From NCBI RefSeq assembly GCF_001713395.1, contig NZ_CP016452.1:1860001-1924000 (forward strand): a stretch of DNA of 64,000 nt, read 5' to 3'. Numbering within the stretch: position 1 is the stretch's first letter; every line of letters starts with the position of its first letter. This DNA is from Sinorhizobium sp. RAC02. GTDB taxonomy: Bacteria; Pseudomonadota; Alphaproteobacteria; Rhizobiales; Rhizobiaceae. A model generated the notes under the pieces. It did not search any database. It saw only the letters and a program-made list of their open reading frames with translations, and was not told where the DNA came from. Both the position numbers and the translations under genes were made by a program. Below, piece after piece: positions 1 through 64,000 of the stretch.

Positions 1-777
1 TGCGGCCTCACCGTATCGAGCGACCCGACCTATCTGCGGCGCATCCTGCAGAACCTGATCAGCAATGCCATCCGTTACACGAGCAAGGGCCGTGTGCTCA
101 TCGGGCCGCGTCGCACAAAAGGCCAGGTGCGCATCGAGGTGCACGACACCGGCGTCGGCATCGCCGCCGACCAGCAGCAATCGATCTTCCGCGAGTTCCA
201 TCGCATCCAGGGTTCAGCCTCTGCGTCCGAGGGCATGGGGCTTGGCCTGGCGATCGTGGAAAGGGCGTGCGGCCTGCTGGGACACAGGCTGGCGCTTCGC
301 TCGGAACCGGGACGCGGCACCTGTTTCGCCGTCGATCTTGCCCTCGTTGCGCCTCATGCGACAGTCGTCTACAGGGAGGCCACGCCGCCGATCCCGGAGG
401 AGCCGGGCGACAATACCGACCGCATCGCGCTTCTCGTGGAGAATGACGAAGATCTTCGGCGCGCTATCGCGTTGCTGCTGGAGCGTCGCGGGGTCAGCGT
501 CCTCGAGGCGGCAAGCGGCGAGGAGGCGCTTTCTCTGCTGGAGGAAATCGGAATCGTGCCCGATCTCTACCTGATCGACCAGCAGCTCGATGGCACGCTT
601 ACCGGCATAGAAACCGCACAGGCCCTGCACGCCGAATATGGCGAGCGCCCGACGCGCATCCTCACCGCCAACCGCACGCCGCAGACCCGCCTTGCCGCGG
701 AGGCGGCCGGTATCGAGATCATGTACAAGCCGATCGCCGCCGACGCACTGGAGGCCTTCGTGCTGCACGCCTGCTGA
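1..777 (+). CDS. Hybrid sensor histidine kinase, C-terminal part (5' end outside window)
   Basis: The reading frame is open from the first base, so only the C-terminal 258 residues are visible. They hold the end of a HATPase_c domain: the N box (NLISNAIRY, about residues 19-27), a G1 box (VHDTGVGI) and a G2 box (GMGLGLAIV). A receiver domain follows, with acidic residues (ENDED), a likely phospho-acceptor Asp in YLIDQQLDG and the conserved Lys in MYKPI near the end. This is a cytoplasmic kinase core fused to a receiver. It lies 76 bp upstream of the pseudoazurin gene and just before the pqq operon. Hybrid kinases often control PQQ-dependent alcohol dehydrogenase systems, so a role in that regulon is plausible, but this is inference from position. 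Confidence 0.9.
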   Translation, partial: CGLTVSSDPTYLRRILQNLISNAIRYTSKGRVLIGPRRTKGQVRIEVHDTGVGIAADQQQSIFREFHRIQGSASASEGMGLGLAIVERACGLLGHRLALRSEPGRGTCFAVDLALVAPHATVVYREATPPIPEEPGDNTDRIALLVENDEDLRRAIALLLERRGVSVLEAASGEEALSLLEEIGIVPDLYLIDQQLDGTLTGIETAQALHAEYGERPTRILTANRTPQTRLAAEAAGIEIMYKPIAADALEAFVLHAC

Positions 778-853
778 TCCTGCACGAAGGTCGCATTGCG
801 GCGGAGCGCGCCGGATGGGACATCCCTTTCACCCGAATTAGAGGAGGAAGGAC

Positions 854-1294
854 ATGAAGAAGCTACTCGTGGCGACAGCCCTGCTAATCCTTGCAAGCGG
901 TGCAGCCCGCGCCGCCGAGCACACCATCAACATGATGAACAAGGGTGAGAGCGGCGCCATGGTCTTCGAACCGGCTGCCATCGCCGCGATGCCGGGCGAT
1001 ACGCTCCGCTTCGTCCCGACGGACAAGAGTCACAATGTCGAAGGCATCAAAGGCATGCTTCCCGAAGGGGTAAAACCCTTCAAGAGCAAGGTGAACGAGG
1101 AATATGTCCTGACCGTCGTCGAGCCCGGCTTCTACGGCGTGAAATGCTCGCCACACTACAGCATGGGCATGGTCGCCCTCATCCAGGTGGGCGACGGCTC
1201 GCCCAATCTCGACACCGCGAAAGCGGTGAAGTTGCCGAAGAAGGCGAACGAGCGAATGACGGCCGCCTTCGTGACGCTGGCCGGCGCCCAGTAG
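854..1294 (+). CDS. Pseudoazurin (periplasmic type 1 copper protein)
   Basis: The protein is 146 residues, the family's usual size. A Sec signal peptide ([11 protein letters not shown] to an AARA-A cleavage site, about residue 22) is followed by a cupredoxin fold. The type 1 copper ligands are visible: a His in TDKSHNVE, then Cys, His and Met in [10 protein letters not shown]. Pseudoazurins carry single electrons in the periplasm, classically to nitrite or nitrous oxide reductases, and can also accept electrons from quinoprotein dehydrogenases. Its place directly ahead of pqqABCDE suggests a link to a PQQ enzyme (inference). The start is supported by GAGGAGGAAGG about 5 bp upstream. A 99-bp gap separates it from pqqA. 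Confidence 0.95.
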
Positions 1295-1393
1295 CCGGGG
1301 CTCTTGCGGATCGAGACCTTGGTCGCATTGTGAAGCGACCTCGAAGAGATCAGCCTGAAGACGTCAACAGACCACGTTCTGGAGGAGAAGCAA

Positions 1394-1495
1394 ATGGCCT
1401 GGAAGAAACCCGTCATCAAAGACATCGCCTGCGGCATGGAAATCAACATGTACGGCCCGTCGGAAGATGACCCGCGTCCCGACCACCCGTTCTGA
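1394..1495 (+). CDS. pqqA: PQQ precursor peptide PqqA
   Basis: This 33-residue gene encodes the peptide from which pyrroloquinoline quinone is made. The PQQ carbon skeleton comes from a glutamate and a tyrosine spaced by three residues, seen here as E16-I-N-M-Y20. The N-terminal MAWKKP and Pro-rich C-terminus are typical of the family. A GGAGGAG ribosome site lies 6 bp before the ATG. pqqB starts 10 bp after the stop. PqqD binds this peptide and presents it to the radical SAM enzyme PqqE, which joins Glu to Tyr. Confidence 0.97.
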   Translation: MAWKKPVIKDIACGMEINMYGPSEDDPRPDHPF

Positions 1496-1505
1496 ACAAG
1501 ACGCA

Positions 1506-2393
1506 ATGCGTCTTGTTGTTCTTGGGGCAGGCGCCGGTGGCGGCCTGCCCCAATGGAATTGCGGCTGCGTCCAGTGTAGCGCAGCGCGCGCGGGTCTCAT
1601 CCCCCCGATGACACAGAGCACGCTAGCCGTCAGCGTCGATGGCCGCGATTGGGTGCTGCTCAATGCGTCGCCGGATCTGCGCCAGCAGCTTGCCGCCTGC
1701 CCATCGCTGCATCCGGCGAGCCTTCGCGGCAGTCCCGTCAAGGCGGTGGTGCTGACCAACGGCGACGTCGATCATGTCGCCGGCCTCCTGACACTGCGCG
1801 AGAAGACCGGCTTCACTCTCTACGCGACCGAAACCACGCAACGGATCCTGTCGGATAACTCCGTGTTCGGCGTGCTCGACCCGACCCTCGTCGAGCGTCG
1901 GACCATTGTCCTCAACCGGCCCTTCAGCCCGCTTGCCGGCTTGACGATCACGCCCTACGCGGTTCCCGGAAAGATTCCGCTCTATCTCGAAGGCGAGATG
2001 CCGGAACTGGACATGATGGGCGAACAGACCATCGGGCTGCACCTCCAGTCCGGGGGACGCGACGCGCATTACATACCGGGCTGCGCCACCCTCCCGGACT
2101 GGCTCGTCGAGCGGCTGACGCTGGCCGATGTCGTGCTGTTCGACGGGACGATCTGGCGCGATGACGAAATGCCGCGTTCCGGCACCGGCAGCAAGACCGG
2201 CGCGCGCATGGGCCATGTGGCGATGAGCGGGCCGGACGGCTCGCTCACGCGTCTTTCCCGGCTTCAGGGGCGACGCATCTACACGCACGTGAACAATACG
2301 AATTCAGCGTTGATGCCCGAAAGTCCGGCCCGCGCGGCCATCGCCGCTGCCGGATGGGAAATTGCCGGAGACGGCATGGAGGTTGTCCTGTGA
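1506..2393 (+). CDS. pqqB: PQQ biosynthesis protein PqqB
   Basis: The protein has 295 residues and a metallo-beta-lactamase fold. The start is placed at the ATG giving MRLVVLGAGAGGGLPQWNCGC, the conserved family N-terminus; a longer frame from 1467 would overlap pqqA. The NCGCVQC segment supplies the family's Cys-rich metal site, and TNGDVDHVAGLL holds the lactamase-type metal-binding region. PqqB is proposed to act as an oxygenase that hydroxylates the tyrosine part of the cross-linked intermediate. The stop overlaps the GTG start of pqqC, indicating translational coupling. Confidence 0.96.
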   Translation: MRLVVLGAGAGGGLPQWNCGCVQCSAARAGLIPPMTQSTLAVSVDGRDWVLLNASPDLRQQLAACPSLHPASLRGSPVKAVVLTNGDVDHVAGLLTLREKTGFTLYATETTQRILSDNSVFGVLDPTLVERRTIVLNRPFSPLAGLTITPYAVPGKIPLYLEGEMPELDMMGEQTIGLHLQSGGRDAHYIPGCATLPDWLVERLTLADVVLFDGTIWRDDEMPRSGTGSKTGARMGHVAMSGPDGSLTRLSRLQGRRIYTHVNNTNSALMPESPARAAIAAAGWEIAGDGMEVVL

Positions 2394-3160
2394 ACACCAA
2401 TCCAAGGCACGAAGACTGGCCCTTGAGTCGCGCGGAATTCGAGGCGCGCCTGCGTCGCGTCGGCGAGGAGCGCTATCACGACAAGCACCGGTTCCACGAC
2501 CGGCTGCACGGCGGCGCCTGCACGATGGACGAGGTACAGGCCTGGGTGATCAATCGCTGGCAGTATCAATCCTCCATCCCCATGAAGGACGCTGCATTCC
2601 TGTCGCGCTGCCGGGATCCGGATCTGCGCCGTATATGGCGATCCCGTATCGAGGATCACGACGGCCGTATCGAGGACGGCGGCGGTATACGCCGCTGGCT
2701 GAAGCTCGCTGAGGGCGTCGGGCTCGATCCCGCCTATGTGGCATCCGGGCGCGGCGTGATGCCGGCCACACGCTTCATCGTCGATGCCTATATCCGCTTC
2801 GTGCGAGACGACCCCCTGATCGCGGCCATGGCGAGTTCGCTGACCGAAATGTTTGCGCCATCCATCCACACGCAGCGCATCGCCGGCCTGTTGGAGCATT
2901 ATGAATTCGCCGATCCCGAAACGATCGGCTATTTCCGCCACCGCCTTGCCGAAGCGCCGAAGGATGTCCGCTTCACGCTGGCCTGGGTCCTGACCCATGC
3001 GGTGACCCGCGTCGACCAGGAGGCGGCGATTGCCGCCCTGACATTCAAGACGGACGTGCTGTGGGCGCAGCTCGACGCCCTGTGGAGCGGCTATGTCGAG
3101 GGACACATTCCGCCGGGTGCCTGGAGACCCGGCGAGGGACAGATGGCGGATCGGTCATGA
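2390..3160 (+). CDS. pqqC: Pyrroloquinoline-quinone synthase PqqC
   Basis: This 256-residue cofactorless oxidase catalyses the last step, ring closure and eight-electron oxidation to PQQ. It is an all-helical member of the heme-oxygenase-like fold. Visible family segments are RYHDKHRFHDRLHGG, NRWQYQSSIPMKDAA and the active-site region around EDHDGRIEDGG. I chose the GTG at 2390, which overlaps the pqqB stop (GTGA) and gives the normal length. An upstream ATG at 2354 would add 12 atypical residues inside pqqB. The 3' end overlaps pqqD by ATGA. Confidence 0.96.
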   Translation: MNTNPRHEDWPLSRAEFEARLRRVGEERYHDKHRFHDRLHGGACTMDEVQAWVINRWQYQSSIPMKDAAFLSRCRDPDLRRIWRSRIEDHDGRIEDGGGIRRWLKLAEGVGLDPAYVASGRGVMPATRFIVDAYIRFVRDDPLIAAMASSLTEMFAPSIHTQRIAGLLEHYEFADPETIGYFRHRLAEAPKDVRFTLAWVLTHAVTRVDQEAAIAALTFKTDVLWAQLDALWSGYVEGHIPPGAWRPGEGQMADRS

Positions 3161-3429
3161 ACGCCGATCCGGTCCCCCTCCTGCCGCGCGGCACACGTCT
3201 GCATCACGACAGGGTGCGCGACACGATGGTTCTCCTCGTTCCGGAACGGACGTTGCTGCTCGATGAGATCGGCACCGCCATCCTCCAGGAAGTGGACGGC
3301 AGGTCGACACTCGCGGCGATATCCAACCGGCTGGCGGAGCGCTACGGCGCACCGCCGGAGGATGTGGCCAACGATGTCCGTGGTTTTCTCGACGGGCTCG
3401 TGGCCCAGCGCCTGGTGGATTACCGATGA
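3157..3429 (+). CDS. pqqD: PqqA-binding chaperone PqqD
   Basis: This 90-residue protein has the winged-helix-like PqqD fold that binds PqqA and delivers it to PqqE. Family hallmarks are LPRGTRLHHD near the N-terminus, VLLVPERTLLLDE and the GRSTLAAISNRLAERY helix region. The start is the ATG of the ATGA overlap with pqqC; the same four-base overlap joins it to pqqE, so stoichiometric expression with both neighbours is likely. Confidence 0.96.
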   Translation: MNADPVPLLPRGTRLHHDRVRDTMVLLVPERTLLLDEIGTAILQEVDGRSTLAAISNRLAERYGAPPEDVANDVRGFLDGLVAQRLVDYR

Positions 3430-4514
3430 CGGCGCACCTTTCCCCGCCGATCGCCCTGCTCGCGGAACTGACCCATCGCTGCCCGCTATCCTGTTCCTAC
3501 TGCTCCAACCCGCTGGAACTGACGGCGCGCGACAAGGAACTGCCGACAGAGGTCTGGGTACGGGTATTTCGCGAGGCGGCCGATCTCGGCGTTCTGCAAC
3601 TGCACCTTTCCGGCGGCGAACCGGCATCCCGACGCGATCTGGAAGAGCTGGTCAGGGCGGCGCGGCAATCGGGGCTCTACGTGAACCTCATCACCTCGGG
3701 TATCGGGCTGGCGCCCACCCGTCTCGATGCCCTTGAGGAAGCCGGACTCGACCATGTGCAGCTCTCGCTACAGGCGACCACCGCCGAGAAAGCCGACTGG
3801 ATCGGCGGCTATAGCGGCGGCTTTGCGCGCAAGGTCGCTTTTGCGGCCGAGGTACACCGGCGCGGCATTCCGCTGACGGTCAATGCCGTGATGCACCGAC
3901 ACACGATCGACGATATCGACGCCGCCATCGCCTTCGCCGCCGATCTCGGCGCGCGCCGGATCGAGGTCGCTTGCGTCCAGTTCTATGGCTGGGCGCTGGC
4001 AAACCGTGCAGCACTGCTGCCATCGCGCGAACAGGTCATGCGCGCGAAAGACACAATTGCCGAAGCAAGGCGGGCCTATGCCGGCCGCATGATGATCGAC
4101 TTCGTTCCACCGGACTACTATGCCGACTATCCCAAGGCCTGCATGGGCGGGTGGGGCTCGACCGGCATCAACATCGCGCCCGACGGCACCGTCCTGCCGT
4201 GCCACGCCGCAGCGACGATACCGGGACTTCAATTCGATCGGGTAACGGACCGAGACCTCGCCGGAATCTGGTATGATGGGTCGGCCTTCAACGCGTTTCG
4301 CGGCCATGAATGGATGCTGCCGCCCTGCCGCAATTGCGCGCGCCGCGACCGTGACCATGGCGGTTGCCGCTGTCAAGCGATGGCCGTCACCGCCGATCCC
4401 CACGCAGCCGACCCTGTCTGTCGCCACTCCCCTGCCCGGTCTGCCGTAGACCACGTCATTTCCCAACAGGCTTTAGAGCCTCCGCCATTCCTCTATCGCA
4501 GCCACAAGCGCTGA
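3426..4514 (+). CDS. pqqE: PqqA peptide cyclase PqqE (radical SAM)
   Basis: This 362-residue radical SAM enzyme makes the carbon-carbon link between Glu and Tyr of PqqA. The CxxxCxxC [4Fe-4S] motif is C19-C23-C26, in HRCPLSCSYC. A GGE-type SAM-binding segment (LSGGEPASR) follows. The C-terminal SPASM domain holds the auxiliary-cluster cysteines in CMGGWGS, LPCHAA, PPCRNC, GGCRC and DPVC. It ends the coupled operon by ATGA overlap with pqqD. No pqqF protease is visible. The last codons lie only about 25 bp from an IS6-type end, so the tail just escaped disruption. Confidence 0.96.
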   Translation: MTAHLSPPIALLAELTHRCPLSCSYCSNPLELTARDKELPTEVWVRVFREAADLGVLQLHLSGGEPASRRDLEELVRAARQSGLYVNLITSGIGLAPTRLDALEEAGLDHVQLSLQATTAEKADWIGGYSGGFARKVAFAAEVHRRGIPLTVNAVMHRHTIDDIDAAIAFAADLGARRIEVACVQFYGWALANRAALLPSREQVMRAKDTIAEARRAYAGRMMIDFVPPDYYADYPKACMGGWGSTGINIAPDGTVLPCHAAATIPGLQFDRVTDRDLAGIWYDGSAFNAFRGHEWMLPPCRNCARRDRDHGGCRCQAMAVTADPHAADPVCRHSPARSAVDHVISQQALEPPPFLYRSHKR

Positions 4515-4538
4515 CCATTGCCAATCGGCACCCAAAAT

Positions 4539-4735
4539 GGCCCTGTTGCAAAAGCTACGGCGGTTGCGCAATGGGCTTGTAGGCGCTGCCTCAGACGGTG
4601 AAGATACCGAACCGCCTGTTTGAGTGTGGCATAGACCGTCTTCGTCGACCTGAAACCGAGCGTCGACTTGATCAGCCGCTTGAGCTTGCGGTGATCAGCT
4701 TCGCCATCGTTGCTGAGGTATTTCACCTGTCCATG
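4539..4735 (-). mobile_element. IS6-family insertion sequence remnant (transposase 3' end)
   Basis: The sequence ggccctgttgcaaa at 4539-4552 matches the terminal inverted repeat style of the IS6/IS26 family. Reading inward on the minus strand, a fragment with KYLSND, DHRKLKRLI and LGFRSTKTVYATL matches the C-terminal part of IS6 transposases, which includes the last acidic residue of the DDE triad region. Homology stops near 4730, so about three quarters of the element and its other end are gone. The right boundary is approximate. It marks the border between the pqq operon and a stretch of broken genes. Confidence 0.75.
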
Positions 4736-4754
4736 CACGGTCACCTGGAAGGAG

Positions 4755-4860
4755 GAGTGGAGCCGGTATCTCGTTACCACCGAGGGCCACATGATCCCCG
4801 TCGCCCCCCAGCGCGACATGGTAAAGCGTGCGGGCGCCACCGTGGCGATTATTCACGCCG
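4755..4860 (+). pseudogene. Alpha/beta-hydrolase C-terminal scrap
   Basis: The plus-strand frame reads SRYLVTTEGHMIP, then AQRDMVKRAGATV after a short linker. This resembles the region of small alpha/beta hydrolases holding the catalytic Asp (VATEDRMIPP, AQRFMAERAGATV), here without start, nucleophile or catalytic His. It sits just beyond the IS6 remnant and is best read as debris of a gene cut by the element. The similarity is recalled, not computed, and the boundaries are rough. Confidence 0.35.
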
Positions 4861-4972
4861 GGTTATTATGCACTATAAGCAAGGACGCGCATTTCCTTGT
4901 CGCTCGCCAGATCATCGGCTGGGGAAGAACGACATGCCCTCAGGGGTCAACAAGATCAAGTTGTGGCGCTAA

Positions 4973-5769
4973 AATGCTCTGGAGGACACGCTCTTCCTAT
5001 GGGCGAAGTATCGAGACCATCGTTTCGAACGACATTTTCACGACGAGTTTGCCATCGGGATCATCGAGGAAGGTTGCCAGGCGTTTTCCTACGACAGCAG
5101 GCATCGGGTCGACCTGTCGCGCGGAACGGTCTGCCTGATTGCCCCCGGCATAGTACACGAGGGCTGGGCCGGCACCGAAGATGGCTGGACATACCGGATG
5201 TTCTATCCGCCCGCATCTTTGATCGGGCAAGCCGCGGAGGATATTTTCGGGACGCCCGATGTCACCTTCCCTTTCCCCGCCGTCGATGATCCCGAACTGC
5301 ATGTCTGCCTGCGTCGGCTTCATCAGATGACGACTTCCCCCCCCCCCGTTTTCAAAACCTGGAGTTCGAAACGCTCTATCTGGCTACCATACGAATGGCA
5401 GTCGAGCGCCATGCCGGCCGGCGTCCCGAGGCTGACCAAAAACGCTATTGGACGGCCCTTCGACAGGTCCGCGACCTTCTTGAAGATCGCTACGCCGAGG
5501 CCGTCAGCCTGACCGAGCTGAAGGCACCGACCGGCATCAGCAAGTTCCATCTGCTGCGGCAGTTCAAGGCGACATACGGTTTGCCGACGTATGCTTATCT
5601 TTCGCAGATACGCATACGTCGGGCCTCGGCGCTGATCCTTGCCGGCAACAATCTTGCATACGCTGCGGCAGCCGTCGGCTTTGTTGATCAAGCGCATATG
5701 ACCCACGCGTTCCGCCGCTCGCTCGGCTACACTCCGGGCTTGTTCCAGGCAGCCAAACCCATGCTTTGA
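4973..5769 (+). pseudogene. AraC-family regulator, frameshifted at a C11 run
   Basis: Two frames together encode one AraC-type regulator. The first (about 4973-5336) gives the N-terminal cupin-like sensor domain, with HFHDEFAIGIIEEG, FSYDSRHRVDLSRG and IAPGIVHEGWAG. The second (to 5769) gives the two helix-turn-helix units, with SKFHLLRQFKATYGLP, AAAAVGFVDQAHMTHAFRR and the end LGYTPGLFQ. The switch falls at 11 consecutive cytosines (5337-5347); one added base would restore a single frame. No start codon precedes the sensor domain, because a TAA at 4970 blocks the frame. It may have regulated the following threonine aldolase gene. Confidence 0.75.
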
Positions 5770-5870
5770 GCAATTTCCTACAAAACATTCTGACTGGAGG
5801 ATTCTAGAACGGTCCCCGCAGCCTGGCCACATTCTGTTCGATGAAGCCTTGCGCCGATGAGGAGATCAAG

Positions 5871-6906
5871 ATGAACCGTCATAGTTTCCTGGACGACTAC
5901 AGCGAAGGCGCCCATCCGGCTATTCTCAAGGCCTTGTGCGAAACCAATATGGTTCAGCAAACGGCCTATGACGACGACGCCTATTCGCAGGAAGCACGCG
6001 ACCTGATCCGCCGGCACATGGGCAACGTGAACCCGGATGTCTGGTTCGTCGCCAGCGGCACGCTTGCCAATATCCTGGTCATTACCAGCACATTGCGATC
6101 GCATGAAGCCGTGATCGCTCCGGCGAGCGGCCATATCGTCGTGCGTGAAACCGGCGCAATCGAGGCGGCCGGCCACAAAATCATCACGGCTCCTCCAACG
6201 CACGGAAAACTGGCCCGGAACAGCATTTCCGCTGCGTTGAAGGCGAATGCCCACATTCCGCACATGGCCAAGCCACGGCTGGTCTACCATTCGAACGCCA
6301 CAGAAGTGGGAACGCTCTACACGAAGAAGGAACTAGAGGCGATTTCAACGCTCTGCAAGGAGCGCAACCTTTTGCTGTTGCTTGACGGCGCGCGGCTGGG
6401 GACGGCTCTTTGCGCAGAAAGAAACGATCTCACCTTGCAGGATATCGCCGAACTGACGGATATTTTCTGGATCGGCGGCACGAAGGTCGGCGCGCTTCTA
6501 GGCGAGGCTATCGTCATTCCCAATCCTGTGCTGCGCGATGAGTTCACGTTCCACATCAAACAGCGCGGGGGTCTTCTTGCGAAGGGACGTGTGCTGGACC
6601 TTCAATTCAGGGAACTGTTTCGGGATGGCCTGTATTTCGACCTTGCCCGCCATGCCAATACCATCGCGCAGCGCCTGTCATCGAAAATTTCAAGCGCCGG
6701 CTTCCAGTTCGCTGCCGAAACCGAAACCAACCAGCTTTTCCCGATCCTGCCCAATGCTCTGATCGAGGCCTTGAAGGATGAATTTGATTTCTACACCTGG
6801 CAACCTCATGACGAGACCTCTTCCCGTTCGGCTCGTTACGTCATGGACAACGCAGGAAATGCAGATTGATGCATTCGTCGCGCGGATAGAACAACTCACC
6901 GCTTGA
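5871..6906 (+). pseudogene. ltaE: Low-specificity threonine aldolase, 3' frameshift
   Basis: From the ATG at 5871, preceded by GAGGAGATC, the frame gives about 317 residues of a PLP-dependent threonine aldolase, which splits threonine into glycine and acetaldehyde. SGTLAN, LLLDGARLG and the PLP-lysine region IGGTKVGALLGE are visible. The expected C-terminus is lost: after WQPHDETSS the frame ends within 15 residues. Dropping one C from the CCC at 6823-6825 restores VRLVTSWTTQ and IDAFVARIEQL, ending at 6904-6906. The catalytic core is intact, so partial activity is possible, but the small C-terminal domain is altered. Confidence 0.85.
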
Positions 6907-6969
6907 AGGTCCATACCGAACCCAGGCTGGTGTGCGATGCCGGACCGGTCGTTGAGCGGCGCATCCGGA

Positions 6970-7190
6970 TGCATTTTACGACTTCCGGCAGAAACAAGTC
7001 ATTTGGCTCCTGGGCATAACTCATCGTGAGCAAGGTCGGCAGGTTGAAGATTTTGCCGATCTTTGCCAGCGCGATGACATTGTTGCGGAATTCGGCCGGC
7101 GGATAGTCATGCACGAGTTGCATGACTATCCGATTGATGGTCGATGAGGATGAGGGCGTGTCCTGCTCTGATGGATGAGGAACGATGCCT
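6970..7190 (-). pseudogene. Isochorismatase-family hydrolase fragment, frameshifted
   Basis: On the minus strand, one frame gives HALILIDHQ, the first strand and catalytic Asp of the isochorismatase fold. A neighbouring frame continues VMQLVHDYPPAEFRNNVIALAK, then IFNLPTLLTMSY and LFLPEV. The frameshift lies close to 7127. After LPEV the similarity ends, so the Lys and Cys of the catalytic triad are missing. It lies just downstream of an intact member of the same family in the same orientation and looks like the decayed copy of a tandem pair. Confidence 0.7.
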
Positions 7191-7231
7191 TTCGGCATTC
7201 GGGATTTATCTGCTATTATGTGCGGCACGAT

Positions 7232-7999
7232 TCATCTGCCGTTGGCCTCGGCGATCTGCCCGACAAGCTTGGCCCAGGGCATATCGAGCGCCGCATAGAC
7301 GGCACCCGCCTCTGGCCGCCCGTTGTCTTTCAATATCTCAACCATCAGCGTCGCGTAATCCGAGAGTACGACGCCGGCCTGCAGCATGCGCAGGAGGCCG
7401 GGTTTACGCTTCGTTTCACTGAACGTGCCGGACGCATCGACCGCCACATACGCGTCGTAGCCCTTGCCGGTCGCGGTGATCGCAGGGAACGCGGCGCAAA
7501 CTTCAAGCGAGATGCCCGCGAAGATCAGCTTCCTGCGGCCCGTCGCCTCGATGGCGCGTGCGACGGCAGGGTCGTCGAAAGCATTCACCGACGAGCGATC
7601 GATAATCGTCACGCCCGGTAAGGCTTCGACCAGTTCCGGAAAGGTCGGTCCCCAAAGACTGTCACGCGCCGTCGTCGTGACCACGATCGGAAGATCGAGT
7701 GCTTTCGCAGCCTTCGCCAGAGCGACGACATTGTGCTTCAGTTCTCCTGTCGAATAGTCACGCACGCCCGTCATCAGACCGATCTGGTGGTCGACGAGAA
7801 CGAGCGCCGCATTCTCGGATGTGAGCGGCTCATAGGCGTTGGCTTGATCGACCATTGTATTCTCCTTTTGCTGGTGTGTTGCAGCAAGCAACGGGGCGGC
7901 TCCCAACACGGTCGCCGCCATGCCGATCGCTGCCGTCTGAAGGAATTGACGCCGTTCCCTTGCAACTTCTTTGCAGTTCCTGGGCGGCCATCGCAGCAC
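7232..7999 (-). CDS. Isochorismatase-family cysteine hydrolase with Tat-type leader
   Basis: The hydrolase core has the isochorismatase/nicotinamidase fold. The likely triad is Asp in LVLVDHQIG, Lys in GRRKLIFAG and Cys in ISLEVCAAF. The substrate is not determinable from sequence. Two starts are possible. The full frame (255 residues, GTG at 7999) carries a twin-arginine signal, RERRQFLQTAAIGMAATVLG, ending LLAAT, implying export. An internal ATG at 7855 has a strong AAGGAG 6 bp upstream and would give a 207-residue cytoplasmic protein. The leader looks too Tat-like to be chance, so I give the long form. It is transcribed divergently from a LysR gene, its probable regulator. Confidence 0.8.
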   Translation of the reverse strand: MLRWPPRNCKEVARERRQFLQTAAIGMAATVLGAAPLLAATHQQKENTMVDQANAYEPLTSENAALVLVDHQIGLMTGVRDYSTGELKHNVVALAKAAKALDLPIVVTTTARDSLWGPTFPELVEALPGVTIIDRSSVNAFDDPAVARAIEATGRRKLIFAGISLEVCAAFPAITATGKGYDAYVAVDASGTFSETKRKPGLLRMLQAGVVLSDYATLMVEILKDNGRPEAGAVYAALDMPWAKLVGQIAEANGR

Positions 8000-8114
8000 A
8001 TCCAGGATCGCCGCCTCATGACCGCGACGAGGTAAATCTAGAGGCTGGATTTTCGGCTAAGAAGCCGGTTAAATTCCAACTTAGCGTCCAACAGAATGGA
8101 CGATGGAGGATGTC

Positions 8115-9029
8115 GTGCTTGACCTGAACGACTTCTATTTTTTTGTGCAGGTGGTGGATCGGGGCGGCTTCACGGCGGCGGGGCGCACGCTTCATGTGCC
8201 CAAATCGACGTTGAGCCATCGCATACGACGGCTGGAGGCTGATCTGGGCGTTCGCCTGATCAACCGCACCTCGCGGAGGTTCGGCATGACCGACGCCGGA
8301 GGCGAGTTTTACCGGCATGCCGTCGCCATGCTCCAGCAGGCAGAGCAAGCGGAGACGGCGATCCGCCACCGGCTGAGCGAACCGACCGGCACGGTGCGCT
8401 ATACGACAGGGGTGGCGACGGCGCAGTTTGCGATGGGGGACCTGGTTGCGGGTTTCCTCCTACGCTTTCCCAAGGTAAATCTCATCGGCCATGCGACGGA
8501 CCAGACCGTCGACATCGTAGGCGAGAATTTCGACGTGGCGATCCGTGCACACTCGACTCCCCTGCCCGATTCGACGCTCGTTCAGCGAATGCTGGCGCCG
8601 GCGCCATGGCTTTTCTTCGCCGGCGCCGCCTATCTCGACACCAATGGCAGCCCCGAAACACCGCCGGACCTCGCAAGGCATCCATCGCTGTTCATGATGC
8701 GAACCGGGATTGCACCGACGTGGCGGCTACGCCATTCCAGCGACGCAAAGGGAGACGAGATGATCGTGCCCATCGCGCCGCGCCTTCTGAGCGACGACAT
8801 CGTGGGCCTGAAGCAGGCAGCGATCGCGGGTCTTGGGATCGTTGCCCTGCCGGGCTACATCTGCCGCGACGAGGTGCGTGCCGGACGGTTGCGGCGCGTG
8901 CTGCCGGACTGGCTCGCCGGTGAATCGACGATCACGGCGCTGATCCCGTATCGGCAGGGACTGCTCCCATCCGTCCGCGCCTTCATCGACCACCTCGCCG
9001 CAGAGTTCCCAAAGGTCGTCCTGCTGTAA
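8115..9029 (+). CDS. LysR-family transcriptional regulator
   Basis: The protein is about 304 residues. It has an N-terminal winged helix-turn-helix (FVQVVDRGGFTAAGRTL, STLSHRIRRLE, LGVRLINRTSR) and a C-terminal periplasmic-binding-like effector domain. I chose the GTG at 8115 because GGAGG lies 5 bp before it; an ATG at 8103 would add four residues. The gene is divergent from the isochorismatase-family hydrolase, the usual layout for a LysR protein and its target. The LysR subgroup with FDVAIRAH and LPGYICRD often responds to aromatic or electrophilic compounds; the effector is unknown. Confidence 0.92.
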   Translation: MLDLNDFYFFVQVVDRGGFTAAGRTLHVPKSTLSHRIRRLEADLGVRLINRTSRRFGMTDAGGEFYRHAVAMLQQAEQAETAIRHRLSEPTGTVRYTTGVATAQFAMGDLVAGFLLRFPKVNLIGHATDQTVDIVGENFDVAIRAHSTPLPDSTLVQRMLAPAPWLFFAGAAYLDTNGSPETPPDLARHPSLFMMRTGIAPTWRLRHSSDAKGDEMIVPIAPRLLSDDIVGLKQAAIAGLGIVALPGYICRDEVRAGRLRRVLPDWLAGESTITALIPYRQGLLPSVRAFIDHLAAEFPKVVLL

Positions 9030-9124
9030 ATCGCTCCTTCGGCGAGATCACGTTGTTTGATACCGTCGGCATAGGGTGAAGGCTGCGAACTCAGATCAGC
9101 ATTCCAGTTACGACTTTGCTGGAG

Positions 9125-9562
9125 CTACAATTTTGCCTTCGTTGAACGTGGCGTGGACAGCAGCAGGCTGGTTTCGCTACCCGTGATGCCCGGCACAAGC
9201 CGGATCTTGCGAAGCACGGCGTCGAACTCGGTCAAACTCGACGCACTAAGTTCGACCAGCAAGTCCCATCGGCCGTTTGTCGTATGGATCTGCGAAATCT
9301 CCGGAAAGCCACCGAGCGTGCGGATCACGCGGTCAGTCACATGACCTTCGATCTCGATCATCATGACGCCGCGGACGACGTCTTCGAGCGCATCCGCCCG
9401 CAGCATGACGGTATAGCCGACAATGGTACCATCCTGCTCCATCCGCTCGATGCGCGCCCGCACGGTTGCCCGCGATGCGCCGGTTTCCAACGCAAGGTCC
9501 GAAACGCTGCGCCGCCCATTGCCGCGCAGAAGCGTCACGATCTTCCGGTCCAGGTCGTCCAT
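9125..9562 (-). CDS. Lrp/AsnC-family regulator of arginine catabolism
   Basis: This 145-residue Lrp-type regulator has an N-terminal helix-turn-helix (RRSVSDLALETGASRATVRARI) and a C-terminal RAM ligand-binding domain (VVRGVMMIEIEGH, ISQIHTTNGRWDLLVELSA). The start MDDLDRKIV is the standard family beginning; a frame from 9625 would add 21 atypical residues across the shared promoter. It is divergent from arginase and ornithine cyclodeaminase, so arginine or ornithine is a likely effector. A TGGCAT-N6-ATGCCA palindrome in the intergenic region is a candidate operator. Confidence 0.92.
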   Translation of the reverse strand: MDDLDRKIVTLLRGNGRRSVSDLALETGASRATVRARIERMEQDGTIVGYTVMLRADALEDVVRGVMMIEIEGHVTDRVIRTLGGFPEISQIHTTNGRWDLLVELSASSLTEFDAVLRKIRLVPGITGSETSLLLSTPRSTKAKL

Positions 9563-9599
9563 GCCAGTTTGGCTCCATGGCTTTTCATTTTGATCAATA

Positions 9600-9617
9600 T
9601 GGCATTCCGACATGCCA
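9600..9617. promoter_or_regulatory. Candidate Lrp operator between regulator and arginase
   Basis: TGGCAT at 9600-9605 and ATGCCA at 9612-9617 form a perfect 6-bp inverted repeat with a 6-bp spacer. It lies in the 119-bp divergent region between the Lrp-type gene and arginase, flanked by AT-rich sequence. Lrp proteins bind such dyads. Binding is inferred only from position and symmetry. Confidence 0.5.
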
Positions 9618-9681
9618 AATTTCAATATTCAATCTGCCGCTTGAGGCTTCTAGAGTTCTAAAAACCAACCGGGAGTTAGTC

Positions 9682-10602
9682 ATGGAATGCACGCTGATCG
9701 GAGCCCCCCTGCAAATCGGTGCGGGGCAGCTTGGCTGCGAGATGGGCCCGAGCGCCCTTCGCATCGCCGGTCTTCGGACGGCGCTGGAGGAATTGGGACA
9801 TGAGGTCAGGGATGCCGGCAATCTCACGCCGCGTCCATTCGTGGAGATGCCGCATCCGAACGCAGCCGTGCACCATCTCGGTGAAACCGTTGCCTGGGTG
9901 GAAGCGCTATCGGCGGCAGCCTACGAGCATAGTGAAGCCGGCATGCCCATTTTCCTTGGTGGCGATCACGCGATATCCGCCGGGACCGTTCCGGGCCTCG
10001 CACGGCGCGCCGCAGAACTCGGCAGACCGCTCTTCGTGCTCTGGCTGGATGCCCATACCGACTTCCATAGCCTGGAAACGACCGCCAGCGGCAATCTGCA
10101 CGGCACACCGGTCGCCTACTATACCGGCCAGGCCGGTTTCGACGGCTATTTCCCGGCGCTGGCGCATCCCGTCGCCACGGAAAACGTCTGCATGATCGGC
10201 ATTCGCAGTGTTGATCCCGCCGAACGGGCCGCCATAACAAAAACGGGCATTACGGTGCATGACATGCGGGTCATCGACGAGCATGGCGTGGCCGTGCTGG
10301 TCCGTAATTTTCTCGAACGGGTCAGTGCCGCAAACGGCCTCCTGCACGTAAGCTTCGACGTCGATTTTCTGGAGCCCGACATCGCGCCGGCCGTCGGCAC
10401 CACGGTGCCAGGCGGAGCGACATTCCGCGAGGCGCACCTGATCATGGAAATGCTCCATGACAGCAGCCTGGTGACGAGCCTCGACATCGTCGAGCTCAAT
10501 CCGTTTCTCGACGAGCGCGGCAAGACCGCGAAACTGCTCGTCGATCTCGTTGCCAGCCTGATGGGCAAGCGGGTGATGGATCGCCCGACGCTTGCGGGCT
10601 GA
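9682..10602 (+). CDS. rocF: Arginase
   Basis: This 306-residue ureohydrolase splits L-arginine to ornithine and urea in the cytoplasm. The dinuclear manganese site is visible: GGDHAIS, WLDAHTDFH and SFDVDFLEPD. The start is the ATG giving MECTLIGAPLQIG, preceded by GGGAG; an upstream in-frame ATG would run through the promoter region. The next gene, ornithine cyclodeaminase, starts 28 bp downstream, so the pair forms the arginine-to-proline route. Control by the divergent Lrp-type protein is likely. Confidence 0.96.
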   Translation: MECTLIGAPLQIGAGQLGCEMGPSALRIAGLRTALEELGHEVRDAGNLTPRPFVEMPHPNAAVHHLGETVAWVEALSAAAYEHSEAGMPIFLGGDHAISAGTVPGLARRAAELGRPLFVLWLDAHTDFHSLETTASGNLHGTPVAYYTGQAGFDGYFPALAHPVATENVCMIGIRSVDPAERAAITKTGITVHDMRVIDEHGVAVLVRNFLERVSAANGLLHVSFDVDFLEPDIAPAVGTTVPGGATFREAHLIMEMLHDSSLVTSLDIVELNPFLDERGKTAKLLVDLVASLMGKRVMDRPTLAG

Positions 10603-10630
10603 GCGCGACTGTACTTTGTTTGGAGGAAAA

Positions 10631-11692
10631 ATGAACACTGATCCGAAATTGAACGTGGTTCCGTTCGTCAGCGTGGACCATATGATGAAACTGGTGCTGA
10701 AGGTCGGCATCGACCGGTTCCTGACGGAACTGGCAGCGGTGATCGAGGAGGATTTCCGCCGCTGGCCGGTCTTCGACAAGACCCCGCGCGTCGCCTCCCA
10801 TTCCGAGGAAGGCGTCATCGAACTGATGCCGACCAGCGACGGGACGCTCTACGGCTTCAAATATGTGAACGGCCATCCGAAGAACACGCGCGACGGCCGG
10901 CAGACCGTGACGGCCTTCGGCGTCCTGTCGGATGTCGGCAACGGCTACCCGATGCTGCTGACCGAAATGACGATCCTGACGGCGCTGCGCACCGCGGCGA
11001 CCTCGGCCGTCGCGGCAAAGTACCTCGCCCGGCCGAATGCCCGCACCATGGCCATCATCGGCAATGGCGCGCAGAGCGAATTCCAGGCACGCGCCTTCAA
11101 GTCGCTTCTCGACGTCGACAAGCTCCGCCTCTACGATATCGACGCGTCGGCGACGAAGAAATGCGCCCGCAACCTCGCCGGCCTCGGCTTCACCATTGTC
11201 GAGTGCTCCTCCGTCGAGGACGCCGTCGAGGGCGCCGACATCGTCACCACCGTCACGGCCGACAAGCAGTATGCGACGATCCTGTCCGACAACCATGTCG
11301 GCCCCGGCATCCACATCAATGCAGTGGGTGGCGACTGCCCCGGCAAGACCGAACTCAGCAAGGACATCCTGCTGCGCTCGGACATCTTCGTCGAATACCC
11401 GCCGCAGACGCGCATCGAAGGTGAAATCCAGCAGCTGCCGGCCGAGCATCCCGTCATCGAACTGTGGCAGGTCATGACCGGCGAGATCGAAGGCCGCAAG
11501 AGCGTCGACCAGATCACGCTCTTCGACAGCGTGGGCTTCGCGATCGAAGACTTCTCGGCGCTGCGCTATGTGCGGGAGAAGATTTCCGAACATGGCATGT
11601 TCGCCGAGCTCGATCTCCTTGCCGATCCCGACGAGCCGCGCGACCTCTACGGCATGCTGCTTCGCTGCGAAAAGAAGCTCAACGCGGCGTAG
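10631..11692 (+). CDS. Ornithine cyclodeaminase
   Basis: The 353-residue protein converts L-ornithine to L-proline and ammonia using tightly bound NAD+. It belongs to the mu-crystallin/ornithine cyclodeaminase family, with a Rossmann segment AIIGNGAQSEFQARAF. Family regions VNGHPKNTRDGRQT, ILTALRTAATSAVAAK and HINAVGGDCPGKTEL (catalytic Asp in GGDCPGKTEL) are present. GGAGG lies 6 bp before the ATG. It follows arginase in one transcription unit, so arginine-derived ornithine is its natural substrate. Confidence 0.95.
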   Translation: MNTDPKLNVVPFVSVDHMMKLVLKVGIDRFLTELAAVIEEDFRRWPVFDKTPRVASHSEEGVIELMPTSDGTLYGFKYVNGHPKNTRDGRQTVTAFGVLSDVGNGYPMLLTEMTILTALRTAATSAVAAKYLARPNARTMAIIGNGAQSEFQARAFKSLLDVDKLRLYDIDASATKKCARNLAGLGFTIVECSSVEDAVEGADIVTTVTADKQYATILSDNHVGPGIHINAVGGDCPGKTELSKDILLRSDIFVEYPPQTRIEGEIQQLPAEHPVIELWQVMTGEIEGRKSVDQITLFDSVGFAIEDFSALRYVREKISEHGMFAELDLLADPDEPRDLYGMLLRCEKKLNAA

Positions 11693-11742
11693 CATTGGTG
11701 GTGGTGAACTGACGCCAACTCCAAACTGGTGATCTGCGGGTG

Positions 11743-12624
11743 CTATGCTTCCGCAGTGATCCAGCTCAAGACCGTATTGAGCGCGTCCGATTTCCGATAC
11801 CGCGGCCACACCAGGTAGAAGTCGGACGGACCGCGGAGTGACCCATCGGTGACGCGAACGAGCCGATCGTCCAGAATATCGCGGGCAACGAAATCACGGT
11901 TCGCCAGCACGACACCCTGTCCGGCGATCGCCGCTTCGATCGCGTGCGAGGTCTGGTTGAAACTGATGCCCTTGAAGGACGTCTGGTCTCGTCTTCCGAA
12001 GTGCTTCTCAATGAACTCCGGCCAAAAATTATGCGCGTCGTGGAGGAGTGTGTACCGAGCGAGTTGCTCCGTCGTACCCGGCGTCCCAAGCTCTGAAAGC
12101 AGGGACGGACTGCATACCGCGACGATCTCCTGTTCGAACAGCAGCTGATGTGCCAGGCCCGGTCCGAATGGAGGCCGGCCATACCGGACTGCGACGTCCA
12201 CCCCATCAGCATGGAAGCTCGACACACGGTCTGTCGCCAGAATATGCAGATCAAGGTCGGGATGACATGTCGTGAAGTCGGGCAGCCTCGGGATCAACCA
12301 CTTCGAGGCGAACGTCGGTGTGGTGCTGATCGTCAGCTTGACCGGCTGAGGTGTCAACTCCACCGTCGCCTGCGAGATGATCTCGAATGCACGGCGGATA
12401 TCGGCAATGTAGCGTCGTCCCTCACCGGTCAGGACCAGTGTGCGCGGAAGGCGCTCGAACAGGATCACACCGAGTTCGGCTTCAAGACCGCGGACCTGCT
12501 GAGCTACGGCGCCCTGTGTCACACCGAGTTCTTCCGCGGCCATGCGGAAGTTGAGGTGCCGGGCGGCCACTTCGAATGCTTTAAGGCCGTTGAGTGAGGG
12601 AAGCTTTCTAAGGGTCTCAATCAT
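11743..12624 (-). CDS. LysR-family regulator (GcvA-like)
   Basis: The protein has 293 residues and the GcvA-type N-terminus LPSLNGLKAFEVAARHLNF, with the recognition helix in GVTQGAVAQQVRGLE. An effector domain follows (TPTFASKWLIPRLPDF, VDVAVRYGRPPFGPG). The start MIETLRKLPSL is chosen because the longer frame from 12738 adds 38 residues that cross the divergent promoter. It is transcribed away from the SDR-DUF1330-flavoprotein genes and likely controls them. The ligand is unknown. Confidence 0.9.
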   Translation of the reverse strand: MIETLRKLPSLNGLKAFEVAARHLNFRMAAEELGVTQGAVAQQVRGLEAELGVILFERLPRTLVLTGEGRRYIADIRRAFEIISQATVELTPQPVKLTISTTPTFASKWLIPRLPDFTTCHPDLDLHILATDRVSSFHADGVDVAVRYGRPPFGPGLAHQLLFEQEIVAVCSPSLLSELGTPGTTEQLARYTLLHDAHNFWPEFIEKHFGRRDQTSFKGISFNQTSHAIEAAIAGQGVVLANRDFVARDILDDRLVRVTDGSLRGPSDFYLVWPRYRKSDALNTVLSWITAEA

Positions 12625-12741
12625 CGATAGTTTTTCTACTGTCAAATAGAAGGATAACTGTTTCGTCTTCGCGTAAGTGGCGTGATATTCAACGATCATA
12701 AACCCTACAATCGAAGCCGGAAGCAAGAAAGAGATCACGAT

Positions 12742-13446
12742 ATGTCTGTAGAAAAAGTTGCGATCATCACCGCAGGCGGCAGCGGAATGGGCGCCGAGGC
12801 AGCGAGGCGCCTCGCTGCGGACGGCTTCAAAGTCGCGATCCTGTCATCGTCGGGCAAGGGCGAAGCGCTCGCCAAGGAATTGGGCGGCATCGGCGTGACT
12901 GGCTCGAACCAGTCAAACGATGACTTGAAGCGCTTGGTCGATGCGACGATGGGAACGTGGGGGCGTATCGACGCGTTGGTCAACAGCGCCGGACACGGCC
13001 CCCGCGCGCAGATCGTCGAGATCACAGACGAGCAGTGGCACACGGGCCTTGACGTCTACCTCATGAACGTCATCCGCTCGGTCCGCCTGGTGACGCCGAT
13101 CATGCAAGCACAGAAGGCGGGCGCTATCGTCAACATCTCCACGGCCTGGGCGTTCGAACCCTCAGCGATGTTCCCAACTTCTACAGTATTTCGTGCAGGC
13201 CTCGCGGCCTACACGAAGATCTACGCGGAAACCTACGCCGCTGAAGGCATCCGGATCAACAACGTGTTGCCCGGCTGGATCGACAGCCTTCCAGCCGTGG
13301 ATGAGCGCCGTGACAGCATTCCGATGAAGCGCTACGGCACCAGCGCCGAAGTGGCGGCAACGATCTCCTTCCTTGTTTCAGAGGGTGCCGGCTACATCAC
13401 CGGCCAGAACCTCAAGGTCGACGGCGGCATCACCCGATCGGTCTGA
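12742..13446 (+). CDS. Atypical SDR-family protein lacking the Tyr-Lys pair
   Basis: This 234-residue protein has a Rossmann nucleotide site (TAGGSGMG), NSAG and the C-terminal ITGQNLKVDGG of short-chain dehydrogenases. The active-site serine region is IVNISTAW, but where YxxxK is expected it reads STVFR, replacing Tyr with Ser and Lys with Arg. Such members may be reductases with altered chemistry or non-catalytic binding proteins. The start MSVEKVAIITAGG is preceded by AAGAAAGAGAT. It is divergent from a GcvA-like LysR gene and followed by DUF1330 and a flavin-binding protein. Confidence 0.85.
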   Translation: MSVEKVAIITAGGSGMGAEAARRLAADGFKVAILSSSGKGEALAKELGGIGVTGSNQSNDDLKRLVDATMGTWGRIDALVNSAGHGPRAQIVEITDEQWHTGLDVYLMNVIRSVRLVTPIMQAQKAGAIVNISTAWAFEPSAMFPTSTVFRAGLAAYTKIYAETYAAEGIRINNVLPGWIDSLPAVDERRDSIPMKRYGTSAEVAATISFLVSEGAGYITGQNLKVDGGITRSV

Positions 13447-13460
13447 TCTGAGCTGACGCA

Positions 13461-13484
13461 GGCTCCGGCTCATCGGTCGGAGCC
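13461..13484 (+). terminator. Hairpin after the SDR gene, possible weak terminator
   Basis: GGCTCCG (13461-13467) pairs perfectly with CGGAGCC (13478-13484) around a 10-base loop. The following bases gcctttaaa contain only three T, so termination is probably partial. It separates the SDR from DUF1330. Confidence 0.45.
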
Positions 13485-13509
13485 GCCTTTAAAGATAAAG
13501 AGGGTGATG

Positions 13510-13839
13510 ATGTCCGGCTACTGGATTGTCAAAGGCGGCGACGTCAAAGACGGCGAGGCGCTCAAAGCATACAATGAAATCTTCGCCATCATTGCAAAGC
13601 GCTACGGCATCGAAATCATCGCGGGCAGGCACCGCGTTGAGACTGTCGAGGGAGCCCATTTTCCGCGGCAGTTCATCTTGCGTTTCGACAGCTATGAGAC
13701 GGCGAAAGCCTGTTACGAAGACCCGGAATATCAAGCCTCTCTCGAATTTGCTGCGCGCGCCTATTCTCGTGAAGCTTCCATTCTGGAGGGATCGGAGGGA
13801 GCACCACGCACCGTCACAATAGAAGAGGCCGCGCGATGA
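13510..13839 (+). CDS. DUF1330 family protein
   Basis: The 109-residue protein matches the small ferredoxin-like alpha/beta DUF1330 family, starting MSGYWIVKGG, with the conserved HFPRQFILRFDSYETAKACY and YQASLEFAARAYSR. Members occur beside oxidoreductases, but no reaction is established. I placed the start at the third of three in-frame codons (GTG-ATG-ATG) because GAGG lies 6 bp before it. The stop overlaps the next gene by ATGA, so the two are co-translated. Confidence 0.85.
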   Translation: MSGYWIVKGGDVKDGEALKAYNEIFAIIAKRYGIEIIAGRHRVETVEGAHFPRQFILRFDSYETAKACYEDPEYQASLEFAARAYSREASILEGSEGAPRTVTIEEAAR

Positions 13840-14417
13840 ATCTTGACGACACTGTCGCATCCGCATGGGCAGAACTTGAAGCTGCAACCGTCAATCTACA
13901 GTCGGGCTTCAGATATGTGAACCTGTGTTCGGTGGATGCCTCCGGTCGACCGCAGGCGCGCATGGTCGTGCTGCGCCGTATCGAGAGAACCAGACGTCTC
14001 CTTGAGGTCCATACGGACACCCGAAGCGCTAAATGGCAGGAGATATCGCAACACGCGTCCGTGACGATCCTGGGCTTCTGCGCGCGAACGAAATTACAGC
14101 TCCGTCTGCAGGGAATGGTGGAACGTCATGGGCCGGGCAGCGAACGTGCGGACAAGGCCTGGGCCGAGCTCTCACCATGGACGCGCAGTACCTATGCAGG
14201 CGGGCCTCCCGGCGACGAAGTGCACGTCGGGGCAATACCCAAATCGATGGCGGCAAATGCTATCGCCGACTCTGACGGAAAGGCATTCTTTGGCGTACTG
14301 AGCTTCCGGGCCGAAGCCTTGGACTGGTTTGAATTACGGCACGCCGATAACCGAAGAGCCCTGTTCACCTATGATGAGCTTGGCGCTCTAACGGACCAAC
14401 GATGGGTCAATCCATAA
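13836..14417 (+). CDS. Pyridoxamine 5'-phosphate oxidase-like flavin-binding protein
   Basis: This 193-residue split-barrel protein resembles the PNPOx-like FMN-binding family: FRYVNLCSVDASGRPQARMV, then VVLRRI, SAKWQEISQHASVTI and the C-terminal WFELRH and R-W end seen in PdxH-type enzymes. It lacks enough PdxH detail to be called vitamin B6 oxidase, so a general FMN- or F420-type oxidoreductase role is safer. It overlaps DUF1330 by ATGA. Confidence 0.85.
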   Translation: MNLDDTVASAWAELEAATVNLQSGFRYVNLCSVDASGRPQARMVVLRRIERTRRLLEVHTDTRSAKWQEISQHASVTILGFCARTKLQLRLQGMVERHGPGSERADKAWAELSPWTRSTYAGGPPGDEVHVGAIPKSMAANAIADSDGKAFFGVLSFRAEALDWFELRHADNRRALFTYDELGALTDQRWVNP

Positions 14418-14572
14418 CCGGGGATAGGTTTAGGAACATCCCTCTCCTTTCGACAGCGAGCACCGGTTGCCGACGAAGGTTTTTGGCGCCCATCGCAGGC
14501 GTCGCAACACGGTTGGGCTTGACTCTCCGTAACCAGCACACGACAAAAGCCTGTCTTTTGCTGGAGCCCACC

Positions 14573-15040
14573 ATGGCCGACGAACCAAACCTTGATGCGA
14601 ACACACAAACGGTTGACGTAACACCCGTTGCAGCCCCCACTGCTGCCAAGAAACGTCGGTCTCCAGCAAAGCGCAAGGAGACCAACGCACCAGTCGCTGT
14701 CACACCGTCACGAGTGGCATCGGTTGCGGTTCAATCGAAGGCGCGCCGGCACTCCGAAAGCGAGAAGCTCGAGAAGATTACCCAGATCGAGAATAGCCTC
14801 AGCGGCGGATCAACACTGAAAGCGGCGGCCAAAGAGGCCGGCATCTCCGACCAGACTTTCTATCAGTGGAAGCGCTCAGTGCCGTCATCGGATGCAAAAG
14901 TCGCGCAGCCCGCTCCGCAAGACGATAGCCTTGTGGACCTGCTCAAGCTCGAAGCCGAAAACCTCCGCCTCCGTAACCTGCTGGCCGAAAAGCTGCGCGC
15001 CGAAAACGCCGAGTTGCGCAAGCGGCTTGGAATGAAGTAA
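14573..15040 (+). CDS. SyrB-like regulator with transposase-type HTH
   Basis: The 155-residue protein has a basic, Ala/Lys/Arg-rich N-terminal half (AAKKRRSPAKRKE). A transposase-like helix-turn-helix follows (GGSTLKAAAKEAGISDQTFYQW), then a C-terminal coiled coil, LRLRNLLAEKLRAENAELRK. This matches the architecture of rhizobial SyrB, described in Sinorhizobium as affecting expression of the syrM symbiotic regulator. The start MADEPN follows GGAG; longer frames reach into the previous gene. It forms a same-strand pair with the next gene. DNA binding is likely; targets are unknown. Confidence 0.8.
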   Translation: MADEPNLDANTQTVDVTPVAAPTAAKKRRSPAKRKETNAPVAVTPSRVASVAVQSKARRHSESEKLEKITQIENSLSGGSTLKAAAKEAGISDQTFYQWKRSVPSSDAKVAQPAPQDDSLVDLLKLEAENLRLRNLLAEKLRAENAELRKRLGMK

Positions 15041-15144
15041 CTCCCAGCCGCCTGACACTATTGTCCGTTTGGCGCGACCAATGTATGTCGTTGCCTGTGT
15101 TGCTGAACTGTGGCGCAAAGAGTGGAACCGAGAACCTGATCCGC

Positions 15145-15684
15145 ATGAAGTCGCAACGCAACTTTGTTGTCGAGATAAAATCGAGCCGGCGCCGACCGAA
15201 GACCTCTGCTGCGCCCTCGATATGGGGTGATACGGACTTCAAGGCATTGGCCCGCGAGATGGAAGTGCACTCACCTCAAATCTTCGAGGAAAAGCTGTTC
15301 CCTGCTGACATAGTCATTGCCGCGCCCAGCGTGGCTAAGCCGACAGTCGAGGCTCAGGCACCGGTGTCTTCCGACCGTGATCAACCGCTGGCAATCGTCT
15401 CGACGGAAAAACCAGCGGATGAAGCCCATTCCGCTCGAACGACGAGAACGCCACGCACTTCGCGCAAACGCTCAGCACCGAAACAGACGTTGCAGCCCAG
15501 CTTGAGACCATCGCCGCAGCCATCGGAGGCGGCAGCAGCGCCCTTGATGAGCTTTGACGCGTTGATGGAGCTCGACAACTTGAACCGGAACCTTGGGGCT
15601 CGGCTGCGGCAGCAGCTTGAATCCGAGCACGCTGAACTTCTCCGGATGCTCGACCGGATGGATTTACGCAACAAGCAGGCCTGA
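15145..15684 (+). CDS. SyrB-partner coiled-coil protein
   Basis: The 179-residue protein begins MKSQRNFVVEIKSSRRRPK, followed by SIWGDTDFKALAREME, a start I associate with a rhizobial family found next to SyrB-like genes. The middle is Pro/Ala/Arg-rich and probably disordered. The C-terminus is a coiled coil (LNRNLGARLRQQLESEHAEL, then LRMLDRMD). There is no enzyme motif or membrane segment. It lies 104 bp downstream of the SyrB-like gene on the same strand and converges with a related gene 25 bp away. Function is unknown; complex formation through the coiled coils is an inference. Confidence 0.7.
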   Translation: MKSQRNFVVEIKSSRRRPKTSAAPSIWGDTDFKALAREMEVHSPQIFEEKLFPADIVIAAPSVAKPTVEAQAPVSSDRDQPLAIVSTEKPADEAHSARTTRTPRTSRKRSAPKQTLQPSLRPSPQPSEAAAAPLMSFDALMELDNLNRNLGARLRQQLESEHAELLRMLDRMDLRNKQA

Positions 15685-15709
15685 TGAAAAGCCAGCCCGG
15701 TTTACCCGC

Positions 15710-16294
15710 TCAGGAAACGCCAAATCGCTCCAGCATCTTCTTGAGCTGACCGTTCTGCACAACAAGCGCGTCCGCCAATTGGCTTCTTAGCCGCAAGATC
15801 TCCTCGTTCGCACGCTGCATATCTGCGTAGAAGCCCATCTGTGAGGGCTCCGAATGGCCTCGCGAGCTGTCCGAAGCGGGTGTGTTTTGAGTCACTGCGC
15901 CCTTTGAGGTGTTCTTCGCCACGCCGGACCGCTTCGTCCGTGTTCCCGTCCGGCCCTTTTTGCCCGCTTCCTCATCTTTCGCCACTACCGCTGCGTAGGG
16001 ACGACCGCGCTTGAACCGGTCTTGCGCTAGCATCTCAGGCCGTTTGCCATCAATTTGCGCGCTCGGCGAAGCACGCAAACCAGCATCTTCATTTGAACTC
16101 GCTGCTTGCATGGCGTCGTGCTGATCGGTCCGAGGCAGAAGGGACGCCTCAGATGCAGATGATAGCGCCAGCACCTCGTCCGATTGGCCCGAGCGTGCCG
16201 TCGCTTCAGCATTATCAGAATTTGTACCGTGCTCCAGTTCCGCTGATCGGCCGCGCGAAATCAAGTTCGCCAGAAGTTTCCACGGTGACTTCAT
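15710..16294 (-). CDS. SyrB-partner-like coiled-coil protein, second copy
   Basis: The 194-residue protein has a variable polar N-terminal half and a basic middle (KKGRTGTRTKRSGVAKN). Its C-terminal coiled coil (ANEEILRLRSQLADALVVQ) ends QLKKMLERFGVS, matching the tail style of the convergent gene at 15145-15684. It sits 132 bp downstream of the minus-strand SyrB-like gene, repeating the SyrB-partner order. No catalytic motif is visible. The start MKSPWKLL parallels the MKSQRN start of the other copy. Confidence 0.65.
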   Translation of the reverse strand: MKSPWKLLANLISRGRSAELEHGTNSDNAEATARSGQSDEVLALSSASEASLLPRTDQHDAMQAASSNEDAGLRASPSAQIDGKRPEMLAQDRFKRGRPYAAVVAKDEEAGKKGRTGTRTKRSGVAKNTSKGAVTQNTPASDSSRGHSEPSQMGFYADMQRANEEILRLRSQLADALVVQNGQLKKMLERFGVS

Positions 16295-16426
16295 CGTGCT
16301 AGCCTCTCATCCACGGCATGTCTGGCGCCGCATTGATCAGGCTCCCGTTGTGAGCCTGATCACATTTTGACCCCGACAATTTCGACGCTACACCCGATCT
16401 CAATCCGCTACGGGCACACCGGCCCG

Positions 16427-16843
16427 CTAGACTAGACCAAGCTTCTTTCGCAGGTCGGCGTTTTCTGCCCGAAGCTTTTCAGCCAACGTTTTCCGGAGTC
16501 GGCGATTCTCTTCCTCAAGCTGCAGAAGTTCAGTCATCTCGTCGCTCGCGGACGATGGTGATCCAGCGATCGCCCCGGCCGGATGAGCGACGGCTCCATC
16601 CCTTCGACGCTTGGCTGCAACCGGCTTGACCGCAGAAATCGGCGTCACCTCACTTGGAGCTCCGGCTCGCTTTTTGCGGCCGTTAGAATTCTTCGCTTCC
16701 TTTAGGGGCGAAGGAGCTGTCTTTGCTTCTGCCGCCCCTCTTTTGCCCCTCGGTAGCCGCTGCTTTTTCGGCGCCGGCGCAGCCGCGTCGGCGACCGTCG
16801 ATGCACCGTCCGGGTTCCCGGTTGGAGTCTGTTCTTCAGCCAT
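16427..16843 (-). CDS. SyrB-like protein without HTH
   Basis: The 138-residue protein has a basic Pro/Ala/Lys-rich N-terminal half (KKQRLPRGKRGAAEAK, NSNGRKKRAG). Its C-terminal coiled coil, SDEMTELLQLEEENRRLRKT followed by LAEKLRAENADLRKKLG, is nearly the same as in SyrB and in the gene at 14573-15040. Unlike that copy, it shows no transposase-type helix-turn-helix. I start at the second of two ATGs because GGAGG lies 6 bp before it. It may dimerise with its longer relative (inference). Confidence 0.78.
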   Translation of the reverse strand: MAEEQTPTGNPDGASTVADAAAPAPKKQRLPRGKRGAAEAKTAPSPLKEAKNSNGRKKRAGAPSEVTPISAVKPVAAKRRRDGAVAHPAGAIAGSPSSASDEMTELLQLEEENRRLRKTLAEKLRAENADLRKKLGLV

Positions 16844-17064
16844 CATTCACCTCCCCTGATCACAGGCCCATTTTTCAAACGCCGGAGAGCAGTAGTCAAC
16901 CCGACTTTAGAAACTCGGGACCATTCACCCCGAATCATCCGCAGCGCCGTTTCGGGCGATGGTCGCAGAGTATCTTAGTGCGGTAGGGAGGGACGTAACC
17001 GCACCAAAACTCGGCAAGTCTTCATTCGGAGTGGTGTTGGTTACCCAGGCCCCGCTCGCCCGCT

Positions 17065-18042
17065 CTACGTCACCAAGCTGGCGAACCGCTTGCGATACTC
17101 GGCCGGCGTGACCCCAACATGGCGGGCAAACGCCCGGCGCAATGTGTCGGCATCCGCGAAGCCACAATGTGCAGCGACCTGTTTTGGCGCTTCATGACCT
17201 TGCTCCAGCAATAGCCTAGCCGCGCTGACACGGGCTTCCTCAACCCATGTCGCAGGCGTTATTCCCACCTCGTTCCGGAACAGCCGGGCAAAATGGCGCG
17301 GGCTGAGTTCCATGCGCATCGCGAGGCTGGCGACGCTGTGGTCGAGCGCCGGATTGGCCGCCACCCAGCGCTGCAGTTCCTGCAGTGCCGCCCGCCCCGC
17401 CGGCACGGCCTCACCCTTGCGGCTGAACTGCATCTGTCCGCCCGGACGCTTGAAGAACATGACGAGCTGGCTTGCAACCTTCATCGCGATGTCGCGCCCG
17501 AGATCTTCCTCCACCAGCGCCAGCGCGAGGTCCAGGCCGGCCGTAACCCCCGCCGCGGTCCTGAGCTGGCCATCGCTGACATGAATCGCGTCCTGGTCGA
17601 TGACGACGTTCGGATATGTCAGCGCCAGTTGCTCTGCCACCGCCCAGTGGGTCGTCACCCTGCGGCCGTCGAGCAGGCCGGCTGCCGCGAGAAAGAAGGC
17701 GCCGCTGCACACCGATCCGAAGCGCCGCGCGGCGGGCGCTCTGCGTCGCAGCCAATCGACCACCATACGGTCAGCGGGGACCTCCGCGGCATTCGGACAT
17801 CCCGCTACGAGCAATGTGTCGATCGCCTCGCCGTTCTCGCCGTCGATGATCCAGTCGGGCATCAGCCGCGCCCCCGACGAACTGCGGATCGGCCCGGCCT
17901 CCCCTGCCGCCACCAGCAGCCGGTATGCCGCATAACCGGCCTGCGCGTTTGCCTCGGCGAACACGTCGAGGGGACCAGAGATGTCAAGAAGCTGCACACC
18001 GGGCAACGCGACCATCACCACCGTTTTCGTCTTCACCTTCAT
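17065..18042 (-). CDS. GlxA/FtrA-type regulator (DJ-1/PfpI plus AraC HTH)
   Basis: The 325-residue protein joins an N-terminal DJ-1/PfpI-like domain to a C-terminal AraC DNA-binding domain. The first (residues 1-200) has LPGVQLLDISGPLDVF and the nucleophile-elbow region FGSVCSGAFFLAAAG, then HWAVAEQL. The second has two helix-turn-helix units (SVASLAMRMELSPRHFARLF; APKQVAAHCGFADADTLRRA) and VTPAEYRKRF at the end. It is divergent from an HD-domain hydrolase gene, its likely target. The DJ-1 domain probably senses a small molecule; isonitrile hydratases share this domain. Confidence 0.92.
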   Translation of the reverse strand: MKVKTKTVVMVALPGVQLLDISGPLDVFAEANAQAGYAAYRLLVAAGEAGPIRSSSGARLMPDWIIDGENGEAIDTLLVAGCPNAAEVPADRMVVDWLRRRAPAARRFGSVCSGAFFLAAAGLLDGRRVTTHWAVAEQLALTYPNVVIDQDAIHVSDGQLRTAAGVTAGLDLALALVEEDLGRDIAMKVASQLVMFFKRPGGQMQFSRKGEAVPAGRAALQELQRWVAANPALDHSVASLAMRMELSPRHFARLFRNEVGITPATWVEEARVSAARLLLEQGHEAPKQVAAHCGFADADTLRRAFARHVGVTPAEYRKRFASLVT

Positions 18043-18152
18043 GCGCGCGTCCGCCTCAGCCCGGATTTGTCAGAATTCGTCGTATTGCGACAATTGCAGA
18101 CACGCCTACTCCAGATCTATCGTCCTGGCGAGCAAAAACACAGGAGACAGCA

Positions 18153-18794
18153 ATGACCAAGATCATCGAAGCGGCCGCCATCCCCGACAGCAAGCTGGCG
18201 CGTGCAATCACCGACTACATCCGCGACACCGAGACCGACCTGCTCTTCAATCATTCGAGCCGCGTCTATTATTTCGGCGCACTCGCCGGAGTGCATCGTG
18301 GACTGAAGTTCGACCGGGAACTGCTCTACGCTGGCGCGATGTTCCACGACATCGGCCTGATGCCGAGCCACAGCAGCCCACACGAGCGGTTCGAGGTCGA
18401 TAGCGCCCACGCCGCCCGCGACTTCCTGCGCAGCCACGGCATTCCCGAGAAAGACGCCTACACAGTCTGGACCGCCATCGCGCTGCACACCACGCCGGGC
18501 GTGCCGGTCCATATGCACCCTGTCGTCGCGCTGGTGACCGCGGGCGTCGAGATGGACGTGCTCGGTCTCACCTACAAGGACTATTCGGACCACGAGCGCG
18601 AGGCCGTCGTGAAAGCGTTCCCGCGCACGCCTGAGTTCAAGGAAGACATCATCCAGGCGTTCTACGACGGGATCAAGCACAAGCCGGACACGACCTTCGG
18701 CAACGTCAAGGCCGACGTCATCGCCGACAGGGAGCCGCATTTCCACCGCGGCAACTTCTGCAGCGTCATCCGCTGCTCCCATTGGCACGGCTGA
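18153..18794 (+). CDS. HD-domain metal hydrolase (cyanamide hydratase-like)
   Basis: The 213-residue protein has the HD metal site: His in NHSSRVYYFG, the HD pair in AGAMFHDIGL, His residues in IALHTTPG and a later Asp in AGVEMDVLG. The layout is that of small HD proteins related to fungal cyanamide hydratase. The true substrate is unknown. The gene starts at the ATG after CAGGAGACAGCA and is divergent from a DJ-1/AraC regulator. A catalase follows 72 bp downstream, and the two may be co-transcribed. The C-terminal GNFCSVIRCSHWHG is rich in possible metal ligands. Confidence 0.8.
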   Translation: MTKIIEAAAIPDSKLARAITDYIRDTETDLLFNHSSRVYYFGALAGVHRGLKFDRELLYAGAMFHDIGLMPSHSSPHERFEVDSAHAARDFLRSHGIPEKDAYTVWTAIALHTTPGVPVHMHPVVALVTAGVEMDVLGLTYKDYSDHEREAVVKAFPRTPEFKEDIIQAFYDGIKHKPDTTFGNVKADVIADREPHFHRGNFCSVIRCSHWHG

Positions 18795-18866
18795 TTCATC
18801 CCGAACGTAACGAGGGGGCACGGCCAGTTCGTTTGGCCGTAGCAACTCCCAACAAGGGACCACCCA

Positions 18867-20348
18867 ATGACTGACACACCGAAATATCTAACCCATGCAA
18901 CCGGAGCACCCGTCAGCGATAATCTCAACATCCAGACGGCAGGTCGCCGAGGACCGGCGCTGCTGCAGGACATCTGGCTGATCGAGAAGCTCGCCCACTT
19001 CGACCGTGAGGTGATCCCGGAGCGCCGCATGCACGCCAAGGGCTCCGGCGCCTTCGGCACATTCACCGTCACACACGACATCAGCCGCTACACCAAGGCC
19101 CGGATCTTCTCGCAGATCGGCAAACAGACGCCGATGTTCGCCCGTTTCTCGACCGTCGCAGGGGAGCGCGGTGCGGCCGACGCCGAGCGCGACATCCGTG
19201 GCTTCGCCCTGAAATTCTACACCGAGGAAGGCAACTGGGACATGGTCGGCAACAATACGCCCGTGTTCTTCTTCCGCGATCCACTGCGCTTCCCGGATCT
19301 GAACCACGCCATCAAGCGCGATCCGCGCACGGGCATGCGCTCAGCCGACAACAACTGGGACTTCTGGACCTTGCTCCCGGAAGCCCTTCACCAGGTAACG
19401 ATCGTGATGAGCGAGCGCGGCATCCCCAAGAGTTACCGCCACATGCACGGTTTCGGCAGCCACACCTACAGCTTCATCAATGCCGCCAATGAGCGGACCT
19501 GGGTGAAATTCCACTTCCGTACCCAGCAGGGCATCAAGAACCTGAGCGATGCGGAGGCCGAAGCCCTGGTCGGCAAAGACCGCGAAACGCATCAGCGCGA
19601 TCTCTTCGACAGCATAGAGAGCGGCGACTTTCCGCGCTGGACACTCTTCATCCAGGTGATGACGGACGCTGAAGCCAAGGCCCTTCCGTTCAACCCGTTC
19701 GACCTGACCAAGATCTGGCCGAAGGCGAATTTCCCGCTCATCGAGGTGGGGTACTTCGAGTTGAACCAAAACCCGGAGAACGTTTTCGCCGAGGTCGAGC
19801 AGGCGTCGTTCTCGCCGGCTCACATCGTGCCGGGCATCAGTTTCTCGCCTGACAAGATGTTGCAGGCCCGGCTGTTCTCCTATGGGGATGCGGCGCGCTA
19901 TCGCCTCGGCGTCAACCATCACCTCATTCCGGTCAACGCGCCAAAATGCCCGTTCCATAGCTATCACCGCGACGGCGCGATGCGCACCGATGGTAATCTT
20001 GGCCGCACCCCGACCTATTTTCCAAACAGTCGGGGAGAATGGACCGACCAGCCTGATTTCAACGAGCCGCCGCTTGAGATCGAAGGTGCGGCGGCCCATT
20101 GGGATCACCGCGTCGATGATGATCACTACCGGCAACCCGGCGACCTGTCCCGGAAGATGAACACGATGCAGCGCCAAATACTGTTCGACAACACCGCCCG
20201 CGCCGTCGGCGCAGCCGCCGTACATATCCAGCAGCGCCACGTCATCAACTGCACGAAGGCTGATCCCGACTATAGCTCCGGCGTTTCCGCAGCCCTGATG
20301 CGCCTAGCAACCATCAGGGCGATCGACGACGACGGGCCAGTCGCATGA
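18867..20348 (+). CDS. Monofunctional heme catalase
   Basis: The 493-residue enzyme dismutates hydrogen peroxide. The distal His is in [12 protein letters not shown], the distal Asn in [10 protein letters not shown], and the proximal heme Tyr is in [14 protein letters not shown]. The length fits small-subunit catalases, which bind NADPH. AAGGGAC lies upstream of the ATG. It follows the HD-domain gene on the same strand. No OxyR-type gene is adjacent, so peroxide control cannot be judged here. Confidence 0.96.
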
Positions 20349-20571
20349 GAGCCTAACCCAGACGAGATCGCCGCCCTCGCAGCCGCTTGTAAGCGCGAAA
20401 TGCTCTTTCGCATCCTGCGGGGCGGCTCGGCCGGAGGCTGCACGGCATCGCCCTTTCGAAAACGGCGCTGGTCCCGTATCGGCGGGATGGCGCCACCTAC
20501 CGCGGCGATGGCAGAGATTGTCGGCCCGAATCCGGACAGTTCAGAAGGAGCGGCAAGACGCCGCGTGAGCT

Positions 20572-21525
20572 TCATACAGAACGCGCGTTCCACCGGCTCA
20601 ATGCAGCATGTCGATCGAAACGGAACTGACGCCCGAGTGCTGTGTCTCCAATCAGGTCAAATCCATGGGCTGCCCCGGGATAGACATGGCACTCCACCGG
20701 GACGCCGGCTCTTGAAGCGCGAAGCGAGAAGTTCACGCCTTCCTCAAGGAAGAGGTCCAGGCCACCGACCGCCAGGAACAAGGGCGGGAAACCGTCGAGA
20801 TGTTCGGCAAGGCTGGGAGAGAAGTAACCCGCGCGTTCATCGTCGACGGCATAGGCGCCTCTCATGGAGGTCCATCCGAAGCGATTGTCCTCGGCCGTCC
20901 AGACAAATCCTCCCGTTGTGGGGTTCGGCTGGACCTCCTGGTCCGAGCCCGTCCGATGGTCAAGCATTGGATAGATCAGCATGACGCCCGAAGGTAGGAA
21001 CGCCCCGCGATCGCGCGCAAGAAGCGTCGCCGCGGCGGCGAGGCCCCCGCCGGCACTGTCGCCCATGATGGTGATCCGGCGTTCGTCCACGCCGAGTGCG
21101 GAGGCATTTTCGAAGAGCCAGCGCAGGCCGGCATAACAATCCTCGACCGGGCCGGGGAACGGCGTTTCCGGCGCCAGGCGATAGTCCACGGACACGACGA
21201 CGCTTGCGGTGTCCATCGCCAGCTGCCAGTTCAGGCCGTCGTTCGACACTGCGGAGCCCACAACATAACCGCCGCCGTGGATGTTGTAGATCGCGGGCTT
21301 CATCCCCGTTCCGGATGGGGTATAGATTCGCAACTGGATGGGCGGCGCGCCGACCGGGCCGGCGACGACGACAATGCGCGGCACCTCGCCCACCATGCCC
21401 AACTGCCCGAAGGATTGCTCGACCATTGCCCGCACAGAGGCAAGGTTATCGGCGTTGAGGCCGAGGCCACCTCCCTCCAGCAGGAACGGGCGGAGTTCCG
21501 GGTCGAGCAGCGTTTCTCCGTTCAT
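20572..21525 (-). CDS. Alpha/beta hydrolase, hormone-sensitive-lipase type esterase
   Basis: The 317-residue protein has the HSL-family marks: the oxyanion HGGGYVVGS, nucleophile GDSAGGG, catalytic Asp in AVGGLDLFLEEG and His in GAAHGFDL. It is expected to hydrolyse carboxylic esters in the cytoplasm. The start MNGETLLDPELRP is preceded by CGAGGA; a longer frame from 21579 adds 18 residues. It is the last minus-strand gene of the gentisate region, 138 bp after the VOC gene, and may cleave an ester precursor of the aromatic substrate (inference). The 223 bp between it and the convergent catalase gene hold no recognisable gene. Confidence 0.9.
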   Translation of the reverse strand: MNGETLLDPELRPFLLEGGGLGLNADNLASVRAMVEQSFGQLGMVGEVPRIVVVAGPVGAPPIQLRIYTPSGTGMKPAIYNIHGGGYVVGSAVSNDGLNWQLAMDTASVVVSVDYRLAPETPFPGPVEDCYAGLRWLFENASALGVDERRITIMGDSAGGGLAAAATLLARDRGAFLPSGVMLIYPMLDHRTGSDQEVQPNPTTGGFVWTAEDNRFGWTSMRGAYAVDDERAGYFSPSLAEHLDGFPPLFLAVGGLDLFLEEGVNFSLRASRAGVPVECHVYPGAAHGFDLIGDTALGRQFRFDRHAALSRWNARSV

Positions 21526-21663
21526 GTTCAAGGTCCTCGGTTTGCCTGGCGCCGATCTTAATCTCGCTGCGTGTGCCAACCAGCCCGATAGTGTCGAACG
21601 TAACGTTCCAGGTTTCCGATGGGCGCATGAGCGGGTGCGGGGCCGGATGCCCCCGGCACCCGC

Positions 21664-22131
21664 TTAGTCCTCCCCCGGACCTGGTTCGACGAGTTCGATC
21701 AGCACATTGTCCGGCCCCTTCAGGTAGACGACGCGCCGGCCGGCCCAGGGACCTTTCGCCACCGTCTGCGGCAGGCCGAAGGCCACCCAGCCGTGGCTCG
21801 CCGCCACGCACAACAAGGCATCGACATCCTTCACCAGCAGGCCGAGATGCGAAGCACCGCTGTCACAGGCCTGGAAGGCTAACGGCTTTTGCCCAAGCGC
21901 CGTCTTGTACTCCAGCAATTCGACGACGTGCGGTCCCTTTGCCAGCATGGCAAGTTCGATCGATCCGTCATGAACGCCCGTGACCTCGCGGACGAAATCA
22001 CGGTCCTGCAACACATCGCGCCTGATCAGATCGAAGCCGAGAACGTCGACCCAGAAACGCAGCGACGTTTCGAGGGATGTGACCGTGATCCCGACATGAT
22101 GCACGGCGATGCCGGAGGCGTCCTCATGCAT
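21664..22131 (-). CDS. VOC-family (glyoxalase/dioxygenase fold) protein
   Basis: The 155-residue protein has a single vicinal-oxygen-chelate domain: GIAVHHVGITVTSLETSLRF, FDLIRRDVLQDRDF, an inner SHLGLLVKDVDALL and a terminal GPDNVLIELVEPG. His in HHVGI, His in SHLGL and Glu in LIELVE are the likely metal ligands. The start MHEDASG overlaps the end of the gentisate dioxygenase gene by 8 bp, so it is part of that operon. It could be a ring-cleavage, isomerase or glutathione-dependent step; sequence does not decide. Confidence 0.85.
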   Translation of the reverse strand: MHEDASGIAVHHVGITVTSLETSLRFWVDVLGFDLIRRDVLQDRDFVREVTGVHDGSIELAMLAKGPHVVELLEYKTALGQKPLAFQACDSGASHLGLLVKDVDALLCVAASHGWVAFGLPQTVAKGPWAGRRVVYLKGPDNVLIELVEPGPGED

Positions 22132-23179
22132 GGCCGCGCTCTTCCCGGAACAGATAGAGCGCCTGCTGTACGGGGCGGTCGGAGAAGGAGAAGAGCACGC
22201 TGTCCTCGTCGGTCTCATGCCAGACATGATGCCACGAGGGCACGACGAAGATATCGCGCTTGCCCCAATCGATGACCGTGTCACCGATATGGGTGCGGCC
22301 CCGACCTTCGATCGGCACGAAAACGGTGGCGTCCGTCGAACGATAGCGGGCGGTCGCAAACCCCTTCGGCAGCAGTTGGATGAAGGTGCCGATGGTCGCC
22401 ATGGCGTGGTTGCCGGTGATCGGATTGGTGTAGCGCATCTTCAGCCCATGGCACGGGTCCCAGGAGTCATGGCGGCGCATGCGTTCGAGCGCGTCGCGGG
22501 TTCGATCAAAGGGATAGTTGAAGACGGGGGACGTGCCGCCGCGTGCACCGTGATCGACGGGCAGCAGGTTCGCGCCGTAACGGGCGTCGCTGTCGCCGAT
22601 CGGGCGGTCCAACGGCTGCTCGTCCCGGTCGAAATGTTCGGCAAACGACGCATCGAGGAACTGCACGATGGGGATGTCGAGCCCATCCAGCCAGAAGATG
22701 GGGTCCGAACTCTGGTTGCCGTGATCGTGCCAGGCCATCGGCGGGGTGATGATGAAATCGCCCTCGTGCATGATGGTCTTTTCGCCATTGACCGTCGTGT
22801 GCGCGCCGCTGCCCTCCAGCACGAAGCGCAGCGCGCTTTGTGTATGGCGGTGCGCCGGGGCGACCTCGCCGGGCAGCACGAGCTGCACCCCGGCATAGAG
22901 ATCGGTGGTGATTTTCGATTGCCCGCGCAGGCCTGGGTTTTCCAGGACGAGGACGCGCCGCTCCGCCTCCTTCGCCGTGATCAGGTCGCCCGCCTCCAGG
23001 ATCGCCGCGCGGATCGTCGAAAAATCCCAATGCGCCGGGCGGCAAAGGCTGCGCGGGGTGGGGGTGACGAGATCGGCCAGTGACGTCCATAGCGGCGTCA
23101 TGTTGCTCCGGCTGATCCGGTCATAAAAGTCCTGGCGTACCGCCTCCGTCGAGGTGGCCGTGAGATGGTCAGCCGACAT
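22124..23179 (-). CDS. Gentisate 1,2-dioxygenase
   Basis: The 351-residue bicupin enzyme opens gentisate (2,5-dihydroxybenzoate) to maleylpyruvate with Fe(II) and oxygen. The N-terminal cupin carries the iron ligands in PAHRHTQSALRFVLEG and a His in MAWHDHGN. The second cupin includes RGRTHIGD and VPSWHHVWHE. DFSTIRAAILEAGDLI is also typical of gentisate dioxygenases. The start MSADHLT overlaps the upstream MFS gene by 11 bp. The isomerase and fumarylpyruvate hydrolase in the same operon complete the route to fumarate and pyruvate. Confidence 0.94.
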   Translation of the reverse strand: MSADHLTATSTEAVRQDFYDRISRSNMTPLWTSLADLVTPTPRSLCRPAHWDFSTIRAAILEAGDLITAKEAERRVLVLENPGLRGQSKITTDLYAGVQLVLPGEVAPAHRHTQSALRFVLEGSGAHTTVNGEKTIMHEGDFIITPPMAWHDHGNQSSDPIFWLDGLDIPIVQFLDASFAEHFDRDEQPLDRPIGDSDARYGANLLPVDHGARGGTSPVFNYPFDRTRDALERMRRHDSWDPCHGLKMRYTNPITGNHAMATIGTFIQLLPKGFATARYRSTDATVFVPIEGRGRTHIGDTVIDWGKRDIFVVPSWHHVWHETDEDSVLFSFSDRPVQQALYLFREERGHA

Positions 23180-24467
23180 GCGCGCCTCCTGTTGCAAGCG
23201 GTTCCGCGATGGTCTTGCCGCGAAGGCGGATGGGGGCGGTTTCCTTGAGTAGCAGGATGACGACGATGCCAAGGCCGAGGGCATAGAGCGGGACCGCGGC
23301 GGCGTGCTCGATGCCATAGTGTTTTGCGATGGTGCCGGCGATGGCAGGCGCAAAGCCACCGCCAAAGATTTCGCCGATGCCGATGACCATACCGGAGCCC
23401 GTCGCCATCAGGCGGGCGGGCACGGATTCCGCGGTGATCGGGCCGACCGTCAGCGTGAGAAGCGCATAAAGGCTGCCCATCGCGACCATCATGCAGAGGA
23501 AGAGCACGGTGACGTTGGCGCCGGCCCCGCCGAAAATCCAGAAGGCACCGAAGGCCAGCACGGCGGAGAGCAGCATGACGGGCTTGCGGCCGATGCGGTC
23601 GGACAGTGCCGGCAGCGTCAGAGCGCCGAGCGCGCCGCCAAAACCCATGGAGGAGAGGATAAGGCCCATCTGGTCCATGTTGAGGTGCAGATAGTCAACG
23701 AGATAGCTGGGAAACAGTGCTGCCACGACGATGATGCAGGTCAGCCAGAACAGCTGGCAGAGAATGGCGAGCGGGACGTTGCGATAGGCGAAGACCTCGT
23801 ACCAGCGATGTGTGCCGGCATCATGCGTTGCACTGTGGGTGGCGATTTCCGCCGGCGCAGACTGCTGCAGGACACGGTGCAACAGGTAGGCGATGACCAC
23901 GCCGGGGATGGCGACCATCAGGAAGATCCAGGGCCAGCTGATGACCTTGAGCAGTTGCGTTACCGCGAGCGGCGCAAGGCCGAGGCCGAGCAGCGCCGGC
24001 ATGGTCTGCTGGATGCCGACGTTCAGTCCGTGCCGCTTCGGCGGCGAGGCGTCCATCGTCGCGATGATGCTCGCCGGGGTGAAGGCGCCTTCGGCCAGCC
24101 CCATCAAAACACGCGCCAGCACGAGCGAGGCAAGGCCCGTTGCAAGACCGCTGAAACCGGCGATCAGCGAGAAGATGAACAAGGCCGGCACGATGATTTT
24201 CTTGAAGCCGAAGCGGTCGGACAGGTTGCCGGTGAAGAGCGAGGACAGGCCCCAGGCCACCGCGAGCGCCCCGGTGATGATGCCGAGATCCTGGTAGTCG
24301 AGGCCGAGATCGCTGGCGAGAACCGGCATCATCGGCACGATGATGAACCGGTCGACACCGACGAGGCCAAGGCCGAGCGACAGCAGCGTCACCGCCTTCC
24401 ACTCATAGCCCTTCGGCCGCCCGGATCGGTCGACCGTATCGTTTGCATTGGTCACGACGGGTATCAT
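23169..24467 (-). CDS. MFS transporter, probable aromatic acid uptake
   Basis: The 432-residue membrane protein has about 12 hydrophobic segments of the major facilitator superfamily. The loop 2-3 signature is seen as GNLSDRFGFKKII, and LPALSDRIGRKPVML is its repeat in the second half. GLVGVDRFIIVPMMPVLA in the first helix fits the aromatic-acid/H+ symport type. It lies between the isomerase and dioxygenase genes with overlaps on both sides. Import of gentisate or its precursor is the likely role; substrate and direction are inferred from context. Confidence 0.9.
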   Translation of the reverse strand: MIPVVTNANDTVDRSGRPKGYEWKAVTLLSLGLGLVGVDRFIIVPMMPVLASDLGLDYQDLGIITGALAVAWGLSSLFTGNLSDRFGFKKIIVPALFIFSLIAGFSGLATGLASLVLARVLMGLAEGAFTPASIIATMDASPPKRHGLNVGIQQTMPALLGLGLAPLAVTQLLKVISWPWIFLMVAIPGVVIAYLLHRVLQQSAPAEIATHSATHDAGTHRWYEVFAYRNVPLAILCQLFWLTCIIVVAALFPSYLVDYLHLNMDQMGLILSSMGFGGALGALTLPALSDRIGRKPVMLLSAVLAFGAFWIFGGAGANVTVLFLCMMVAMGSLYALLTLTVGPITAESVPARLMATGSGMVIGIGEIFGGGFAPAIAGTIAKHYGIEHAAAVPLYALGLGIVVILLLKETAPIRLRGKTIAEPLATGGAHVG

Positions 24468-25114
24468 TCTGCATCCTCCTGGTTGGCTGGCAAAGCCTGT
24501 TCGAAAGCGGTGAGCGCCAGTGCTGCATCCGCGATACGTTTCAATGTCGGAAAGGGAGAGAGGTCCAAGGCGTAGGTTTTTGCGTTGATGACCTGCGGCA
24601 CGAGGCAGATATCGGCGAGAGACACCGTATCGCCATGGCAGAACCGGCCGGTCTCGGCGCTTGTCGAAAGCGCGGTCTCCAGCGCGAAAAATCCTTCGGC
24701 GATCCAGTGGTTGTACCAGCGGGCGACCGCCTCATCCGGCAGGCCGAGCGGCCCGCGCAGGTAATTAAGCACCCGAAGATTGTCGATCGGATGCACATCG
24801 CAGGCGATGATCTGCGCAAGCGCGCGGACCCAGGCCCTGCCTGCGGCATCACCGGGCAGCAACGGCGGCTCGGGCCGCGTCTCGTCCAGGTATTCGATGA
24901 TGGCGAGCGACTGCGTGAACGTCTTTCCGTCGATCTCCAGCGCCGGGACCAGACCCTGCGGATTGATCCGGCGATAGTCCGGCTGGTTCTGTTCGCCGCG
25001 CCGCAAGTGATGCGGAATGGTTGTGTACGCCACGCCCTTGAGGTTGAGCGCGATGCGCACCCGGAACGAGGCCGACGAGCGGTAGTAGCCGTGGAGAGTG
25101 ACGGGTTCGCTCAT
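24464..25114 (-). CDS. Zeta-class GST: maleylpyruvate / maleylacetoacetate isomerase
   Basis: The 216-residue protein has the zeta-class motif in YYRSSASFRVRIALNLKG, followed by INPQGLVPALEIDG and TFTQSLAIIEYLDE. A C-terminal helical domain contains GDTVSLADICLVPQV. The enzyme uses glutathione for cis-trans isomerisation. Beside a gentisate dioxygenase, maleylpyruvate to fumarylpyruvate is the best reading; the homogentisate version cannot be excluded by sequence alone. Its stop overlaps the MFS start by ATGA, and its start overlaps the FAH-family gene by 4 bp. Confidence 0.92.
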   Translation of the reverse strand: MSEPVTLHGYYRSSASFRVRIALNLKGVAYTTIPHHLRRGEQNQPDYRRINPQGLVPALEIDGKTFTQSLAIIEYLDETRPEPPLLPGDAAGRAWVRALAQIIACDVHPIDNLRVLNYLRGPLGLPDEAVARWYNHWIAEGFFALETALSTSAETGRFCHGDTVSLADICLVPQVINAKTYALDLSPFPTLKRIADAALALTAFEQALPANQEDAE

Positions 25115-25800
25115 GTGACCGACACCCGAAGCGGCGGAAGGCCATCGATGCGGGCTTCGAGCGCGTCACCGCGCACCACGGCACCGACGCCCTCTGGCGT
25201 GCCGGTATAGATGAGGTCACCGGGGGCGAGGTCCATGTAGCGCGACAGCCAGTGGATGATCTCGTCGACCGACCAGATCAGCTTGGCGAGCCTGCTTTCC
25301 TGCCGGCGCTCGCCGTTGACGTCGAGCGTCACCGTCGCCTCCGCAACCGCATTCCACCGTGCGACGGGAACGATCTCGCCGATCGGCGCGGAGCGGTCGA
25401 AGGCCTTGCCCATGTCCCACGGGCGGCCTTTTTCACGGGCGGCGATCTGCACGTCGCGGCGCGTCATGTCGAGGCCGACGGCATAACCGAAGATATGGGA
25501 CGCGGCGTCCGCGACCGGAATGTCGGCGCCGGCCTTGCCGATGGCGACGACCAGCTCGACCTCGTAATGGTAGTTGCCGGTCATCCGGGGATAGGGAATG
25601 CGCGCGCCGTCCAGCTCCACTGTATCGCCGGGTTTCAGGAAGAAGAACGGCTCCTCCCGGTCGACCGCAAAACCCATTTCCCGCGCATGGGCCTCATAGT
25701 TCCGGCCGACGCAGTAGATGCGCCGGACCGGATAGTTGCCCCCACCGACAACCGGGACGGTCGAGACCGAAGGAGGCTGGAATACGTAGCTGCTCGTCAT
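25111..25800 (-). CDS. Fumarylpyruvate hydrolase (FAH family)
   Basis: The 229-residue protein belongs to the small fumarylacetoacetate hydrolase family. RIYCVGRNYEAHAREMG, FFLKPGD and YHYEVELVVAIGK hold the metal-binding Glu residues; VGLDMTRRDVQ and TGTPEGVGAV are also present. It splits fumarylpyruvate to fumarate and pyruvate. The start MTSSYVFQ is used because the frame from 25854 enters the gap before the SDR gene. A 31-bp gap separates it from the SDR, and a 4-bp overlap joins it to the isomerase. Confidence 0.93.
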   Translation of the reverse strand: MTSSYVFQPPSVSTVPVVGGGNYPVRRIYCVGRNYEAHAREMGFAVDREEPFFFLKPGDTVELDGARIPYPRMTGNYHYEVELVVAIGKAGADIPVADAASHIFGYAVGLDMTRRDVQIAAREKGRPWDMGKAFDRSAPIGEIVPVARWNAVAEATVTLDVNGERRQESRLAKLIWSVDEIIHWLSRYMDLAPGDLIYTGTPEGVGAVVRGDALEARIDGLPPLRVSVT

Positions 25801-25831
25801 GACACTCTCCGTCGATCCCGGGATTGGGGCC

Positions 25832-26596
25832 TCACCAGGCCGTGAGGCCGCCATCCACCTTGATGTCCGTGCCGGTCACCCAACTCGCCTCGTCCGAGAC
25901 GAGGTAGACGATGGCCCAGGCGACATCGTCGGGCTTGCCGTGGCGGCCGATCATCGTGTTGGTCTTCATGGAGTCTTCGAAGCCCGGTAGGTTGTCGAAG
26001 GCAAACTGGGCGGCCGGGGTGTGGATGATGCCGGGCGAGACCGTGTTGGCGCGGATGCCGTGGCGCGCGCCCTCATAGGCCATCTGGCGGGTCATCGAGA
26101 GCACGCCGCCCTTGCCGGTGGAATGGGCGATCGCGCCCATGTTGCGGGTGGCGCCCCAGGCGGAGATCGAGGCGAAGTTGACGATACTGCCGCCGCCGCG
26201 CTTGATCATATGCGGCCAGGCGGCGCGCACCGGCAGGAAGACGATGTCGAGTTCGCCCTTCAGCGTCTTGTGCCACTGCGCCAGCGTCATGTCGGGCACG
26301 GAAGCGAACTCGACGAAACCCGCCGCCGTCACCAGCGTGTCGATGCCGCCGTATTTTTGCGCGACATAGTCCATGAGGGCGGCAGCACCCGCTTCGCTGG
26401 TCAGGTCATAGGAGACGGGGTCGATCTCGAAACCGTCGGCCTTTGCGGTGGCCACGGTGCCGGCCAGCGCCTCCTGGTTGACATCGACGCCGATGACGGT
26501 CGCGCCCTCCCGGGCAAACAGCAGCGCGGTTCCCTGGCCGATGCCGCTGGCGGCGCCGGTGACGATTGCAACTTTTCCTTTGAGACGATTGGGCAT
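25832..26596 (-). CDS. SDR-family protein with His in place of catalytic Tyr
   Basis: The 254-residue protein has a clear NAD(P) site (TGAASGIGQG), an acidic end to the second strand (VIGVDVNQEA, suggesting NAD), NFASISAW for the active-site Ser, and a C-terminal VTGTDIKVDGG. Where the family has YxxxK this protein reads HSTGK, so the proton-donating Tyr is replaced by His while the Lys is kept. In the gentisate operon it may oxidise an intermediate before ring cleavage. The start MPNRLKGKVAIVTG is standard. Confidence 0.88.
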   Translation of the reverse strand: MPNRLKGKVAIVTGAASGIGQGTALLFAREGATVIGVDVNQEALAGTVATAKADGFEIDPVSYDLTSEAGAAALMDYVAQKYGGIDTLVTAAGFVEFASVPDMTLAQWHKTLKGELDIVFLPVRAAWPHMIKRGGGSIVNFASISAWGATRNMGAIAHSTGKGGVLSMTRQMAYEGARHGIRANTVSPGIIHTPAAQFAFDNLPGFEDSMKTNTMIGRHGKPDDVAWAIVYLVSDEASWVTGTDIKVDGGLTAW

Positions 26597-26724
26597 GTCA
26601 TGCTCCCTGAATGGTTGATGCCGGTGATGGGGCCCTGCGCCGTTTTCGGGCGCAGGTGTTCGTCGCCGCCGCTTTCGCGACGCGGTCGATTTTCGATGGT
26701 CGTTTGATAGTTGCCCGGCGGCGG

Positions 26725-27606
26725 TCAGGCCGCGACGGGTTGTCCGGCCGCGCCCGCCAGGAAATCGAGGATGAGTTCCCCCACGATGTCCGGCCGCTCG
26801 ATATTGGCGCAATGGCCGCAACCCGGGATGACGGCAACCGTACCGCCCGCAATACGCTTGGCCACTTCGCTGGCGTAGCCGGGCAGGCGCAGCTTGTCTT
26901 CCGCCCCGGCGATCAGCAGCGTCGGAACGCCGACCGCCTCATAGTTCGTTGCATCAGCCTGTCCGAATTCCTTGCGCTCCGGGGCATTCGGCGAGCGGAA
27001 GCGCGCGGCCGCCACCGCCTCCCAGGCGCCCGGCGCGATGCTGAGCGCATGGCGCCGACGGACGTACTCCTCATCACTGTGCCAGACGCTGCCCTCGAAC
27101 AGCGACTGGAGGATACCGACCATGCCGTCGAGGCTGCCATCATAATGAGTGAGCCGCCTGCGCGCCTCGTTCTCCGGCATCCAGCCGCCGCCGCTGATCG
27201 CCACGAGCCTGTCGATGGCAAAACCCGGATGCCGTTCCGCCGCGATCTGCAGCAGGAACGTCGCCCCCATGGAATTACCGACGAACGACGCCCGATCGAT
27301 CGCCAGAACGTCGAGGAAGCGTGCCATATGCGCGATCATGCGCGCCCGCTTGCCGTCGAAGTCATGGATCTTCGCCGTCTGCCCGAAGCCGAGCCAATCC
27401 GGCGCGATCACCCGGTAGTGTTCCGCAAGCCGGGGTATGAGGTACTCCCAGCTCAGTTCCGCACACCCGCCGAACTCGCCGCTGTGCAGCAGCACGACGA
27501 CCGGCCCTTCGCCGGCCTCAAGATAGTGCGTGCGGATTCCGTCGACACTCACGAAACGGCTACGGTAGGCTTTTGTTACCGGCGGAACCTTTTCGGCGGC
27601 GTTCAT
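26725..27606 (-). CDS. Alpha/beta-fold hydrolase, possibly carbon-carbon or ester bond
   Basis: The 293-residue protein has a nucleophile elbow GNSMGA, the HSGEFGGCAELSWEYLIP cap entry, VIAPDWLGFGQT, the catalytic Asp region IAGAEDKLRLP and catalytic His in PGCGHCANIERP. The style resembles meta-cleavage-product hydrolases and haloperoxidase-like esterases. The start MNAAEKV overlaps the stop of the DUF59 gene by ATGA, so it is coupled to DUF59 and the amidohydrolase, suggesting sequential chemistry. A 128-bp gap follows before the SDR. Confidence 0.88.
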   Translation of the reverse strand: MNAAEKVPPVTKAYRSRFVSVDGIRTHYLEAGEGPVVVLLHSGEFGGCAELSWEYLIPRLAEHYRVIAPDWLGFGQTAKIHDFDGKRARMIAHMARFLDVLAIDRASFVGNSMGATFLLQIAAERHPGFAIDRLVAISGGGWMPENEARRRLTHYDGSLDGMVGILQSLFEGSVWHSDEEYVRRRHALSIAPGAWEAVAAARFRSPNAPERKEFGQADATNYEAVGVPTLLIAGAEDKLRLPGYASEVAKRIAGGTVAVIPGCGHCANIERPDIVGELILDFLAGAAGQPVAA

Positions 27607-27941
27607 GGCCGCGCCTCCGGCAACGGACGCAGGCGCCGCAGGCGTGCTGTTGCGTCCGGATGCATCATGTCGGGCATCCATTGCGCCCGGCCGTTCAGCG
27701 CGCAGACCACACTGTCGGCACCCGGCAGGGCGCCGACCGCCTTTTCGACCATGGCGATGATGTTGGCGGCCTGCCAGCAGACAGGGCTTGTCAACCTCAA
27801 CGTCACCCGCACCGCGCCTTCGTCGATGTCGATCGCTTCGATCATGCCCATTTCCCTGAGCGTGATCGGCGCACCCGTTGCGATCGAGCACGGATCCACG
27901 ACCCGTTCGAGGGCCTCGTAGATTGCTGCCTCGTCAAGCAT
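27603..27941 (-). CDS. DUF59/MIP18-family metal-sulfur-cluster protein
   Basis: The 112-residue protein has the DUF59 fold: MLDEAAIYEALERVVDPC, REMGMIEAIDIDE, VRVTLRLTSPVCW and ANIIAMVEKAV. Cys in SPVCW is the conserved residue of this family, which includes PaaD and SufT. Members help insert Fe-S clusters into client enzymes, but no obvious Fe-S protein is visible in this operon, so the client is unknown. It overlaps the amidohydrolase stop by 8 bp and the hydrolase start by 4 bp. Confidence 0.85.
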   Translation of the reverse strand: MLDEAAIYEALERVVDPCSIATGAPITLREMGMIEAIDIDEGAVRVTLRLTSPVCWQAANIIAMVEKAVGALPGADSVVCALNGRAQWMPDMMHPDATARLRRLRPLPEARP

Positions 27942-29010
27942 AGGCCGCCTCCTGCATCGTCGAGAAGGGGGCTGCGACACCTGCGCGGCGGCGTTTGGCG
28001 AACTCGTCGTCCTTCGTTGCGGCAATCCGCGATTCCAGATCCAGGCCGGTCATGCGGGCATAGTTGTCGAAGAGGATCTTCTTCTTCGCCGCCCGGTCGA
28101 TCTGCGGCAGGCCGGCGCCGGAAACCAGTTCGTCGGGGAAGGCGAACTTGTGCACAAACGCTTCGAGCAGCGGCTGCGGATGGAAGGCCATCGCGCCGGT
28201 CCCCCAGAGGATGCGGTCGATTGCATTCTGTCCGCCGGGGCCGACGAGTGAGGCCATGATGTGCTGGAAGGCGGCCGGCCGGGTCGCGGCCAGCGCGCAG
28301 GTGATTTCGAGGTTCACATAGACATTGGGGAAGCGCGCCAATTGCCAGGCGGTCTCTTCCGCAAAGGCCATGCCGCCATGGATGATCTCGAAATTGAGGT
28401 CCGGGAAGGCCATGCAGGCGCGGTCGATGTCACTGACACGATAATGTTCGATGGCGACCGGGCCGAGCGGCAGCGCCTTGTGGATCGCCACCACCTTGAT
28501 ACCCAGCTCCTGCGCCCGCTGGAACAGCGGGAAGGCCACCTCCGGGTCGTCCATTTTCCAGCCCTGGATTTCCTGGCCGACCCAGCTGTTGGGATAAAGC
28601 TTCAGGCCGACGGGCTTCAGGATTTCGACCTGGCGCTCGAGTTCGTTGAGCGCGGCGGCACCCGTCAGCGGATCGACGCCGCAATAGATTATCATCCGGT
28701 TCGGCCACCGTTTTTTCGCCTCGACCGCCTTTTCGAAACTACAGAGCCCATCGTGAAAGGAGTAGATCGGCAGGGCGTGATAGACCGCGAGATCCGTGTC
28801 GCTTTCGACGAAAACCTGATCGACCGTCTCCTCGATACTCCAGTCCCGGTAGAATTGTTTTCGCGTCGGCGCATAGCCGGGCAGTGCGGCCGCTATGACA
28901 GAGTCATAGACAAGATCGCATAAAGGTTTTGCGAAGCGGTTGGCAAAATTTCGTTCGTCCATATTGTAGGCATGGATGACCGCATCTATCACGTTCAGGC
29001 CGTCTATCAT
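27934..29010 (-). CDS. Amidohydrolase_2-family metal-dependent hydrolase or decarboxylase
   Basis: The 358-residue protein has the Amidohydrolase_2 TIM-barrel pattern: VIDAVIHAYNMDE, GLKLYPNSWVGQEIQGW, VVAIHKALPLGP, FEIIHGGMAFAEETAW and ILWGTGAMAFHP. The family includes ACMS and gamma-resorcylate decarboxylases as well as lactonases and hydrolases. The final metal-binding Asp seen in many members appears as GTGA here. It is first in the operon, 69 bp after the LysR gene on the same strand. It may act on the unknown starting substrate whose breakdown ends at gentisate. Confidence 0.85.
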   Translation of the reverse strand: MIDGLNVIDAVIHAYNMDERNFANRFAKPLCDLVYDSVIAAALPGYAPTRKQFYRDWSIEETVDQVFVESDTDLAVYHALPIYSFHDGLCSFEKAVEAKKRWPNRMIIYCGVDPLTGAAALNELERQVEILKPVGLKLYPNSWVGQEIQGWKMDDPEVAFPLFQRAQELGIKVVAIHKALPLGPVAIEHYRVSDIDRACMAFPDLNFEIIHGGMAFAEETAWQLARFPNVYVNLEITCALAATRPAAFQHIMASLVGPGGQNAIDRILWGTGAMAFHPQPLLEAFVHKFAFPDELVSGAGLPQIDRAAKKKILFDNYARMTGLDLESRIAATKDDEFAKRRRAGVAAPFSTMQEAAYA

Positions 29011-29079
29011 CGGGAGCCTCCCATCTCGATTTCCGTTGCTTGAAGTGTTCTAAAATTTACGATCTTCGTCCAACGAGGA

Positions 29080-30027
29080 TTAATGACCTCGTGATCTGGA
29101 TTTGAGATCAGGGCTGCCGGCGCGCGATGTACCGCTCAAGATCTCCTGCACAACGTCATGCGCCACCTCGCGGAAGGTGACGGCAGACGGGTTCGGCTCA
29201 TCGTCCTTCCAAGCGAGGAGCAGTTCGTAAGGCGTGTCAAAGTCCATGAGGTCGCGGAAGACCACTCCCGGCTGGGGAAGCTGCGCCACCCATTTCGGCA
29301 CCAGCGTGACGCCAAGCCCGGCGCTGACGAGGGAAAGCAGCGTGTGCAACTGCCCGCCCTCCTGCGTGACACGCGGCGCAAAACCCGCGCCCGCACAGGC
29401 TGTCTTGAGCAGATCCAGAATGCGGCTGTTCATCTGCAGGGGGAAGGTCACGAAGGGTTCGGCGGCAAGCTCCGCCATTTCGACCGTGGCCTTCAGCGCC
29501 AGCGCGTTCGCCGATGGAAGGGCGACCATCAACGGTGCGGAAATCAGCACCTCGGTTCGAACCGAGGCGGCAAGATGGGAAGGTGCCGGGATGATGCCGA
29601 TATCGACCGTGCCCCCGGCAATGGCTTCGACCTGGACATCCCGGTCCATAGGGATCAGCTTGAGATCGACATGCGGCCAGCGCTCGCGAAAATCCCGGAT
29701 GATCGGCGACAGCAGCGTCCACAGCACATTGTCGACGAAGCCGATGGAGAGGCGCCCGACAATGCCGCTGGCCGAGGCCTTCAAGCGCCGGACCGCTTCG
29801 TCGGTGCGCTGCAGGATGTCGCGCGCCTCCGGAAGGAACACCTCGCCGAGCAAAGTGAGGCTGACATCCTGGCGCGAACGCTTGATCAGGGTGAAGCCGA
29901 GTTCGTCCTCTAGGAGCTTCAGCTGCTGGCTGACGGCCGATTGCACCACATGCACCCGGTCGGCCGCCCGTCCAAAATGAAGCTCTTCGGCGACGGCCAC
30001 GAAGTAGCGAAGTCTGCGCAGGTCCAT
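29080..30027 (-). CDS. LysR-family regulator of the gentisate operon
   Basis: The 315-residue protein begins MDLRRLRYFVAVAEELHFGR, the CatR/BenM-like LysR start, with recognition helix VVQSAVSQQLKLLEDEL. The effector domain contains RLSIGFVDNVLWTLLS and VSAGLGVTLVPKWV. This subgroup commonly senses aromatic acids or their ring-cleavage products. It directly precedes the amidohydrolase gene on the same strand, and its promoter region faces wrbA. I chose the ATG at 30027 over one 24 bp upstream because it gives the conserved start. Confidence 0.92.
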   Translation of the reverse strand: MDLRRLRYFVAVAEELHFGRAADRVHVVQSAVSQQLKLLEDELGFTLIKRSRQDVSLTLLGEVFLPEARDILQRTDEAVRRLKASASGIVGRLSIGFVDNVLWTLLSPIIRDFRERWPHVDLKLIPMDRDVQVEAIAGGTVDIGIIPAPSHLAASVRTEVLISAPLMVALPSANALALKATVEMAELAAEPFVTFPLQMNSRILDLLKTACAGAGFAPRVTQEGGQLHTLLSLVSAGLGVTLVPKWVAQLPQPGVVFRDLMDFDTPYELLLAWKDDEPNPSAVTFREVAHDVVQEILSGTSRAGSPDLKSRSRGH

Positions 30028-30121
30028 GACCGCCTCCTTTCCCAAGCGCACGCGCTTGTGTGTTCGGAAAGGCTACACGTCTGAAAATCCGGCGATAGCG
30101 GCAAAGATTCGAGGGTTACGG

Positions 30122-30206
30122 TCGAAATACTCGAACGATCGCACCATTCGTCCTGGCGGACAGATCCAATGACAATCGGGCCCCATGCACCGTTCGATTT
30201 CTTCGA
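30122..30206. promoter_or_regulatory. Two TCGA-N5-TCGA elements between LysR and wrbA
   Basis: TCGAAATACTCGA at 30122-30134 and TCGATTTCTTCGA at 30194-30206 are two similar 13-bp dyads, 72 bp apart, in the 278-bp divergent region. LysR proteins often bind two spaced sites. TCGA is common in high-GC DNA, so the match could be chance. Confidence 0.35.
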
Positions 30207-30305
30207 CCGTAACCACTCATTTTATTCGACTGTTCCCCCAAGCCGTTTGATGCCAGCTTATTCCCAAGCCGCAAGGGCGACTGCATCCAACCAAAGGAGA
30301 ACAAA

Positions 30306-30905
30306 ATGGCGAAGGTACTGGTCCTCTATTATTCGACCTACGGACATATCGAGACGATGGCCTATGCTGTCGCGGAGGGCGCCCGCAAGGCCGGAGCCGA
30401 AGTCGACGTCAAACGCGTTCCGGAAACCGTGCCGGAAGAGATCGCCCGCAACGCCCATTTCAAGCTTGACCAGAAGGCGCCGATCGCCACCGTCGCGGAG
30501 CTGGCGGACTATGACGCCATCGTCATCGGCACCGGCACGCGTTTCGGCCGTATCACCTCGCAAATGGCGGCTTTCCTCGACCAGGCCGGCGGCCTCTGGG
30601 CGCGCGGCGCGTTGAATGGCAAGATCGGCGGCGCCTTCGCCTCCAGTGCCACGCAGCACGGCGGACAGGAAACCACGCTGTTTTCGATCATCACCAATCT
30701 CCTGCATTTCGGTATGATGATCGTCGGCCTTCCCTACAGCCATCAGGGCCAGATGAGCGTGGACGAAATCGTCGGTGGTGCACCCTATGGTGCGACCACG
30801 GTGGCAGGCGGCGACGGATCGCGCCAGCCGACCGAAATCGATCTCGCCGGCGCACGCCACCAGGGCGAACTCGTGGCCGCTGCCGCCATCAAGGTCTTCG
30901 GCTAA
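30306..30905 (+). CDS. wrbA: NAD(P)H:quinone oxidoreductase WrbA
   Basis: The 199-residue flavodoxin-like protein begins [20 protein letters not shown], the WrbA FMN phosphate-binding loop. [19 protein letters not shown] and [13 protein letters not shown] are WrbA signatures, and the C-terminal part keeps [15 protein letters not shown]. It reduces quinones by two electrons and so prevents semiquinone formation. AAAGGAG lies upstream. It is first in a plus-strand run of redox genes and divergent from the LysR regulator of the gentisate operon. Confidence 0.96.
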
Positions 30906-30915
30906 CCCGCTGATC

Positions 30916-30939
30916 GGCCGGGGGTTCACTCCCCCGGCC
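30916..30939 (+). terminator. Strong GC hairpin after wrbA
   Basis: GGCCGGGGG (30916-30924) and CCCCCGGCC (30931-30939) form a perfect 9-bp stem with loop TTCACT. No T-run follows (cacactcttcg), so it may act as an mRNA 3' stabiliser or partial terminator. Confidence 0.5.
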
Positions 30940-31005
30940 CACACTCTTCGACACCGACAATCACAACGGAAGCGTCGTCCCGCAGCGCGGGCGAGGAGCG
31001 AAGCC

Positions 31006-31773
31006 ATGCCTACGGATTTCGACGGTAAAGTGGTTCTGGTCACCGGCGCAGGCTCGGGGATCGGCCGGGAGGCGGCAAGATTGTTTGCCGAGCGCGGCGC
31101 CCATGTTTTCGCGGCCGACCTCAATCTGGGCGGCCTTGAGGAAACGAAGGACATCGCGGCGGCCGGAAAGATCGACATCCACCGTATCGACGTTTCGAGC
31201 GAGGAGGAGGTGAAGGCCTTTCTCGCGCGCATCGAAAAGGACGCCGGCCGGCTGGACGCGGCGTTCAACAATGCCGGCATCACCGGCGGCACCCACCGCA
31301 TCGAAGACTACCCGACCGACGATTTCGACCGGGTGCTGACCGTCAACCTGCGCAGCGTGTTCCTCGGCATGAAATACGAGATCCCGCTGATTGCGAAGAC
31401 GGGTGCCGGCGCGATCACCAACACCGCCTCCGTCGCCGCGCTGACGGGACCGGGCGGCATGAGCGCCTATGCCGCCTCCAAACACGGCATTCACGGCCTG
31501 ACCCGCGTCGCGGCGATGGAAAATGCCAGCCGCAATATCCGCGTAAACGCGCTTGCCCCGGGCTGGACGGAGACGCCGATGGTGGTGGCCAACAGCGCCC
31601 AGAACCCGGCCTTCGCCGACCTTGCTAGAAAGGCCATCCCTGCCAAGCGCGGCGGCCAGCCGCGCGAACTGGCCGAGGTCGCCGTTTGGCTCAGCTCCCC
31701 GGCCGCAAGCTACATCTTTGGCCAGATGATCGTCGTCGATGGCGGCATGACCATCGGCGGTTTCAAACTTTAA
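31006..31773 (+). CDS. SDR-family oxidoreductase
   Basis: The 255-residue protein has the classical short-chain dehydrogenase set: TGAGSGIGREA, an acidic residue after the second strand (FAADLN, suggesting NAD(H)), NNAG, active-site Ser in NTASVAAL, YAASK and C-terminal FGQMIVVDGG. The alcohol or carbonyl substrate is not predictable. The start MPTDFDGKVVLVTG follows GCGAGGAG. A SnoaL-like gene follows 24 bp later, in a run also holding another SDR and a quinone-reductase-like MDR. Confidence 0.92.
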   Translation: MPTDFDGKVVLVTGAGSGIGREAARLFAERGAHVFAADLNLGGLEETKDIAAAGKIDIHRIDVSSEEEVKAFLARIEKDAGRLDAAFNNAGITGGTHRIEDYPTDDFDRVLTVNLRSVFLGMKYEIPLIAKTGAGAITNTASVAALTGPGGMSAYAASKHGIHGLTRVAAMENASRNIRVNALAPGWTETPMVVANSAQNPAFADLARKAIPAKRGGQPRELAEVAVWLSSPAASYIFGQMIVVDGGMTIGGFKL

Positions 31774-31797
31774 CCCCAGACATCGAAGGATACGACC

Positions 31798-32235
31798 ATG
31801 ACCAGAAGTGCAGAAAGCGAAGCAGCGATCGCAGTGGTGCGCCGCAACACCGAGGAAGTGCAGGGAAAGGGCAATTTCGCGGTTTTCGACGAAGTGTTCT
31901 CCGAGGATTTTCTCGACCACACGCCGCAGCCGAACATGGTGCCGGACAAGGAAGGCGTGCGTGGCCTCTATGCCGGCCTGCGCCAGGCGTTTCCGGATTT
32001 CCACGCGGACATTCATTGGCAAGCGGCCGACGGCAATCTCGTCACGACCTTCAAGACCTATCACGGCACGCACAAGGGCACCTTCCTCGGCATTGCGCCG
32101 ACCGGCAAGACCATCCAGTTCGAGACGGTCGATGCCATGCGCGTCGTCGACGGCAAGATCACCGAACACTGGGGTGTCGCCAACCTCTATTCGCTCGTCG
32201 GCCAGCTCGGCCTCCAACTCCAGCCGACGGCTTGA
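31798..32235 (+). CDS. SnoaL-like ester cyclase family protein
   Basis: The 145-residue protein has the SnoaL-like NTF2 fold: VRRNTEEVQGKGNFAVFDEV, FLDHTPQPNMVPDKEGV, LRQAFPDFHADIHW and ITEHWGVANLYSLVGQLG. Family members catalyse ring closures in polyketide pathways, but most environmental homologues are uncharacterised. It lies between two SDR genes, 31 bp from the second, so it likely shares their pathway. Confidence 0.87.
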   Translation: MTRSAESEAAIAVVRRNTEEVQGKGNFAVFDEVFSEDFLDHTPQPNMVPDKEGVRGLYAGLRQAFPDFHADIHWQAADGNLVTTFKTYHGTHKGTFLGIAPTGKTIQFETVDAMRVVDGKITEHWGVANLYSLVGQLGLQLQPTA

Positions 32236-32266
32236 GCCGGCCCCATCATCCCGAAGGAAGACTGCA

Positions 32267-33037
32267 ATGAGTGACATTCTGAAGAACAAGGTGGTCGTCG
32301 TGACGGGCGCATCGAGCGGCATCGGCCGCGCCATCGCCATCCGCGCCGCCGAACATGGCGCCAAGGCCGTCATCGTCGCCGACATCATCGAAACACCGCG
32401 CGAAGGCGGCAGGCCGACGGTCGAGGAGATCGAGGCCATCGGATCGGCCGCCCGTTTCGTGAAGACCGATGTCAGCAAACGCGCCGACAACGACGCGCTC
32501 ATCGCGGCATCAGCCGAATTCGGTGGCGTCGACGTCATGGTCGCCAATGCCGGGATTACGCTTCGCAACGACGGCGCAGACGTGCCGGAGGACGACTATC
32601 ACCGGCTGCTGTCGATCAATCTCGACGGCCCGCTGTTCGGCGCGCAGGCGGCGGCCCGCCAGATGAAGGCGAACGGCAAGGGCGGCAGCATCGTGCTGAT
32701 GGCCAGCATGGGCGGTATATCGGGTGCCGGCATCACCGTCGCCTATTCCACCAGCAAGGGCGGGGTGGTGCTGATGGCGAAATCGCTGGCTGATGCGCTC
32801 GGCCCAGACGGCATCCGCGTCAACGCCGTGGCACCGGGAACCATCGATACCGAATTGCTGCGCACCAGCCCCGGCATCGCCGAGGCATCGGAAGGGTTTC
32901 GCAAGCGCACGCCGCTACGCCGCCTCGGCCAGCCCTCCGAAGTGGGTGACGCGGTCGCCTATCTCGGCTCGGATCTCTCCAGCTACGTCTCGGGCATTGC
33001 CCTTCTCGTGGACGGCGGCCTGCTGGCCGTCCTCTGA
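32267..33037 (+). CDS. SDR-family oxidoreductase
   Basis: This 256-residue protein carries [17 protein letters not shown] after the second strand, VANAGIT, active-site Ser in LMASMGGISG, YSTSK and YVSGIALLVDGG. All residues for oxidoreductase catalysis are present. The substrate is unknown. GAAGGAAGACTGCA precedes the ATG. The MDR gene follows 30 bp downstream, so both belong to the wrbA-SDR-SnoaL run. Confidence 0.92.
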   Translation: MSDILKNKVVVVTGASSGIGRAIAIRAAEHGAKAVIVADIIETPREGGRPTVEEIEAIGSAARFVKTDVSKRADNDALIAASAEFGGVDVMVANAGITLRNDGADVPEDDYHRLLSINLDGPLFGAQAAARQMKANGKGGSIVLMASMGGISGAGITVAYSTSKGGVVLMAKSLADALGPDGIRVNAVAPGTIDTELLRTSPGIAEASEGFRKRTPLRRLGQPSEVGDAVAYLGSDLSSYVSGIALLVDGGLLAVL

Positions 33038-33067
33038 CGCGAAACGCCCCCGCAAAGGATTTTGACA

Positions 33068-34012
33068 ATGAAAGCCCTTCGTTTTGAACAATTCGGCACG
33101 CCGGATGTCCTCACCCATCAGGATATCCCCGTTCCCGCCCTCAATGCCGGCGAGGTGCTGGTCAAGGTCCATGCGGCGGCGATCAATCCGAGCGACGTCA
33201 AGATCGTTAGCGGCCTGTTCGGTGGCTCGGTTCCGCGCACGCCCGGGCGGGATTTTGCCGGCGTGGTCGTCGAAGGCGACCTTGCCGGCAAGGAGGTCTG
33301 GGGGAGCGGCGCCGGCTTCGGGTTCCGACGCGACGGCGCGCATGCGGACTATGTCGTTCTGCCTTCAAGCTGGCTGTCGGAGAAACCCGCCAATCTGTCG
33401 ATGGCCGAGGCTGCGGCGGTCGGCGCGCCCTTCGTCACGGCCTGGCATGCGCTTGTCGATGTCGGTGCGCTGAAGGCGGGCGAGACATTGCTGATCACCG
33501 GCGGCCTCGGCGCAGTTGGGCGCGCCGCCACGCAGATCGCCCGCCACCTCGGCGCGCGCACCATCGTGGCGGCGAGAAGCAGGGCCGCGAACGAGGCGGA
33601 CGACTTCATCGACCTCTCGAAAAAAGACCTGCCGGAGGCCGTGCGCGCCGCAACCTGGGGCAAGGGCGCCGACGTGGTGCTCGATGCGGTCGGTGGCCCA
33701 ATGTTCGACCCGGCGCTCAAATCGCTGGCCCTGGGTGGCCGGCAACTCGTCATCACCAGCGTCGGCCAGAAGCGCGTCGAGTTCGACCTTGCCGACTTCT
33801 ACCACAACCGCTCGACGCTGTTGGGCGTCGATACAGCAAAACTATCCGGCGAGGAGATCGCCGGCATTCTCGACCAGCTCAGGGCGGCCTTCGACGGCGG
33901 TGCCTTCAAGAAGCCGCCGCTGCGGGAATGGGACTTCGATCAGGCCGCCGACGCCTATCGCAGCACCGCGGCGGGCGAAGCCATGGAAAAGAATGTCATC
34001 CTCATGACGTGA
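33068..34012 (+). CDS. MDR-family NADPH:quinone oxidoreductase-like protein
   Basis: The 314-residue medium-chain reductase lacks the zinc ligands of alcohol dehydrogenases and has the quinone-reductase form: MKALRFEQFGTPDVL, AAINPSDVKIV, the Rossmann ITGGLGAVGRAATQIA and a C-terminal end YRSTAAGEAMEKNVIL. It probably reduces quinones or alkenals with NADPH. The start is the ATG at 33068; an upstream TTG would add two residues. The gene converges with a LysR gene, with only 6 bp between stops. Confidence 0.91.
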   Translation: MKALRFEQFGTPDVLTHQDIPVPALNAGEVLVKVHAAAINPSDVKIVSGLFGGSVPRTPGRDFAGVVVEGDLAGKEVWGSGAGFGFRRDGAHADYVVLPSSWLSEKPANLSMAEAAAVGAPFVTAWHALVDVGALKAGETLLITGGLGAVGRAATQIARHLGARTIVAARSRAANEADDFIDLSKKDLPEAVRAATWGKGADVVLDAVGGPMFDPALKSLALGGRQLVITSVGQKRVEFDLADFYHNRSTLLGVDTAKLSGEEIAGILDQLRAAFDGGAFKKPPLREWDFDQAADAYRSTAAGEAMEKNVILMT

Positions 34013-34018
34013 CGGAGG

Positions 34019-34945
34019 CTACCACCGGTTGGAATAGGTCATGTCGTCGTCTTCGGCCTGATTTTCGAAATGCGCAATCAGGAAGCGGCCCGCTGGACCG
34101 GGCGGAACATCGGTACGGTGAACCGCCTGGAGCCGGTAGGGGCCGCCCTTGCAATCGGGCATGTCGAGATGGACCAGATGGCCCGTCCGGATATCCTCGC
34201 GCACCATGGGCTCGGGCATGTTGCCCCAGCCCATGCCCTCCTTCAGAAGCATATGCTTGGAGCCCAGGTCGGCCAGTCGCCAGGTGCGTGCGCCGACGAC
34301 GCCGAGTTGAAACCCCTGCGTCAAGGTCGAGCGGTCAGTCAGCACGAGCTGCACATGTTCGCGCCCGGCGCCCGGCAGGTTTTTTCCCGCTTTCGCCAGA
34401 GGGTGCGAGGGTGCTGCCACCGGAATGAGGTGGACGAAACCCGCGCCGATCCGCTCCAGCCCGTCGACCTCGATATCGAGCGGGCCGCTGACGCCGATCA
34501 CCGCCGCCCGGTTCAGCACCATTTGCGTGACCGCCCCCAGAGCCTCGACGTAGAGATGCAGCGTCACGGAAGGGAAGGCTTCGCTGAAGGCTTTCAAGGC
34601 GTCGGTGACGCGCGAGGCGGGCAGCATGACATCCAGCGCGACGTGGATTTCCGGTTCCACGCCCTCCAGCATGGCCCGCACCTTAGCGCGCAGGCCGTTG
34701 ATGCCGTTCGAGACGATCCTCGCCTCCGCCAGCACGGTGCGCCCCTCCGTCGTCAGCTGCGGCTTCTTCGTCGTGTCGCGGTCGAACAGCGAGACGCCGA
34801 GCTGCGCTTCGAGATTGGCGATCGAATAGCTGATCACCGACGTGGCACGCCCCATCTTGCGCGCGGCCCCTGCAAAACTCCCGACATCCACCACCGTGAG
34901 AAACACTTTGAGCTGGTCAAGGGTGGGCATGCCGGGATTCTGCAT
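34019..34945 (-). CDS. LysR-family regulator
   Basis: The 308-residue protein has an N-terminal HTH (VFLTVVDVGSFAGAARKMGR, SVISYSIANLEAQLG) and an effector domain with VIGVSGPLDIEVDGLER and VLTDRSTLTQGFQLGVVGA. The start MQNPGM (34945) is 15 bp before a second candidate, MPTLDQ. It is divergent from pirin across 131 bp, so pirin and the following reductase are likely targets. Confidence 0.91.
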   Translation of the reverse strand: MQNPGMPTLDQLKVFLTVVDVGSFAGAARKMGRATSVISYSIANLEAQLGVSLFDRDTTKKPQLTTEGRTVLAEARIVSNGINGLRAKVRAMLEGVEPEIHVALDVMLPASRVTDALKAFSEAFPSVTLHLYVEALGAVTQMVLNRAAVIGVSGPLDIEVDGLERIGAGFVHLIPVAAPSHPLAKAGKNLPGAGREHVQLVLTDRSTLTQGFQLGVVGARTWRLADLGSKHMLLKEGMGWGNMPEPMVREDIRTGHLVHLDMPDCKGGPYRLQAVHRTDVPPGPAGRFLIAHFENQAEDDDMTYSNRW

Positions 34946-35076
34946 ATCTATTTCCTCGAACGTTTCTGTCCAATTTATGTCAGTTTTTTCCGCAAGCAAC
35001 CAGCGGTAATTTGAAGCTCGACAGCAACATCCCTCTCGTCTTCCGGATGAAGCAGGGATCGTTGAAGGAGCTCAAA

Positions 35077-35982
35077 ATGACATTCGCTTCGAATGCCCGA
35101 ATAGAACAGATCATTCTTCCGGCGACCCGCGATCTCGGCGGTTTTTCGGTGAAACGCGCACTGCCCTCGCCGCTGCGGCGGACCGTCGGTCCCTTCATCT
35201 TCCTGGACAGTTTCGGGCCTGTGACCTTTGCCGCCGGCGCGGGCATCGACTCCCGACCGCACCCGCATATCGGCCTGGCAACGATCAGCTATCTGATCGA
35301 CGGCGAGATCATCCATCGCGACAGCGAGAACTACGTCCAGAAGATCAAGCCCGGCGAGGTCAACGTCATGACCGCGGGTCGGGGCATCGTGCATTCCGAG
35401 CGCAGCAGCGATACGCTGCGGGAAGCGGGCGGGCGGCTGTTCGGCTTCCAGAGCTGGGTGGCGCTGCCGGCCAGCCACGAGGAAACTGCCCCCGGTTTCC
35501 AGCATCTCGGCGCACAGGAACTGCCGCGCGTCGAGGGCGAGGGCATCGACATGCGCCTGATCGCCGGCTCGCTGCATGGCCGGCGCGCGCCGACAAAAAC
35601 CTTCTCCGACCTGTTCAATGCAGACGTCGCCCTCGTCTCCGGCGCACGCTTTCGCATCGACGGGGAACATATCGAGCGGGCCGTCTTCGTCGTCAGCGGC
35701 GCCATCGGGGTCGCCGGGCAGGACGAGCGTTTCACGGCGGACCAGTTGATCGTCTTCAAGCCCGGCTCCGAAATCGTCCTCAAGGCGATCGGCCCGGCGC
35801 GGCTGATGGTGCTTGGCGGTGAGCCGCTCGCCGAGAAACGGCACATCTTCTGGAATTTCGTGTCGAGCCGCCGAGACCGGATCGAGCAGGCGGCCCGCGA
35901 CTGGCGAAACCGGGAGTTCCCGGGCGTGCCGGGAGAAACCGAGTTTACGCCGCTGCCCGATGGGCCGGCAAACATAACGTAA
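35077..35982 (+). CDS. Pirin family protein (possible quercetinase-like)
   Basis: The 301-residue bicupin matches pirin: GPFIFLDSFGPV, RPHPHIGLATISYLIDGEI, HRDSENYVQKIKPGEVNVMT and GRGIVHSER. The metal-binding His residues (PHPHIG, VHSE) are intact. Bacterial pirins can cleave flavonols such as quercetin or act in redox signalling. The start MTFASNARIEQ follows AAGGAGCTCAAA; the longer frame from 35011 enters the divergent promoter. A small NADP-linked reductase gene follows 32 bp downstream. Confidence 0.93.
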   Translation: MTFASNARIEQIILPATRDLGGFSVKRALPSPLRRTVGPFIFLDSFGPVTFAAGAGIDSRPHPHIGLATISYLIDGEIIHRDSENYVQKIKPGEVNVMTAGRGIVHSERSSDTLREAGGRLFGFQSWVALPASHEETAPGFQHLGAQELPRVEGEGIDMRLIAGSLHGRRAPTKTFSDLFNADVALVSGARFRIDGEHIERAVFVVSGAIGVAGQDERFTADQLIVFKPGSEIVLKAIGPARLMVLGGEPLAEKRHIFWNFVSSRRDRIEQAARDWRNREFPGVPGETEFTPLPDGPANIT

Positions 35983-36014
35983 CCCCAACCCAACGAACCC
36001 AAAGGAAAGCGAAC

Positions 36015-36611
36015 ATGACCTACGCAATCATCGGTTCGGGCGCCATCGGCTCGGCTCTCATCACGCATTTTTCGGCAAAGCGCATACCGGTCAAAGTGGC
36101 CAACAGCCGGGGCGCGGCATCCCTCGACGCCGTCGCCGGGAAACATGGCGACGCAGTCATCCCTGTCGAACTCGACGAAGCCCTGGCGCAGGATATTGTC
36201 ATCCTCGCCCTGCCCTTCTCGGCGGTGCCAGACCTTGCAAAGGTGCGCAAGGACTGGTCGGGCACCATTGTCGTCGACGCGACGAACGCGATCCAGTTCC
36301 CCGAATTCCGTCCCGCCGATCTCGGCGGCAGGCTGTCGAGCGAAATCGTCGCCGAGGCTCTGCCCGGCGCGAAAGTGGTCAAGGCCTTCAACACGATACC
36401 GGCCGCGGTTCTGGCCGCCGATCCCGTCGAGGCCTCCGGGCGCCGGGTCGTGTTGCTGTCGGGCAACGATGAGACCGCCAATGCCAGCGTCGCCGGCCTT
36501 ATCGAGAAGCTGGGTTTCGCTGCGCTCAATCTCGGCGGTCTCAAGGCGTCCGCGACCGTCCAGCAGTTCGGCGGTCCGCTGGTCGCCGTCAATCTGATCA
36601 GGAAGGGCTGA
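36015..36611 (+). CDS. NADPH-dependent F420 reductase-like oxidoreductase
   Basis: The 198-residue protein starts MTYAIIGSGAIGSALITHF, a GxGxxG Rossmann motif with ANSRG marking NADP preference, followed by VILALPFSAVPDL and VVKAFNTIPAAVLAADP. This is the NADP_oxidoreductase coenzyme-F420-dependent family. In bacteria without F420 such proteins act as generic NADPH oxidoreductases. AAAGGAAAGCGAAC precedes the ATG. A strong hairpin terminator follows 38 bp after the stop, ending the pirin unit. Confidence 0.9.
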   Translation: MTYAIIGSGAIGSALITHFSAKRIPVKVANSRGAASLDAVAGKHGDAVIPVELDEALAQDIVILALPFSAVPDLAKVRKDWSGTIVVDATNAIQFPEFRPADLGGRLSSEIVAEALPGAKVVKAFNTIPAAVLAADPVEASGRRVVLLSGNDETANASVAGLIEKLGFAALNLGGLKASATVQQFGGPLVAVNLIRKG

Positions 36612-36648
36612 CGGAGCCTTTTCGCCGCACGGTCGATACGCTTCACAC

Positions 36649-36699
36649 CCAACGCAAAAAGCCCCCATCGCACAAACGATGGGGGCTTTTTGCGTTGGG
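36649..36699 (+). terminator. Long rho-independent terminator hairpin
   Basis: cccaacgcaaaagcccccat at 36649-36668, plus two more bases, pairs with 36677-36699 around the loop cacaaa, with a single bulged T. The stem has 22 bp, including a G5/C5 block next to an A/T block that gives U- or A-rich ends on both strands. It closes the pirin-reductase unit. Confidence 0.85.
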
Positions 36700-36869
36700 A
36701 TTCGCTGCTGCCGATCAAGGCCACCATCGGTCACAGCTGACGAGAAACTATTCGAAATTATAGAGCGTTATTGTCTATTTTATTCGGCTTTTACGATGAG
36801 TTAGGTGCCGCCATAGTGCGTCTCACAGGGCGGCCATGGTGGCCTGCCGATTTCGAAAAGGATACGAAC

Positions 36870-37304
36870 ATGTCGCACACAGCAATCGCCCGCCAGGTAG
36901 AAGACCTGGCCTCTTCCGCCGCCGTACAGGCTGTCCTGCCGACCGCCGGCCGCATTCTCATCAGCCTGATTTTCGTGCTTTCCGGTCTGAACAAGCTCGC
37001 CGCTCCGGCCATGACGATCGGCTACATCGAATCCGTCGGCCTGCCCTTCCCGACGCTGGCGTATGGCACGGCACTCATCGTGGAAATCATCGGCGGCCTC
37101 GCCCTTGCGCTGGGTTACCAGACGCGCCTTGTCGCCGCCGTGCTCGCCGTGTTCTCGGTCGCAACCGCCGTCAGCTTCCACAACGATCTCGCAGACGTCA
37201 ACCAGTTCGTCCACTTCTTCAAGAACGTCGCCATGGCCGGTGGCTTGCTGAATGTCATCGCACTCGGCGGCGGCAAGCTCAGCATCGACGGCTGGCGCCG
37301 CTAA
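36870..37304 (+). CDS. DoxX family membrane protein
   Basis: The 144-residue protein has four predicted membrane helices (GRILISLIFVLSGLNKLA; TLAYGTALIVEIIGGLALALG; LVAAVLAVFSVATAVSF; VAMAGGLLNVIALGGG). This is the DoxX/SURF4 type. GLNKLAAP and FHNDLADVNQFVHFFKN are family marks. DoxX proteins take part in membrane redox and thiol or quinone homeostasis; the exact reaction here is unknown. The start MSHTAIARQ follows AAAAGGATACGAAC. It follows the terminator and leads a new plus-strand unit. Confidence 0.92.
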   Translation: MSHTAIARQVEDLASSAAVQAVLPTAGRILISLIFVLSGLNKLAAPAMTIGYIESVGLPFPTLAYGTALIVEIIGGLALALGYQTRLVAAVLAVFSVATAVSFHNDLADVNQFVHFFKNVAMAGGLLNVIALGGGKLSIDGWRR

Positions 37305-37387
37305 GCGGGTGGATCACGCCGGCCTCGGGTCGGCGTTCTCGCGTCACGTCAAAATCCCCCAAAGCAACAATCGAACAGGAAAAACCC

Positions 37388-37864
37388 ATGCGTATTCTGA
37401 AAATTCTCCCGCTGGTTGCCTCACTCCTTGTTGGCCAAGGGGTCATGGCGGCGCCGGAAAGCCAGGAAACGGCAATCGCGGTCAAGTGGTACGAAGCCTT
37501 CGACCGGAACCAGCCGGAAATCCTCGAAGCCATCCTCTCCGACGCCTAGCGCGACATCCCCGATGCACCCGATGCCGCGCCTGGAGCCCAAACTGCAAAG
37601 TCCCTTCTGAAGATGCTTCACACCGCCTTCCCGGACTTCCGGATCGCAGTCGAGGACATCGTAGCGGAGGGCAACATGATCGTTGTTCGGTCGACCATTT
37701 CCGGCACGCAGAGAGGACCCTTTGCCGGTCTTCCGGCATCCGGCAAAAAACTCCGAATTCAGGCCGTCGACATTCACCTCGTCGAAGGCGGCAAGATTCA
37801 GAAGACCTGGCATACCGAGGACTGGATGTCGGGCCTGCGCCAGCTCGGCGCGTTCGGGCAGTAA
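37388..37864 (+). pseudogene. Secreted SnoaL-like ester cyclase, premature amber stop
   Basis: From the ATG at 37388 a signal peptide (MRILKILPLVASLLVGQGVM, cleavage after AA) leads into a SnoaL-like domain, VKWYEAFDRNQPEILEAILS. The codon at 37547-37549 is TAG. The same frame then continues to 37864 with RDIPDAPDAAPGA, LLKMLHTAFPDFRIAVEDIV and WHTEDWMSGLRQLGAFGQ. A tryptophan (TGG) is expected at the TAG, so one G-to-A change explains it. An internal start at 37613 could yield only the C-terminal part. A full product needs suppression or an error-free allele. Confidence 0.88.
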
Positions 37865-37964
37865 GATTTCATTTCAAAATGCCGGCAGGTGCAAATTCCC
37901 TGCGGCACTCCCCCCAATCGAGACCAATCAGGAGGCAGGCCCTGCCTGCCCAATGGAGAAAGCC

Positions 37965-38918
37965 ATGACGTACGTCGTTAAATACAGCCAATGGGGCGGC
38001 CCGTCCGTCCTGCATGTCGAACAGGAAAATGCCCGCGCACCCGGCGCGGGCGAGGTGCTGATAAAGCAGGACGCAATCGGCGTGAACTTCGTGGACACCA
38101 TGTTCCGGGACGGCACGTTCAAGATCGGCCTGCCTGCCGTGGCGGGGGTCGAGGGCGCCGGCACAGTCGAAGCGATCGGCAAGGGCGTCAGCCATTTTGC
38201 CGTCGGCGACCGGGTCGCCTACTTCTTCGCACCCGGCAGCTACGCCACATCCCGTGTCGTGAACGAGGACGTACTCGTAAAATTGCCGGATGACGTATCG
38301 ACCGAGACGGCCGCAACCCTTCTCACGAAGGGCCTGACCGCCTGGATGGCGATCAACGCCATGGCAAAGCCGAGCGGCTCGGATATCGTCCTCGTGCAGG
38401 GCGCAACGGGCGGCGTGGGCAACCTGCTCGCCCGCTGGCTGCGGGCACGCGGCTTCACGGTGATCGGAACCGGTTCTCGCCACAAGCTGCCGGCCTTGCG
38501 GGAGGTCGTCGATCACGCCTTCGCCTATGACACCGCCGGGCTTGAAGACCATATCCGCAGGCTCGCCCCCAACGGCGTCGACATCGTCTACGAACTGGTC
38601 GGGGCAACGACCTTCGCTACCACGCTCAGTGCGATCCGCGATGGAGGAACGATTGCCGTGATCGGGGCGGCCTCCGGTGGTGCCGCCATCGACGAGGCTG
38701 GCCTCAGCCGGCGCGGCATCCGCCTGGTGCGCGGCAGCACCGGCCAGCATGTGACGAAAGACAATCTGCAGGCGGCCGCGGATGCAGTGTTCGCAGCCTG
38801 GCGGACCGGCGTGTTCGGCGCGGTCACCGCCCGGAAATATCCGCTTTCCGAGGCACAGCAGGCGCATGCCGACATTCTCGAACGCCGCAACAACGGTCCG
38901 ATGGTTCTTGTTCCCTGA
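37965..38918 (+). CDS. NADPH:quinone oxidoreductase (MDR family, QOR type)
   Basis: The 317-residue protein is close to E. coli QorA in style: DAIGVNFVDTMFRDGTFK, GVEGAGTVEAIGKGV, GDRVAYFFAPGSYA, the Rossmann segment VQGATGGVGNLLARWL and a C-terminal EAQQAHADILERRN. It reduces quinones with NADPH. The ATG at 37965 has GGAG 6 bp upstream; one at 37953 would add four residues. It is downstream of the broken SnoaL gene in the DoxX unit. Confidence 0.93.
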   Translation: MTYVVKYSQWGGPSVLHVEQENARAPGAGEVLIKQDAIGVNFVDTMFRDGTFKIGLPAVAGVEGAGTVEAIGKGVSHFAVGDRVAYFFAPGSYATSRVVNEDVLVKLPDDVSTETAATLLTKGLTAWMAINAMAKPSGSDIVLVQGATGGVGNLLARWLRARGFTVIGTGSRHKLPALREVVDHAFAYDTAGLEDHIRRLAPNGVDIVYELVGATTFATTLSAIRDGGTIAVIGAASGGAAIDEAGLSRRGIRLVRGSTGQHVTKDNLQAAADAVFAAWRTGVFGAVTARKYPLSEAQQAHADILERRNNGPMVLVP

Positions 38919-38942
38919 ACCTCTTCCCCAAAGGAAACCGTC

Positions 38943-39212
38943 ATGTCCGATTGTGACAATCTGCATCCCGTTTTCTGGGATGTCGCAAAGAGCGACACTA
39001 TCGCCTGCCGCCCGCGCCGACGCCCCCGCCCGTCCCTGGTGGAAGCCCTTGCCGTGGTCGTTGTCCTGCTGTTCGTCCTCGTCACCAACTTTGATCGATG
39101 GACCAGCGATGCCAAGGCGGAGGCACCAGCAACGGTTGGTGCTCTCGCCGATCCCGGGTCGGGTTACGACGCCGCCCATTGCCGGCAAGCCTCGTCACTC
39201 GGCGATTGCTGA
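38943..39212 (+). CDS. Small single-helix membrane protein, unknown
   Basis: The 89-residue frame starts 24 bp after the quinone reductase stop with AAAGGAAACCGTC before the ATG, which supports translation. It has a basic segment (RPRRRPRPS), one hydrophobic helix (LVEALAVVVVLLFVLVTNF) and a short C-terminal tail with Cys residues. I do not recognise a family. An inner-membrane protein with its C-terminus outside is consistent with the positive-inside pattern. It could be co-expressed with the quinone reductase. Confidence 0.6.
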   Translation: MSDCDNLHPVFWDVAKSDTIACRPRRRPRPSLVEALAVVVVLLFVLVTNFDRWTSDAKAEAPATVGALADPGSGYDAAHCRQASSLGDC

Positions 39213-39225
39213 CGAGCCGATGGCG

Positions 39226-39777
39226 TCACCGCGAAAGGTGGCGCCATTTCACCATGCGCTCGTGGAGATCGAGCACATCACCATCTGCGCAAAAGCTGCC
39301 ATCGCCGCGATGGTGCAAGGTTCGCCGTTCCTTACGGATCGGGTCGATCCACAGCCGCTCGGCCTCAAGGATGAAGAGGTTGTAAGCCTCGACGAGGCTG
39401 GTATCGGCAACCCTGCATTCGATGTTGACGAGGCACTCCTTGATCAGCGGTGCAGCCACCGTGCGGGCCGGCTGCTGCGTCAGGCCGAAGCGCTCGAACT
39501 TGTCGACCGTGTCACCCGAGCAGTTGCCGATATCGACGACCGTCTCCGCAAGATCGACGGTCGGGATGGCGATAACGCATTCGCCGGTTGCCCGGAGCGC
39601 GCAGTGGCTGTGATCCCAAGGGCCGATGATGCAGCCGATCAACGGTGGCGCGTGCTGGATCATCATGTGGAAGCCCATCGTCATGATGTTGGGCTTGCCG
39701 TTGTGGCGGGTCGTGACCAGCACGATCGGGCCTGGCTCGAGCTGGCGATAGGCCTCGAAGGCCGGTACTTCCTTCAT
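39226..39777 (-). CDS. Flavin reductase-like (FMN-binding split barrel) protein
   Basis: The 183-residue protein has the flavin-reductase-like domain: PGPIVLVTTRHNGKPNIMTM, PPLIGCIIGPWDHSH, ECVIAIPTVDLAE and IECRVADTSLVEAYNLFILE. This fold binds FMN and reduces flavin or a bound substrate with NAD(P)H. The start MKEVPAFEAY is used, because the frame from 39939 overlaps the SDR gene. It is downstream of that SDR on the minus strand, with a 73-bp gap. It could supply reduced flavin to an oxygenase encoded elsewhere. Confidence 0.9.
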   Translation of the reverse strand: MKEVPAFEAYRQLEPGPIVLVTTRHNGKPNIMTMGFHMMIQHAPPLIGCIIGPWDHSHCALRATGECVIAIPTVDLAETVVDIGNCSGDTVDKFERFGLTQQPARTVAAPLIKECLVNIECRVADTSLVEAYNLFILEAERLWIDPIRKERRTLHHRGDGSFCADGDVLDLHERMVKWRHLSR

Positions 39778-39850
39778 GGGGAAACTCCTTGATGCTCGGC
39801 CTCCCCGTCGTGGACGGGAAGGCCGATGGTTCACGATGCGAGATGGCGGC

Positions 39851-40600
39851 TTACCAGCCCTGCTCGACTGGCAGGACGAAGAGCTCGGCCACGTTGACAT
39901 GAGCCGGCGCCTGGGCGGCAAACAGAATGGTCTCGGCAATGTCGGCGCCTTGAAGGAAGGTCATCTGCTTTGCGAGGTCATCCATCTGCTGGCGATAGCC
40001 GGGATCCGTGATCTGGTCATAGAGCTCGGTCGCGACCGCACCCGGCTGGATGCAGGTGACGCGGATATTGTGCTTCTGGCCGACCTCCATGCGCAGGCCG
40101 TCGGAGAAGGCGGTCACGGCATGCTTCGTCGCACAGTAGACCGACAGTCCCTTGAAGACCTTGCGGCCGGCGATCGACGACGTGTTGAAGATATGACCGG
40201 AATGCTGCTTGATCATCTGCGGCAGCACGGCCGCGGTCGTGTTCAAGAGGCCCTTCACGTTGACATCGACCATGCGAAGCCATTCGGCGGTCTTGAACTG
40301 GTCGATATCGGAAAGCGGCATCAGGCCGGCATTGTTGAAGAGAATGTCGATCGCGCCATAGGCATCGACCAGCTTTTTGACGCCAGCCTCGACAGAGGCC
40401 GGGTCGACCACGTCCATATCAATAACCAGGGCTTCGCCGCCCTTCTCAGTGATCTCGGCCTTCAGTTCGTCCAGCCGATCGGTGCGCCGGGCGGCGATGC
40501 CGACTTTCACGCCGGCTCCGGCAAGCGCAAGCGCCGTTGCGGCGCCGATGCCGCTCGATGCGCCGGTGATCAGCGCGACTTTTCCGTTGATGTTCGTCAT
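39851..40600 (-). CDS. SDR-family oxidoreductase (YdfG-like)
   Basis: The 249-residue protein has [11 protein letters not shown], an ARRTDRL stretch typical of NADPH-using members, NNAGLMPLS, active-site Ser in NTSSIAGR and YCATKHA. This subgroup acts on 3-hydroxy acids or small carbonyls. AAGGAGACAGATC lies before the ATG. The flavin-reductase-like gene follows downstream on the same strand and an AraC-type gene lies upstream, so the three may be one regulatory unit. Confidence 0.92.
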
Positions 40601-40758
40601 GATCTGTCTCCTTGTTGCTTGCGAACCCGCTCCGGAAGCGGAGAAGCATTCGCGTTCGACAAGGAGAACTCTAGTAAACCCGGGCTTTACCCTCTCCCGG
40701 CGCCTTGCCGCGGCTGTCGGGATCTTGCTCTATTCGTGGTCGACAGGGCCGGCCGACC

Positions 40759-41682
40759 CTACCCTCTGCGATAGTCGCTCGGCGAAAGACCCGTTTCACG
40801 TCGAAAGATCTGGGCGAAATGGCTGGGGCTGGAATAGCCGACGGTCAGGCCGATCTCGATGATGCTGGCATCGGTTTCCTGCAAAAGCTGCTGGGCCTTG
40901 GCCACCCGCTGGCGGATGAAATAGTGCGAGGGGGGAAGGCCCGTCGCCTTCTTGAACAGCCGGCTGAAATGAAATTCGCTGATGCCCACCGCCTGCGCCA
41001 GGCGGGCAAGGTCGAACGGTTCTTCCAGCCGGTCTTCCATGAAGGCGATCGCCCGCCGAAGCTTTGCGCCGGGCAAGGCGTTTTGTGTGCGCATCTCCGT
41101 GTCGGCAGTCGCATAGTGGCGGATCAGATGGACGGCCAGGCTTTGCGCCAGCCCTTCGACATAAAGCGGGTTGCCGCCGCCGTCTGCCGCCAGCTCTTCG
41201 TGGAGAAGGCCCAGAATGTGCGACAGTGTCCCATCACGGCCGCCCGATACGTCCTTTAATGTCACGTTGGCGCCAGCCTTGCCGTGCATCGCCTCGGCCA
41301 CCCTTTCGAACAGCGGCACGGAAACATAGAGATGCATCACCCGAAAGGTTTTTTCACCCTCGGCCTGCCAGCGCATTTCGTAAGGCACCGGCGAGCATGT
41401 CAGGAAGAAATCGCCGACCTCGACGCGGTTTGCCGTCCATTCGCTGCGAAGGTCCCGCTCTTCCACCATGGCGCTGCCGGACATGATCCAGACGATGAGC
41501 GGCTCCGCAACGGCCGGCACCAGGAACGGGTGCTGAACGCGGTTGCGGGAGAGTACCTGCACGAAGACGTCCTTCCAGGCCGGCCCATCGCCACTGATCA
41601 GCGTGTTGCCGCTGATGTAACTCTCGAGCCCGATCGGGGAGGTCCGCTCGGGGATCGGCAGGCTGGGTTCGTCCAAAGCCAT
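40759..41682 (-). CDS. AraC-family regulator with cupin-6 sensor domain
   Basis: The 307-residue protein has an N-terminal cupin-type effector domain (VAEPLIVWIMSGSAMVEERD, FFLTCSPVPYEMRW) followed by two C-terminal HTH units (DLARLAQAVGISEFHFSRLF; SIIEIGLTVGYSSPSHFAQI) and the RRETGLSPSDYRRG end. The start is set at MALDEPS because GGGGAG lies 6 bp upstream; other ATGs lie 6, 15 and 27 bp further out. It is upstream of, and in line with, the SDR and flavin reductase genes, its likely targets. Confidence 0.9.
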   Translation of the reverse strand: MALDEPSLPIPERTSPIGLESYISGNTLISGDGPAWKDVFVQVLSRNRVQHPFLVPAVAEPLIVWIMSGSAMVEERDLRSEWTANRVEVGDFFLTCSPVPYEMRWQAEGEKTFRVMHLYVSVPLFERVAEAMHGKAGANVTLKDVSGGRDGTLSHILGLLHEELAADGGGNPLYVEGLAQSLAVHLIRHYATADTEMRTQNALPGAKLRRAIAFMEDRLEEPFDLARLAQAVGISEFHFSRLFKKATGLPPSHYFIRQRVAKAQQLLQETDASIIEIGLTVGYSSPSHFAQIFRRETGLSPSDYRRG

Positions 41683-41776
41683 GGTCATCTCCCCGATCAT
41701 TGATCTCACGCCAATGTGGCGCTGGAATCAAGGATATCCAGCGCCACGAAAAAGAAAAGAACCAAGGTTTCGCCGC

Positions 41777-42130
41777 TTAATCCGGCGTCTTCCCGTCGCG
41801 ATAGAGGATCATGCCGGCATGATGGAGCACCCCGTCGATGAACTCGCCATCGGCGGTGAAGCCGGTATCGTCCCAATAGTCGATGTGGTTGCCGCGAACC
41901 TCGTAGCGCCCTTGGTAGGCGCTTTTCCGGCGGCCGCGCGCCTCGTCATAGCGGCCGTTCGGCAGAAGGTTGTGGCGAATGCGGCCATCCTCGGTGATCC
42001 ATAGGCCGACATAGGGGTGGTTCCGGTCGGGAGCGGTTGCGTTCATCTGGGAATATCCTTCCTGGGCAGGGGCCATGCAGAGCAGCATTGCGGCAAGACC
42101 CGCCGTTGCAAGTCTAAAATGGTTTGACAT
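41777..42130 (-). CDS. Secreted Atu4866-domain protein
   Basis: The 117-residue protein has a signal peptide (LATAGLAAMLLCMAPAQ) and a beta-rich domain with PYVGLWITEDGRIRHNLLP, GRYDEARGRRKSAYQGRY and HIDYWDDTGFTADGEF. This matches the Atu4866 domain named from Agrobacterium, of unknown function but possibly ligand binding. It lies 12 bp after the SDR stop on the minus strand, so it is probably co-transcribed with that gene. Confidence 0.85.
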   Translation of the reverse strand: MSNHFRLATAGLAAMLLCMAPAQEGYSQMNATAPDRNHPYVGLWITEDGRIRHNLLPNGRYDEARGRRKSAYQGRYEVRGNHIDYWDDTGFTADGEFIDGVLHHAGMILYRDGKTPD

Positions 42131-42142
42131 CCTCGCCTCCGC

Positions 42143-42874
42143 TCACATGCTGGCGGTCGGCCGGATGACGATTTCGCTGGTATCGACGTCCGCCGGCTGG
42201 CCGATGACATGGACGATCGCCTCGGCGATGGCCTCCGGCTTCAGGGCGATCCGGCGGTAGGCGACCATCGCTTCCGCCGCGGTGGCATCGGTGATGGTGT
42301 TGGCCAGTTCCGATTCCACGACGCCCGGATAGACGCAGGTCACGCGGATCCGGTCGTTCTCCTGCCGGAGCCCGTCGGAAATCGCCCGCACCGCATATTT
42401 GGTCGCGCAATAGACGGCGGCGGTCGGCGAAACGGTGAGGCCACCGACGGAAGACACATTGATGACCTGCCCGGCGCCCTGCCGGTTCATCGCCGGCAGC
42501 ACGGCGGCGATGCCGTAGAGCACGCCCTTGATGTTGACGTCGACCATGCGGTTCCATTCGTCCACCTTCAGCGACGCCATCGGCGACAGCGGCATGACGC
42601 CCGCATTGTTGATGATGACGTCGATGCGTCCGAAGGCATCGAGGGCAGCATCGGCGAAGGCCTGAACGTCCTGTCGGGAGGTGACGTCGAGACTCCGGTA
42701 GAGGACTTTGCCGCCGGCAGCGGTAATTTCCGCGGCCAAGGTTTCAAGGCGGTCGGTGCGTCGTGCGCCGAGCACGACCGTCGCGCCGGCCTTGGCAAGG
42801 GCGCGCGCCACTGCCTCGCCGATGCCGCTGCTGGCGCCCGTGACGAGAACGATCTTGTTTGTAATATTGCTCAT
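42143..42874 (-). CDS. SDR-family oxidoreductase (YdfG-like)
   Basis: The 243-residue protein has [23 protein letters not shown] (NADPH-type), NNAGVMPLS, active-site Ser in NVSSVGGL and YCATKYA. It strongly resembles the SDR at 39851-40600 and is probably its paralogue. The start MSNITNKIVLVTG is chosen over a very long in-frame extension to 43582 that crosses two neighbouring genes. An ABM-domain gene lies 31 bp upstream and the Atu4866-domain gene follows. Confidence 0.92.
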   Translation of the reverse strand: MSNITNKIVLVTGASSGIGEAVARALAKAGATVVLGARRTDRLETLAAEITAAGGKVLYRSLDVTSRQDVQAFADAALDAFGRIDVIINNAGVMPLSPMASLKVDEWNRMVDVNIKGVLYGIAAVLPAMNRQGAGQVINVSSVGGLTVSPTAAVYCATKYAVRAISDGLRQENDRIRVTCVYPGVVESELANTITDATAAEAMVAYRRIALKPEAIAEAIVHVIGQPADVDTSEIVIRPTASM

Positions 42875-42905
42875 GGAAGTGATCCTTCGTTTTGGGTTGG
42901 TTGGT

Positions 42906-43202
42906 TCAGGCAGAGAGCCGGGTGAAGTTGTTGAGGTCGAGATCACCCTCGACCAGATCGGGTATGCGGGCGATGAAGGCCTGCATGTGCGCAAGCGTGA
43001 AGTGCCCTTCGAGATCACCGGCGGAACGCCAGTTTTCGTAGACCATCCACAAGTCGGGATCGTCGTTCGACCGATGCACATCATAGGACAGGCAGGCCTC
43101 TTCCTCGCGGGAGGGAGCGACGAGGGCCAGAAGGGCCTCGCCAAGGTCCGCTGAACGACCGCTTTGGGCGCGAATGAACACGAGGTTTGTGAAGTTCGAC
43201 AT
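42906..43202 (-). CDS. Antibiotic biosynthesis monooxygenase (ABM/YgiN-like) protein
   Basis: The 98-residue ferredoxin-like protein shows VLALVAPSREEEACLSYDVHR-type ABM features: the CLSYDVHRSNDDPDLWMVYE strand region and FTLAHMQAFIARIPDLVEG. YgiN from E. coli, of this family, is a quinol monooxygenase that works with the quinone reductase MdaB. Placement among SDR and quinone-reductase genes supports a similar role. AAAAAGGAGATACGCA precedes the ATG. Confidence 0.9.
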   Translation of the reverse strand: MSNFTNLVFIRAQSGRSADLGEALLALVAPSREEEACLSYDVHRSNDDPDLWMVYENWRSAGDLEGHFTLAHMQAFIARIPDLVEGDLDLNNFTRLSA

Positions 43203-43262
43203 TGCGTATCTCCTTTTTGGGAAGCTTTGGTAACGGGGTTGGATTCGACCTGGGCAGGCGCG

Positions 43263-44099
43263 CTAGGCCATTTGCGGAAAATCGGCGCTGCGGCTGACGT
43301 CCTCCCATTGCCGGACATCGTCATCGAAGCGATCGAGGCGGGTGCGGGCGCGCTGCAGCGCATCACTGCCGAGCAGCAGATCAAGCGGCGGCTCCTCCGC
43401 ATCGACAGCCGCGAGAATGGCCTGCGCTGCCCGCTGGGGATCGCCGGCCTGCCTGCCGTCCTTGCTGAGGAGACCATCGACCGCCCGGCCGCTGGTGGCG
43501 GCATAGTCGTCGATGGTCGCGCCGCTACGCAGGACCGACCGGTCCGACAGGAAGTCGGTGCGCAACGAGCCGGGCTCGACAACCGTCACCCACAGCCCGA
43601 ACGGCGCCAGTTCCTGGGCAAGCGCATAGGAGATCGCCGATAACGCGGCCTTCGTTCCAGCATAGATCCCGGAACCCGGCGCCGGCGCGATGCCGGCGAT
43701 CGACGCGACGTTGACGATGTGCCCCCGCCCCTGCCCGCGCATTCTGGGAAGCGCGCGGCGAATGATCGCGAGCGGGGCGAAGAGGTTGACCGCGAAAATG
43801 TCGCGCACCTCACGATCATCGGCCGCTTCGACCGAGCCAAGAAGGCCATATCCCGCATTGTTGACCAGGACATCGATCCGGCCATGCAGCGCAAAGGCCG
43901 ACGCCAGCGCCTGATCGATCGATGCCGCATCGCCCATGTCCAGCGGCAGCACATGCAGGCCCTGCGCTTCAAGCCACTCCGGTGCGGCACCGCTGCGCGT
44001 CGTGCCGATGACCAGATCGCCGCGCTCGTGGGCCGCCTGCGCAAGGGCATATCCGAGCCCCCTCGATATGCCGGTAATGAACCAGACCCGCTTTACCAT
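43263..44099 (-). CDS. SDR-family oxidoreductase
   Basis: The 278-residue protein begins MVKRVWFITGISRGLGYALA, with the TGISRGLG cofactor loop, TTRSGA (NADP-like), NNAGYGLLGSVEAADDREV, active-site Ser in NVASIAGI and YAGTKAALSAI. The extended C-terminus (ILAAVDAEEPPLDLLLGSDA) is typical of the subgroup of 270-280 residues. It is a minus-strand gene 60 bp upstream of an ABM gene and 139 bp downstream of another, in the same operon-like run. Confidence 0.92.
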   Translation of the reverse strand: MVKRVWFITGISRGLGYALAQAAHERGDLVIGTTRSGAAPEWLEAQGLHVLPLDMGDAASIDQALASAFALHGRIDVLVNNAGYGLLGSVEAADDREVRDIFAVNLFAPLAIIRRALPRMRGQGRGHIVNVASIAGIAPAPGSGIYAGTKAALSAISYALAQELAPFGLWVTVVEPGSLRTDFLSDRSVLRSGATIDDYAATSGRAVDGLLSKDGRQAGDPQRAAQAILAAVDAEEPPLDLLLGSDALQRARTRLDRFDDDVRQWEDVSRSADFPQMA

Positions 44100-44238
44100 G
44101 ACCGTCTCCTTCCGTGCGGCGATCTCCTTGACTGGTTCGCCGGCTCTGGAAGGAAGATTAGGCCCGGATGACGCGGCTTATAATCCAATGCCTTTCAACA
44201 GGGCTTGTTAGCTGGAGGAACATAATGCCCCTTCTCTT

Positions 44239-44598
44239 TCAAGCTGGAACAAGCGAAGAATTGGACCAGCTGGCGCCGCCAGCGACATTCGCGGCCCCCG
44301 CAGGGGATGAGGCTTCCGAGAAGGTCAGGAGATCGAGTTCCGGTTCGGCAAGATGGCGCAGGAGGCTGTAATATCCGTCCATGCGCGCGTGGCAGAGATT
44401 ATCCCGCAGATCCGCACGCGATCGCCACGTCTCGTAGATGCACCAGACTCCGACCTCGTCCTGCGAACGGTGCACGCGGAACTGAAGGCAGCCCGCTGCC
44501 GCGCGGCACGGTTCGATGAGCCTTTCGAGCGCGCGCCCCAGGGCCTCCGACAACCCAGGACGGGCACGCAGGATCGTAATGTTCGTGAGGTTTTCCAT
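44239..44598 (-). CDS. Antibiotic biosynthesis monooxygenase (ABM) protein, second copy
   Basis: The 119-residue protein has the ABM pattern: NITILRARPGLSEALGRALE, AAGCLQFRVHRSQDEVGVWC and YETWRSRADLRDNL. It resembles the ABM protein at 42906-43202 and adds a roughly 20-residue Ala/Gly/Ser tail. The start MENLTNI is chosen; the frame from 44964 would swallow the upstream gap and part of the LysR gene. It heads the SDR-ABM-SDR-Atu4866 run, 161 bp downstream of the LysR gene. Confidence 0.87.
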   Translation of the reverse strand: MENLTNITILRARPGLSEALGRALERLIEPCRAAAGCLQFRVHRSQDEVGVWCIYETWRSRADLRDNLCHARMDGYYSLLRHLAEPELDLLTFSEASSPAGAANVAGGASWSNSSLVPA

Positions 44599-44759
44599 GA
44601 CACGCTCCCGGTCACTTTCGACGATGTCGTCGTCGTTGTTTGCTGATGGACGGGAGTATGGGTGATGCGGCAGCAAAGGATAATCGACGGAATTCCACCG
44701 TTCTTTGTTAGCCGAGAGCGTATAATCCGGCGACTTCCCTCGCTGAGAGAAGGTGCACC

Positions 44760-45677
44760 CTACTGCTCCTGCCGTGCAGCACCTCGCACCGCGTCGATGA
44801 AGGCACGCAAGGCGGGCGCCATCTGTCGTTGCTTGGGATAGCAGAGGAAAAATCCCGGATAGGCTTCGCAATAGGCATCGAGCATCGTGACAAGCCGCCC
44901 GTCCGCGATCAGGTGATCGGTTTCCCGGTTCGTCGCAAAGGCGATGCCCGCACCATCCAGGCACGCCGAGAGAACCATGCTCCGGTCATTCGTAATGATC
45001 GGCCCCTTCACGACGAGCTCGAACCAGCCGCCGTCCCGGTGGAACTCCCAGGCATAGGGAAGGCTCTGGCCCGACCAGCGCCAGAGAAGACACGTGTGGC
45101 TCAAGAGATCTTCCGGCGTTTCCGGCAGGCCGTGTTGTGCAACGTAACCGGGCGTCGCCACCGGACGCTGGCAAAGGGCACCGCCAACCTCGACCGCGAT
45201 CATGTCCCGCTCGATCACCTCGCCGGGGCGGATGGCAACGTCCCATCCGCCGGCGACGATATCGACCACCGCATCGTCGACGGTCACATCGACCGTGATC
45301 TCGGGGTAGGATCGACTGAAAGCGCCGAGCATTGGCGTGATGAAGGCCTGCGCTGCCGCACGCGCGGCATGAACACGCACCGTGCCGGCCGGCGTGTCGC
45401 GGAAACGCACGGCGCTGTCGAGCGCCGCGCTGATTTCGTCCATCGCCGGGCGCAAGCGCAACAGCAGGGTTTCGCCGGCCGGGGTGAGAGCGACACTGCG
45501 CGTCGTGCGATTGAGCAGGCGGATGCCCAGCCGCTCCTCCAATGTGCGGATCGTCTGGCTGAGCGACGACGGCGTGATGCCGAGCCGCTCCGCCGCGCGG
45601 CTGAAGCTCAACAGCTCGGCAACGGTGACAAAGGTTCGCAATTGCGCGAATTCGCTGCCTTGGACGGTCGGCGTCAT
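44760..45677 (-). CDS. LysR-family regulator
   Basis: The 305-residue protein has the HTH TVAELLSFSRAAERLGITPS and SLSQTIRTLEERLG, followed by an effector domain (VTVDDAVVDIVAGGWDVAIR; ACLDGAGIAFATNRETDHLI). It belongs to the large group that controls adjacent SDR or quinone-reductase genes. It lies upstream of the ABM/SDR run on the same strand, 161 bp from the second ABM gene. Nothing in the sequence identifies its ligand. Confidence 0.92.
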   Translation of the reverse strand: MTPTVQGSEFAQLRTFVTVAELLSFSRAAERLGITPSSLSQTIRTLEERLGIRLLNRTTRSVALTPAGETLLLRLRPAMDEISAALDSAVRFRDTPAGTVRVHAARAAAQAFITPMLGAFSRSYPEITVDVTVDDAVVDIVAGGWDVAIRPGEVIERDMIAVEVGGALCQRPVATPGYVAQHGLPETPEDLLSHTCLLWRWSGQSLPYAWEFHRDGGWFELVVKGPIITNDRSMVLSACLDGAGIAFATNRETDHLIADGRLVTMLDAYCEAYPGFFLCYPKQRQMAPALRAFIDAVRGAARQEQ

Positions 45678-45796
45678 CGTTTCCTCGCAGGAAATGAACG
45701 GCGGTATTGTTTACCGATACCAAACAATCTCGCCGCTTTCACGCCGATTTTTAACTCAGCGCGACATTTTCACTTCCTGCCCGCCGTGTTTAGCCG

Positions 45797-46090
45797 TCAA
45801 CCGGGCTCGAAGCCGCGCAGGGCAACGATCCGCGATCCGGCCGCGGCCTGTCTCTGCCTGGCCAAGGGTGCATAATCCGGCGAGGCGAACAGATCCTGGA
45901 TCGCCTGCATGGTCGGGAACTGGATGATCAGCATATTGCTCGCCTCCCAGCCCTCGAGTTGCAGGGGCGCATCATCCAGAGCAACGAGCCGACCGCCGGC
46001 CTTGGCGACAAGCGGCAGCGCCTTGGAACGATAGTCGGCGATCGCATCATGATCGTGAATGTCGAGATCGACAACGAGATAGGCCGGCAT
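45797..46090 (-). CDS. DUF1330 family protein
   Basis: The 97-residue protein begins MPAYLVVDLDIHDHDAIADY and includes GGRLVALDDAPLQLEGW, NMLIIQFPTMQAIQDLFAS and YAPLARQRQAAAGSRIVALR, a canonical DUF1330 protein. It has the same fold as the DUF1330 gene at 13.5 kb but is not a close copy. AACAGGAGCTTGTC precedes the ATG. The function of the family is unknown. It is separated from the LysR gene by 119 bp. Confidence 0.88.
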   Translation of the reverse strand: MPAYLVVDLDIHDHDAIADYRSKALPLVAKAGGRLVALDDAPLQLEGWEASNMLIIQFPTMQAIQDLFASPDYAPLARQRQAAAGSRIVALRGFEPG

Positions 46091-46429
46091 GACAAGCTCC
46101 TGTTTTAATGGCCCATCCCGGAATTCAGTTGGGCAACATTGACAGGATCGAACCTAGCTCCAACGCCGACGCGGCTCTCCCGCGGGCTTGCCGTAGTCGT
46201 CGGGATTTTGCGCATTCGCGGTCGACAAAGGGGGAGGAATCCTCCGAGACCGGAGTGCCTGCCCTCGTGCTCCTTCAACAGGCCGATGATATGTTCGCCT
46301 GTGAAACAGGTTGCGCTTCATTCTCTGGAGGAGCGAGGCGAGCGACACGAAAGAGGATGCAAAGTTTGAATTGACCCCTTTCGATGGCGAGGCGATACTT
46401 CAACCAGCAACAAGGCGGGAGGAACAACA
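46091..46429. other. Intergenic stretch without recognisable gene
   Basis: I see no frame with family features and no RNA-like fold here. Short overlapping open frames on both strands lack ribosome sites. The right end holds GGGAGGAACAACA, the ribosome site of the next gene. Confidence 0.5.
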
Positions 46430-46735
46430 ATGGACGAGCCAGACCGGTGGCGCCACATTGCAAGCGCGCCGAGAGACGGTAGCCGGATCCTCGTCACAGT
46501 TCGCTCGTCCGAACAAGGGCCGGCAGAAGTCGATGTCGCCTATTGGTCGAATGGCGATCGGTTCGGCGCAGAAGGCTGGCGTGCCTCCGATTCCGCACCT
46601 GGCTGCATTATTGAATATGCCGAGCCGGAGCTGAAGTGCTGGATGCCGATGCCCTCGGCCAATCTAAGCCGCGCCTCCACGCCGTCGCCGTGGCAAGGCC
46701 GGGACACCCAGCAACTCGATGGGTCAGGGATCTGA
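46430..46735 (+). CDS. Conserved hypothetical protein (DUF551-like start)
   Basis: The 101-residue protein begins MDEPDRWRHIASAPRDGSRI, a pattern common to short rhizobial hypothetical proteins, followed by EVDVAYWSNGDRFG, EGWRASDSAPGCIIEY and a CWMPMP end reminiscent of phage-type DUF551 proteins (WxxIxxxPxDGxxI and WMPLP). The tail after WMPMPS is low complexity. GGGAGG lies 6-7 bp before the ATG. The role is unknown; DUF551 relatives are often mobile, but no other phage gene is near. Confidence 0.65.
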   Translation: MDEPDRWRHIASAPRDGSRILVTVRSSEQGPAEVDVAYWSNGDRFGAEGWRASDSAPGCIIEYAEPELKCWMPMPSANLSRASTPSPWQGRDTQQLDGSGI

Positions 46736-46921
46736 GAAACCGCTCCGCTGTGTGGCAAGTCATCGACTCTGGCGATCAATTAGATCGGTGCAACCGCCAG
46801 AAAAACAGTGCCCGGCAAAATGATAGCAGATCGCCGATCAGCAAAGCTGTGGTTCGCTTCCTCGCTTGTGGCACCGTTGTCGCCGAGGCTGCGGCCAAAA
46901 CCGCTGAAAGGAGACGCGACA

Positions 46922-47254
46922 ATGCCCAAGTTCATCACAATCGGATATGGAGACGCGGCCGACTACAACCGCACGACCCAGGCTGTCAGAGACGCCGCGC
47001 ATGCCCAGGACGCTAAATTAAGATCCGAAGGCGCTGTGATAGGGATCGCCGGCACACCGGTCCAAGTTCGCAATCCAGAGGCTATTGGCGTGGAAACCCG
47101 CAATGGACCGTTCATGTCATCCGCCTTGCCGATCGCCGGTTTCGCCATCATCGAGGCCGCCGACTTGGGCGAAGCTATCAAAAAGGTTTCGGGCGTACCC
47201 TGTGCAGTTGCGCATGGCGTCGTTGAAGTTTGGCCATTGAAAGAGGCAATCTAA
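46922..47254 (+). CDS. YCII-related domain protein
   Basis: The 110-residue protein starts MPKFITIGYGDAADYNRTTQ and has HAQDAKLRSEGAVIGIAGTP, GFAIIEAADLGEAIKKVSG and AVAHGVVEVWPL. This matches the YCII/DGPF fold found in small enzymes related to dehydrochlorinases and muconolactone isomerases. No catalytic prediction is safe. GAAAGGAGACGCGACA precedes the ATG, which fixes the start; a longer frame from 46808 is unlikely. Confidence 0.8.
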   Translation: MPKFITIGYGDAADYNRTTQAVRDAAHAQDAKLRSEGAVIGIAGTPVQVRNPEAIGVETRNGPFMSSALPIAGFAIIEAADLGEAIKKVSGVPCAVAHGVVEVWPLKEAI

Positions 47255-47983
47255 TCCGAGCCGCAACGTGTTCAGGGAAAGCTCCCATCAACCGACCCTG
47301 CGGTGAGAACGGATCATGTAACGCCTCCAGTGAGCCCGACATCTCCAGCGTTTCCCGTCCACCCGCGACCAGATCGCCAACCTCTTTCACATTCCCCACC
47401 ATGAAATCGCATCCGAGGATTGCCGCGGACTGAGAATCGGAGTCACTGTCACACGCGGTGCTGCTCTCAAAGCAGGACGCTCCAGCGAGACGTCTCATAT
47501 CATGGGGCGGCCTTGCAGGCAGTAAGCGCTACTCTACAATAGGACTTGCCGGTGTGTTCAGCACCTTCGCGGCCGATGTCCAGCAGCTCTATCTGGATAT
47601 CGGCCAAAAGCGAACCGCCCCCCTACATCGCCATCAAGACGGCCAGAGAAACTCAAGCAACGGCTTTTTAGCTTGGAGCCGAGTGCCGCATTCGACGTTG
47701 CCCTTTCTCCTGGACGTCATCCAGCTCAGATTGAGTAGGATGGGCTCTGGATTCCTTTATTTTCGTTTGTCTTTTCGGGAACGCCGGTTTCCATTATTCC
47801 CTGACAAACTCCAGGAAGGGTGAACCGTCCGGCTGGCCAAAATCTTGATATACGGTTCAACGCTGCCCTTGTCCCGTCCGGGAACGTCGCTTCCCCAGCG
47901 CAGCTCCATCGCGAGGCGTAGAAAACAGACGAAACCGCGCAATCTTTCGATGCGCGGCTCCATTTTGTTTGATAGCTACCCGG
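47255..47983. other. Long non-coding stretch of unknown content
   Basis: These 729 bp contain only short frames with no family features or convincing ribosome sites. A minus-strand frame at 47178-47498 reads DLVAGGRETLEMSGSLEALH, a phrase I associate with remnants or antisense frames near rhizobial mobile elements. I do not recognise a complete element or terminal repeats. It separates plus-strand small genes from the minus-strand permease. Confidence 0.45.
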
Positions 47984-49768
47984 CTAGGCCGGGAGCTGGA
48001 AGTAGGCGTTGGCGGCGAGGACGACGGCGAGGCCGGCGGCGAGCGCTGCATAGGGCAGGATGCCGGCTTTCTTGACGCCCAGATCCTGGCCGACGAGACC
48101 GAGGTCTTCCATGGCGCCGGCCGGGAATTTTCCACCGTCACGCACATAGTGGCGATAGGCGAAGACCGGCAGGATCAGGGCAGCGAAAATGAAGCCGACC
48201 CAGAGCGCGTTGGAGTAACCCCAGACCTTCGCGCCGGCGCCGAGGAACAGCGCGTTGACGAAGGCGAGAACGGTGTTGAGGCCGATCAGCCAGGTCGGTG
48301 CTTTCCAAGGACGCGGGATATGGCCGGAATCCATGCGGTGGATCCAGCCGGCATTGAGGTTGAGGAAGTTGAAGATGATGTAGCCGACATTGGAGACGGC
48401 CAGGACGAAGAAGTAGCCGGCCACGTCGGAGGCGATGGCAAGCAGAATGAGGTTGAAGGCGAAGTCGGTCCACATTGCGCGGGTCGGCGCGCCATGTTCG
48501 TTGACGTGGTCGAGATACTTCGGAAGCCAGCCGTCCTTCGAGCCCTGATAGAGGGTGCGCGACGAGCCGGCCATTGCGGTCATGATGGCGAGGAACAGCG
48601 CCATGATCATCAGGAGAACGAGGATCTGCGTGACGATCTGGCCGCCATGGACGAGGCTTGCCAGCGCTTCCGCGACACCAGTGCCATCGACTATGCCGGG
48701 GGCGAGCATGCCCGCATGGCCGAGAACGCCCTGGAAGGTGAAAGGAATGAGGAAGAAGAACAGGCAGCAGAGAAGGCCGGAATAGAAGATCGCCTTGAAC
48801 GTATCGGTTTTCGGGTTCTTCAGTTCGCGGGTGTAGCAGACGGCCGTTTCAAAGCCGTAAGTCGACCAGGCGGCGATATAGAGGCCGCCGAGGAACAGCG
48901 TCCAGCCGCCATTGCTCCACACACCGTCGATGCCGGAATAACCGGCCGTCGGCGGAACGAGGTTGGTGACATTGGCGCTGTCGATCTGGCCGGAGAAGAT
49001 CGGGTAGAGGCCGATGACGAGGAGCGGCAGCAGGACGATGAGGGCGAGCCATTTCTGGACGTTTGCCGTTCCCTGGATGCCGCGATGCTGGATCGCGAAG
49101 ATGACCAGCATCAGGATGCCGCCGATGACGAAGGTGGCGTTGAGGTTTGCCGTGGCAAGGAACGGAATGTCGAAGGTGAGCAGCGACCAGTTGCGGATCG
49201 CCGGTGTCAGGGCCGCAACGGCATCGGTCGACAGCAGGGCCGAGATGGCATCCTGCGGTGTCTTGCCGGCATTGGCGGCAAGCCATTCGACGACGCGGGG
49301 GCTTTCCGCCGTCAACGTTGCCATATTGGCAGTGACCCATTCCATGACGGCCGGGGACGTGGCGCCGGGAATGGGGAACAGCGCATTGAGGATATAGCCC
49401 GCCGCGATGGCGCAGCCGAGCGACAGAACCGGCGACCAGGCGAACCAGTTGCACCACACCGAGAGCGGCGCGATGAATTTCGAGTAGCGCAGCCAGGCAG
49501 TGGCGCCATAGATCGAGGCGCCACCCGATTTGTTGCCGAACATGCCGGCGATTTCGGCGTAGGTGAAGGATTGCAGGAAGCCCATCACCATGGAAATGAT
49601 CCAGACCACGAAGGCGAGCTTGCCCGTCGTGCCTGCAATGCCGCCGATGGAAAACAGCACGAGCGGGGGCACGCCGGCGGCAACCCAGAATGCCCCTTTC
49701 CAGTCCAGCGCACGAATCAACCCCGTGCCCGAGGTTGCCGATCCCTCGGTCTCAACGATAGATGCCAT
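47984..49768 (-). CDS. APC-superfamily permease, candidate methylamine/TMAO or amino-acid carrier
   Basis: The 594-residue protein has about 12 hydrophobic helices. It starts with an APC-type first helix (AFWVAAGVPPLVLFSIGGIA), keeps YAEIAGMFGNKSGGASIYGA, and has GLYIAAWSTYGFETAVCYTR in the middle, a pattern of amino acid/polyamine permeases. A long periplasmic loop lies near residues 125-190. The start MASIVETEG is used, because an upstream frame adds 44 charged residues crossing the promoter. It is divergent from tdm across 294 bp that probably hold both promoters. Uptake of TMA, TMAO or a glutamylated intermediate is inferred from context. Confidence 0.88.
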   Translation of the reverse strand: MASIVETEGSATSGTGLIRALDWKGAFWVAAGVPPLVLFSIGGIAGTTGKLAFVVWIISMVMGFLQSFTYAEIAGMFGNKSGGASIYGATAWLRYSKFIAPLSVWCNWFAWSPVLSLGCAIAAGYILNALFPIPGATSPAVMEWVTANMATLTAESPRVVEWLAANAGKTPQDAISALLSTDAVAALTPAIRNWSLLTFDIPFLATANLNATFVIGGILMLVIFAIQHRGIQGTANVQKWLALIVLLPLLVIGLYPIFSGQIDSANVTNLVPPTAGYSGIDGVWSNGGWTLFLGGLYIAAWSTYGFETAVCYTRELKNPKTDTFKAIFYSGLLCCLFFFLIPFTFQGVLGHAGMLAPGIVDGTGVAEALASLVHGGQIVTQILVLLMIMALFLAIMTAMAGSSRTLYQGSKDGWLPKYLDHVNEHGAPTRAMWTDFAFNLILLAIASDVAGYFFVLAVSNVGYIIFNFLNLNAGWIHRMDSGHIPRPWKAPTWLIGLNTVLAFVNALFLGAGAKVWGYSNALWVGFIFAALILPVFAYRHYVRDGGKFPAGAMEDLGLVGQDLGVKKAGILPYAALAAGLAVVLAANAYFQLPA

Positions 49769-50062
49769 AAACAGTCTCCTCGACCAGTTTTTGCCGTGAA
49801 GCGCGTTTGCGCGCGTTCCCAATCTGATGGTTCTCGCTGCGGTTTTTCCGCTGGATGGCGCCTGCGTTTTCGCAGTGTCACCACCTGTTCCCGTTTGCAA
49901 TTTCGCGACCGCAACTTATTCTCATAGTGAATTTTTTTTTCTTCTCGGTCAAGTCTCTCTTTACTTTTCGGGACCTCCCGTAGGATAGTTTTGCCATATT
50001 GCCGGTGCATAAAGCGGCCCCTCCAGGGCAACGAAACGACCGCGCGTTGGGTGGGAGCTGAG

Positions 50063-52432
50063 ATGGACACTTCCGGACGATTTGCAGGCACCCTGATGCC
50101 GCCGAGACCCAGTACCATTCTGCGGCCAGGCATGCCGGCGCTGCCGGCCGGCGTCGAGCGCTATCGCGTCAAGGGACGTGGCACGACCGTGGTCAAGGTC
50201 ACAGCCGGCGACCGGGTCGTCATCAAGGATGTCGAAGGCGGACAACTCTGTGAAGTGAGCTTTGTCGATGCTGGCGGCCGGTTCAACGCGGCGGGGCTCG
50301 GCGTCGCGTTTTCGCGATCCGCTGATGGTCTTCAGGAAATTCTCGGGCGGGACGAAGACAGCGCACGACGGACGCTCGCCGCATTGAAACGGCGCAATAT
50401 CGACCCTGCGGGCGCTCAGGCGCTGGTGCTGTTCGGGGAAAGCTCCTCGCCAGGTGCCTCGGCCGAAATGGCGATCGCGCTGGACGGCCTGCTGATCGTC
50501 GCAGCTCCGGCGCCACCGATGGACGCGGAAGCGCAAAACACCGCGACTGCGCTCGAGCTGCGCGTCACCCGCTCGACGATCGAACGCGCTTACGAGCAGA
50601 TGTTGCCCGAGCCGATGGCCGATCCGATACAGGATCTGCGCATTCAGGCGGCGCGCGCTTCGGCCTATTTCGTGCGGGCCGGCGAGTTCATTCAGATCAT
50701 CGATGTTTCAGGCCGGCAGTGTACGGATTTCCAGGCTTTCTCGGCCCGCAAGGTCGACAAGGGACTGGATCTCGCGCTCGATGCGACGGTGACGCGCACG
50801 CTTCTCGGACGTAGCTACCCGATGCCCGGCCTGCCATCGAAGGCATTCGACCGGGATTTCGAGCCGCTGGTGGAGATCGTGCAGGATACGGTGGGGCGTC
50901 ATGATGCCTTCGCCACCGCCTGCAACTCGCGCTATTACGACGACATGGGCTATCCGGGGCATGTCAACTGCACGGATAACTTCAACCATGCGCTGGCGCC
51001 CTACGGCATCGCGCCGCGCAAGGGCTGGGAAGCGCTCAACTATTTCTACAACACCAACGTCGACCATCATAACCAGCTCTATCTCGACGAGCCCTGGTCG
51101 CGGCCGGGCGATTATGTGCTGATGCGGGCGCTGACCGATCTCGTCTGCGTCTCCTCGTCCTGTCCTGATGATATCGATGCGGCGAATGGCTGGGATCCGA
51201 CCGATATCCATGTCCGCACCTATTCGGACAAGGAGACATTCTCGCGCGCCGTCGCCATCCGAATGACCCCCGATGCAGAGCCCGAAATGACCCAGGAAAC
51301 CGCCTTCCATCCCCGCTTCTCAGGCCTGACCCGCAACCATGTGGAATATCGCGGCTACTGGTTGCCGAACCGCTTCAACAATGAAGGGCCGATCGAGGAA
51401 TACTGGGCCTGCCGCGAAAACGCCGTGGTGATGGACCTGTCGCCGCTCCGCAAATTCGAGGTGACGGGACCGGATGCGGAGGCACTGCTGCAATATTGCG
51501 TCACCCGCGATATCCGCAAGCTGTCGCCCGGACAGGTGATCTACACGGCCATGTGCTACGAGAACGGCGGCATGATCGACGACGGCACGGTGTTCCGGCT
51601 CGGCCAAAACAATTTCCGCTGGATCGGCGGCGATGACGTCAGCGGCATCTGGCTGCGCGAGCAGGCGGAGAAGATGGGCTACAAGGCCTGGGTGCGCTCC
51701 TCCACCGACCAGATGCATAACCTCGCCGTCCAGGGGCCGAAGAGCCGCGAGATCATCAAGGAGATCATCTGGACGGCACCGGCGCAGCCGTCGATTGGCG
51801 AACTCGAATGGTTCCGCTTCGCGGTCGGCCGCATCGGTCATTTCGAAGGCGCGCCGGTCGTCGTTTCGCGCACCGGCTATACGGGCGAACTCGGCTACGA
51901 GATCTTCTGCCATCCGAAGGATGCCCTTGCCGTATTCGATGCTGTCTGGGAGGCCGGCCAGAAGCATGGGCTGAAGCCGATGGGGCTGGAAGCGCTCGAC
52001 ATGGTGCGCATCGAGGCGGGGCTGGTGTTCGCCCACTATGATTTCTCCGACCAGACCGATCCGTTCGAGGCCGGCATCGGCTTCACCGTGCCGCTGAAAT
52101 CGAAGACCGAAGATTTCATCGGCCGTGAGGCGCTGATCAAGCGCAAGGAGAACCCGCGCTACAAGCTGGTCGGTCTCGACATCGACGCCAACGACGCCGT
52201 CGGCCACGGCGACACGGTGCATATCGGTCGGGCGCAGGTGGGCGTGATTACCAGTTCGACGCGTTCGCCGCTTCTGAAGAAGACGATCGCGCTGGCGCGG
52301 ATGGATGTCCTGCATTCGGAAATCGGCACCGACGTGGAGATCGGCAAACTGGACGGCCAGCAGAAGCGGCTGCCGGCGAAGATCGTGCCGTTTGCACATT
52401 ACGATCCGCAGAAGCTGAAGCCGAGATCGTAG
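50063..52432 (+). CDS. tdm: Trimethylamine N-oxide demethylase (aldolase)
   Basis: The 789-residue protein joins an N-terminal DUF1989-type domain (about residues 1-400) to a C-terminal GcvT-like folate domain (about 420-789). The first holds the likely zinc cysteines: C303 in VNCTDNFNH and C362 and C367 in LVCVSSSCPDD. The second has EEYWACRENAVVMDLSPL, VSRTGYTGELGYEIF and GLEALDMVRIEAGLVF. This is the Tdm architecture known from Methylocella and Ruegeria: TMAO is cleaved to dimethylamine and formaldehyde, with tetrahydrofolate as acceptor. The ATG at 50063 follows GGGAGCTGAG. Its 3' end abuts the convergent parE. It is the only plus-strand gene of the pathway. Confidence 0.93.
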   Translation: MDTSGRFAGTLMPPRPSTILRPGMPALPAGVERYRVKGRGTTVVKVTAGDRVVIKDVEGGQLCEVSFVDAGGRFNAAGLGVAFSRSADGLQEILGRDEDSARRTLAALKRRNIDPAGAQALVLFGESSSPGASAEMAIALDGLLIVAAPAPPMDAEAQNTATALELRVTRSTIERAYEQMLPEPMADPIQDLRIQAARASAYFVRAGEFIQIIDVSGRQCTDFQAFSARKVDKGLDLALDATVTRTLLGRSYPMPGLPSKAFDRDFEPLVEIVQDTVGRHDAFATACNSRYYDDMGYPGHVNCTDNFNHALAPYGIAPRKGWEALNYFYNTNVDHHNQLYLDEPWSRPGDYVLMRALTDLVCVSSSCPDDIDAANGWDPTDIHVRTYSDKETFSRAVAIRMTPDAEPEMTQETAFHPRFSGLTRNHVEYRGYWLPNRFNNEGPIEEYWACRENAVVMDLSPLRKFEVTGPDAEALLQYCVTRDIRKLSPGQVIYTAMCYENGGMIDDGTVFRLGQNNFRWIGGDDVSGIWLREQAEKMGYKAWVRSSTDQMHNLAVQGPKSREIIKEIIWTAPAQPSIGELEWFRFAVGRIGHFEGAPVVVSRTGYTGELGYEIFCHPKDALAVFDAVWEAGQKHGLKPMGLEALDMVRIEAGLVFAHYDFSDQTDPFEAGIGFTVPLKSKTEDFIGREALIKRKENPRYKLVGLDIDANDAVGHGDTVHIGRAQVGVITSSTRSPLLKKTIALARMDVLHSEIGTDVEIGKLDGQQKRLPAKIVPFAHYDPQKLKPRS

Positions 52433-52435
52433 CGT

Positions 52436-52726
52436 CTAGAGTTTCAGAAGGCGGACGCTCCTTGCGGGAACGACTGCGAGGATGAGGACGGTCTCTCCTG
52501 CCTCTTCGTAGAGGATGATGTGGCTCTGATGCGCATGCCGCCGCACACCTTCGCCGATCGACGGAGCGAGCCTTCCCATCTGTGGACGCGAGGCTATCAG
52601 CTCAAAACAGCGTACCAATTCTTCCTTGTAGCGACGGGCCTGGGCCAAGCCGAACATCTCGATGCCATCGAGAAACAGCGTGAGCAGGTCATCTTCGGCA
52701 CGCTCGGTCAGCGTGTAGCTAGTCAC
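52436..52726 (-). CDS. parE: ParE-type toxin
   Basis: The 96-residue RelE/ParE-fold protein has YTLTERAEDDLLTLFLDGIE, LVRCFELIASRPQMGRLAPS and HIILYEEAGETVLILAVVPA, the ParE layout; ParE toxins poison DNA gyrase. The start is a GTG overlapping the ParD stop by eight bases; the longer ATG frame would run inside parD. It is encoded directly after the antitoxin, and its stop is 3 bp from that of convergent tdm. Confidence 0.9.
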   Translation of the reverse strand: MTSYTLTERAEDDLLTLFLDGIEMFGLAQARRYKEELVRCFELIASRPQMGRLAPSIGEGVRRHAHQSHIILYEEAGETVLILAVVPARSVRLLKL

Positions 52727-52985
52727 GCACGATGCCCCTTGCCTTGGCAAGGCGCTCTGCATTTTCAAAGATCTCGTCGACGCTTTGTTTGCCGGGCTCA
52801 CTCGACCGGGAGTCCAGAACAATCTGGCGCAAGTCTTCGATCGTCAGCTCCTGATCTCTGCGGGAACGATCGCGGCGCACGAGATCGCGCACATAGTCGC
52901 TGGTGCTTGCATACTCGCCCTTGCTGATCTGGGCTTCGATCCATTCTTTCATCGGATCAGGTAGGGATATGGTCATGGTGGCCAT
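52719..52985 (-). CDS. parD: ParD-type antitoxin
   Basis: The 88-residue protein has a ribbon-helix-helix N-terminus (MTISLPDPMKEWIEAQISKG, then EYASTSDYVRDLVRRDRSR), the ParD/CopG form that binds its own promoter. The C-terminal half is the toxin-binding region. A second start three codons in (MTISLP) is possible. It precedes the toxin with an overlap, the standard order. An AAAAGGAG ribosome site sits upstream of the ATG. Confidence 0.92.
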   Translation of the reverse strand: MATMTISLPDPMKEWIEAQISKGEYASTSDYVRDLVRRDRSRRDQELTIEDLRQIVLDSRSSEPGKQSVDEIFENAERLAKARGIVRD

Positions 52986-53091
52986 GTGGGGAAACTCCTT
53001 TTGAGCACCCTATCATGGATAAGAATAAATCACAAAAACGCTTATTTTGAACGGCGCGATCCGTCGAAGCGTTGCGCTCGGAGTCGAAACT

Positions 53092-53691
53092 TCACCTCGA
53101 CTTGCCCCGCGCCGTCGCAATCTGCCGAGCGACCGCCTCGGAATCATTGGCAAGCGCCCGCATTTCCGAGGCGAGGACGGCGAAGCCGGCACCGGCTGTG
53201 CCGGCCCGCGCCGCCTCGATGCCTGCGTTGACGGCGAGCAATTTCAGGGAGCGCAGGGAATGCAGGATCTCGGCGGTGCGCGAGGCGGTCGCGCGCATGT
53301 CGGCGGTCTGTTCGTCGATGCGCTGATAGAGGGATTCGATGTTGACGATGCTGCCTTCGAGATAGAGCAGTTCCCCATCAGCGCCCCAGACGCCACCGCC
53401 GGTTTCCGTGACCCAGAGATAATGACCCTTATTGTGGCGGATGCGGTATTCCAGCATCCAGTCAGTGCGGCCTTCCAGTGCCTTGCCGACCACCTCGTCC
53501 ATCGCCGGCACGTCTTCCTCACACATGATGGAGGTGAACGTGCGCACACGATTGCCGACGATCTCGTCGACGGGATAGCCGAAGATCCGCTGGATGCCGT
53601 CGGTCATCTCCAGCATCGTGTAATGCTCGTCCGCCCGGCATCGATACAGAAAACCATTCATGCGACCGAGAACGCTGCTCAGAAAATCCAT
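53092..53691 (-). CDS. Small PAS protein with truncated chemoreceptor signalling tip
   Basis: The 199-residue soluble protein has one PAS_3-type domain (about residues 10-125: TDGIQRIFGYPVDEIVGNRV, MLEYRIRHNKGHYLWVTETG). It ends in the hairpin tip of methyl-accepting chemotaxis proteins (about 150-195: LLAVNAGIEAARAGTAGAGF, LASEMRALANDSEAVARQI). There is no membrane helix, HAMP domain or methylation helices, so only the descending half of the tip is present. It could be a stand-alone sensor that modulates a receptor array, or the remnant of a longer protein. It lies between parD and tmm on the same strand. Confidence 0.78.
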   Translation of the reverse strand: MDFLSSVLGRMNGFLYRCRADEHYTMLEMTDGIQRIFGYPVDEIVGNRVRTFTSIMCEEDVPAMDEVVGKALEGRTDWMLEYRIRHNKGHYLWVTETGGGVWGADGELLYLEGSIVNIESLYQRIDEQTADMRATASRTAEILHSLRSLKLLAVNAGIEAARAGTAGAGFAVLASEMRALANDSEAVARQIATARGKSR

Positions 53692-53819
53692 GGAAACCTG
53701 GCGATTGCTGGAGTGCGGAGAAGAGGAATATTGATCGGCTTGGGTGATATCCCGTTACTTAAAAGTATGAGCCGAAGACCAGGGACGTGGCCTTCGGCTT
53801 TGTCGTCGTCGAACCAAAA

Positions 53820-55157
53820 TCAGTTCTTCAGATAGACCTCGAGCGTATCGTCCATAGCCTCAAGCCACGGCGTATGATGCTTGGGTGCGAGGGTGCCGGT
53901 CATCAGCGACTTGTAGGCGTTGTCGCGGAAGCCCATGATGTTCTCGGCCTTGTGGTGCTCCCATTCCATGAAGGTCTTGTTGGTGCCCTCGACGTCGAAC
54001 TTCGGATAGTCGGTGTGCTCCAGAAGCTCGATAACATAGTCGCCCTGGAACCAGATCATCTGCTCGGCATCCTCAAGCGTTTCCTCACGGGCGCGCCATG
54101 TGTCGAAATGCGCCTTCATCTCCGCCTTCGAGGGCAGGTCGATGCGGCCCATGATGACGTCGCGGGCATACCAGGCCTGGGCGTCGAACATGTTGAAGGT
54201 GTAGAACTGGTCCTGCATGCCGATATACATCAGCTGCGGATTGTCCTCGTAGACGACGCCCTTGTAGAGGTTGTCGGACCACAGGCGGTTGGCGGTCTTC
54301 AGGCGCAGGTCGTCCGGCAGGAACGGGAAATGGTGGAGGTAACCGGTGCAGAGGATCAGGGCGTCAACCTCCTTGGTCGATCCGTCGGCGAAATGGGCCG
54401 TCTTGTTGACGAGTTTCTGCAACAGCGGCCGCTCCTCGAAGCGCTCCGGCCATTTGAAGCCCATCGGCTTGGAACGGTAGCTCGTGGTTACCGATTTTGC
54501 GCCGTATTTCCAGCATTGCGAACCGATGTCCTCGGCCGAATAGCTGCGGCCGACGATCAGCACGTCCTTGTCCTTGAATTCCAGGGCATCGCGGAAATCA
54601 TGGGCATGCAGCACGCGGCCGCCAAAGGTCTTTACGCCTTCGAAATAGGGCACGTTCGGTGTAGAGAAATGGCCGGAGGCGACGACGACATAGTCGAATT
54701 CTTCGTCATACATCCGGTCCTCAACGCGGTTGTGCGCCGTCACCGTGAACTTCTTCGTCGCCTCATCGAACCGCACCATGCGAACGGGTGTCGAGAAGCG
54801 CACCCATTTGCGCACGTCGGCCTTTTCGACGCGGCCTTTGATATAGTCCCACAGCACCGCACGGGGCGGATAGGAGCCGATCGGCTTGCCGAAATGTTCT
54901 TCGAAGGAGTAGTCGGCGAACTCCAGGCATTCCTTGGGTCCGTTCGACCAGAGATAGCGGTACATGCTGCCATGGACGGGCTCGCCATATTCATCGAGCC
55001 CGGTGCGCCAGGTGTAGTTCCACAACCCGCCCCAATCGGCCTGTTTTTCGAAGCAGACCACTTCGGGGATTTCCGCACCCTTCTGGGCGGCGGACTGGAA
55101 GGCTCTCAATTGAGCAAGGCCCGATGGCCCTGCGCCGATCACCGCTACTCTGGTCAT
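53820..55157 (-). CDS. tmm: Trimethylamine monooxygenase
   Basis: The 445-residue flavin monooxygenase oxidises trimethylamine to TMAO with NADPH and oxygen. The FAD motif is G8AGPSG13, the FMO fingerprint FxGxxxHxxxF is F178-G180-H184-F188, and the NADPH loop GRSYSAED is at residues 203-210. The acidic [11 protein letters not shown] start region and [20 protein letters not shown] near the end fit bacterial Tmm rather than other FMOs. The gene follows dmmDABC on the minus strand with a 45-bp gap. Product TMAO is the substrate of Tdm, encoded 1.4 kb away. Confidence 0.95.
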
Positions 55158-55202
55158 ATGTGTCTGTTCCCTTTTATATCGTTGTAAGCTTTGTGAAGAC
55201 CT

Positions 55203-56243
55203 TCAATCCGGATGGATGCCTGCACTTGTCGGCGCCCCGTCGTCATATTTCGCCAGCCAGTCGATCATGATCGGCCGGTTGCGGGTCAGACCCTTGTAGT
55301 CGGCAATTTCCGGTGGCAGGTTTTTCAGCACGCGCGGCAGGCGGCGACCCCATTTGGGCACGGTCACCAGTTCGTTCAGGCTGATCAGGTAACACCGGAT
55401 GACGAAGAGGATGGCGTTGGAGCGCGGCAGGCGCCAGAGGCTCTGCAACTCGACGCGCAGGTGCATCTTGTCGCCGACATTCTCCGGCGTCACCGTCGTG
55501 CGGTCCGGCCCCCATTTGTGATAGTTTTCCGGCGAGGTATCGAGCCGCGGATTGACCGTCATCGTCCAGTTGAGGCGGCGGGTCGGCTTGCCCTGTTGCA
55601 GGTTGAGCAGGAATTTCAGCGCGCGGTCGAACACGCCGATCTGGTGGGCGAGCGGCACGGGGCCGTGCCATTCCATGAAGTTCATGCCGATATCGAAATC
55701 CAGCGACCAGTCGGCCTGGGTGGTGACCATGCCGGCATCCATCCAGAGATTGTTGTCGCGCTGGTCGACGATGCAGAAATCGCCCTGCGCCTGGCGGGTG
55801 ATGTATTCCATCGGCGGATGGGGAAGCGTTGCCGGATCGCCGAAGGTGAAGGTGTCGTCGATGCCCATTGGCCGGTTGATCCAGCGCCAGCGGTCGCCGT
55901 CCTTCGTCAGCGTGAAATGCTCCGGGTAATCCTGTGCCTGATGCTCCATGATGAGCTCCAGCACGTCCCATTGCGCCGCCATCATGTGCGGCAGCGCCTG
56001 GCAGCGCAGCGGATCGTCCTTCAGCACCATCGCCCGGTCCTGCATCTCGGCGACATAGTGTTCGTCGACATCGATCAGGTTTTCGAAAACGCTGTCCGCC
56101 TTGCCCCGGATATGCGGCTCCATGTTGACCGAATACATGTATTCGTCGCGATCGAAGGGGAAGGGAAAGCGCTTGATGTTGTAGAGGCTGTTGCGGAAGG
56201 TGAAGTCGTCGCGGAACGTTTCGCTCCTGAACGTGATGGTCAT
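55203..56243 (-). CDS. dmmC: Dimethylamine monooxygenase DmmC (heme-dependent N-demethylase, DUF3445)
   Basis: The 346-residue DUF3445 protein matches the heme-dependent oxidative N-demethylase alpha-type subunit: YNIKRFPFPFDRDEYMYSVN, MMAAQWDVLELIMEHQAQDY, DFDIGMNFMEWHGPVPLAHQ and LRVELQSLWRLPRSNAILFV. It is the probable catalytic subunit oxidising dimethylamine to methylamine and formaldehyde. Electrons would come from the adjacent reductase DmmB. The order DABC-tmm on this strand matches the known dmmDABC arrangement. ACCGGACAGATG precedes the start. Confidence 0.9.
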   Translation of the reverse strand: MTITFRSETFRDDFTFRNSLYNIKRFPFPFDRDEYMYSVNMEPHIRGKADSVFENLIDVDEHYVAEMQDRAMVLKDDPLRCQALPHMMAAQWDVLELIMEHQAQDYPEHFTLTKDGDRWRWINRPMGIDDTFTFGDPATLPHPPMEYITRQAQGDFCIVDQRDNNLWMDAGMVTTQADWSLDFDIGMNFMEWHGPVPLAHQIGVFDRALKFLLNLQQGKPTRRLNWTMTVNPRLDTSPENYHKWGPDRTTVTPENVGDKMHLRVELQSLWRLPRSNAILFVIRCYLISLNELVTVPKWGRRLPRVLKNLPPEIADYKGLTRNRPIMIDWLAKYDDGAPTSAGIHPD

Positions 56244-56259
56244 CTGTCCGGTCCCTTAT

Positions 56260-57225
56260 CTACAGTTGAAGAACGAGTTGCTGGCCCTTGAACCGCGAGA
56301 CGCAGATCATGACCTTCTTGCCGGATGCCTTTTCCTCGTCCGACAGGTAGATGTCGTTGTGCTGCAATGTGCCATCACAGGAGAGCACCTCCGTCTCGCA
56401 CTGGCCGCAGGCGCCGCCGCGACACATGTAGGGCGCATCGCAGCCATGCGCCTCGGCCGCTTCCAGAATGCTCTGGTGCTCGCCGACGGTCATGTGGATG
56501 TTGGACCTCTCGAGGAAGACCTGGAACGGCAGGCCGGCGGGCGGCGCAAGGAACCGTTCCGAATGCAGGTTTTCCTTCGGCCAGCCGGCTTTCAGCCCCG
56601 TCATCAGCACGCCGTCGATCATGCCGGCGGGCCCACAGACATAAAGATGCGTGCCGAGCGGCTGGTTGTCGGCGATCTCCGCGACGGGGATGAATGACTT
56701 TTCCTCGTCGACATAGATCTTGATACGCCGCGGGCCGTAGCGGTCGAGCAATTGCTGCCAGTAGGCGCCGTGCGAGCGCGAACGGATGGCGTAGTGCAGT
56801 TCGAACGCGATGTTATCGCGGTTGAACTGCTCCATCATGGCGATGAACGGCGTGATGCCGATGCCGCCGGCAATCAGGATGTGCTTGCGTCCGCGATGGT
56901 CCGGCGCGAAGAGGTTGACCGGCTGGCTGACGGTCAATTGATCGCCGGGGCGCACCTGTTCGTGCATGAAGATCGAGCCGCCGCGGGAATTGGGAACCCG
57001 GAGCACGCTGATTTCATAGGCACTGTTGTCGTCGGGGGTGGACATCAGCGAATAGGGATTGCGCCGCAGCAGTCCGTTGTCGTTCATCGAGACGACGACA
57101 TGGGCACCGCCGGAGAAGAACGGCATGGGATGGCCGTCCAGCCGCTCGAAGCGGAAGCGTTTGACCATATCGGTCACCTGCGTCACCGCGGCGACCCGCA
57201 CAGGCATGTCTGTGTTGAGGCTCAC
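56260..57225 (-). CDS. dmmB: Dimethylamine monooxygenase reductase subunit DmmB
   Basis: The 321-residue phthalate-dioxygenase-reductase-type protein has an FMN site (RNPYSLMSTPDD), an NAD(P)H site (HILIAGGIGITPFIAMM) and a C-terminal plant-type [2Fe-2S] cluster (DAPYMCRGGACGQCETEV, with a later Cys in VLSCDG). It transfers electrons from NAD(P)H to the heme subunit DmmC. The start overlaps the dmmA stop by ATGA, and dmmC follows 16 bp downstream. It carries all three redox centres needed for the reductase job. Confidence 0.93.
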   Translation of the reverse strand: MSLNTDMPVRVAAVTQVTDMVKRFRFERLDGHPMPFFSGGAHVVVSMNDNGLLRRNPYSLMSTPDDNSAYEISVLRVPNSRGGSIFMHEQVRPGDQLTVSQPVNLFAPDHRGRKHILIAGGIGITPFIAMMEQFNRDNIAFELHYAIRSRSHGAYWQQLLDRYGPRRIKIYVDEEKSFIPVAEIADNQPLGTHLYVCGPAGMIDGVLMTGLKAGWPKENLHSERFLAPPAGLPFQVFLERSNIHMTVGEHQSILEAAEAHGCDAPYMCRGGACGQCETEVLSCDGTLQHNDIYLSDEEKASGKKVMICVSRFKGQQLVLQL

Positions 57226-57827
57226 GGGAACATCTCCTCAGGTTCTGGGGCCGTGCCCGGTTCTTCTGCATCGATGTTGACGCCCTGGAAGGCGCCAAGC
57301 CGTCTGGAGTAATGGTCGCGCACCAGAAGCGGCAGACCGCAATGGCTGCAGGCAAAAGGACTGGTCGTCACATTGTCGGTGATGCCCTTGCAGTGCACGC
57401 ATTGCACCCGCCGCGCCGTCGAGCCGCGATGTTCGGTATGGATCGAATGGTAGTCGATGCCGTATTCGATCGCCACCTGCATGATCTGGCCGATAAAACC
57501 CTCGGTGCCGGCAATGGAGAGCCGCGTTCCCATACGGGCCTGCTCAAGACAGGCGCGCAGGCGAAAGAGAAGCGGCTGAAGCGTCGGCGCCTGCCAGAAA
57601 ACATCCGGCGAGAGCGCCGAAAGCGCGATGTCGTAGGCCTTGGGGGCCGCGCCCGCCGCCAGATAGAGGATTTCCGACTTTGCCAAGAAGTCGTTGCCCT
57701 TTGCCCCGACCTGATCGATCAGGGCCTGGGCCCCTTCGCCCTCAAGGACGAAGAGGTGGCGTTTGGCATGGGGATCAATGTCGAGCCCCTTATATTCCGG
57801 CCTGCTTTTGATCCCTTGTACGAGCAT
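57222..57827 (-). CDS. dmmA: Dimethylamine monooxygenase subunit DmmA
   Basis: The 201-residue protein has an N-terminal region with SRPEYKGLDIDPHAKRHLFV and EGFIGQIMQVAIEYGIDYHS, and a C-terminal zinc-ribbon-like part (VQCVHCKGIT, FACSHCGLPLLVRDHYSRRL) with two CxxC pairs. This fits the DmmA-like family required for dimethylamine monooxygenase activity. The gene lies between dmmD and dmmB with a 4-bp overlap to dmmB. Its molecular job is not settled; folate or electron coupling has been suggested for related proteins. Confidence 0.88.
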   Translation of the reverse strand: MLVQGIKSRPEYKGLDIDPHAKRHLFVLEGEGAQALIDQVGAKGNDFLAKSEILYLAAGAAPKAYDIALSALSPDVFWQAPTLQPLLFRLRACLEQARMGTRLSIAGTEGFIGQIMQVAIEYGIDYHSIHTEHRGSTARRVQCVHCKGITDNVTTSPFACSHCGLPLLVRDHYSRRLGAFQGVNIDAEEPGTAPEPEEMFP

Positions 57828-57837
57828 GCCGATATCC

Positions 57838-58971
57838 TCAGCCTTGCGCCGTCCGTTTTGTCTTCTTCGGATCGTCGAAGGTGATCGTGTGGGCGATGGC
57901 CGGCGCGTTGACGGTCTTGCCCTTCACTTCGAGCTTGGTGCCTTGCACCGCATAGGGAACGTCCACGCGCATGATCGCCATGGAGCGGTTGGTGAGCTTG
58001 GAGTAGGACGGGCAGGTGATGACGCCCACCTTCTTGTCGCCGGCCCAGACCTCGTCGCCAAGATCGGTCGGACCATCGGCCTCGACAAGCAGGCCGAAGA
58101 TCTTGAAGCGCTCCTTGCCCTTGAGGCGAGCATGTTCCTCGGCGCCGCAGAAGCCGGTCTTGCCGGGGCTGACGGTGAAATCGAGGCCGAGCTCCCACAG
58201 GCTATCGCCGGGCTGCTCGTTGGCGAAGGGATACATCTGCGAATTGTCGTAGGGGTAGAACAGCAGGTAGCTTTCGACGCGCAGCATGTCGAGAACGCTG
58301 AAGCAGACGGGGATGATGCCCATCGCCTTGCCTTCATCGACGATGCGGTCCCAGACCATGCCGGCATCCTGGCCGCGCACGAAGATTTCATAGCCGCGCT
58401 CGCCGGTATAGCCGGTGCGCGAGATCATCACCGGCGCGCCGAACAAAGTCGTCTGCATGTGATGGAAATATTTGAGGTCGCGGATGCCGGGCACGTATTT
58501 TTCGAGATAGTCGACGGCGAGCGGGCCCTGGAGGGACAGGTCGTGCAGGTCGTCATCGAACAGCACGGCGCAATTGCGGCCCTGTGCCTGCTTGACGATT
58601 TCCTCGAAGCCGGAGCCCGAGCCATGCACCAGCATCCAGGAATTGGGACCGGTGCGGTAGACGATGCAATCGTCGGTGAAGTGGCCGCGCTCGTTGAGCA
58701 TGCAGGCATAGACCGACTTGCCGGGATAGACCTTCGTCATGTCGCGGGTGGTGATATATTCCAGAATGGCGATCGCATGCGGGCCGACGAGATGGACCTT
58801 CTTCAGGCCCGAGACATCCATGATGCCGGCCTTGGTGCGCACGGCGATGTGCTCTTCGTAGATGTCCTTGTCGTAGGTCCAGGCGGTTCCCATGCCGCTC
58901 CAGTCTTCGAGGTTCGATCCGAGTGCCCGATGCCTGTCTGCAAGGGCGGAAAAACGCCAGCTAAGACTCAT
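57838..58971 (-). CDS. dmmD: GcvT-like folate-dependent protein DmmD
   Basis: The 377-residue aminomethyltransferase-family protein has VRTKAGIMDVSGLKKVHLVG, VYACMLNERGHFTDDCIVYR, SRTGYTGERGYEIFVRGQDA and a C-terminal barrel with PGKTGFCGAEEHARLKG. The GcvT fold binds tetrahydrofolate, so it probably captures formaldehyde from dimethylamine oxidation as methylene-THF. The gene starts a run dmmD-A-B-C with 10 bp to dmmA. An AT-rich 110-bp gap (58972-59081) to folD could hold a separate promoter. Confidence 0.88.
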   Translation of the reverse strand: MSLSWRFSALADRHRALGSNLEDWSGMGTAWTYDKDIYEEHIAVRTKAGIMDVSGLKKVHLVGPHAIAILEYITTRDMTKVYPGKSVYACMLNERGHFTDDCIVYRTGPNSWMLVHGSGSGFEEIVKQAQGRNCAVLFDDDLHDLSLQGPLAVDYLEKYVPGIRDLKYFHHMQTTLFGAPVMISRTGYTGERGYEIFVRGQDAGMVWDRIVDEGKAMGIIPVCFSVLDMLRVESYLLFYPYDNSQMYPFANEQPGDSLWELGLDFTVSPGKTGFCGAEEHARLKGKERFKIFGLLVEADGPTDLGDEVWAGDKKVGVITCPSYSKLTNRSMAIMRVDVPYAVQGTKLEVKGKTVNAPAIAHTITFDDPKKTKRTAQG

Positions 58972-59081
58972 ATTCTCGTTCCCATTTTCTTTTGCGGAAT
59001 ATTTATTTCCTGAGTATATCGCCGCTGCTCAAAGTCGCAAGAGTGTTAAAACTGGTATCTCCATTGTTCTTTGGCATCAGT

Positions 59082-59987
59082 CTAGAAACGCGGCGGTTCA
59101 CGACCCGATGCGCGGTAGGCTGCGATCACGGTGTTGGCCATCAGCATGGCGATCGTCATCGGTCCGACACCGCCTGGAACCGGCGTGATCGCGCCGGCAA
59201 CCTCTGAAACCTCGTCATAGGCGACATCGCCCACCAGACGGCTCCTGCCCTCGCCGCCCTCCAGCGCATCTATGCGGTTGATGCCGACATCGATGACGGT
59301 GGCACCCGGCTTCACCCAGTCGGCTTTCACCATTTCAGCACGGCCGACGGCGGCAACGAGGATATCCGTGTGACGGCAGACGTCCGCGAGGTCCTTCGTG
59401 CGCGAATGCGCGATCGTCACCGTCGCATTGGCATGGAGCAGCAATTGCCCCATCGGCTTGCCAAACAGGTTGGAGCGGCCAATGACGACGGCCGCCAGAC
59501 CCGTCAGGTCCTCGCCATGGATGGAGCGGACAAGGCGCATGGCGCCTGCCGGCGTGCAGGAAATCAGGCCGGTCGCCAGATCGCCGGTCGCAAGCTTGCC
59601 GGCATTGACCACATGCAGGCCATCGACGTCCTTTTCCGGCTTGATCGACTGGATGATCGGCTCGGCGTCGAGGTGCTTCGGCAGGGGCAGTTGCACCAGG
59701 ATGCCATGCACGGCGGGATCCGCGTTCAGCGAGGCCACCAGGCTTGCGAGGTCCCCTTGCGTGGTCTCCTCCGGCAGCGTGTGCTGGGTGGAGTTGAAGC
59801 CGCATTCCTTGGCCAGACGACCCTTGGCGCCGACATAGGTGTGGCTCGCCGGATCATCGCCGACGATGACGACCGCAAGCCCGGTCCTCACCCCTGCCTC
59901 ATCTTCGAGCGCCGAGGTCGCAGCCTTCACAGCCTCGATCACCGACGCCGCGACTTTCTTCCCGTCAATGCGCGTCGCACTCCCCAT
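59082..59987 (-). CDS. folD: Methylene-THF dehydrogenase / methenyl-THF cyclohydrolase FolD
   Basis: The 301-residue bifunctional enzyme oxidises 5,10-methylene-THF to methenyl-THF with NADP+ and hydrolyses it to 10-formyl-THF. The active-site Lys lies in [13 protein letters not shown], the cofactor loop is [16 protein letters not shown], and [16 protein letters not shown] ends the protein. In this block it handles one-carbon units from TMAO and dimethylamine demethylation. The start is 3 bp from the purU stop, so the two are coupled. A second, housekeeping FolD is expected elsewhere. Confidence 0.96.
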
Positions 59988-59990
59988 GGT

Positions 59991-60875
59991 TCACCCCATG
60001 CGCTCGGAAGCATAGGAGCCGGGGCTCGGCGGGAAGACGATGGTCTTGTTGCCATTCATAAAGGTGCGGTGGTGGATGTGGGCATGCACTGCGCGGGCCA
60101 GAACCTGGCTCTCCACGTCCCGCCCGATCGACACATAGTCCTCCGCAGACTGCGCATGCGTGATGCGCGCCACGTCCTGCTCGATGATCGGACCCTCGTC
60201 GAGATCCTCCGTCACATAGTGCGCCGTCGCCCCGATCAGCTTCACACCGCGCTCGAAGGCCTGCTTGTACGGGTTCGCACCCTTGAACGACGGCAGGAAC
60301 GAGTGGTGGATGTTGATGATCCGGCCCGACATCTTCTTGCACACCGCATCCGACAGCACCTGCATGTAGCGGGCGAGCACGATGAGTTCGGCACCAGACT
60401 GTTCCACCACCTCCATCAGCCGCGCTTCGGCCTGCGGCTTGTTCTCCTTCGTTACCTTGATGTGGTAGAAGGGGATGTCGTGGTTGACGATGACCTTCTG
60501 GTAATCGAAGTGGTTCGACACCACGCCGACGATGTCGATCGGCAGCGCGCCGATCTTCCAGCGGTAGAGCAGGTCGTTCAGGCAATGGCCGAAGCGCGAC
60601 ACCATCAGCAGCACCTTCATGCGCTCGTCGCTGTCGTTGAAGCGATAGTTCATACCGAAGGGCTTGGCGACCGGGGCGAATTCAGCCTTGATGTCCTCCT
60701 CCGATACGCCTTCCTGGGACAGGAAGGTGAGACGCATGAAGAACAGGCCGGTTTCGAGATCGTCGAACTGCGACGAATCCGAGATGTAACACCCCTTCTC
60801 GGCGAGGTAGCCGGTGATCGCGGCGACGATGCCGCGGGTCGATTGGCACGATACTGTCAGGACGTGGCTTTTCAT
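59991..60875 (-). CDS. purU: Formyltetrahydrofolate deformylase PurU
   Basis: The 294-residue enzyme hydrolyses 10-formyl-THF to formate and THF, releasing folate for new demethylation cycles. An N-terminal ACT domain (VLTVSCQSTRGIVAAITGYL) precedes a formyltransferase-like domain with NIHHSFLPSFKGANPYKQA, GVKLIGATAHYVTEDLDEGP and the active-site His and Asp. The start MKSHVLTV follows AAAGAACCG; a longer frame to 60995 would overlap gmaS. It sits between gmaS and folD. Confidence 0.96.
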   Translation of the reverse strand: MKSHVLTVSCQSTRGIVAAITGYLAEKGCYISDSSQFDDLETGLFFMRLTFLSQEGVSEEDIKAEFAPVAKPFGMNYRFNDSDERMKVLLMVSRFGHCLNDLLYRWKIGALPIDIVGVVSNHFDYQKVIVNHDIPFYHIKVTKENKPQAEARLMEVVEQSGAELIVLARYMQVLSDAVCKKMSGRIINIHHSFLPSFKGANPYKQAFERGVKLIGATAHYVTEDLDEGPIIEQDVARITHAQSAEDYVSIGRDVESQVLARAVHAHIHHRTFMNGNKTIVFPPSPGSYASERMG

Positions 60876-60934
60876 CGGTTCTTTCCCGGTCAAACGATTG
60901 CCGAAGTGGCGTCTCTTTTCCGAAGCGCCAAGCC

Positions 60935-62242
60935 TCAGATATCGAGCGTCGTCTGCCGCTCCCAATCCGTGAAGTGCGATGCGTAGGCATTCCATTCCTG
61001 ATGCTTGAGCTTCAGGTAGGCGCTGGAGAAACCCTTGCCGAGCGTGGCCTTCAGGTCCTCGTCCTTGTCGTATTCCCTGAGCGCATCGAGCAGGTTCAGG
61101 GGCAGGCGCGGCGCGTCGGTGACGGTGTGGCCTTCCTTGTACATGTCGATGTCGTAGTGGCGGCCCGGATCGGCGTTTTTGCGAATGCCGTTCAGGCCGG
61201 CGGCGATGATGATGGCCTGCAACAGGTACGGATTGACGGCGCCATCCGGTAGGCGCAACTCGAACCGCCCCGGACCCGGAACGCGAACCATATGCGTGCG
61301 GTTGTTACCCGTCCAGGTCACCGTATTTGGCGCCCAGGTAGCACCGGAAATGGTGCGCGGCGCGTTGATGCGCTTGTAGGAATTGACCGTCGGATTGGTC
61401 ACTGCGGCAAGGGCCGACGCATGCTGCATGATGCCGCCGAGGAAGGTCTTGCCCTTGGCCGAAAGACCGAACGGCATGGTCTTGTCGGCGAAGGCATTGG
61501 TCTTGCCTTCCAGATCCCAGACGGAGATATGGGCGTGGCAACCGTTGCCGGTCAGGCCCTTGAAGGGCTTGGGCATGAAGGTGGCACGAAGGCCGTGTTT
61601 CTCGGCAACCGTCTTCACCATGAACTTGAAGAAGGAATGCTTGTCGGCCGTCTGCAGCGCATCGTCATATTCCCAGTTCATCTCGAACTGGCCGTTCGCG
61701 TCCTCATGGTCGTTCTGGTAGGGCTTCCAGCCCAGTTCCAGCATGTAATCGCAGATCTCGGCGATCACGTCGTAACGGCGCATGACGGCCTGCTGGTCGT
61801 AGCAGGGTTTTTCGGCCGTATCGAATTCGTCGGAAATCTTGCCGCCATCCGGTGCGATCAGGAAGAATTCCGGCTCGACGCCGGTCTTGACGCGAAGGCC
61901 TTCCTTGGCAGCTTCGGCGATCAATCGCTTCAGCATGACGCGCGGCGCCTGGTCGACCGGCTGGTCGTCCATCACGCAGTCGGCGGCAACCCATGCGACA
62001 TCCTTCTTCCAGGGAAGCTGGATGGCAGAAGACGCATCCGGAAGAGCAAAAAGATCGGGATGGGCGGGCGTCAGATCGAGCCAGGTGGCAAAGCCCGCAA
62101 AACCCGCGCCGTCCTTCTGCATATCGGCGATTGCTTCGGCCGGAACAAGCTTTGCCCGCTGGCCGCCGAAAAGGTCGGTAAAGCTGATCATGAAATATTT
62201 GATGCCACGGTCTTTGGCAAAGGTAGCAAGATCGAGTGTCAC
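60935..62242 (-). CDS. gmaS: Gamma-glutamylmethylamide synthetase GmaS
   Basis: The glutamine-synthetase-family enzyme joins methylamine to glutamate with ATP. I use the GTG at 62242, which has AAGGGGA about 6 bp upstream and gives 435 residues beginning (M)TLDLATFAKDRGIKYFMIS, the common GmaS start. An ATG at 62278 would add 12 residues. Catalytic regions are VEPEFFLIAP, DANGQFEMNW, NGCHAHISVWD and GPGRFELRLPDGAVNPYL. It is the entry step of the N-methylglutamate pathway and precedes purU and folD on the minus strand. Confidence 0.95.
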   Translation of the reverse strand: MTLDLATFAKDRGIKYFMISFTDLFGGQRAKLVPAEAIADMQKDGAGFAGFATWLDLTPAHPDLFALPDASSAIQLPWKKDVAWVAADCVMDDQPVDQAPRVMLKRLIAEAAKEGLRVKTGVEPEFFLIAPDGGKISDEFDTAEKPCYDQQAVMRRYDVIAEICDYMLELGWKPYQNDHEDANGQFEMNWEYDDALQTADKHSFFKFMVKTVAEKHGLRATFMPKPFKGLTGNGCHAHISVWDLEGKTNAFADKTMPFGLSAKGKTFLGGIMQHASALAAVTNPTVNSYKRINAPRTISGATWAPNTVTWTGNNRTHMVRVPGPGRFELRLPDGAVNPYLLQAIIIAAGLNGIRKNADPGRHYDIDMYKEGHTVTDAPRLPLNLLDALREYDKDEDLKATLGKGFSSAYLKLKHQEWNAYASHFTDWERQTTLDI

Positions 62243-62284
62243 TGTGTTCCCCTTTGGATTATTCAGACACTTTTTCAAGAAAAT

Positions 62285-62318
62285 GGCCGCCGCTGGCTTG
62301 GGAGATCAGACGACGGCC
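62285..62318. terminator. Hairpin between mgsC and gmaS
   Basis: ggccgccg at 62285-62292 pairs with cgacggcc at 62311-62318, with one mismatch and an 18-base loop. Plus-strand sequence after it has eight T (62323-62330), and on the minus strand ATTTTCTT follows. It may partly terminate mgsC transcripts ahead of gmaS. The long loop makes it weak. Confidence 0.4.
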
Positions 62319-62335
62319 GAAGTTTTTTTTAAGGG

Positions 62336-63664
62336 TTAGAAACCTCCCTTGCCGGGAATCCAGCTGGTGCCCGCAAGCGGCACCTGCGCCATGGCGGATG
62401 CCTCGATCGTCAGCGCGACGAGGTCCTCCGGCTCCAGATTGTGCAGATGATTCTTGCCGCAGGCGCGCGCGATGGTCTGAGCCTCGAGCGTCATCACCTT
62501 GAGATAGTTGGCGAGGCGCCGTCCGGCAGCAACCGGATCGAGACGCTTGGAAAGCTCCGGATCTTGCGTGGTGATCCCTGCCGGGTCCTTGCCCTCATGC
62601 CAGTCGTCATAGGCGCCGGCCGTCGTTCCGAGCTTCTGGTATTCCTCTTCCCAGTGCGGATCGTTGTCGCCGATGGCGACCAGCGCCGCCGTGCCGATGG
62701 CAACCGCGTCGGCACCCAGCGCCAAAGCCTTGGCGACGTCGGCGCCGGACCGAATGCCGCCGGAGATGATCAGTTGCACCTTGCGGTGCATGCCGAGATC
62801 CTGCAGCGCCTGGACGGCGGGGCGGATGCAGGCTAGCGTCGGCATGCCGACATTCTCAATGAAGACATCCTGCGTCGCAGCCGTGCCACCCTGCATGCCA
62901 TCGAGCACGACGACGTCGGCACCGGCCTTCACGGCAAGCGCCGTATCGTAATAGGGACGCGCGCCACCGACCTTCACATATATCGGCTTTTCCCAATCGG
63001 TGATTTCGCGCAGTTCCATGATCTTGATTTCGAGATCGTCCGGGCCGGTCCAGTCGGGATGGCGGCAGGCCGAGCGCTGGTCGATGCCCTTCGGCAGGTT
63101 GCGCATGTTGGCGACGCGGTCGGAAATCTTCTGGCCGAGCAGCATGCCGCCACCACCGGGCTTGGCACCCTGGCCGACGACGATCTCGATGGCATCGGCG
63201 CGCCGCAGGTCGCGCGGGTTCATGCCGTAGCGCGACGGCAGATACTGATAGACCAGCGTCTGGCTGTGGCCGCGCTCCTCGTCCGTCATGCCGCCGTCTC
63301 CGGTGGTGGTCGATGTCCCGGCAATCGTGGCACCGCGGCCGAGCGCCTCCTTGGCATTGCCCGAAAGCGCACCAAAACTCATGCCGGCAATGGTGATTGG
63401 GGTCTTCAGGATGATCGGCTTCTTGGCGTGGCGCGCGCCGAGCACGACGGATGTGTCGCATTTCTCGCGGTAGCCTTCGAGCGGATAGCGCGAGATCGAC
63501 GCGCCAAGGAACAACAGGTCGTCGAAATGCGGCACCTTGCGTTTGGTGCCGGCGCCTCTGATATCATAGATGCCGGTCGCCGCCGCGCGGCGGATTTCCG
63601 CCATCGTATAATCGTCGAAGGTCGCTGACTTGCGCGGCGGGGTATAGGGGTTGTGATAGCTCAT
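62336..63664 (-). CDS. mgsC: N-methylglutamate synthase subunit C (FMN glutamate-synthase-like)
   Basis: The 442-residue protein resembles the FMN-binding central domain of glutamate synthase: ITIAGMSFGALSGNAKEALG, STTTGDGGMTDEERGHSQTL, VGQGAKPGGGGMLLGQKIS, ADVVVLDGMQGGTAATQDVF and IISGGIRSGADVAKALALGA. In the N-methylglutamate pathway MgsABC makes N-methylglutamate from gamma-glutamylmethylamide or methylamine. It lies 15 bp downstream of mgsB. The short N-terminus lacks the cysteine-rich Fe-S region of full glutamate synthase, which may reside elsewhere in the complex. Confidence 0.93.
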   Translation of the reverse strand: MSYHNPYTPPRKSATFDDYTMAEIRRAAATGIYDIRGAGTKRKVPHFDDLLFLGASISRYPLEGYREKCDTSVVLGARHAKKPIILKTPITIAGMSFGALSGNAKEALGRGATIAGTSTTTGDGGMTDEERGHSQTLVYQYLPSRYGMNPRDLRRADAIEIVVGQGAKPGGGGMLLGQKISDRVANMRNLPKGIDQRSACRHPDWTGPDDLEIKIMELREITDWEKPIYVKVGGARPYYDTALAVKAGADVVVLDGMQGGTAATQDVFIENVGMPTLACIRPAVQALQDLGMHRKVQLIISGGIRSGADVAKALALGADAVAIGTAALVAIGDNDPHWEEEYQKLGTTAGAYDDWHEGKDPAGITTQDPELSKRLDPVAAGRRLANYLKVMTLEAQTIARACGKNHLHNLEPEDLVALTIEASAMAQVPLAGTSWIPGKGGF

Positions 63665-63679
63665 GAACGGGTCCCTGCC

Positions 63680-64000
63680 TTAGTACGCATCAGCGTTATC
63701 GATGTTGAAGTTGTAGAGCGTGCGGGCCGAACCGTAGCGCTTGAATTCTTCCGGCGAGACACCCGTGATGCCGGCTCTTTCCAGAAGCTCGGCAAGCAGC
63801 TTCAGATGCTTTGGCTTCATTTCCTTCTGGATGCAGTCGGCGCCGAGGCTCTTGACCTCGCCGCGCACGAACAACTTAGCCTCGTAGAGGGAATCGCCGA
63901 GCGCATCACCGGCATTGCCAAGCACCACCAGGTGACCCGACTGGCCCATGAAGGCCGACATGTGACCGATATTGCCTTGGACGACGATATCGATGCCCTT
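63680..64000 (-). CDS. mgsB: N-methylglutamate synthase subunit B, partial (5' end outside window)
   Basis: The visible 106 residues lead from the window edge to a TAG-type stop. They show the GXGXG-type right-handed helix of glutamate synthase: IDIVVQGNIGHMSAFMGQSG, HLVVLGNAGDALGDSLYEAK and LFVRGEVKSLGADCIQKEM. An internal ATG at 63961 (MSAFMGQ) lies within this repeat, so the true start is beyond 64000. MgsC follows in an apparent operon; mgsA is expected beyond the window edge. Confidence 0.9.
   Translation of the reverse strand, partial: KGIDIVVQGNIGHMSAFMGQSGHLVVLGNAGDALGDSLYEAKLFVRGEVKSLGADCIQKEMKPKHLKLLAELLERAGITGVSPEEFKRYGSARTLYNFNIDNADAY

Follow-up and report, generated by a model that had tools for sequence, protein, structure and literature searches.

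A methylated-amine island of Sinorhizobium sp. RAC02 and the PAS/mini-MCP gene beside its trimethylamine monooxygenase

Described methylated-amine clusters and the island of RAC02

The Tmm-Tdm-Dmm-NMG pathway for methylated amines is established in Ruegeria pomeroyi (Lidbury 2017, PMC5520151; Wang 2026, PMC13390433) where, in the available text of these papers, the region SPO1548-1588 of strain DSS-3 contains tmm, tdm, dmmDABC, gmaS, mgs and mgd together with an AraC-type regulator beside mgd. The accessible part of PMC13390433 describes the AraC protein TmaR as the master regulator of trimethylamine (TMA) catabolism, with a close clade of more than 44% identity to the R. pomeroyi TmaR. A figure legend in PMC7574528 places folD, purU, glxA and XRE genes in clusters of marine Rhodobacteraceae, and for Methylocella silvestris BL2 the available text of PMC5520151 names Msil_3605, Msil_3608 and Msil_3609 along with dmm homologues. 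Gene sets that include tmm, tdm or tmd, dmmDABC, the NMG pathway genes and folD-purU are described, in the portions of the papers available, for plasmid pAMI6 of Paracoccus aminophilus (PMC4543880) and for Aminobacter (PMC8235418).

The stretch analysed here, referred to as the window, comprises 64,000 nucleotides (C3:1860001-1924000) from the 6.63 Mb genome of Sinorhizobium sp. RAC02, taken to be a soil bacterium with a Shinella-like genome. The genome is assembled in three contigs and the island resides on the second large replicon, the 2.22 Mb contig C3. Open frames of at least 90 residues were listed over positions 44000-64000, the candidates were scanned against NCBIfam and Pfam, and four of the enzymes (Tmm, GmaS, Tdm and DmmC) were compared with solved structures in the PDB. 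Read leftwards from the right edge of the window, the minus strand carries mgsB (cut), mgsC, gmaS, purU, folD, dmmD, dmmA, dmmB, dmmC, tmm, pas and a ParE pair, after which come tdm on the plus strand and, back on the minus strand, tmoP. With the stretch beyond the window edge, for which L007 denotes C3:1922001-1942000, the whole island spans about 24 kb and has the following features.

47984..49768, minus: tmoP, APC-type trimethylamine N-oxide (TMAO) permease (NF053774, 840.7 bits, cut-off 690; start from a relative's length)
50063..52432, plus: tdm, TMAO demethylase with DUF1989 and GcvT domains (NF053776, 1258 bits, cut-off 1100; best PDB match TMAO demethylase 9q59, 1059 bits; start from translation)
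52436..52726, minus: ParE-type toxin gene between pas and tdm (PF05016, 50.2 bits)
52719..52985, minus: 88-aa upstream partner of the ParE gene, presumed antitoxin (position and overlap)
53092..53691, minus: pas, 199-aa soluble protein with PAS domain and MCP hairpin tip (PF08447, PF00015)
53770..53799, minus: 12-pair hairpin with T-rich tail in the tmm-pas gap, terminator- or attenuator-like (hairpin scan)
53820..55157, minus: tmm, trimethylamine monooxygenase (NF058570, 854.2 bits, cut-off 675; best PDB match bacterial flavin monooxygenase 2xve, 781 bits)
55203..56243, minus: dmmC, haem-dependent dimethylamine (DMA) N-demethylase subunit (PF11927, haem-dependent N-demethylase; best PDB match haem-dependent oxidative N-demethylase 5lte, 507 bits)
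56260..57225, minus: dmmB, FAD/2Fe-2S reductase subunit (PF00111, PF00175, PF00970; position)
57222..57827, minus: dmmA (DmmA-family domain NF041259, 120.1 bits, cut-off 60)
57838..58971, minus: dmmD, GcvT-like, probably for THF-dependent formaldehyde conjugation (PF01571)
59082..59987, minus: folD (NF010785, 485.7 bits, cut-off 396)
59991..60875, minus: purU (TIGR00655, 330.6 bits, cut-off 286)
60935..62278, minus: gmaS, gamma-glutamylmethylamide synthetase (TIGR03105, 679.1 bits, cut-off 469.6; best PDB match type III glutamate-ammonia ligase 7cql, 628 bits)
62336..63664, minus: mgsC, N-methylglutamate synthase FMN subunit (PF01645, 298 bits)
63680..64000, minus: mgsB, GXGXG subunit, cut by the edge; whole in L007, 1680-2402 (PF01493)
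L007 2405-3370, minus: mgsA (glutamine amidotransferase)
L007 3393-4382, minus: GlxA/AraC regulator (DJ-1/PfpI and HTH_18)
L007 4392-9524, plus: mgd, soxBDAG-type (four subunit families adjacent)
L007 9564-10232, minus: XRE-cupin regulator

A first-pass annotation of the window had claimed Tmm, Tdm, DmmDABC, GmaS, FolD, PurU, MgsC and MgsB, and each is indeed an open frame close to where it had been put, with mgsB cut by the edge. The list stands as regards the presence and places of the genes; tdm had to be moved to the plus strand, with its ATG at 50063 and convergent with the rest, and some starts are shifted, the true ones probably being 49768 for tmoP, 60875 for purU and a position near 62242 for gmaS, as judged from lengths in annotated relatives. 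The same annotation did not name the TmoP permease, the ParE-type toxin with its presumed antitoxin (52436-52985) or the PAS/mini-MCP gene (53092-53691). The ParE pair probably lies outside the pathway, and its 88-aa member has no Pfam match. A promoter scan of the region returned one site, which is below the shuffled mean of 3.3.

The locus thus shares its catabolic gene set with that described for R. pomeroyi, from which it differs in having the permease TmoP where TmoX is named (PMC5520151, available text), in its soil- or rhizosphere-type host and, going by the published description of R. pomeroyi, perhaps in the presence of the PAS/mini-MCP gene. The NCBIfam names of the models matched here by the TMAO permease and by Tdm contain 'Msil', and dmmD is adjacent to dmmABC, whereas the description in PMC5520151 implies that in M. 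silvestris it lies apart. A tmoP gene is common to Aminobacter (PMC8235418, accessible part) and this island. Since the legend in PMC7574528 already lists folD, purU, glxA and XRE genes in marine clusters, neither purU-folD nor the two regulators are new here. The methylated-amine island is real and complete in gene content, the identity, order and conservation of its genes being matters of observation; as an instance of a pathway already known it is by itself ordinary, and the PAS/mini-MCP gene is of more interest than the island.

Enzyme assignments and the proposed route for nitrogen

Seven of the products (TmoP, Tmm, Tdm, DmmA, GmaS, PurU and FolD) score above the curated cut-offs of their family models and DmmC closely resembles a protein of solved structure; on these grounds the suspicion that the enzymes were misnamed from chance motifs is rejected. 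DmmD (GCV_T), DmmB (reductase domains) and MgsC (PF01645) had no equivalog model above cut-off in the NCBIfam scan, and DmmB, DmmD and the Mgs subunits were named from domain, position and relatives. The cut mgsB frame gives only a weak match to TIGR03122 (21.8 bits against a cut-off of 130.65), and the whole frame in L007 matches GXGXG.

The advice of the first-pass annotation to look past 64000 for mgsA and mgd proved sound: within 8.3 kb of the edge, after the rest of mgsB, come mgsA, the GlxA/AraC regulator, the soxBDAG-type mgd set and the XRE-cupin regulator. GmaS is accompanied by three Mgs subunits, the latter recognised by domain and position. N-Methylglutamate dehydrogenase genes, whose genome-wide absence had been named as fatal to the pathway, are present in the form of the mgd set starting 2.4 kb past the window, and the idea of an island broken for want of mgd is rejected. 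The set (mgdABCD, soxBDAG-like) is linked to the island by the adjacency of its four subunit families and by orthology among islands. The genome has four soxA-family alpha subunits, and that of the island is 71-93% identical to the copies of four other islands, compared with 40-63% to the three others in its own genome, which favours Mgd over a generic sarcosine oxidase, with the substrate unproven. This assignment is supported by context and orthology rather than by a diagnostic residue. The AraC-type regulator (DJ-1/PfpI and HTH_18) adjoins mgd and is divergent from it, a TmaR-like position; it has 45-47% identity to matches on Paracoccus and Thioclava plasmids, and in Shinella oryzae a homologue (64.5%) is found elsewhere on the same replicon as the island genes.

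With seven family models above cut-off, four solved homologues and mgsA and mgd just downstream, the locus very probably represents a complete aerobic island for recovering nitrogen from TMAO, TMA, DMA and MMA, an estimate that refers to the enzymatic pathway alone. In this process TMAO would be taken up by TmoP, TMA would be converted to TMAO by Tmm, TMAO to DMA by Tdm and DMA to MMA by DmmABC. The methyl carbon would be passed to THF via DmmD, for which a role in THF-dependent formaldehyde conjugation was proposed by Lidbury 2017 (PMC5520151, available text), and via the GcvT domain of Tdm, and the THF-bound carbon would then go to formate via FolD and PurU; the genome also encodes FTHFS and the alpha subunit of a formate dehydrogenase. 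MMA would be loaded on glutamate by GmaS, N-methylglutamate would be made by MgsABC, and the last methyl group would be removed by Mgd, with the nitrogen thereby entering metabolism. Control would probably be exerted by the GlxA/AraC regulator beside mgd and by the XRE-cupin protein; we infer these activities and this regulation from sequence. Every gene fits the earlier reading from TMA through TMAO, DMA, MMA and gamma-glutamylmethylamide to N-methylglutamate, with mgsA and mgd now in addition, and its routing of C1 units through THF to formate agrees with the gene set (folD, purU and GcvT-type genes).

The chance that the main physiological substrate is a different one, with Tmm acting on other amines or sulfides, Mgd on N-methylated compounds and TMA being turned over as a side reaction, appears very slim. 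Tmm-type FMOs do accept other nucleophiles. In the available part of Wang 2026 (PMC13390433), Mgd is cited as taking part in the catabolism of homarine, and tmaR-mgd is noted to occur without TMA genes upstream. Against this stands the company of the genes in loci that carry relatives of pas, of which a collection scan found 118; the best 80, a selection for closeness, were analysed. Among these best 80 of 118 the filter is passed by tmm, dmmD, dmmA and dmmC in 78 loci each, by dmmB in 77, tdm in 76 and tmoP in 75, a co-occurring set that is best explained by the TMA/TMAO route.

Recurrence of the island in rhizobia

The first-pass annotation was right to call the setting rhizobial, Shinella kummerowiae and Shinella oryzae having closely similar genes, but the setting is commoner than it implied, given that Rhizobium plasmids carry the island and that a comparable Aminobacter set is published (PMC8235418, accessible part). 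Tmm is found above cut-off in 33 of 199 Rhizobiaceae genomes and, at E 1e-150, in 57 of 297 genomes of the order. A 3.4 kb piece of DNA from dmmB to tmm finds similar DNA in 116 plasmid records, of which 93 are from Rhizobium, and is 93.5% identical in S. oryzae; the closest locus among the best 80 of 118 is that of S. kummerowiae, with 99% identity at the protein level for both PAS and Tmm.

Rhizobium sp. T136 (pT136c), R. johnstonii 3841 (pRL11) and R. tropici CIAT 899 (pRtrCIAT899c) share with the RAC02 island a core order that includes pas. R. johnstonii 3841 differs in that minCDE and other genes lie between pas and tdm, folD is not in place and no ParE pair is annotated at that position, and the place of the XRE gene varies among the Rhizobium islands. 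Of 54 loci with about 10 kb of DNA upstream of pas, gmaS, purU, mgsC or folD are found upstream in 32 and are absent in 22 (26 further loci, with less upstream DNA, fall outside this count). This split suggests that the island looks like two modules joined in some lineages, a TMA/DMA module of dmmDABC-tmm-pas-tdm-tmoP and an MMA module of mgd-regulator-mgsABC-gmaS-purU-folD; in S. oryzae the TMA/DMA module is present and the MMA module absent within 20 kb. A literature search met neither a dedicated paper on a rhizobial TMA island nor the PAS/mini-MCP protein, which is weak evidence of absence as most subscription journals lay outside the search.

The PAS/mini-MCP gene

The pas product combines a PAS_3 domain (PF08447) with a match to PF00015 over positions 50-93 of 172 only, short of a full MCP signalling domain, so that it is classed as MCP-tip-like and not as an MCP. 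It has no transmembrane segment (best 19-residue Kyte-Doolittle mean 1.02), and some true MCPs are also soluble. Both domains are recognised in every one of 34 aligned members (33 chosen from the 80 loci, plus the copy in the window), in all of which the hairpin tip motif N-x3-E-x2-R is kept, with N155, E159 and R162 invariant, residues that we take to be trimer contacts. Over residues 123-195 the best solved match is the 90-residue Thermotoga TM14 receptor-tip fragment of 4jpb, in a gap-free alignment, with 3ur1 coming next; the TM14 fragment itself is without a PAS domain. According to its title, as given in a dataset entry in PMC6746300 (available part), 4JPB is a ternary complex with CheA P4-P5 and CheW. 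The CheA dimerisation family PF02895 has two matches in the genome. In the AlphaFold model (mean pLDDT 67.4, pTM 0.58) the blocks of the PAS domain are fairly confident at 71-90 and those of the hairpin weak at 42-56.

Linkage to tmm is close. In 79 of the best 80 of 118 loci tmm lies directly upstream of pas, with 105-236 nt between the matched ends (the exception is L145), and it remains there in L112 and L121 although tmm is of a divergent type (68-69% identity against 80% for pas). That this reflects a single clone is rejected, the 80 loci being titled Rhizobium, Shinella, Ensifer, Ectorhizobium, Pararhizobium, unplaced Rhizobiales or MAGs; the loci are nonetheless related and picked for closeness, and the linkage p of 5e-10 ignores descent. 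Among the 199 Rhizobiaceae genomes there are 11 close pas orthologues (at least 312 bits; next match 44.7), and all 11 genomes have tmm above cut-off, ten directly beside pas and one, G069, about 15 kb away. In 30 of the 33 tmm loci, viewed with flanks of about 1.5 kb, pas occurs only where dmmC directly precedes tmm (eight of nine, the ninth being G069). On plasmids, pas is present in 94 records (93 Rhizobium and one Shinella), with no match outside these two genera at E 1e-40, in contrast to the otherwise similar Paracoccus and Aminobacter clusters; close tmm is present in 138 records, 95 of them Rhizobium.

The TM14-tip match, the title of the CheA/CheW complex and the PF02895 matches in the genome make a soluble, array-docking sensor plausible. 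On balance, the PAS/mini-MCP protein is probably an accessory with a signalling function, by which the pathway's metabolic or redox state would be reported, possibly to the chemosensory array, and methylamine metabolism may thereby be coupled to chemotaxis. The hairpin of the receptor tip would dock into the array and the PAS domain would read a cytoplasmic redox or flavin-linked signal; the split energy-taxis receptor CetA/CetB of Campylobacter (PMC9665402, accessible text) offers a loose functional parallel. The fuller proposal, that many rhizobial TMA islands have a dedicated soluble PAS/mini-MCP with its tip docked in the array and its PAS domain reporting Tmm turnover as a metabolism-linked taxis device, is rather unlikely.

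That pas is a passenger, or what is left of a longer chemoreceptor, and plays no part in the pathway is a doubtful though appreciable possibility. It is consistent with the absence of pas from 22 of the 33 Rhizobiaceae tmm genomes, and with the behaviour of distant homologues (35-42% identity), which occur in 12 of the 297 genomes of the order. Ten of these 12 genomes also have tmm (Fisher 9e-7, with one genus repeated six times; by genus, five of seven, p 0.009), but local linkage of the distant homologues is rejected, as 11 of the 12 fetched stretches are without tmm. The exception, G312, has its homologue 5.5 kb from tmm, near tmm-tdm and a dCache chemoreceptor, a domain type with amine-binding members (PMC10104139, available part). 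Neighbours in five of the 12 loci include phage portal and terminase genes, a glutathione transferase, a trypsin/PDZ protease and a haem-use protein. In the window the terminator-like hairpin splits tmm from pas, which may therefore be transcribed apart or weakly; the region has ten hairpins with T-rich tails against a shuffled mean of 8.1, such a structure is found in 36 of 79 tmm-pas gaps, and fold energies of 48 listed gaps, without a shuffled control, run from -17.3 to -83.4 kcal/mol. Two tip positions, 165 and 168, vary (mostly T; S or A) where the aligned TM14 fragment has E and K, and the window copy has S148 in place of the Y of 32 of the 34 members. Of the 94 plasmid matches, 92 cover at least 80% of pas and two fall short of this. 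What speaks against a passenger is the retention of both domains in every aligned member, the constancy of the tmm neighbourhood even with a divergent tmm, and a Ka/Ks of 0.045-0.22 in ten comparisons, compared with 0.05-0.13 for tmm in nine, the one remaining tmm being of another length. The pas gene is under purifying selection, and a truncated pseudogene is rejected in that the 34 members match over 191-199 residues, the frame ends alike in 14 loci and Ka/Ks is low; in L151 pas matches in two pieces, as do several neighbours, perhaps through an assembly error.

A signalling accessory thus remains the preferred reading of pas, and the tmm-linked protein offers a concrete case in which to ask if chemosensory input can be supplied by a catabolic island itself, and what size of receptor tip is still enough for signalling. 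The full TMA/TMAO nitrogen-recovery set, known chiefly from work on marine bacteria and methylotrophs, is found repeatedly on replicons of Rhizobiaceae from soil and nodules, with the widely used laboratory strains R. johnstonii 3841 and R. tropici CIAT 899 among the carriers, and if the link to taxis is true, plant-associated bacteria could move along gradients of methylated amines.

Copies of purU and a possible purU-folD cassette

Within the island that leads from trimethylamine to N-methylglutamate, the gene purU lies next to folD and belongs to a set of similar copies found across the Sinorhizobium sp. RAC02 genome.

Window 59991-60875, and on into folD: purU
Further copies, same genome: C3:221200, C3:773730, C3:833831 and C1:3344658 (contigs C3 and C1)

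The four extra copies are 93-97% identical at the DNA level to purU of the window, and in two of them the identity extends into folD and ends within that gene. Among the best 80 of 118 loci carrying relatives of pas, the PAS/mini-MCP gene beside tmm, the DNA 5' of pas is short in 26, most of which end 5.4-6.9 kb away; some of the seven contig starts listed appear by eye to be folD. A purU-folD cassette thus looks to have been copied or gene-converted among demethylation clusters.

Placement of accessory genes

Window position about 71564-72232 (L007:9564-10232, beyond the window edge): XRE-cupin regulator
Window 52436-52985: ParE-type toxin gene and presumed antitoxin, between pas and tdm

The XRE-cupin protein is a likely island regulator. 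The placement of its gene differs among the methylamine islands compared. It adjoins soxG here and in Rhizobium sp. T136, lies 5' of dmmD in Shinella oryzae, precedes mgsA in R. tropici, and in other genomes is found next to tmm in divergent orientation. The pas-tdm gap of Shinella oryzae holds ORFs close in size to the ParE pair, whereas the matches to pas and tdm are separated by 6 nt in at least seven loci of Rhizobium type.

Divergent tmm genes and chemoreceptor-type neighbours

Eight pas-bearing loci in relatives (L112, L121, L143 and L146-L150) carry a tmm of divergent type, 67-69% identical to that of the window, together with dmmC at 78-82% and pas at 69-80%. For L112 and L121 the comparison suggests replacement of tmm in place. 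Close Tmm proteins also occur on 22 Acinetobacter plasmid records, with 65-71% identity to the window Tmm among the matches listed.

At L206:7353-9428 in G312, a genome of the same order, a full dCache_1 chemoreceptor comes after tmm-tdm, with a distant PAS/mini-MCP gene next in line, an arrangement that is a second case of chemoreceptor-type genes paired with trimethylamine genes.
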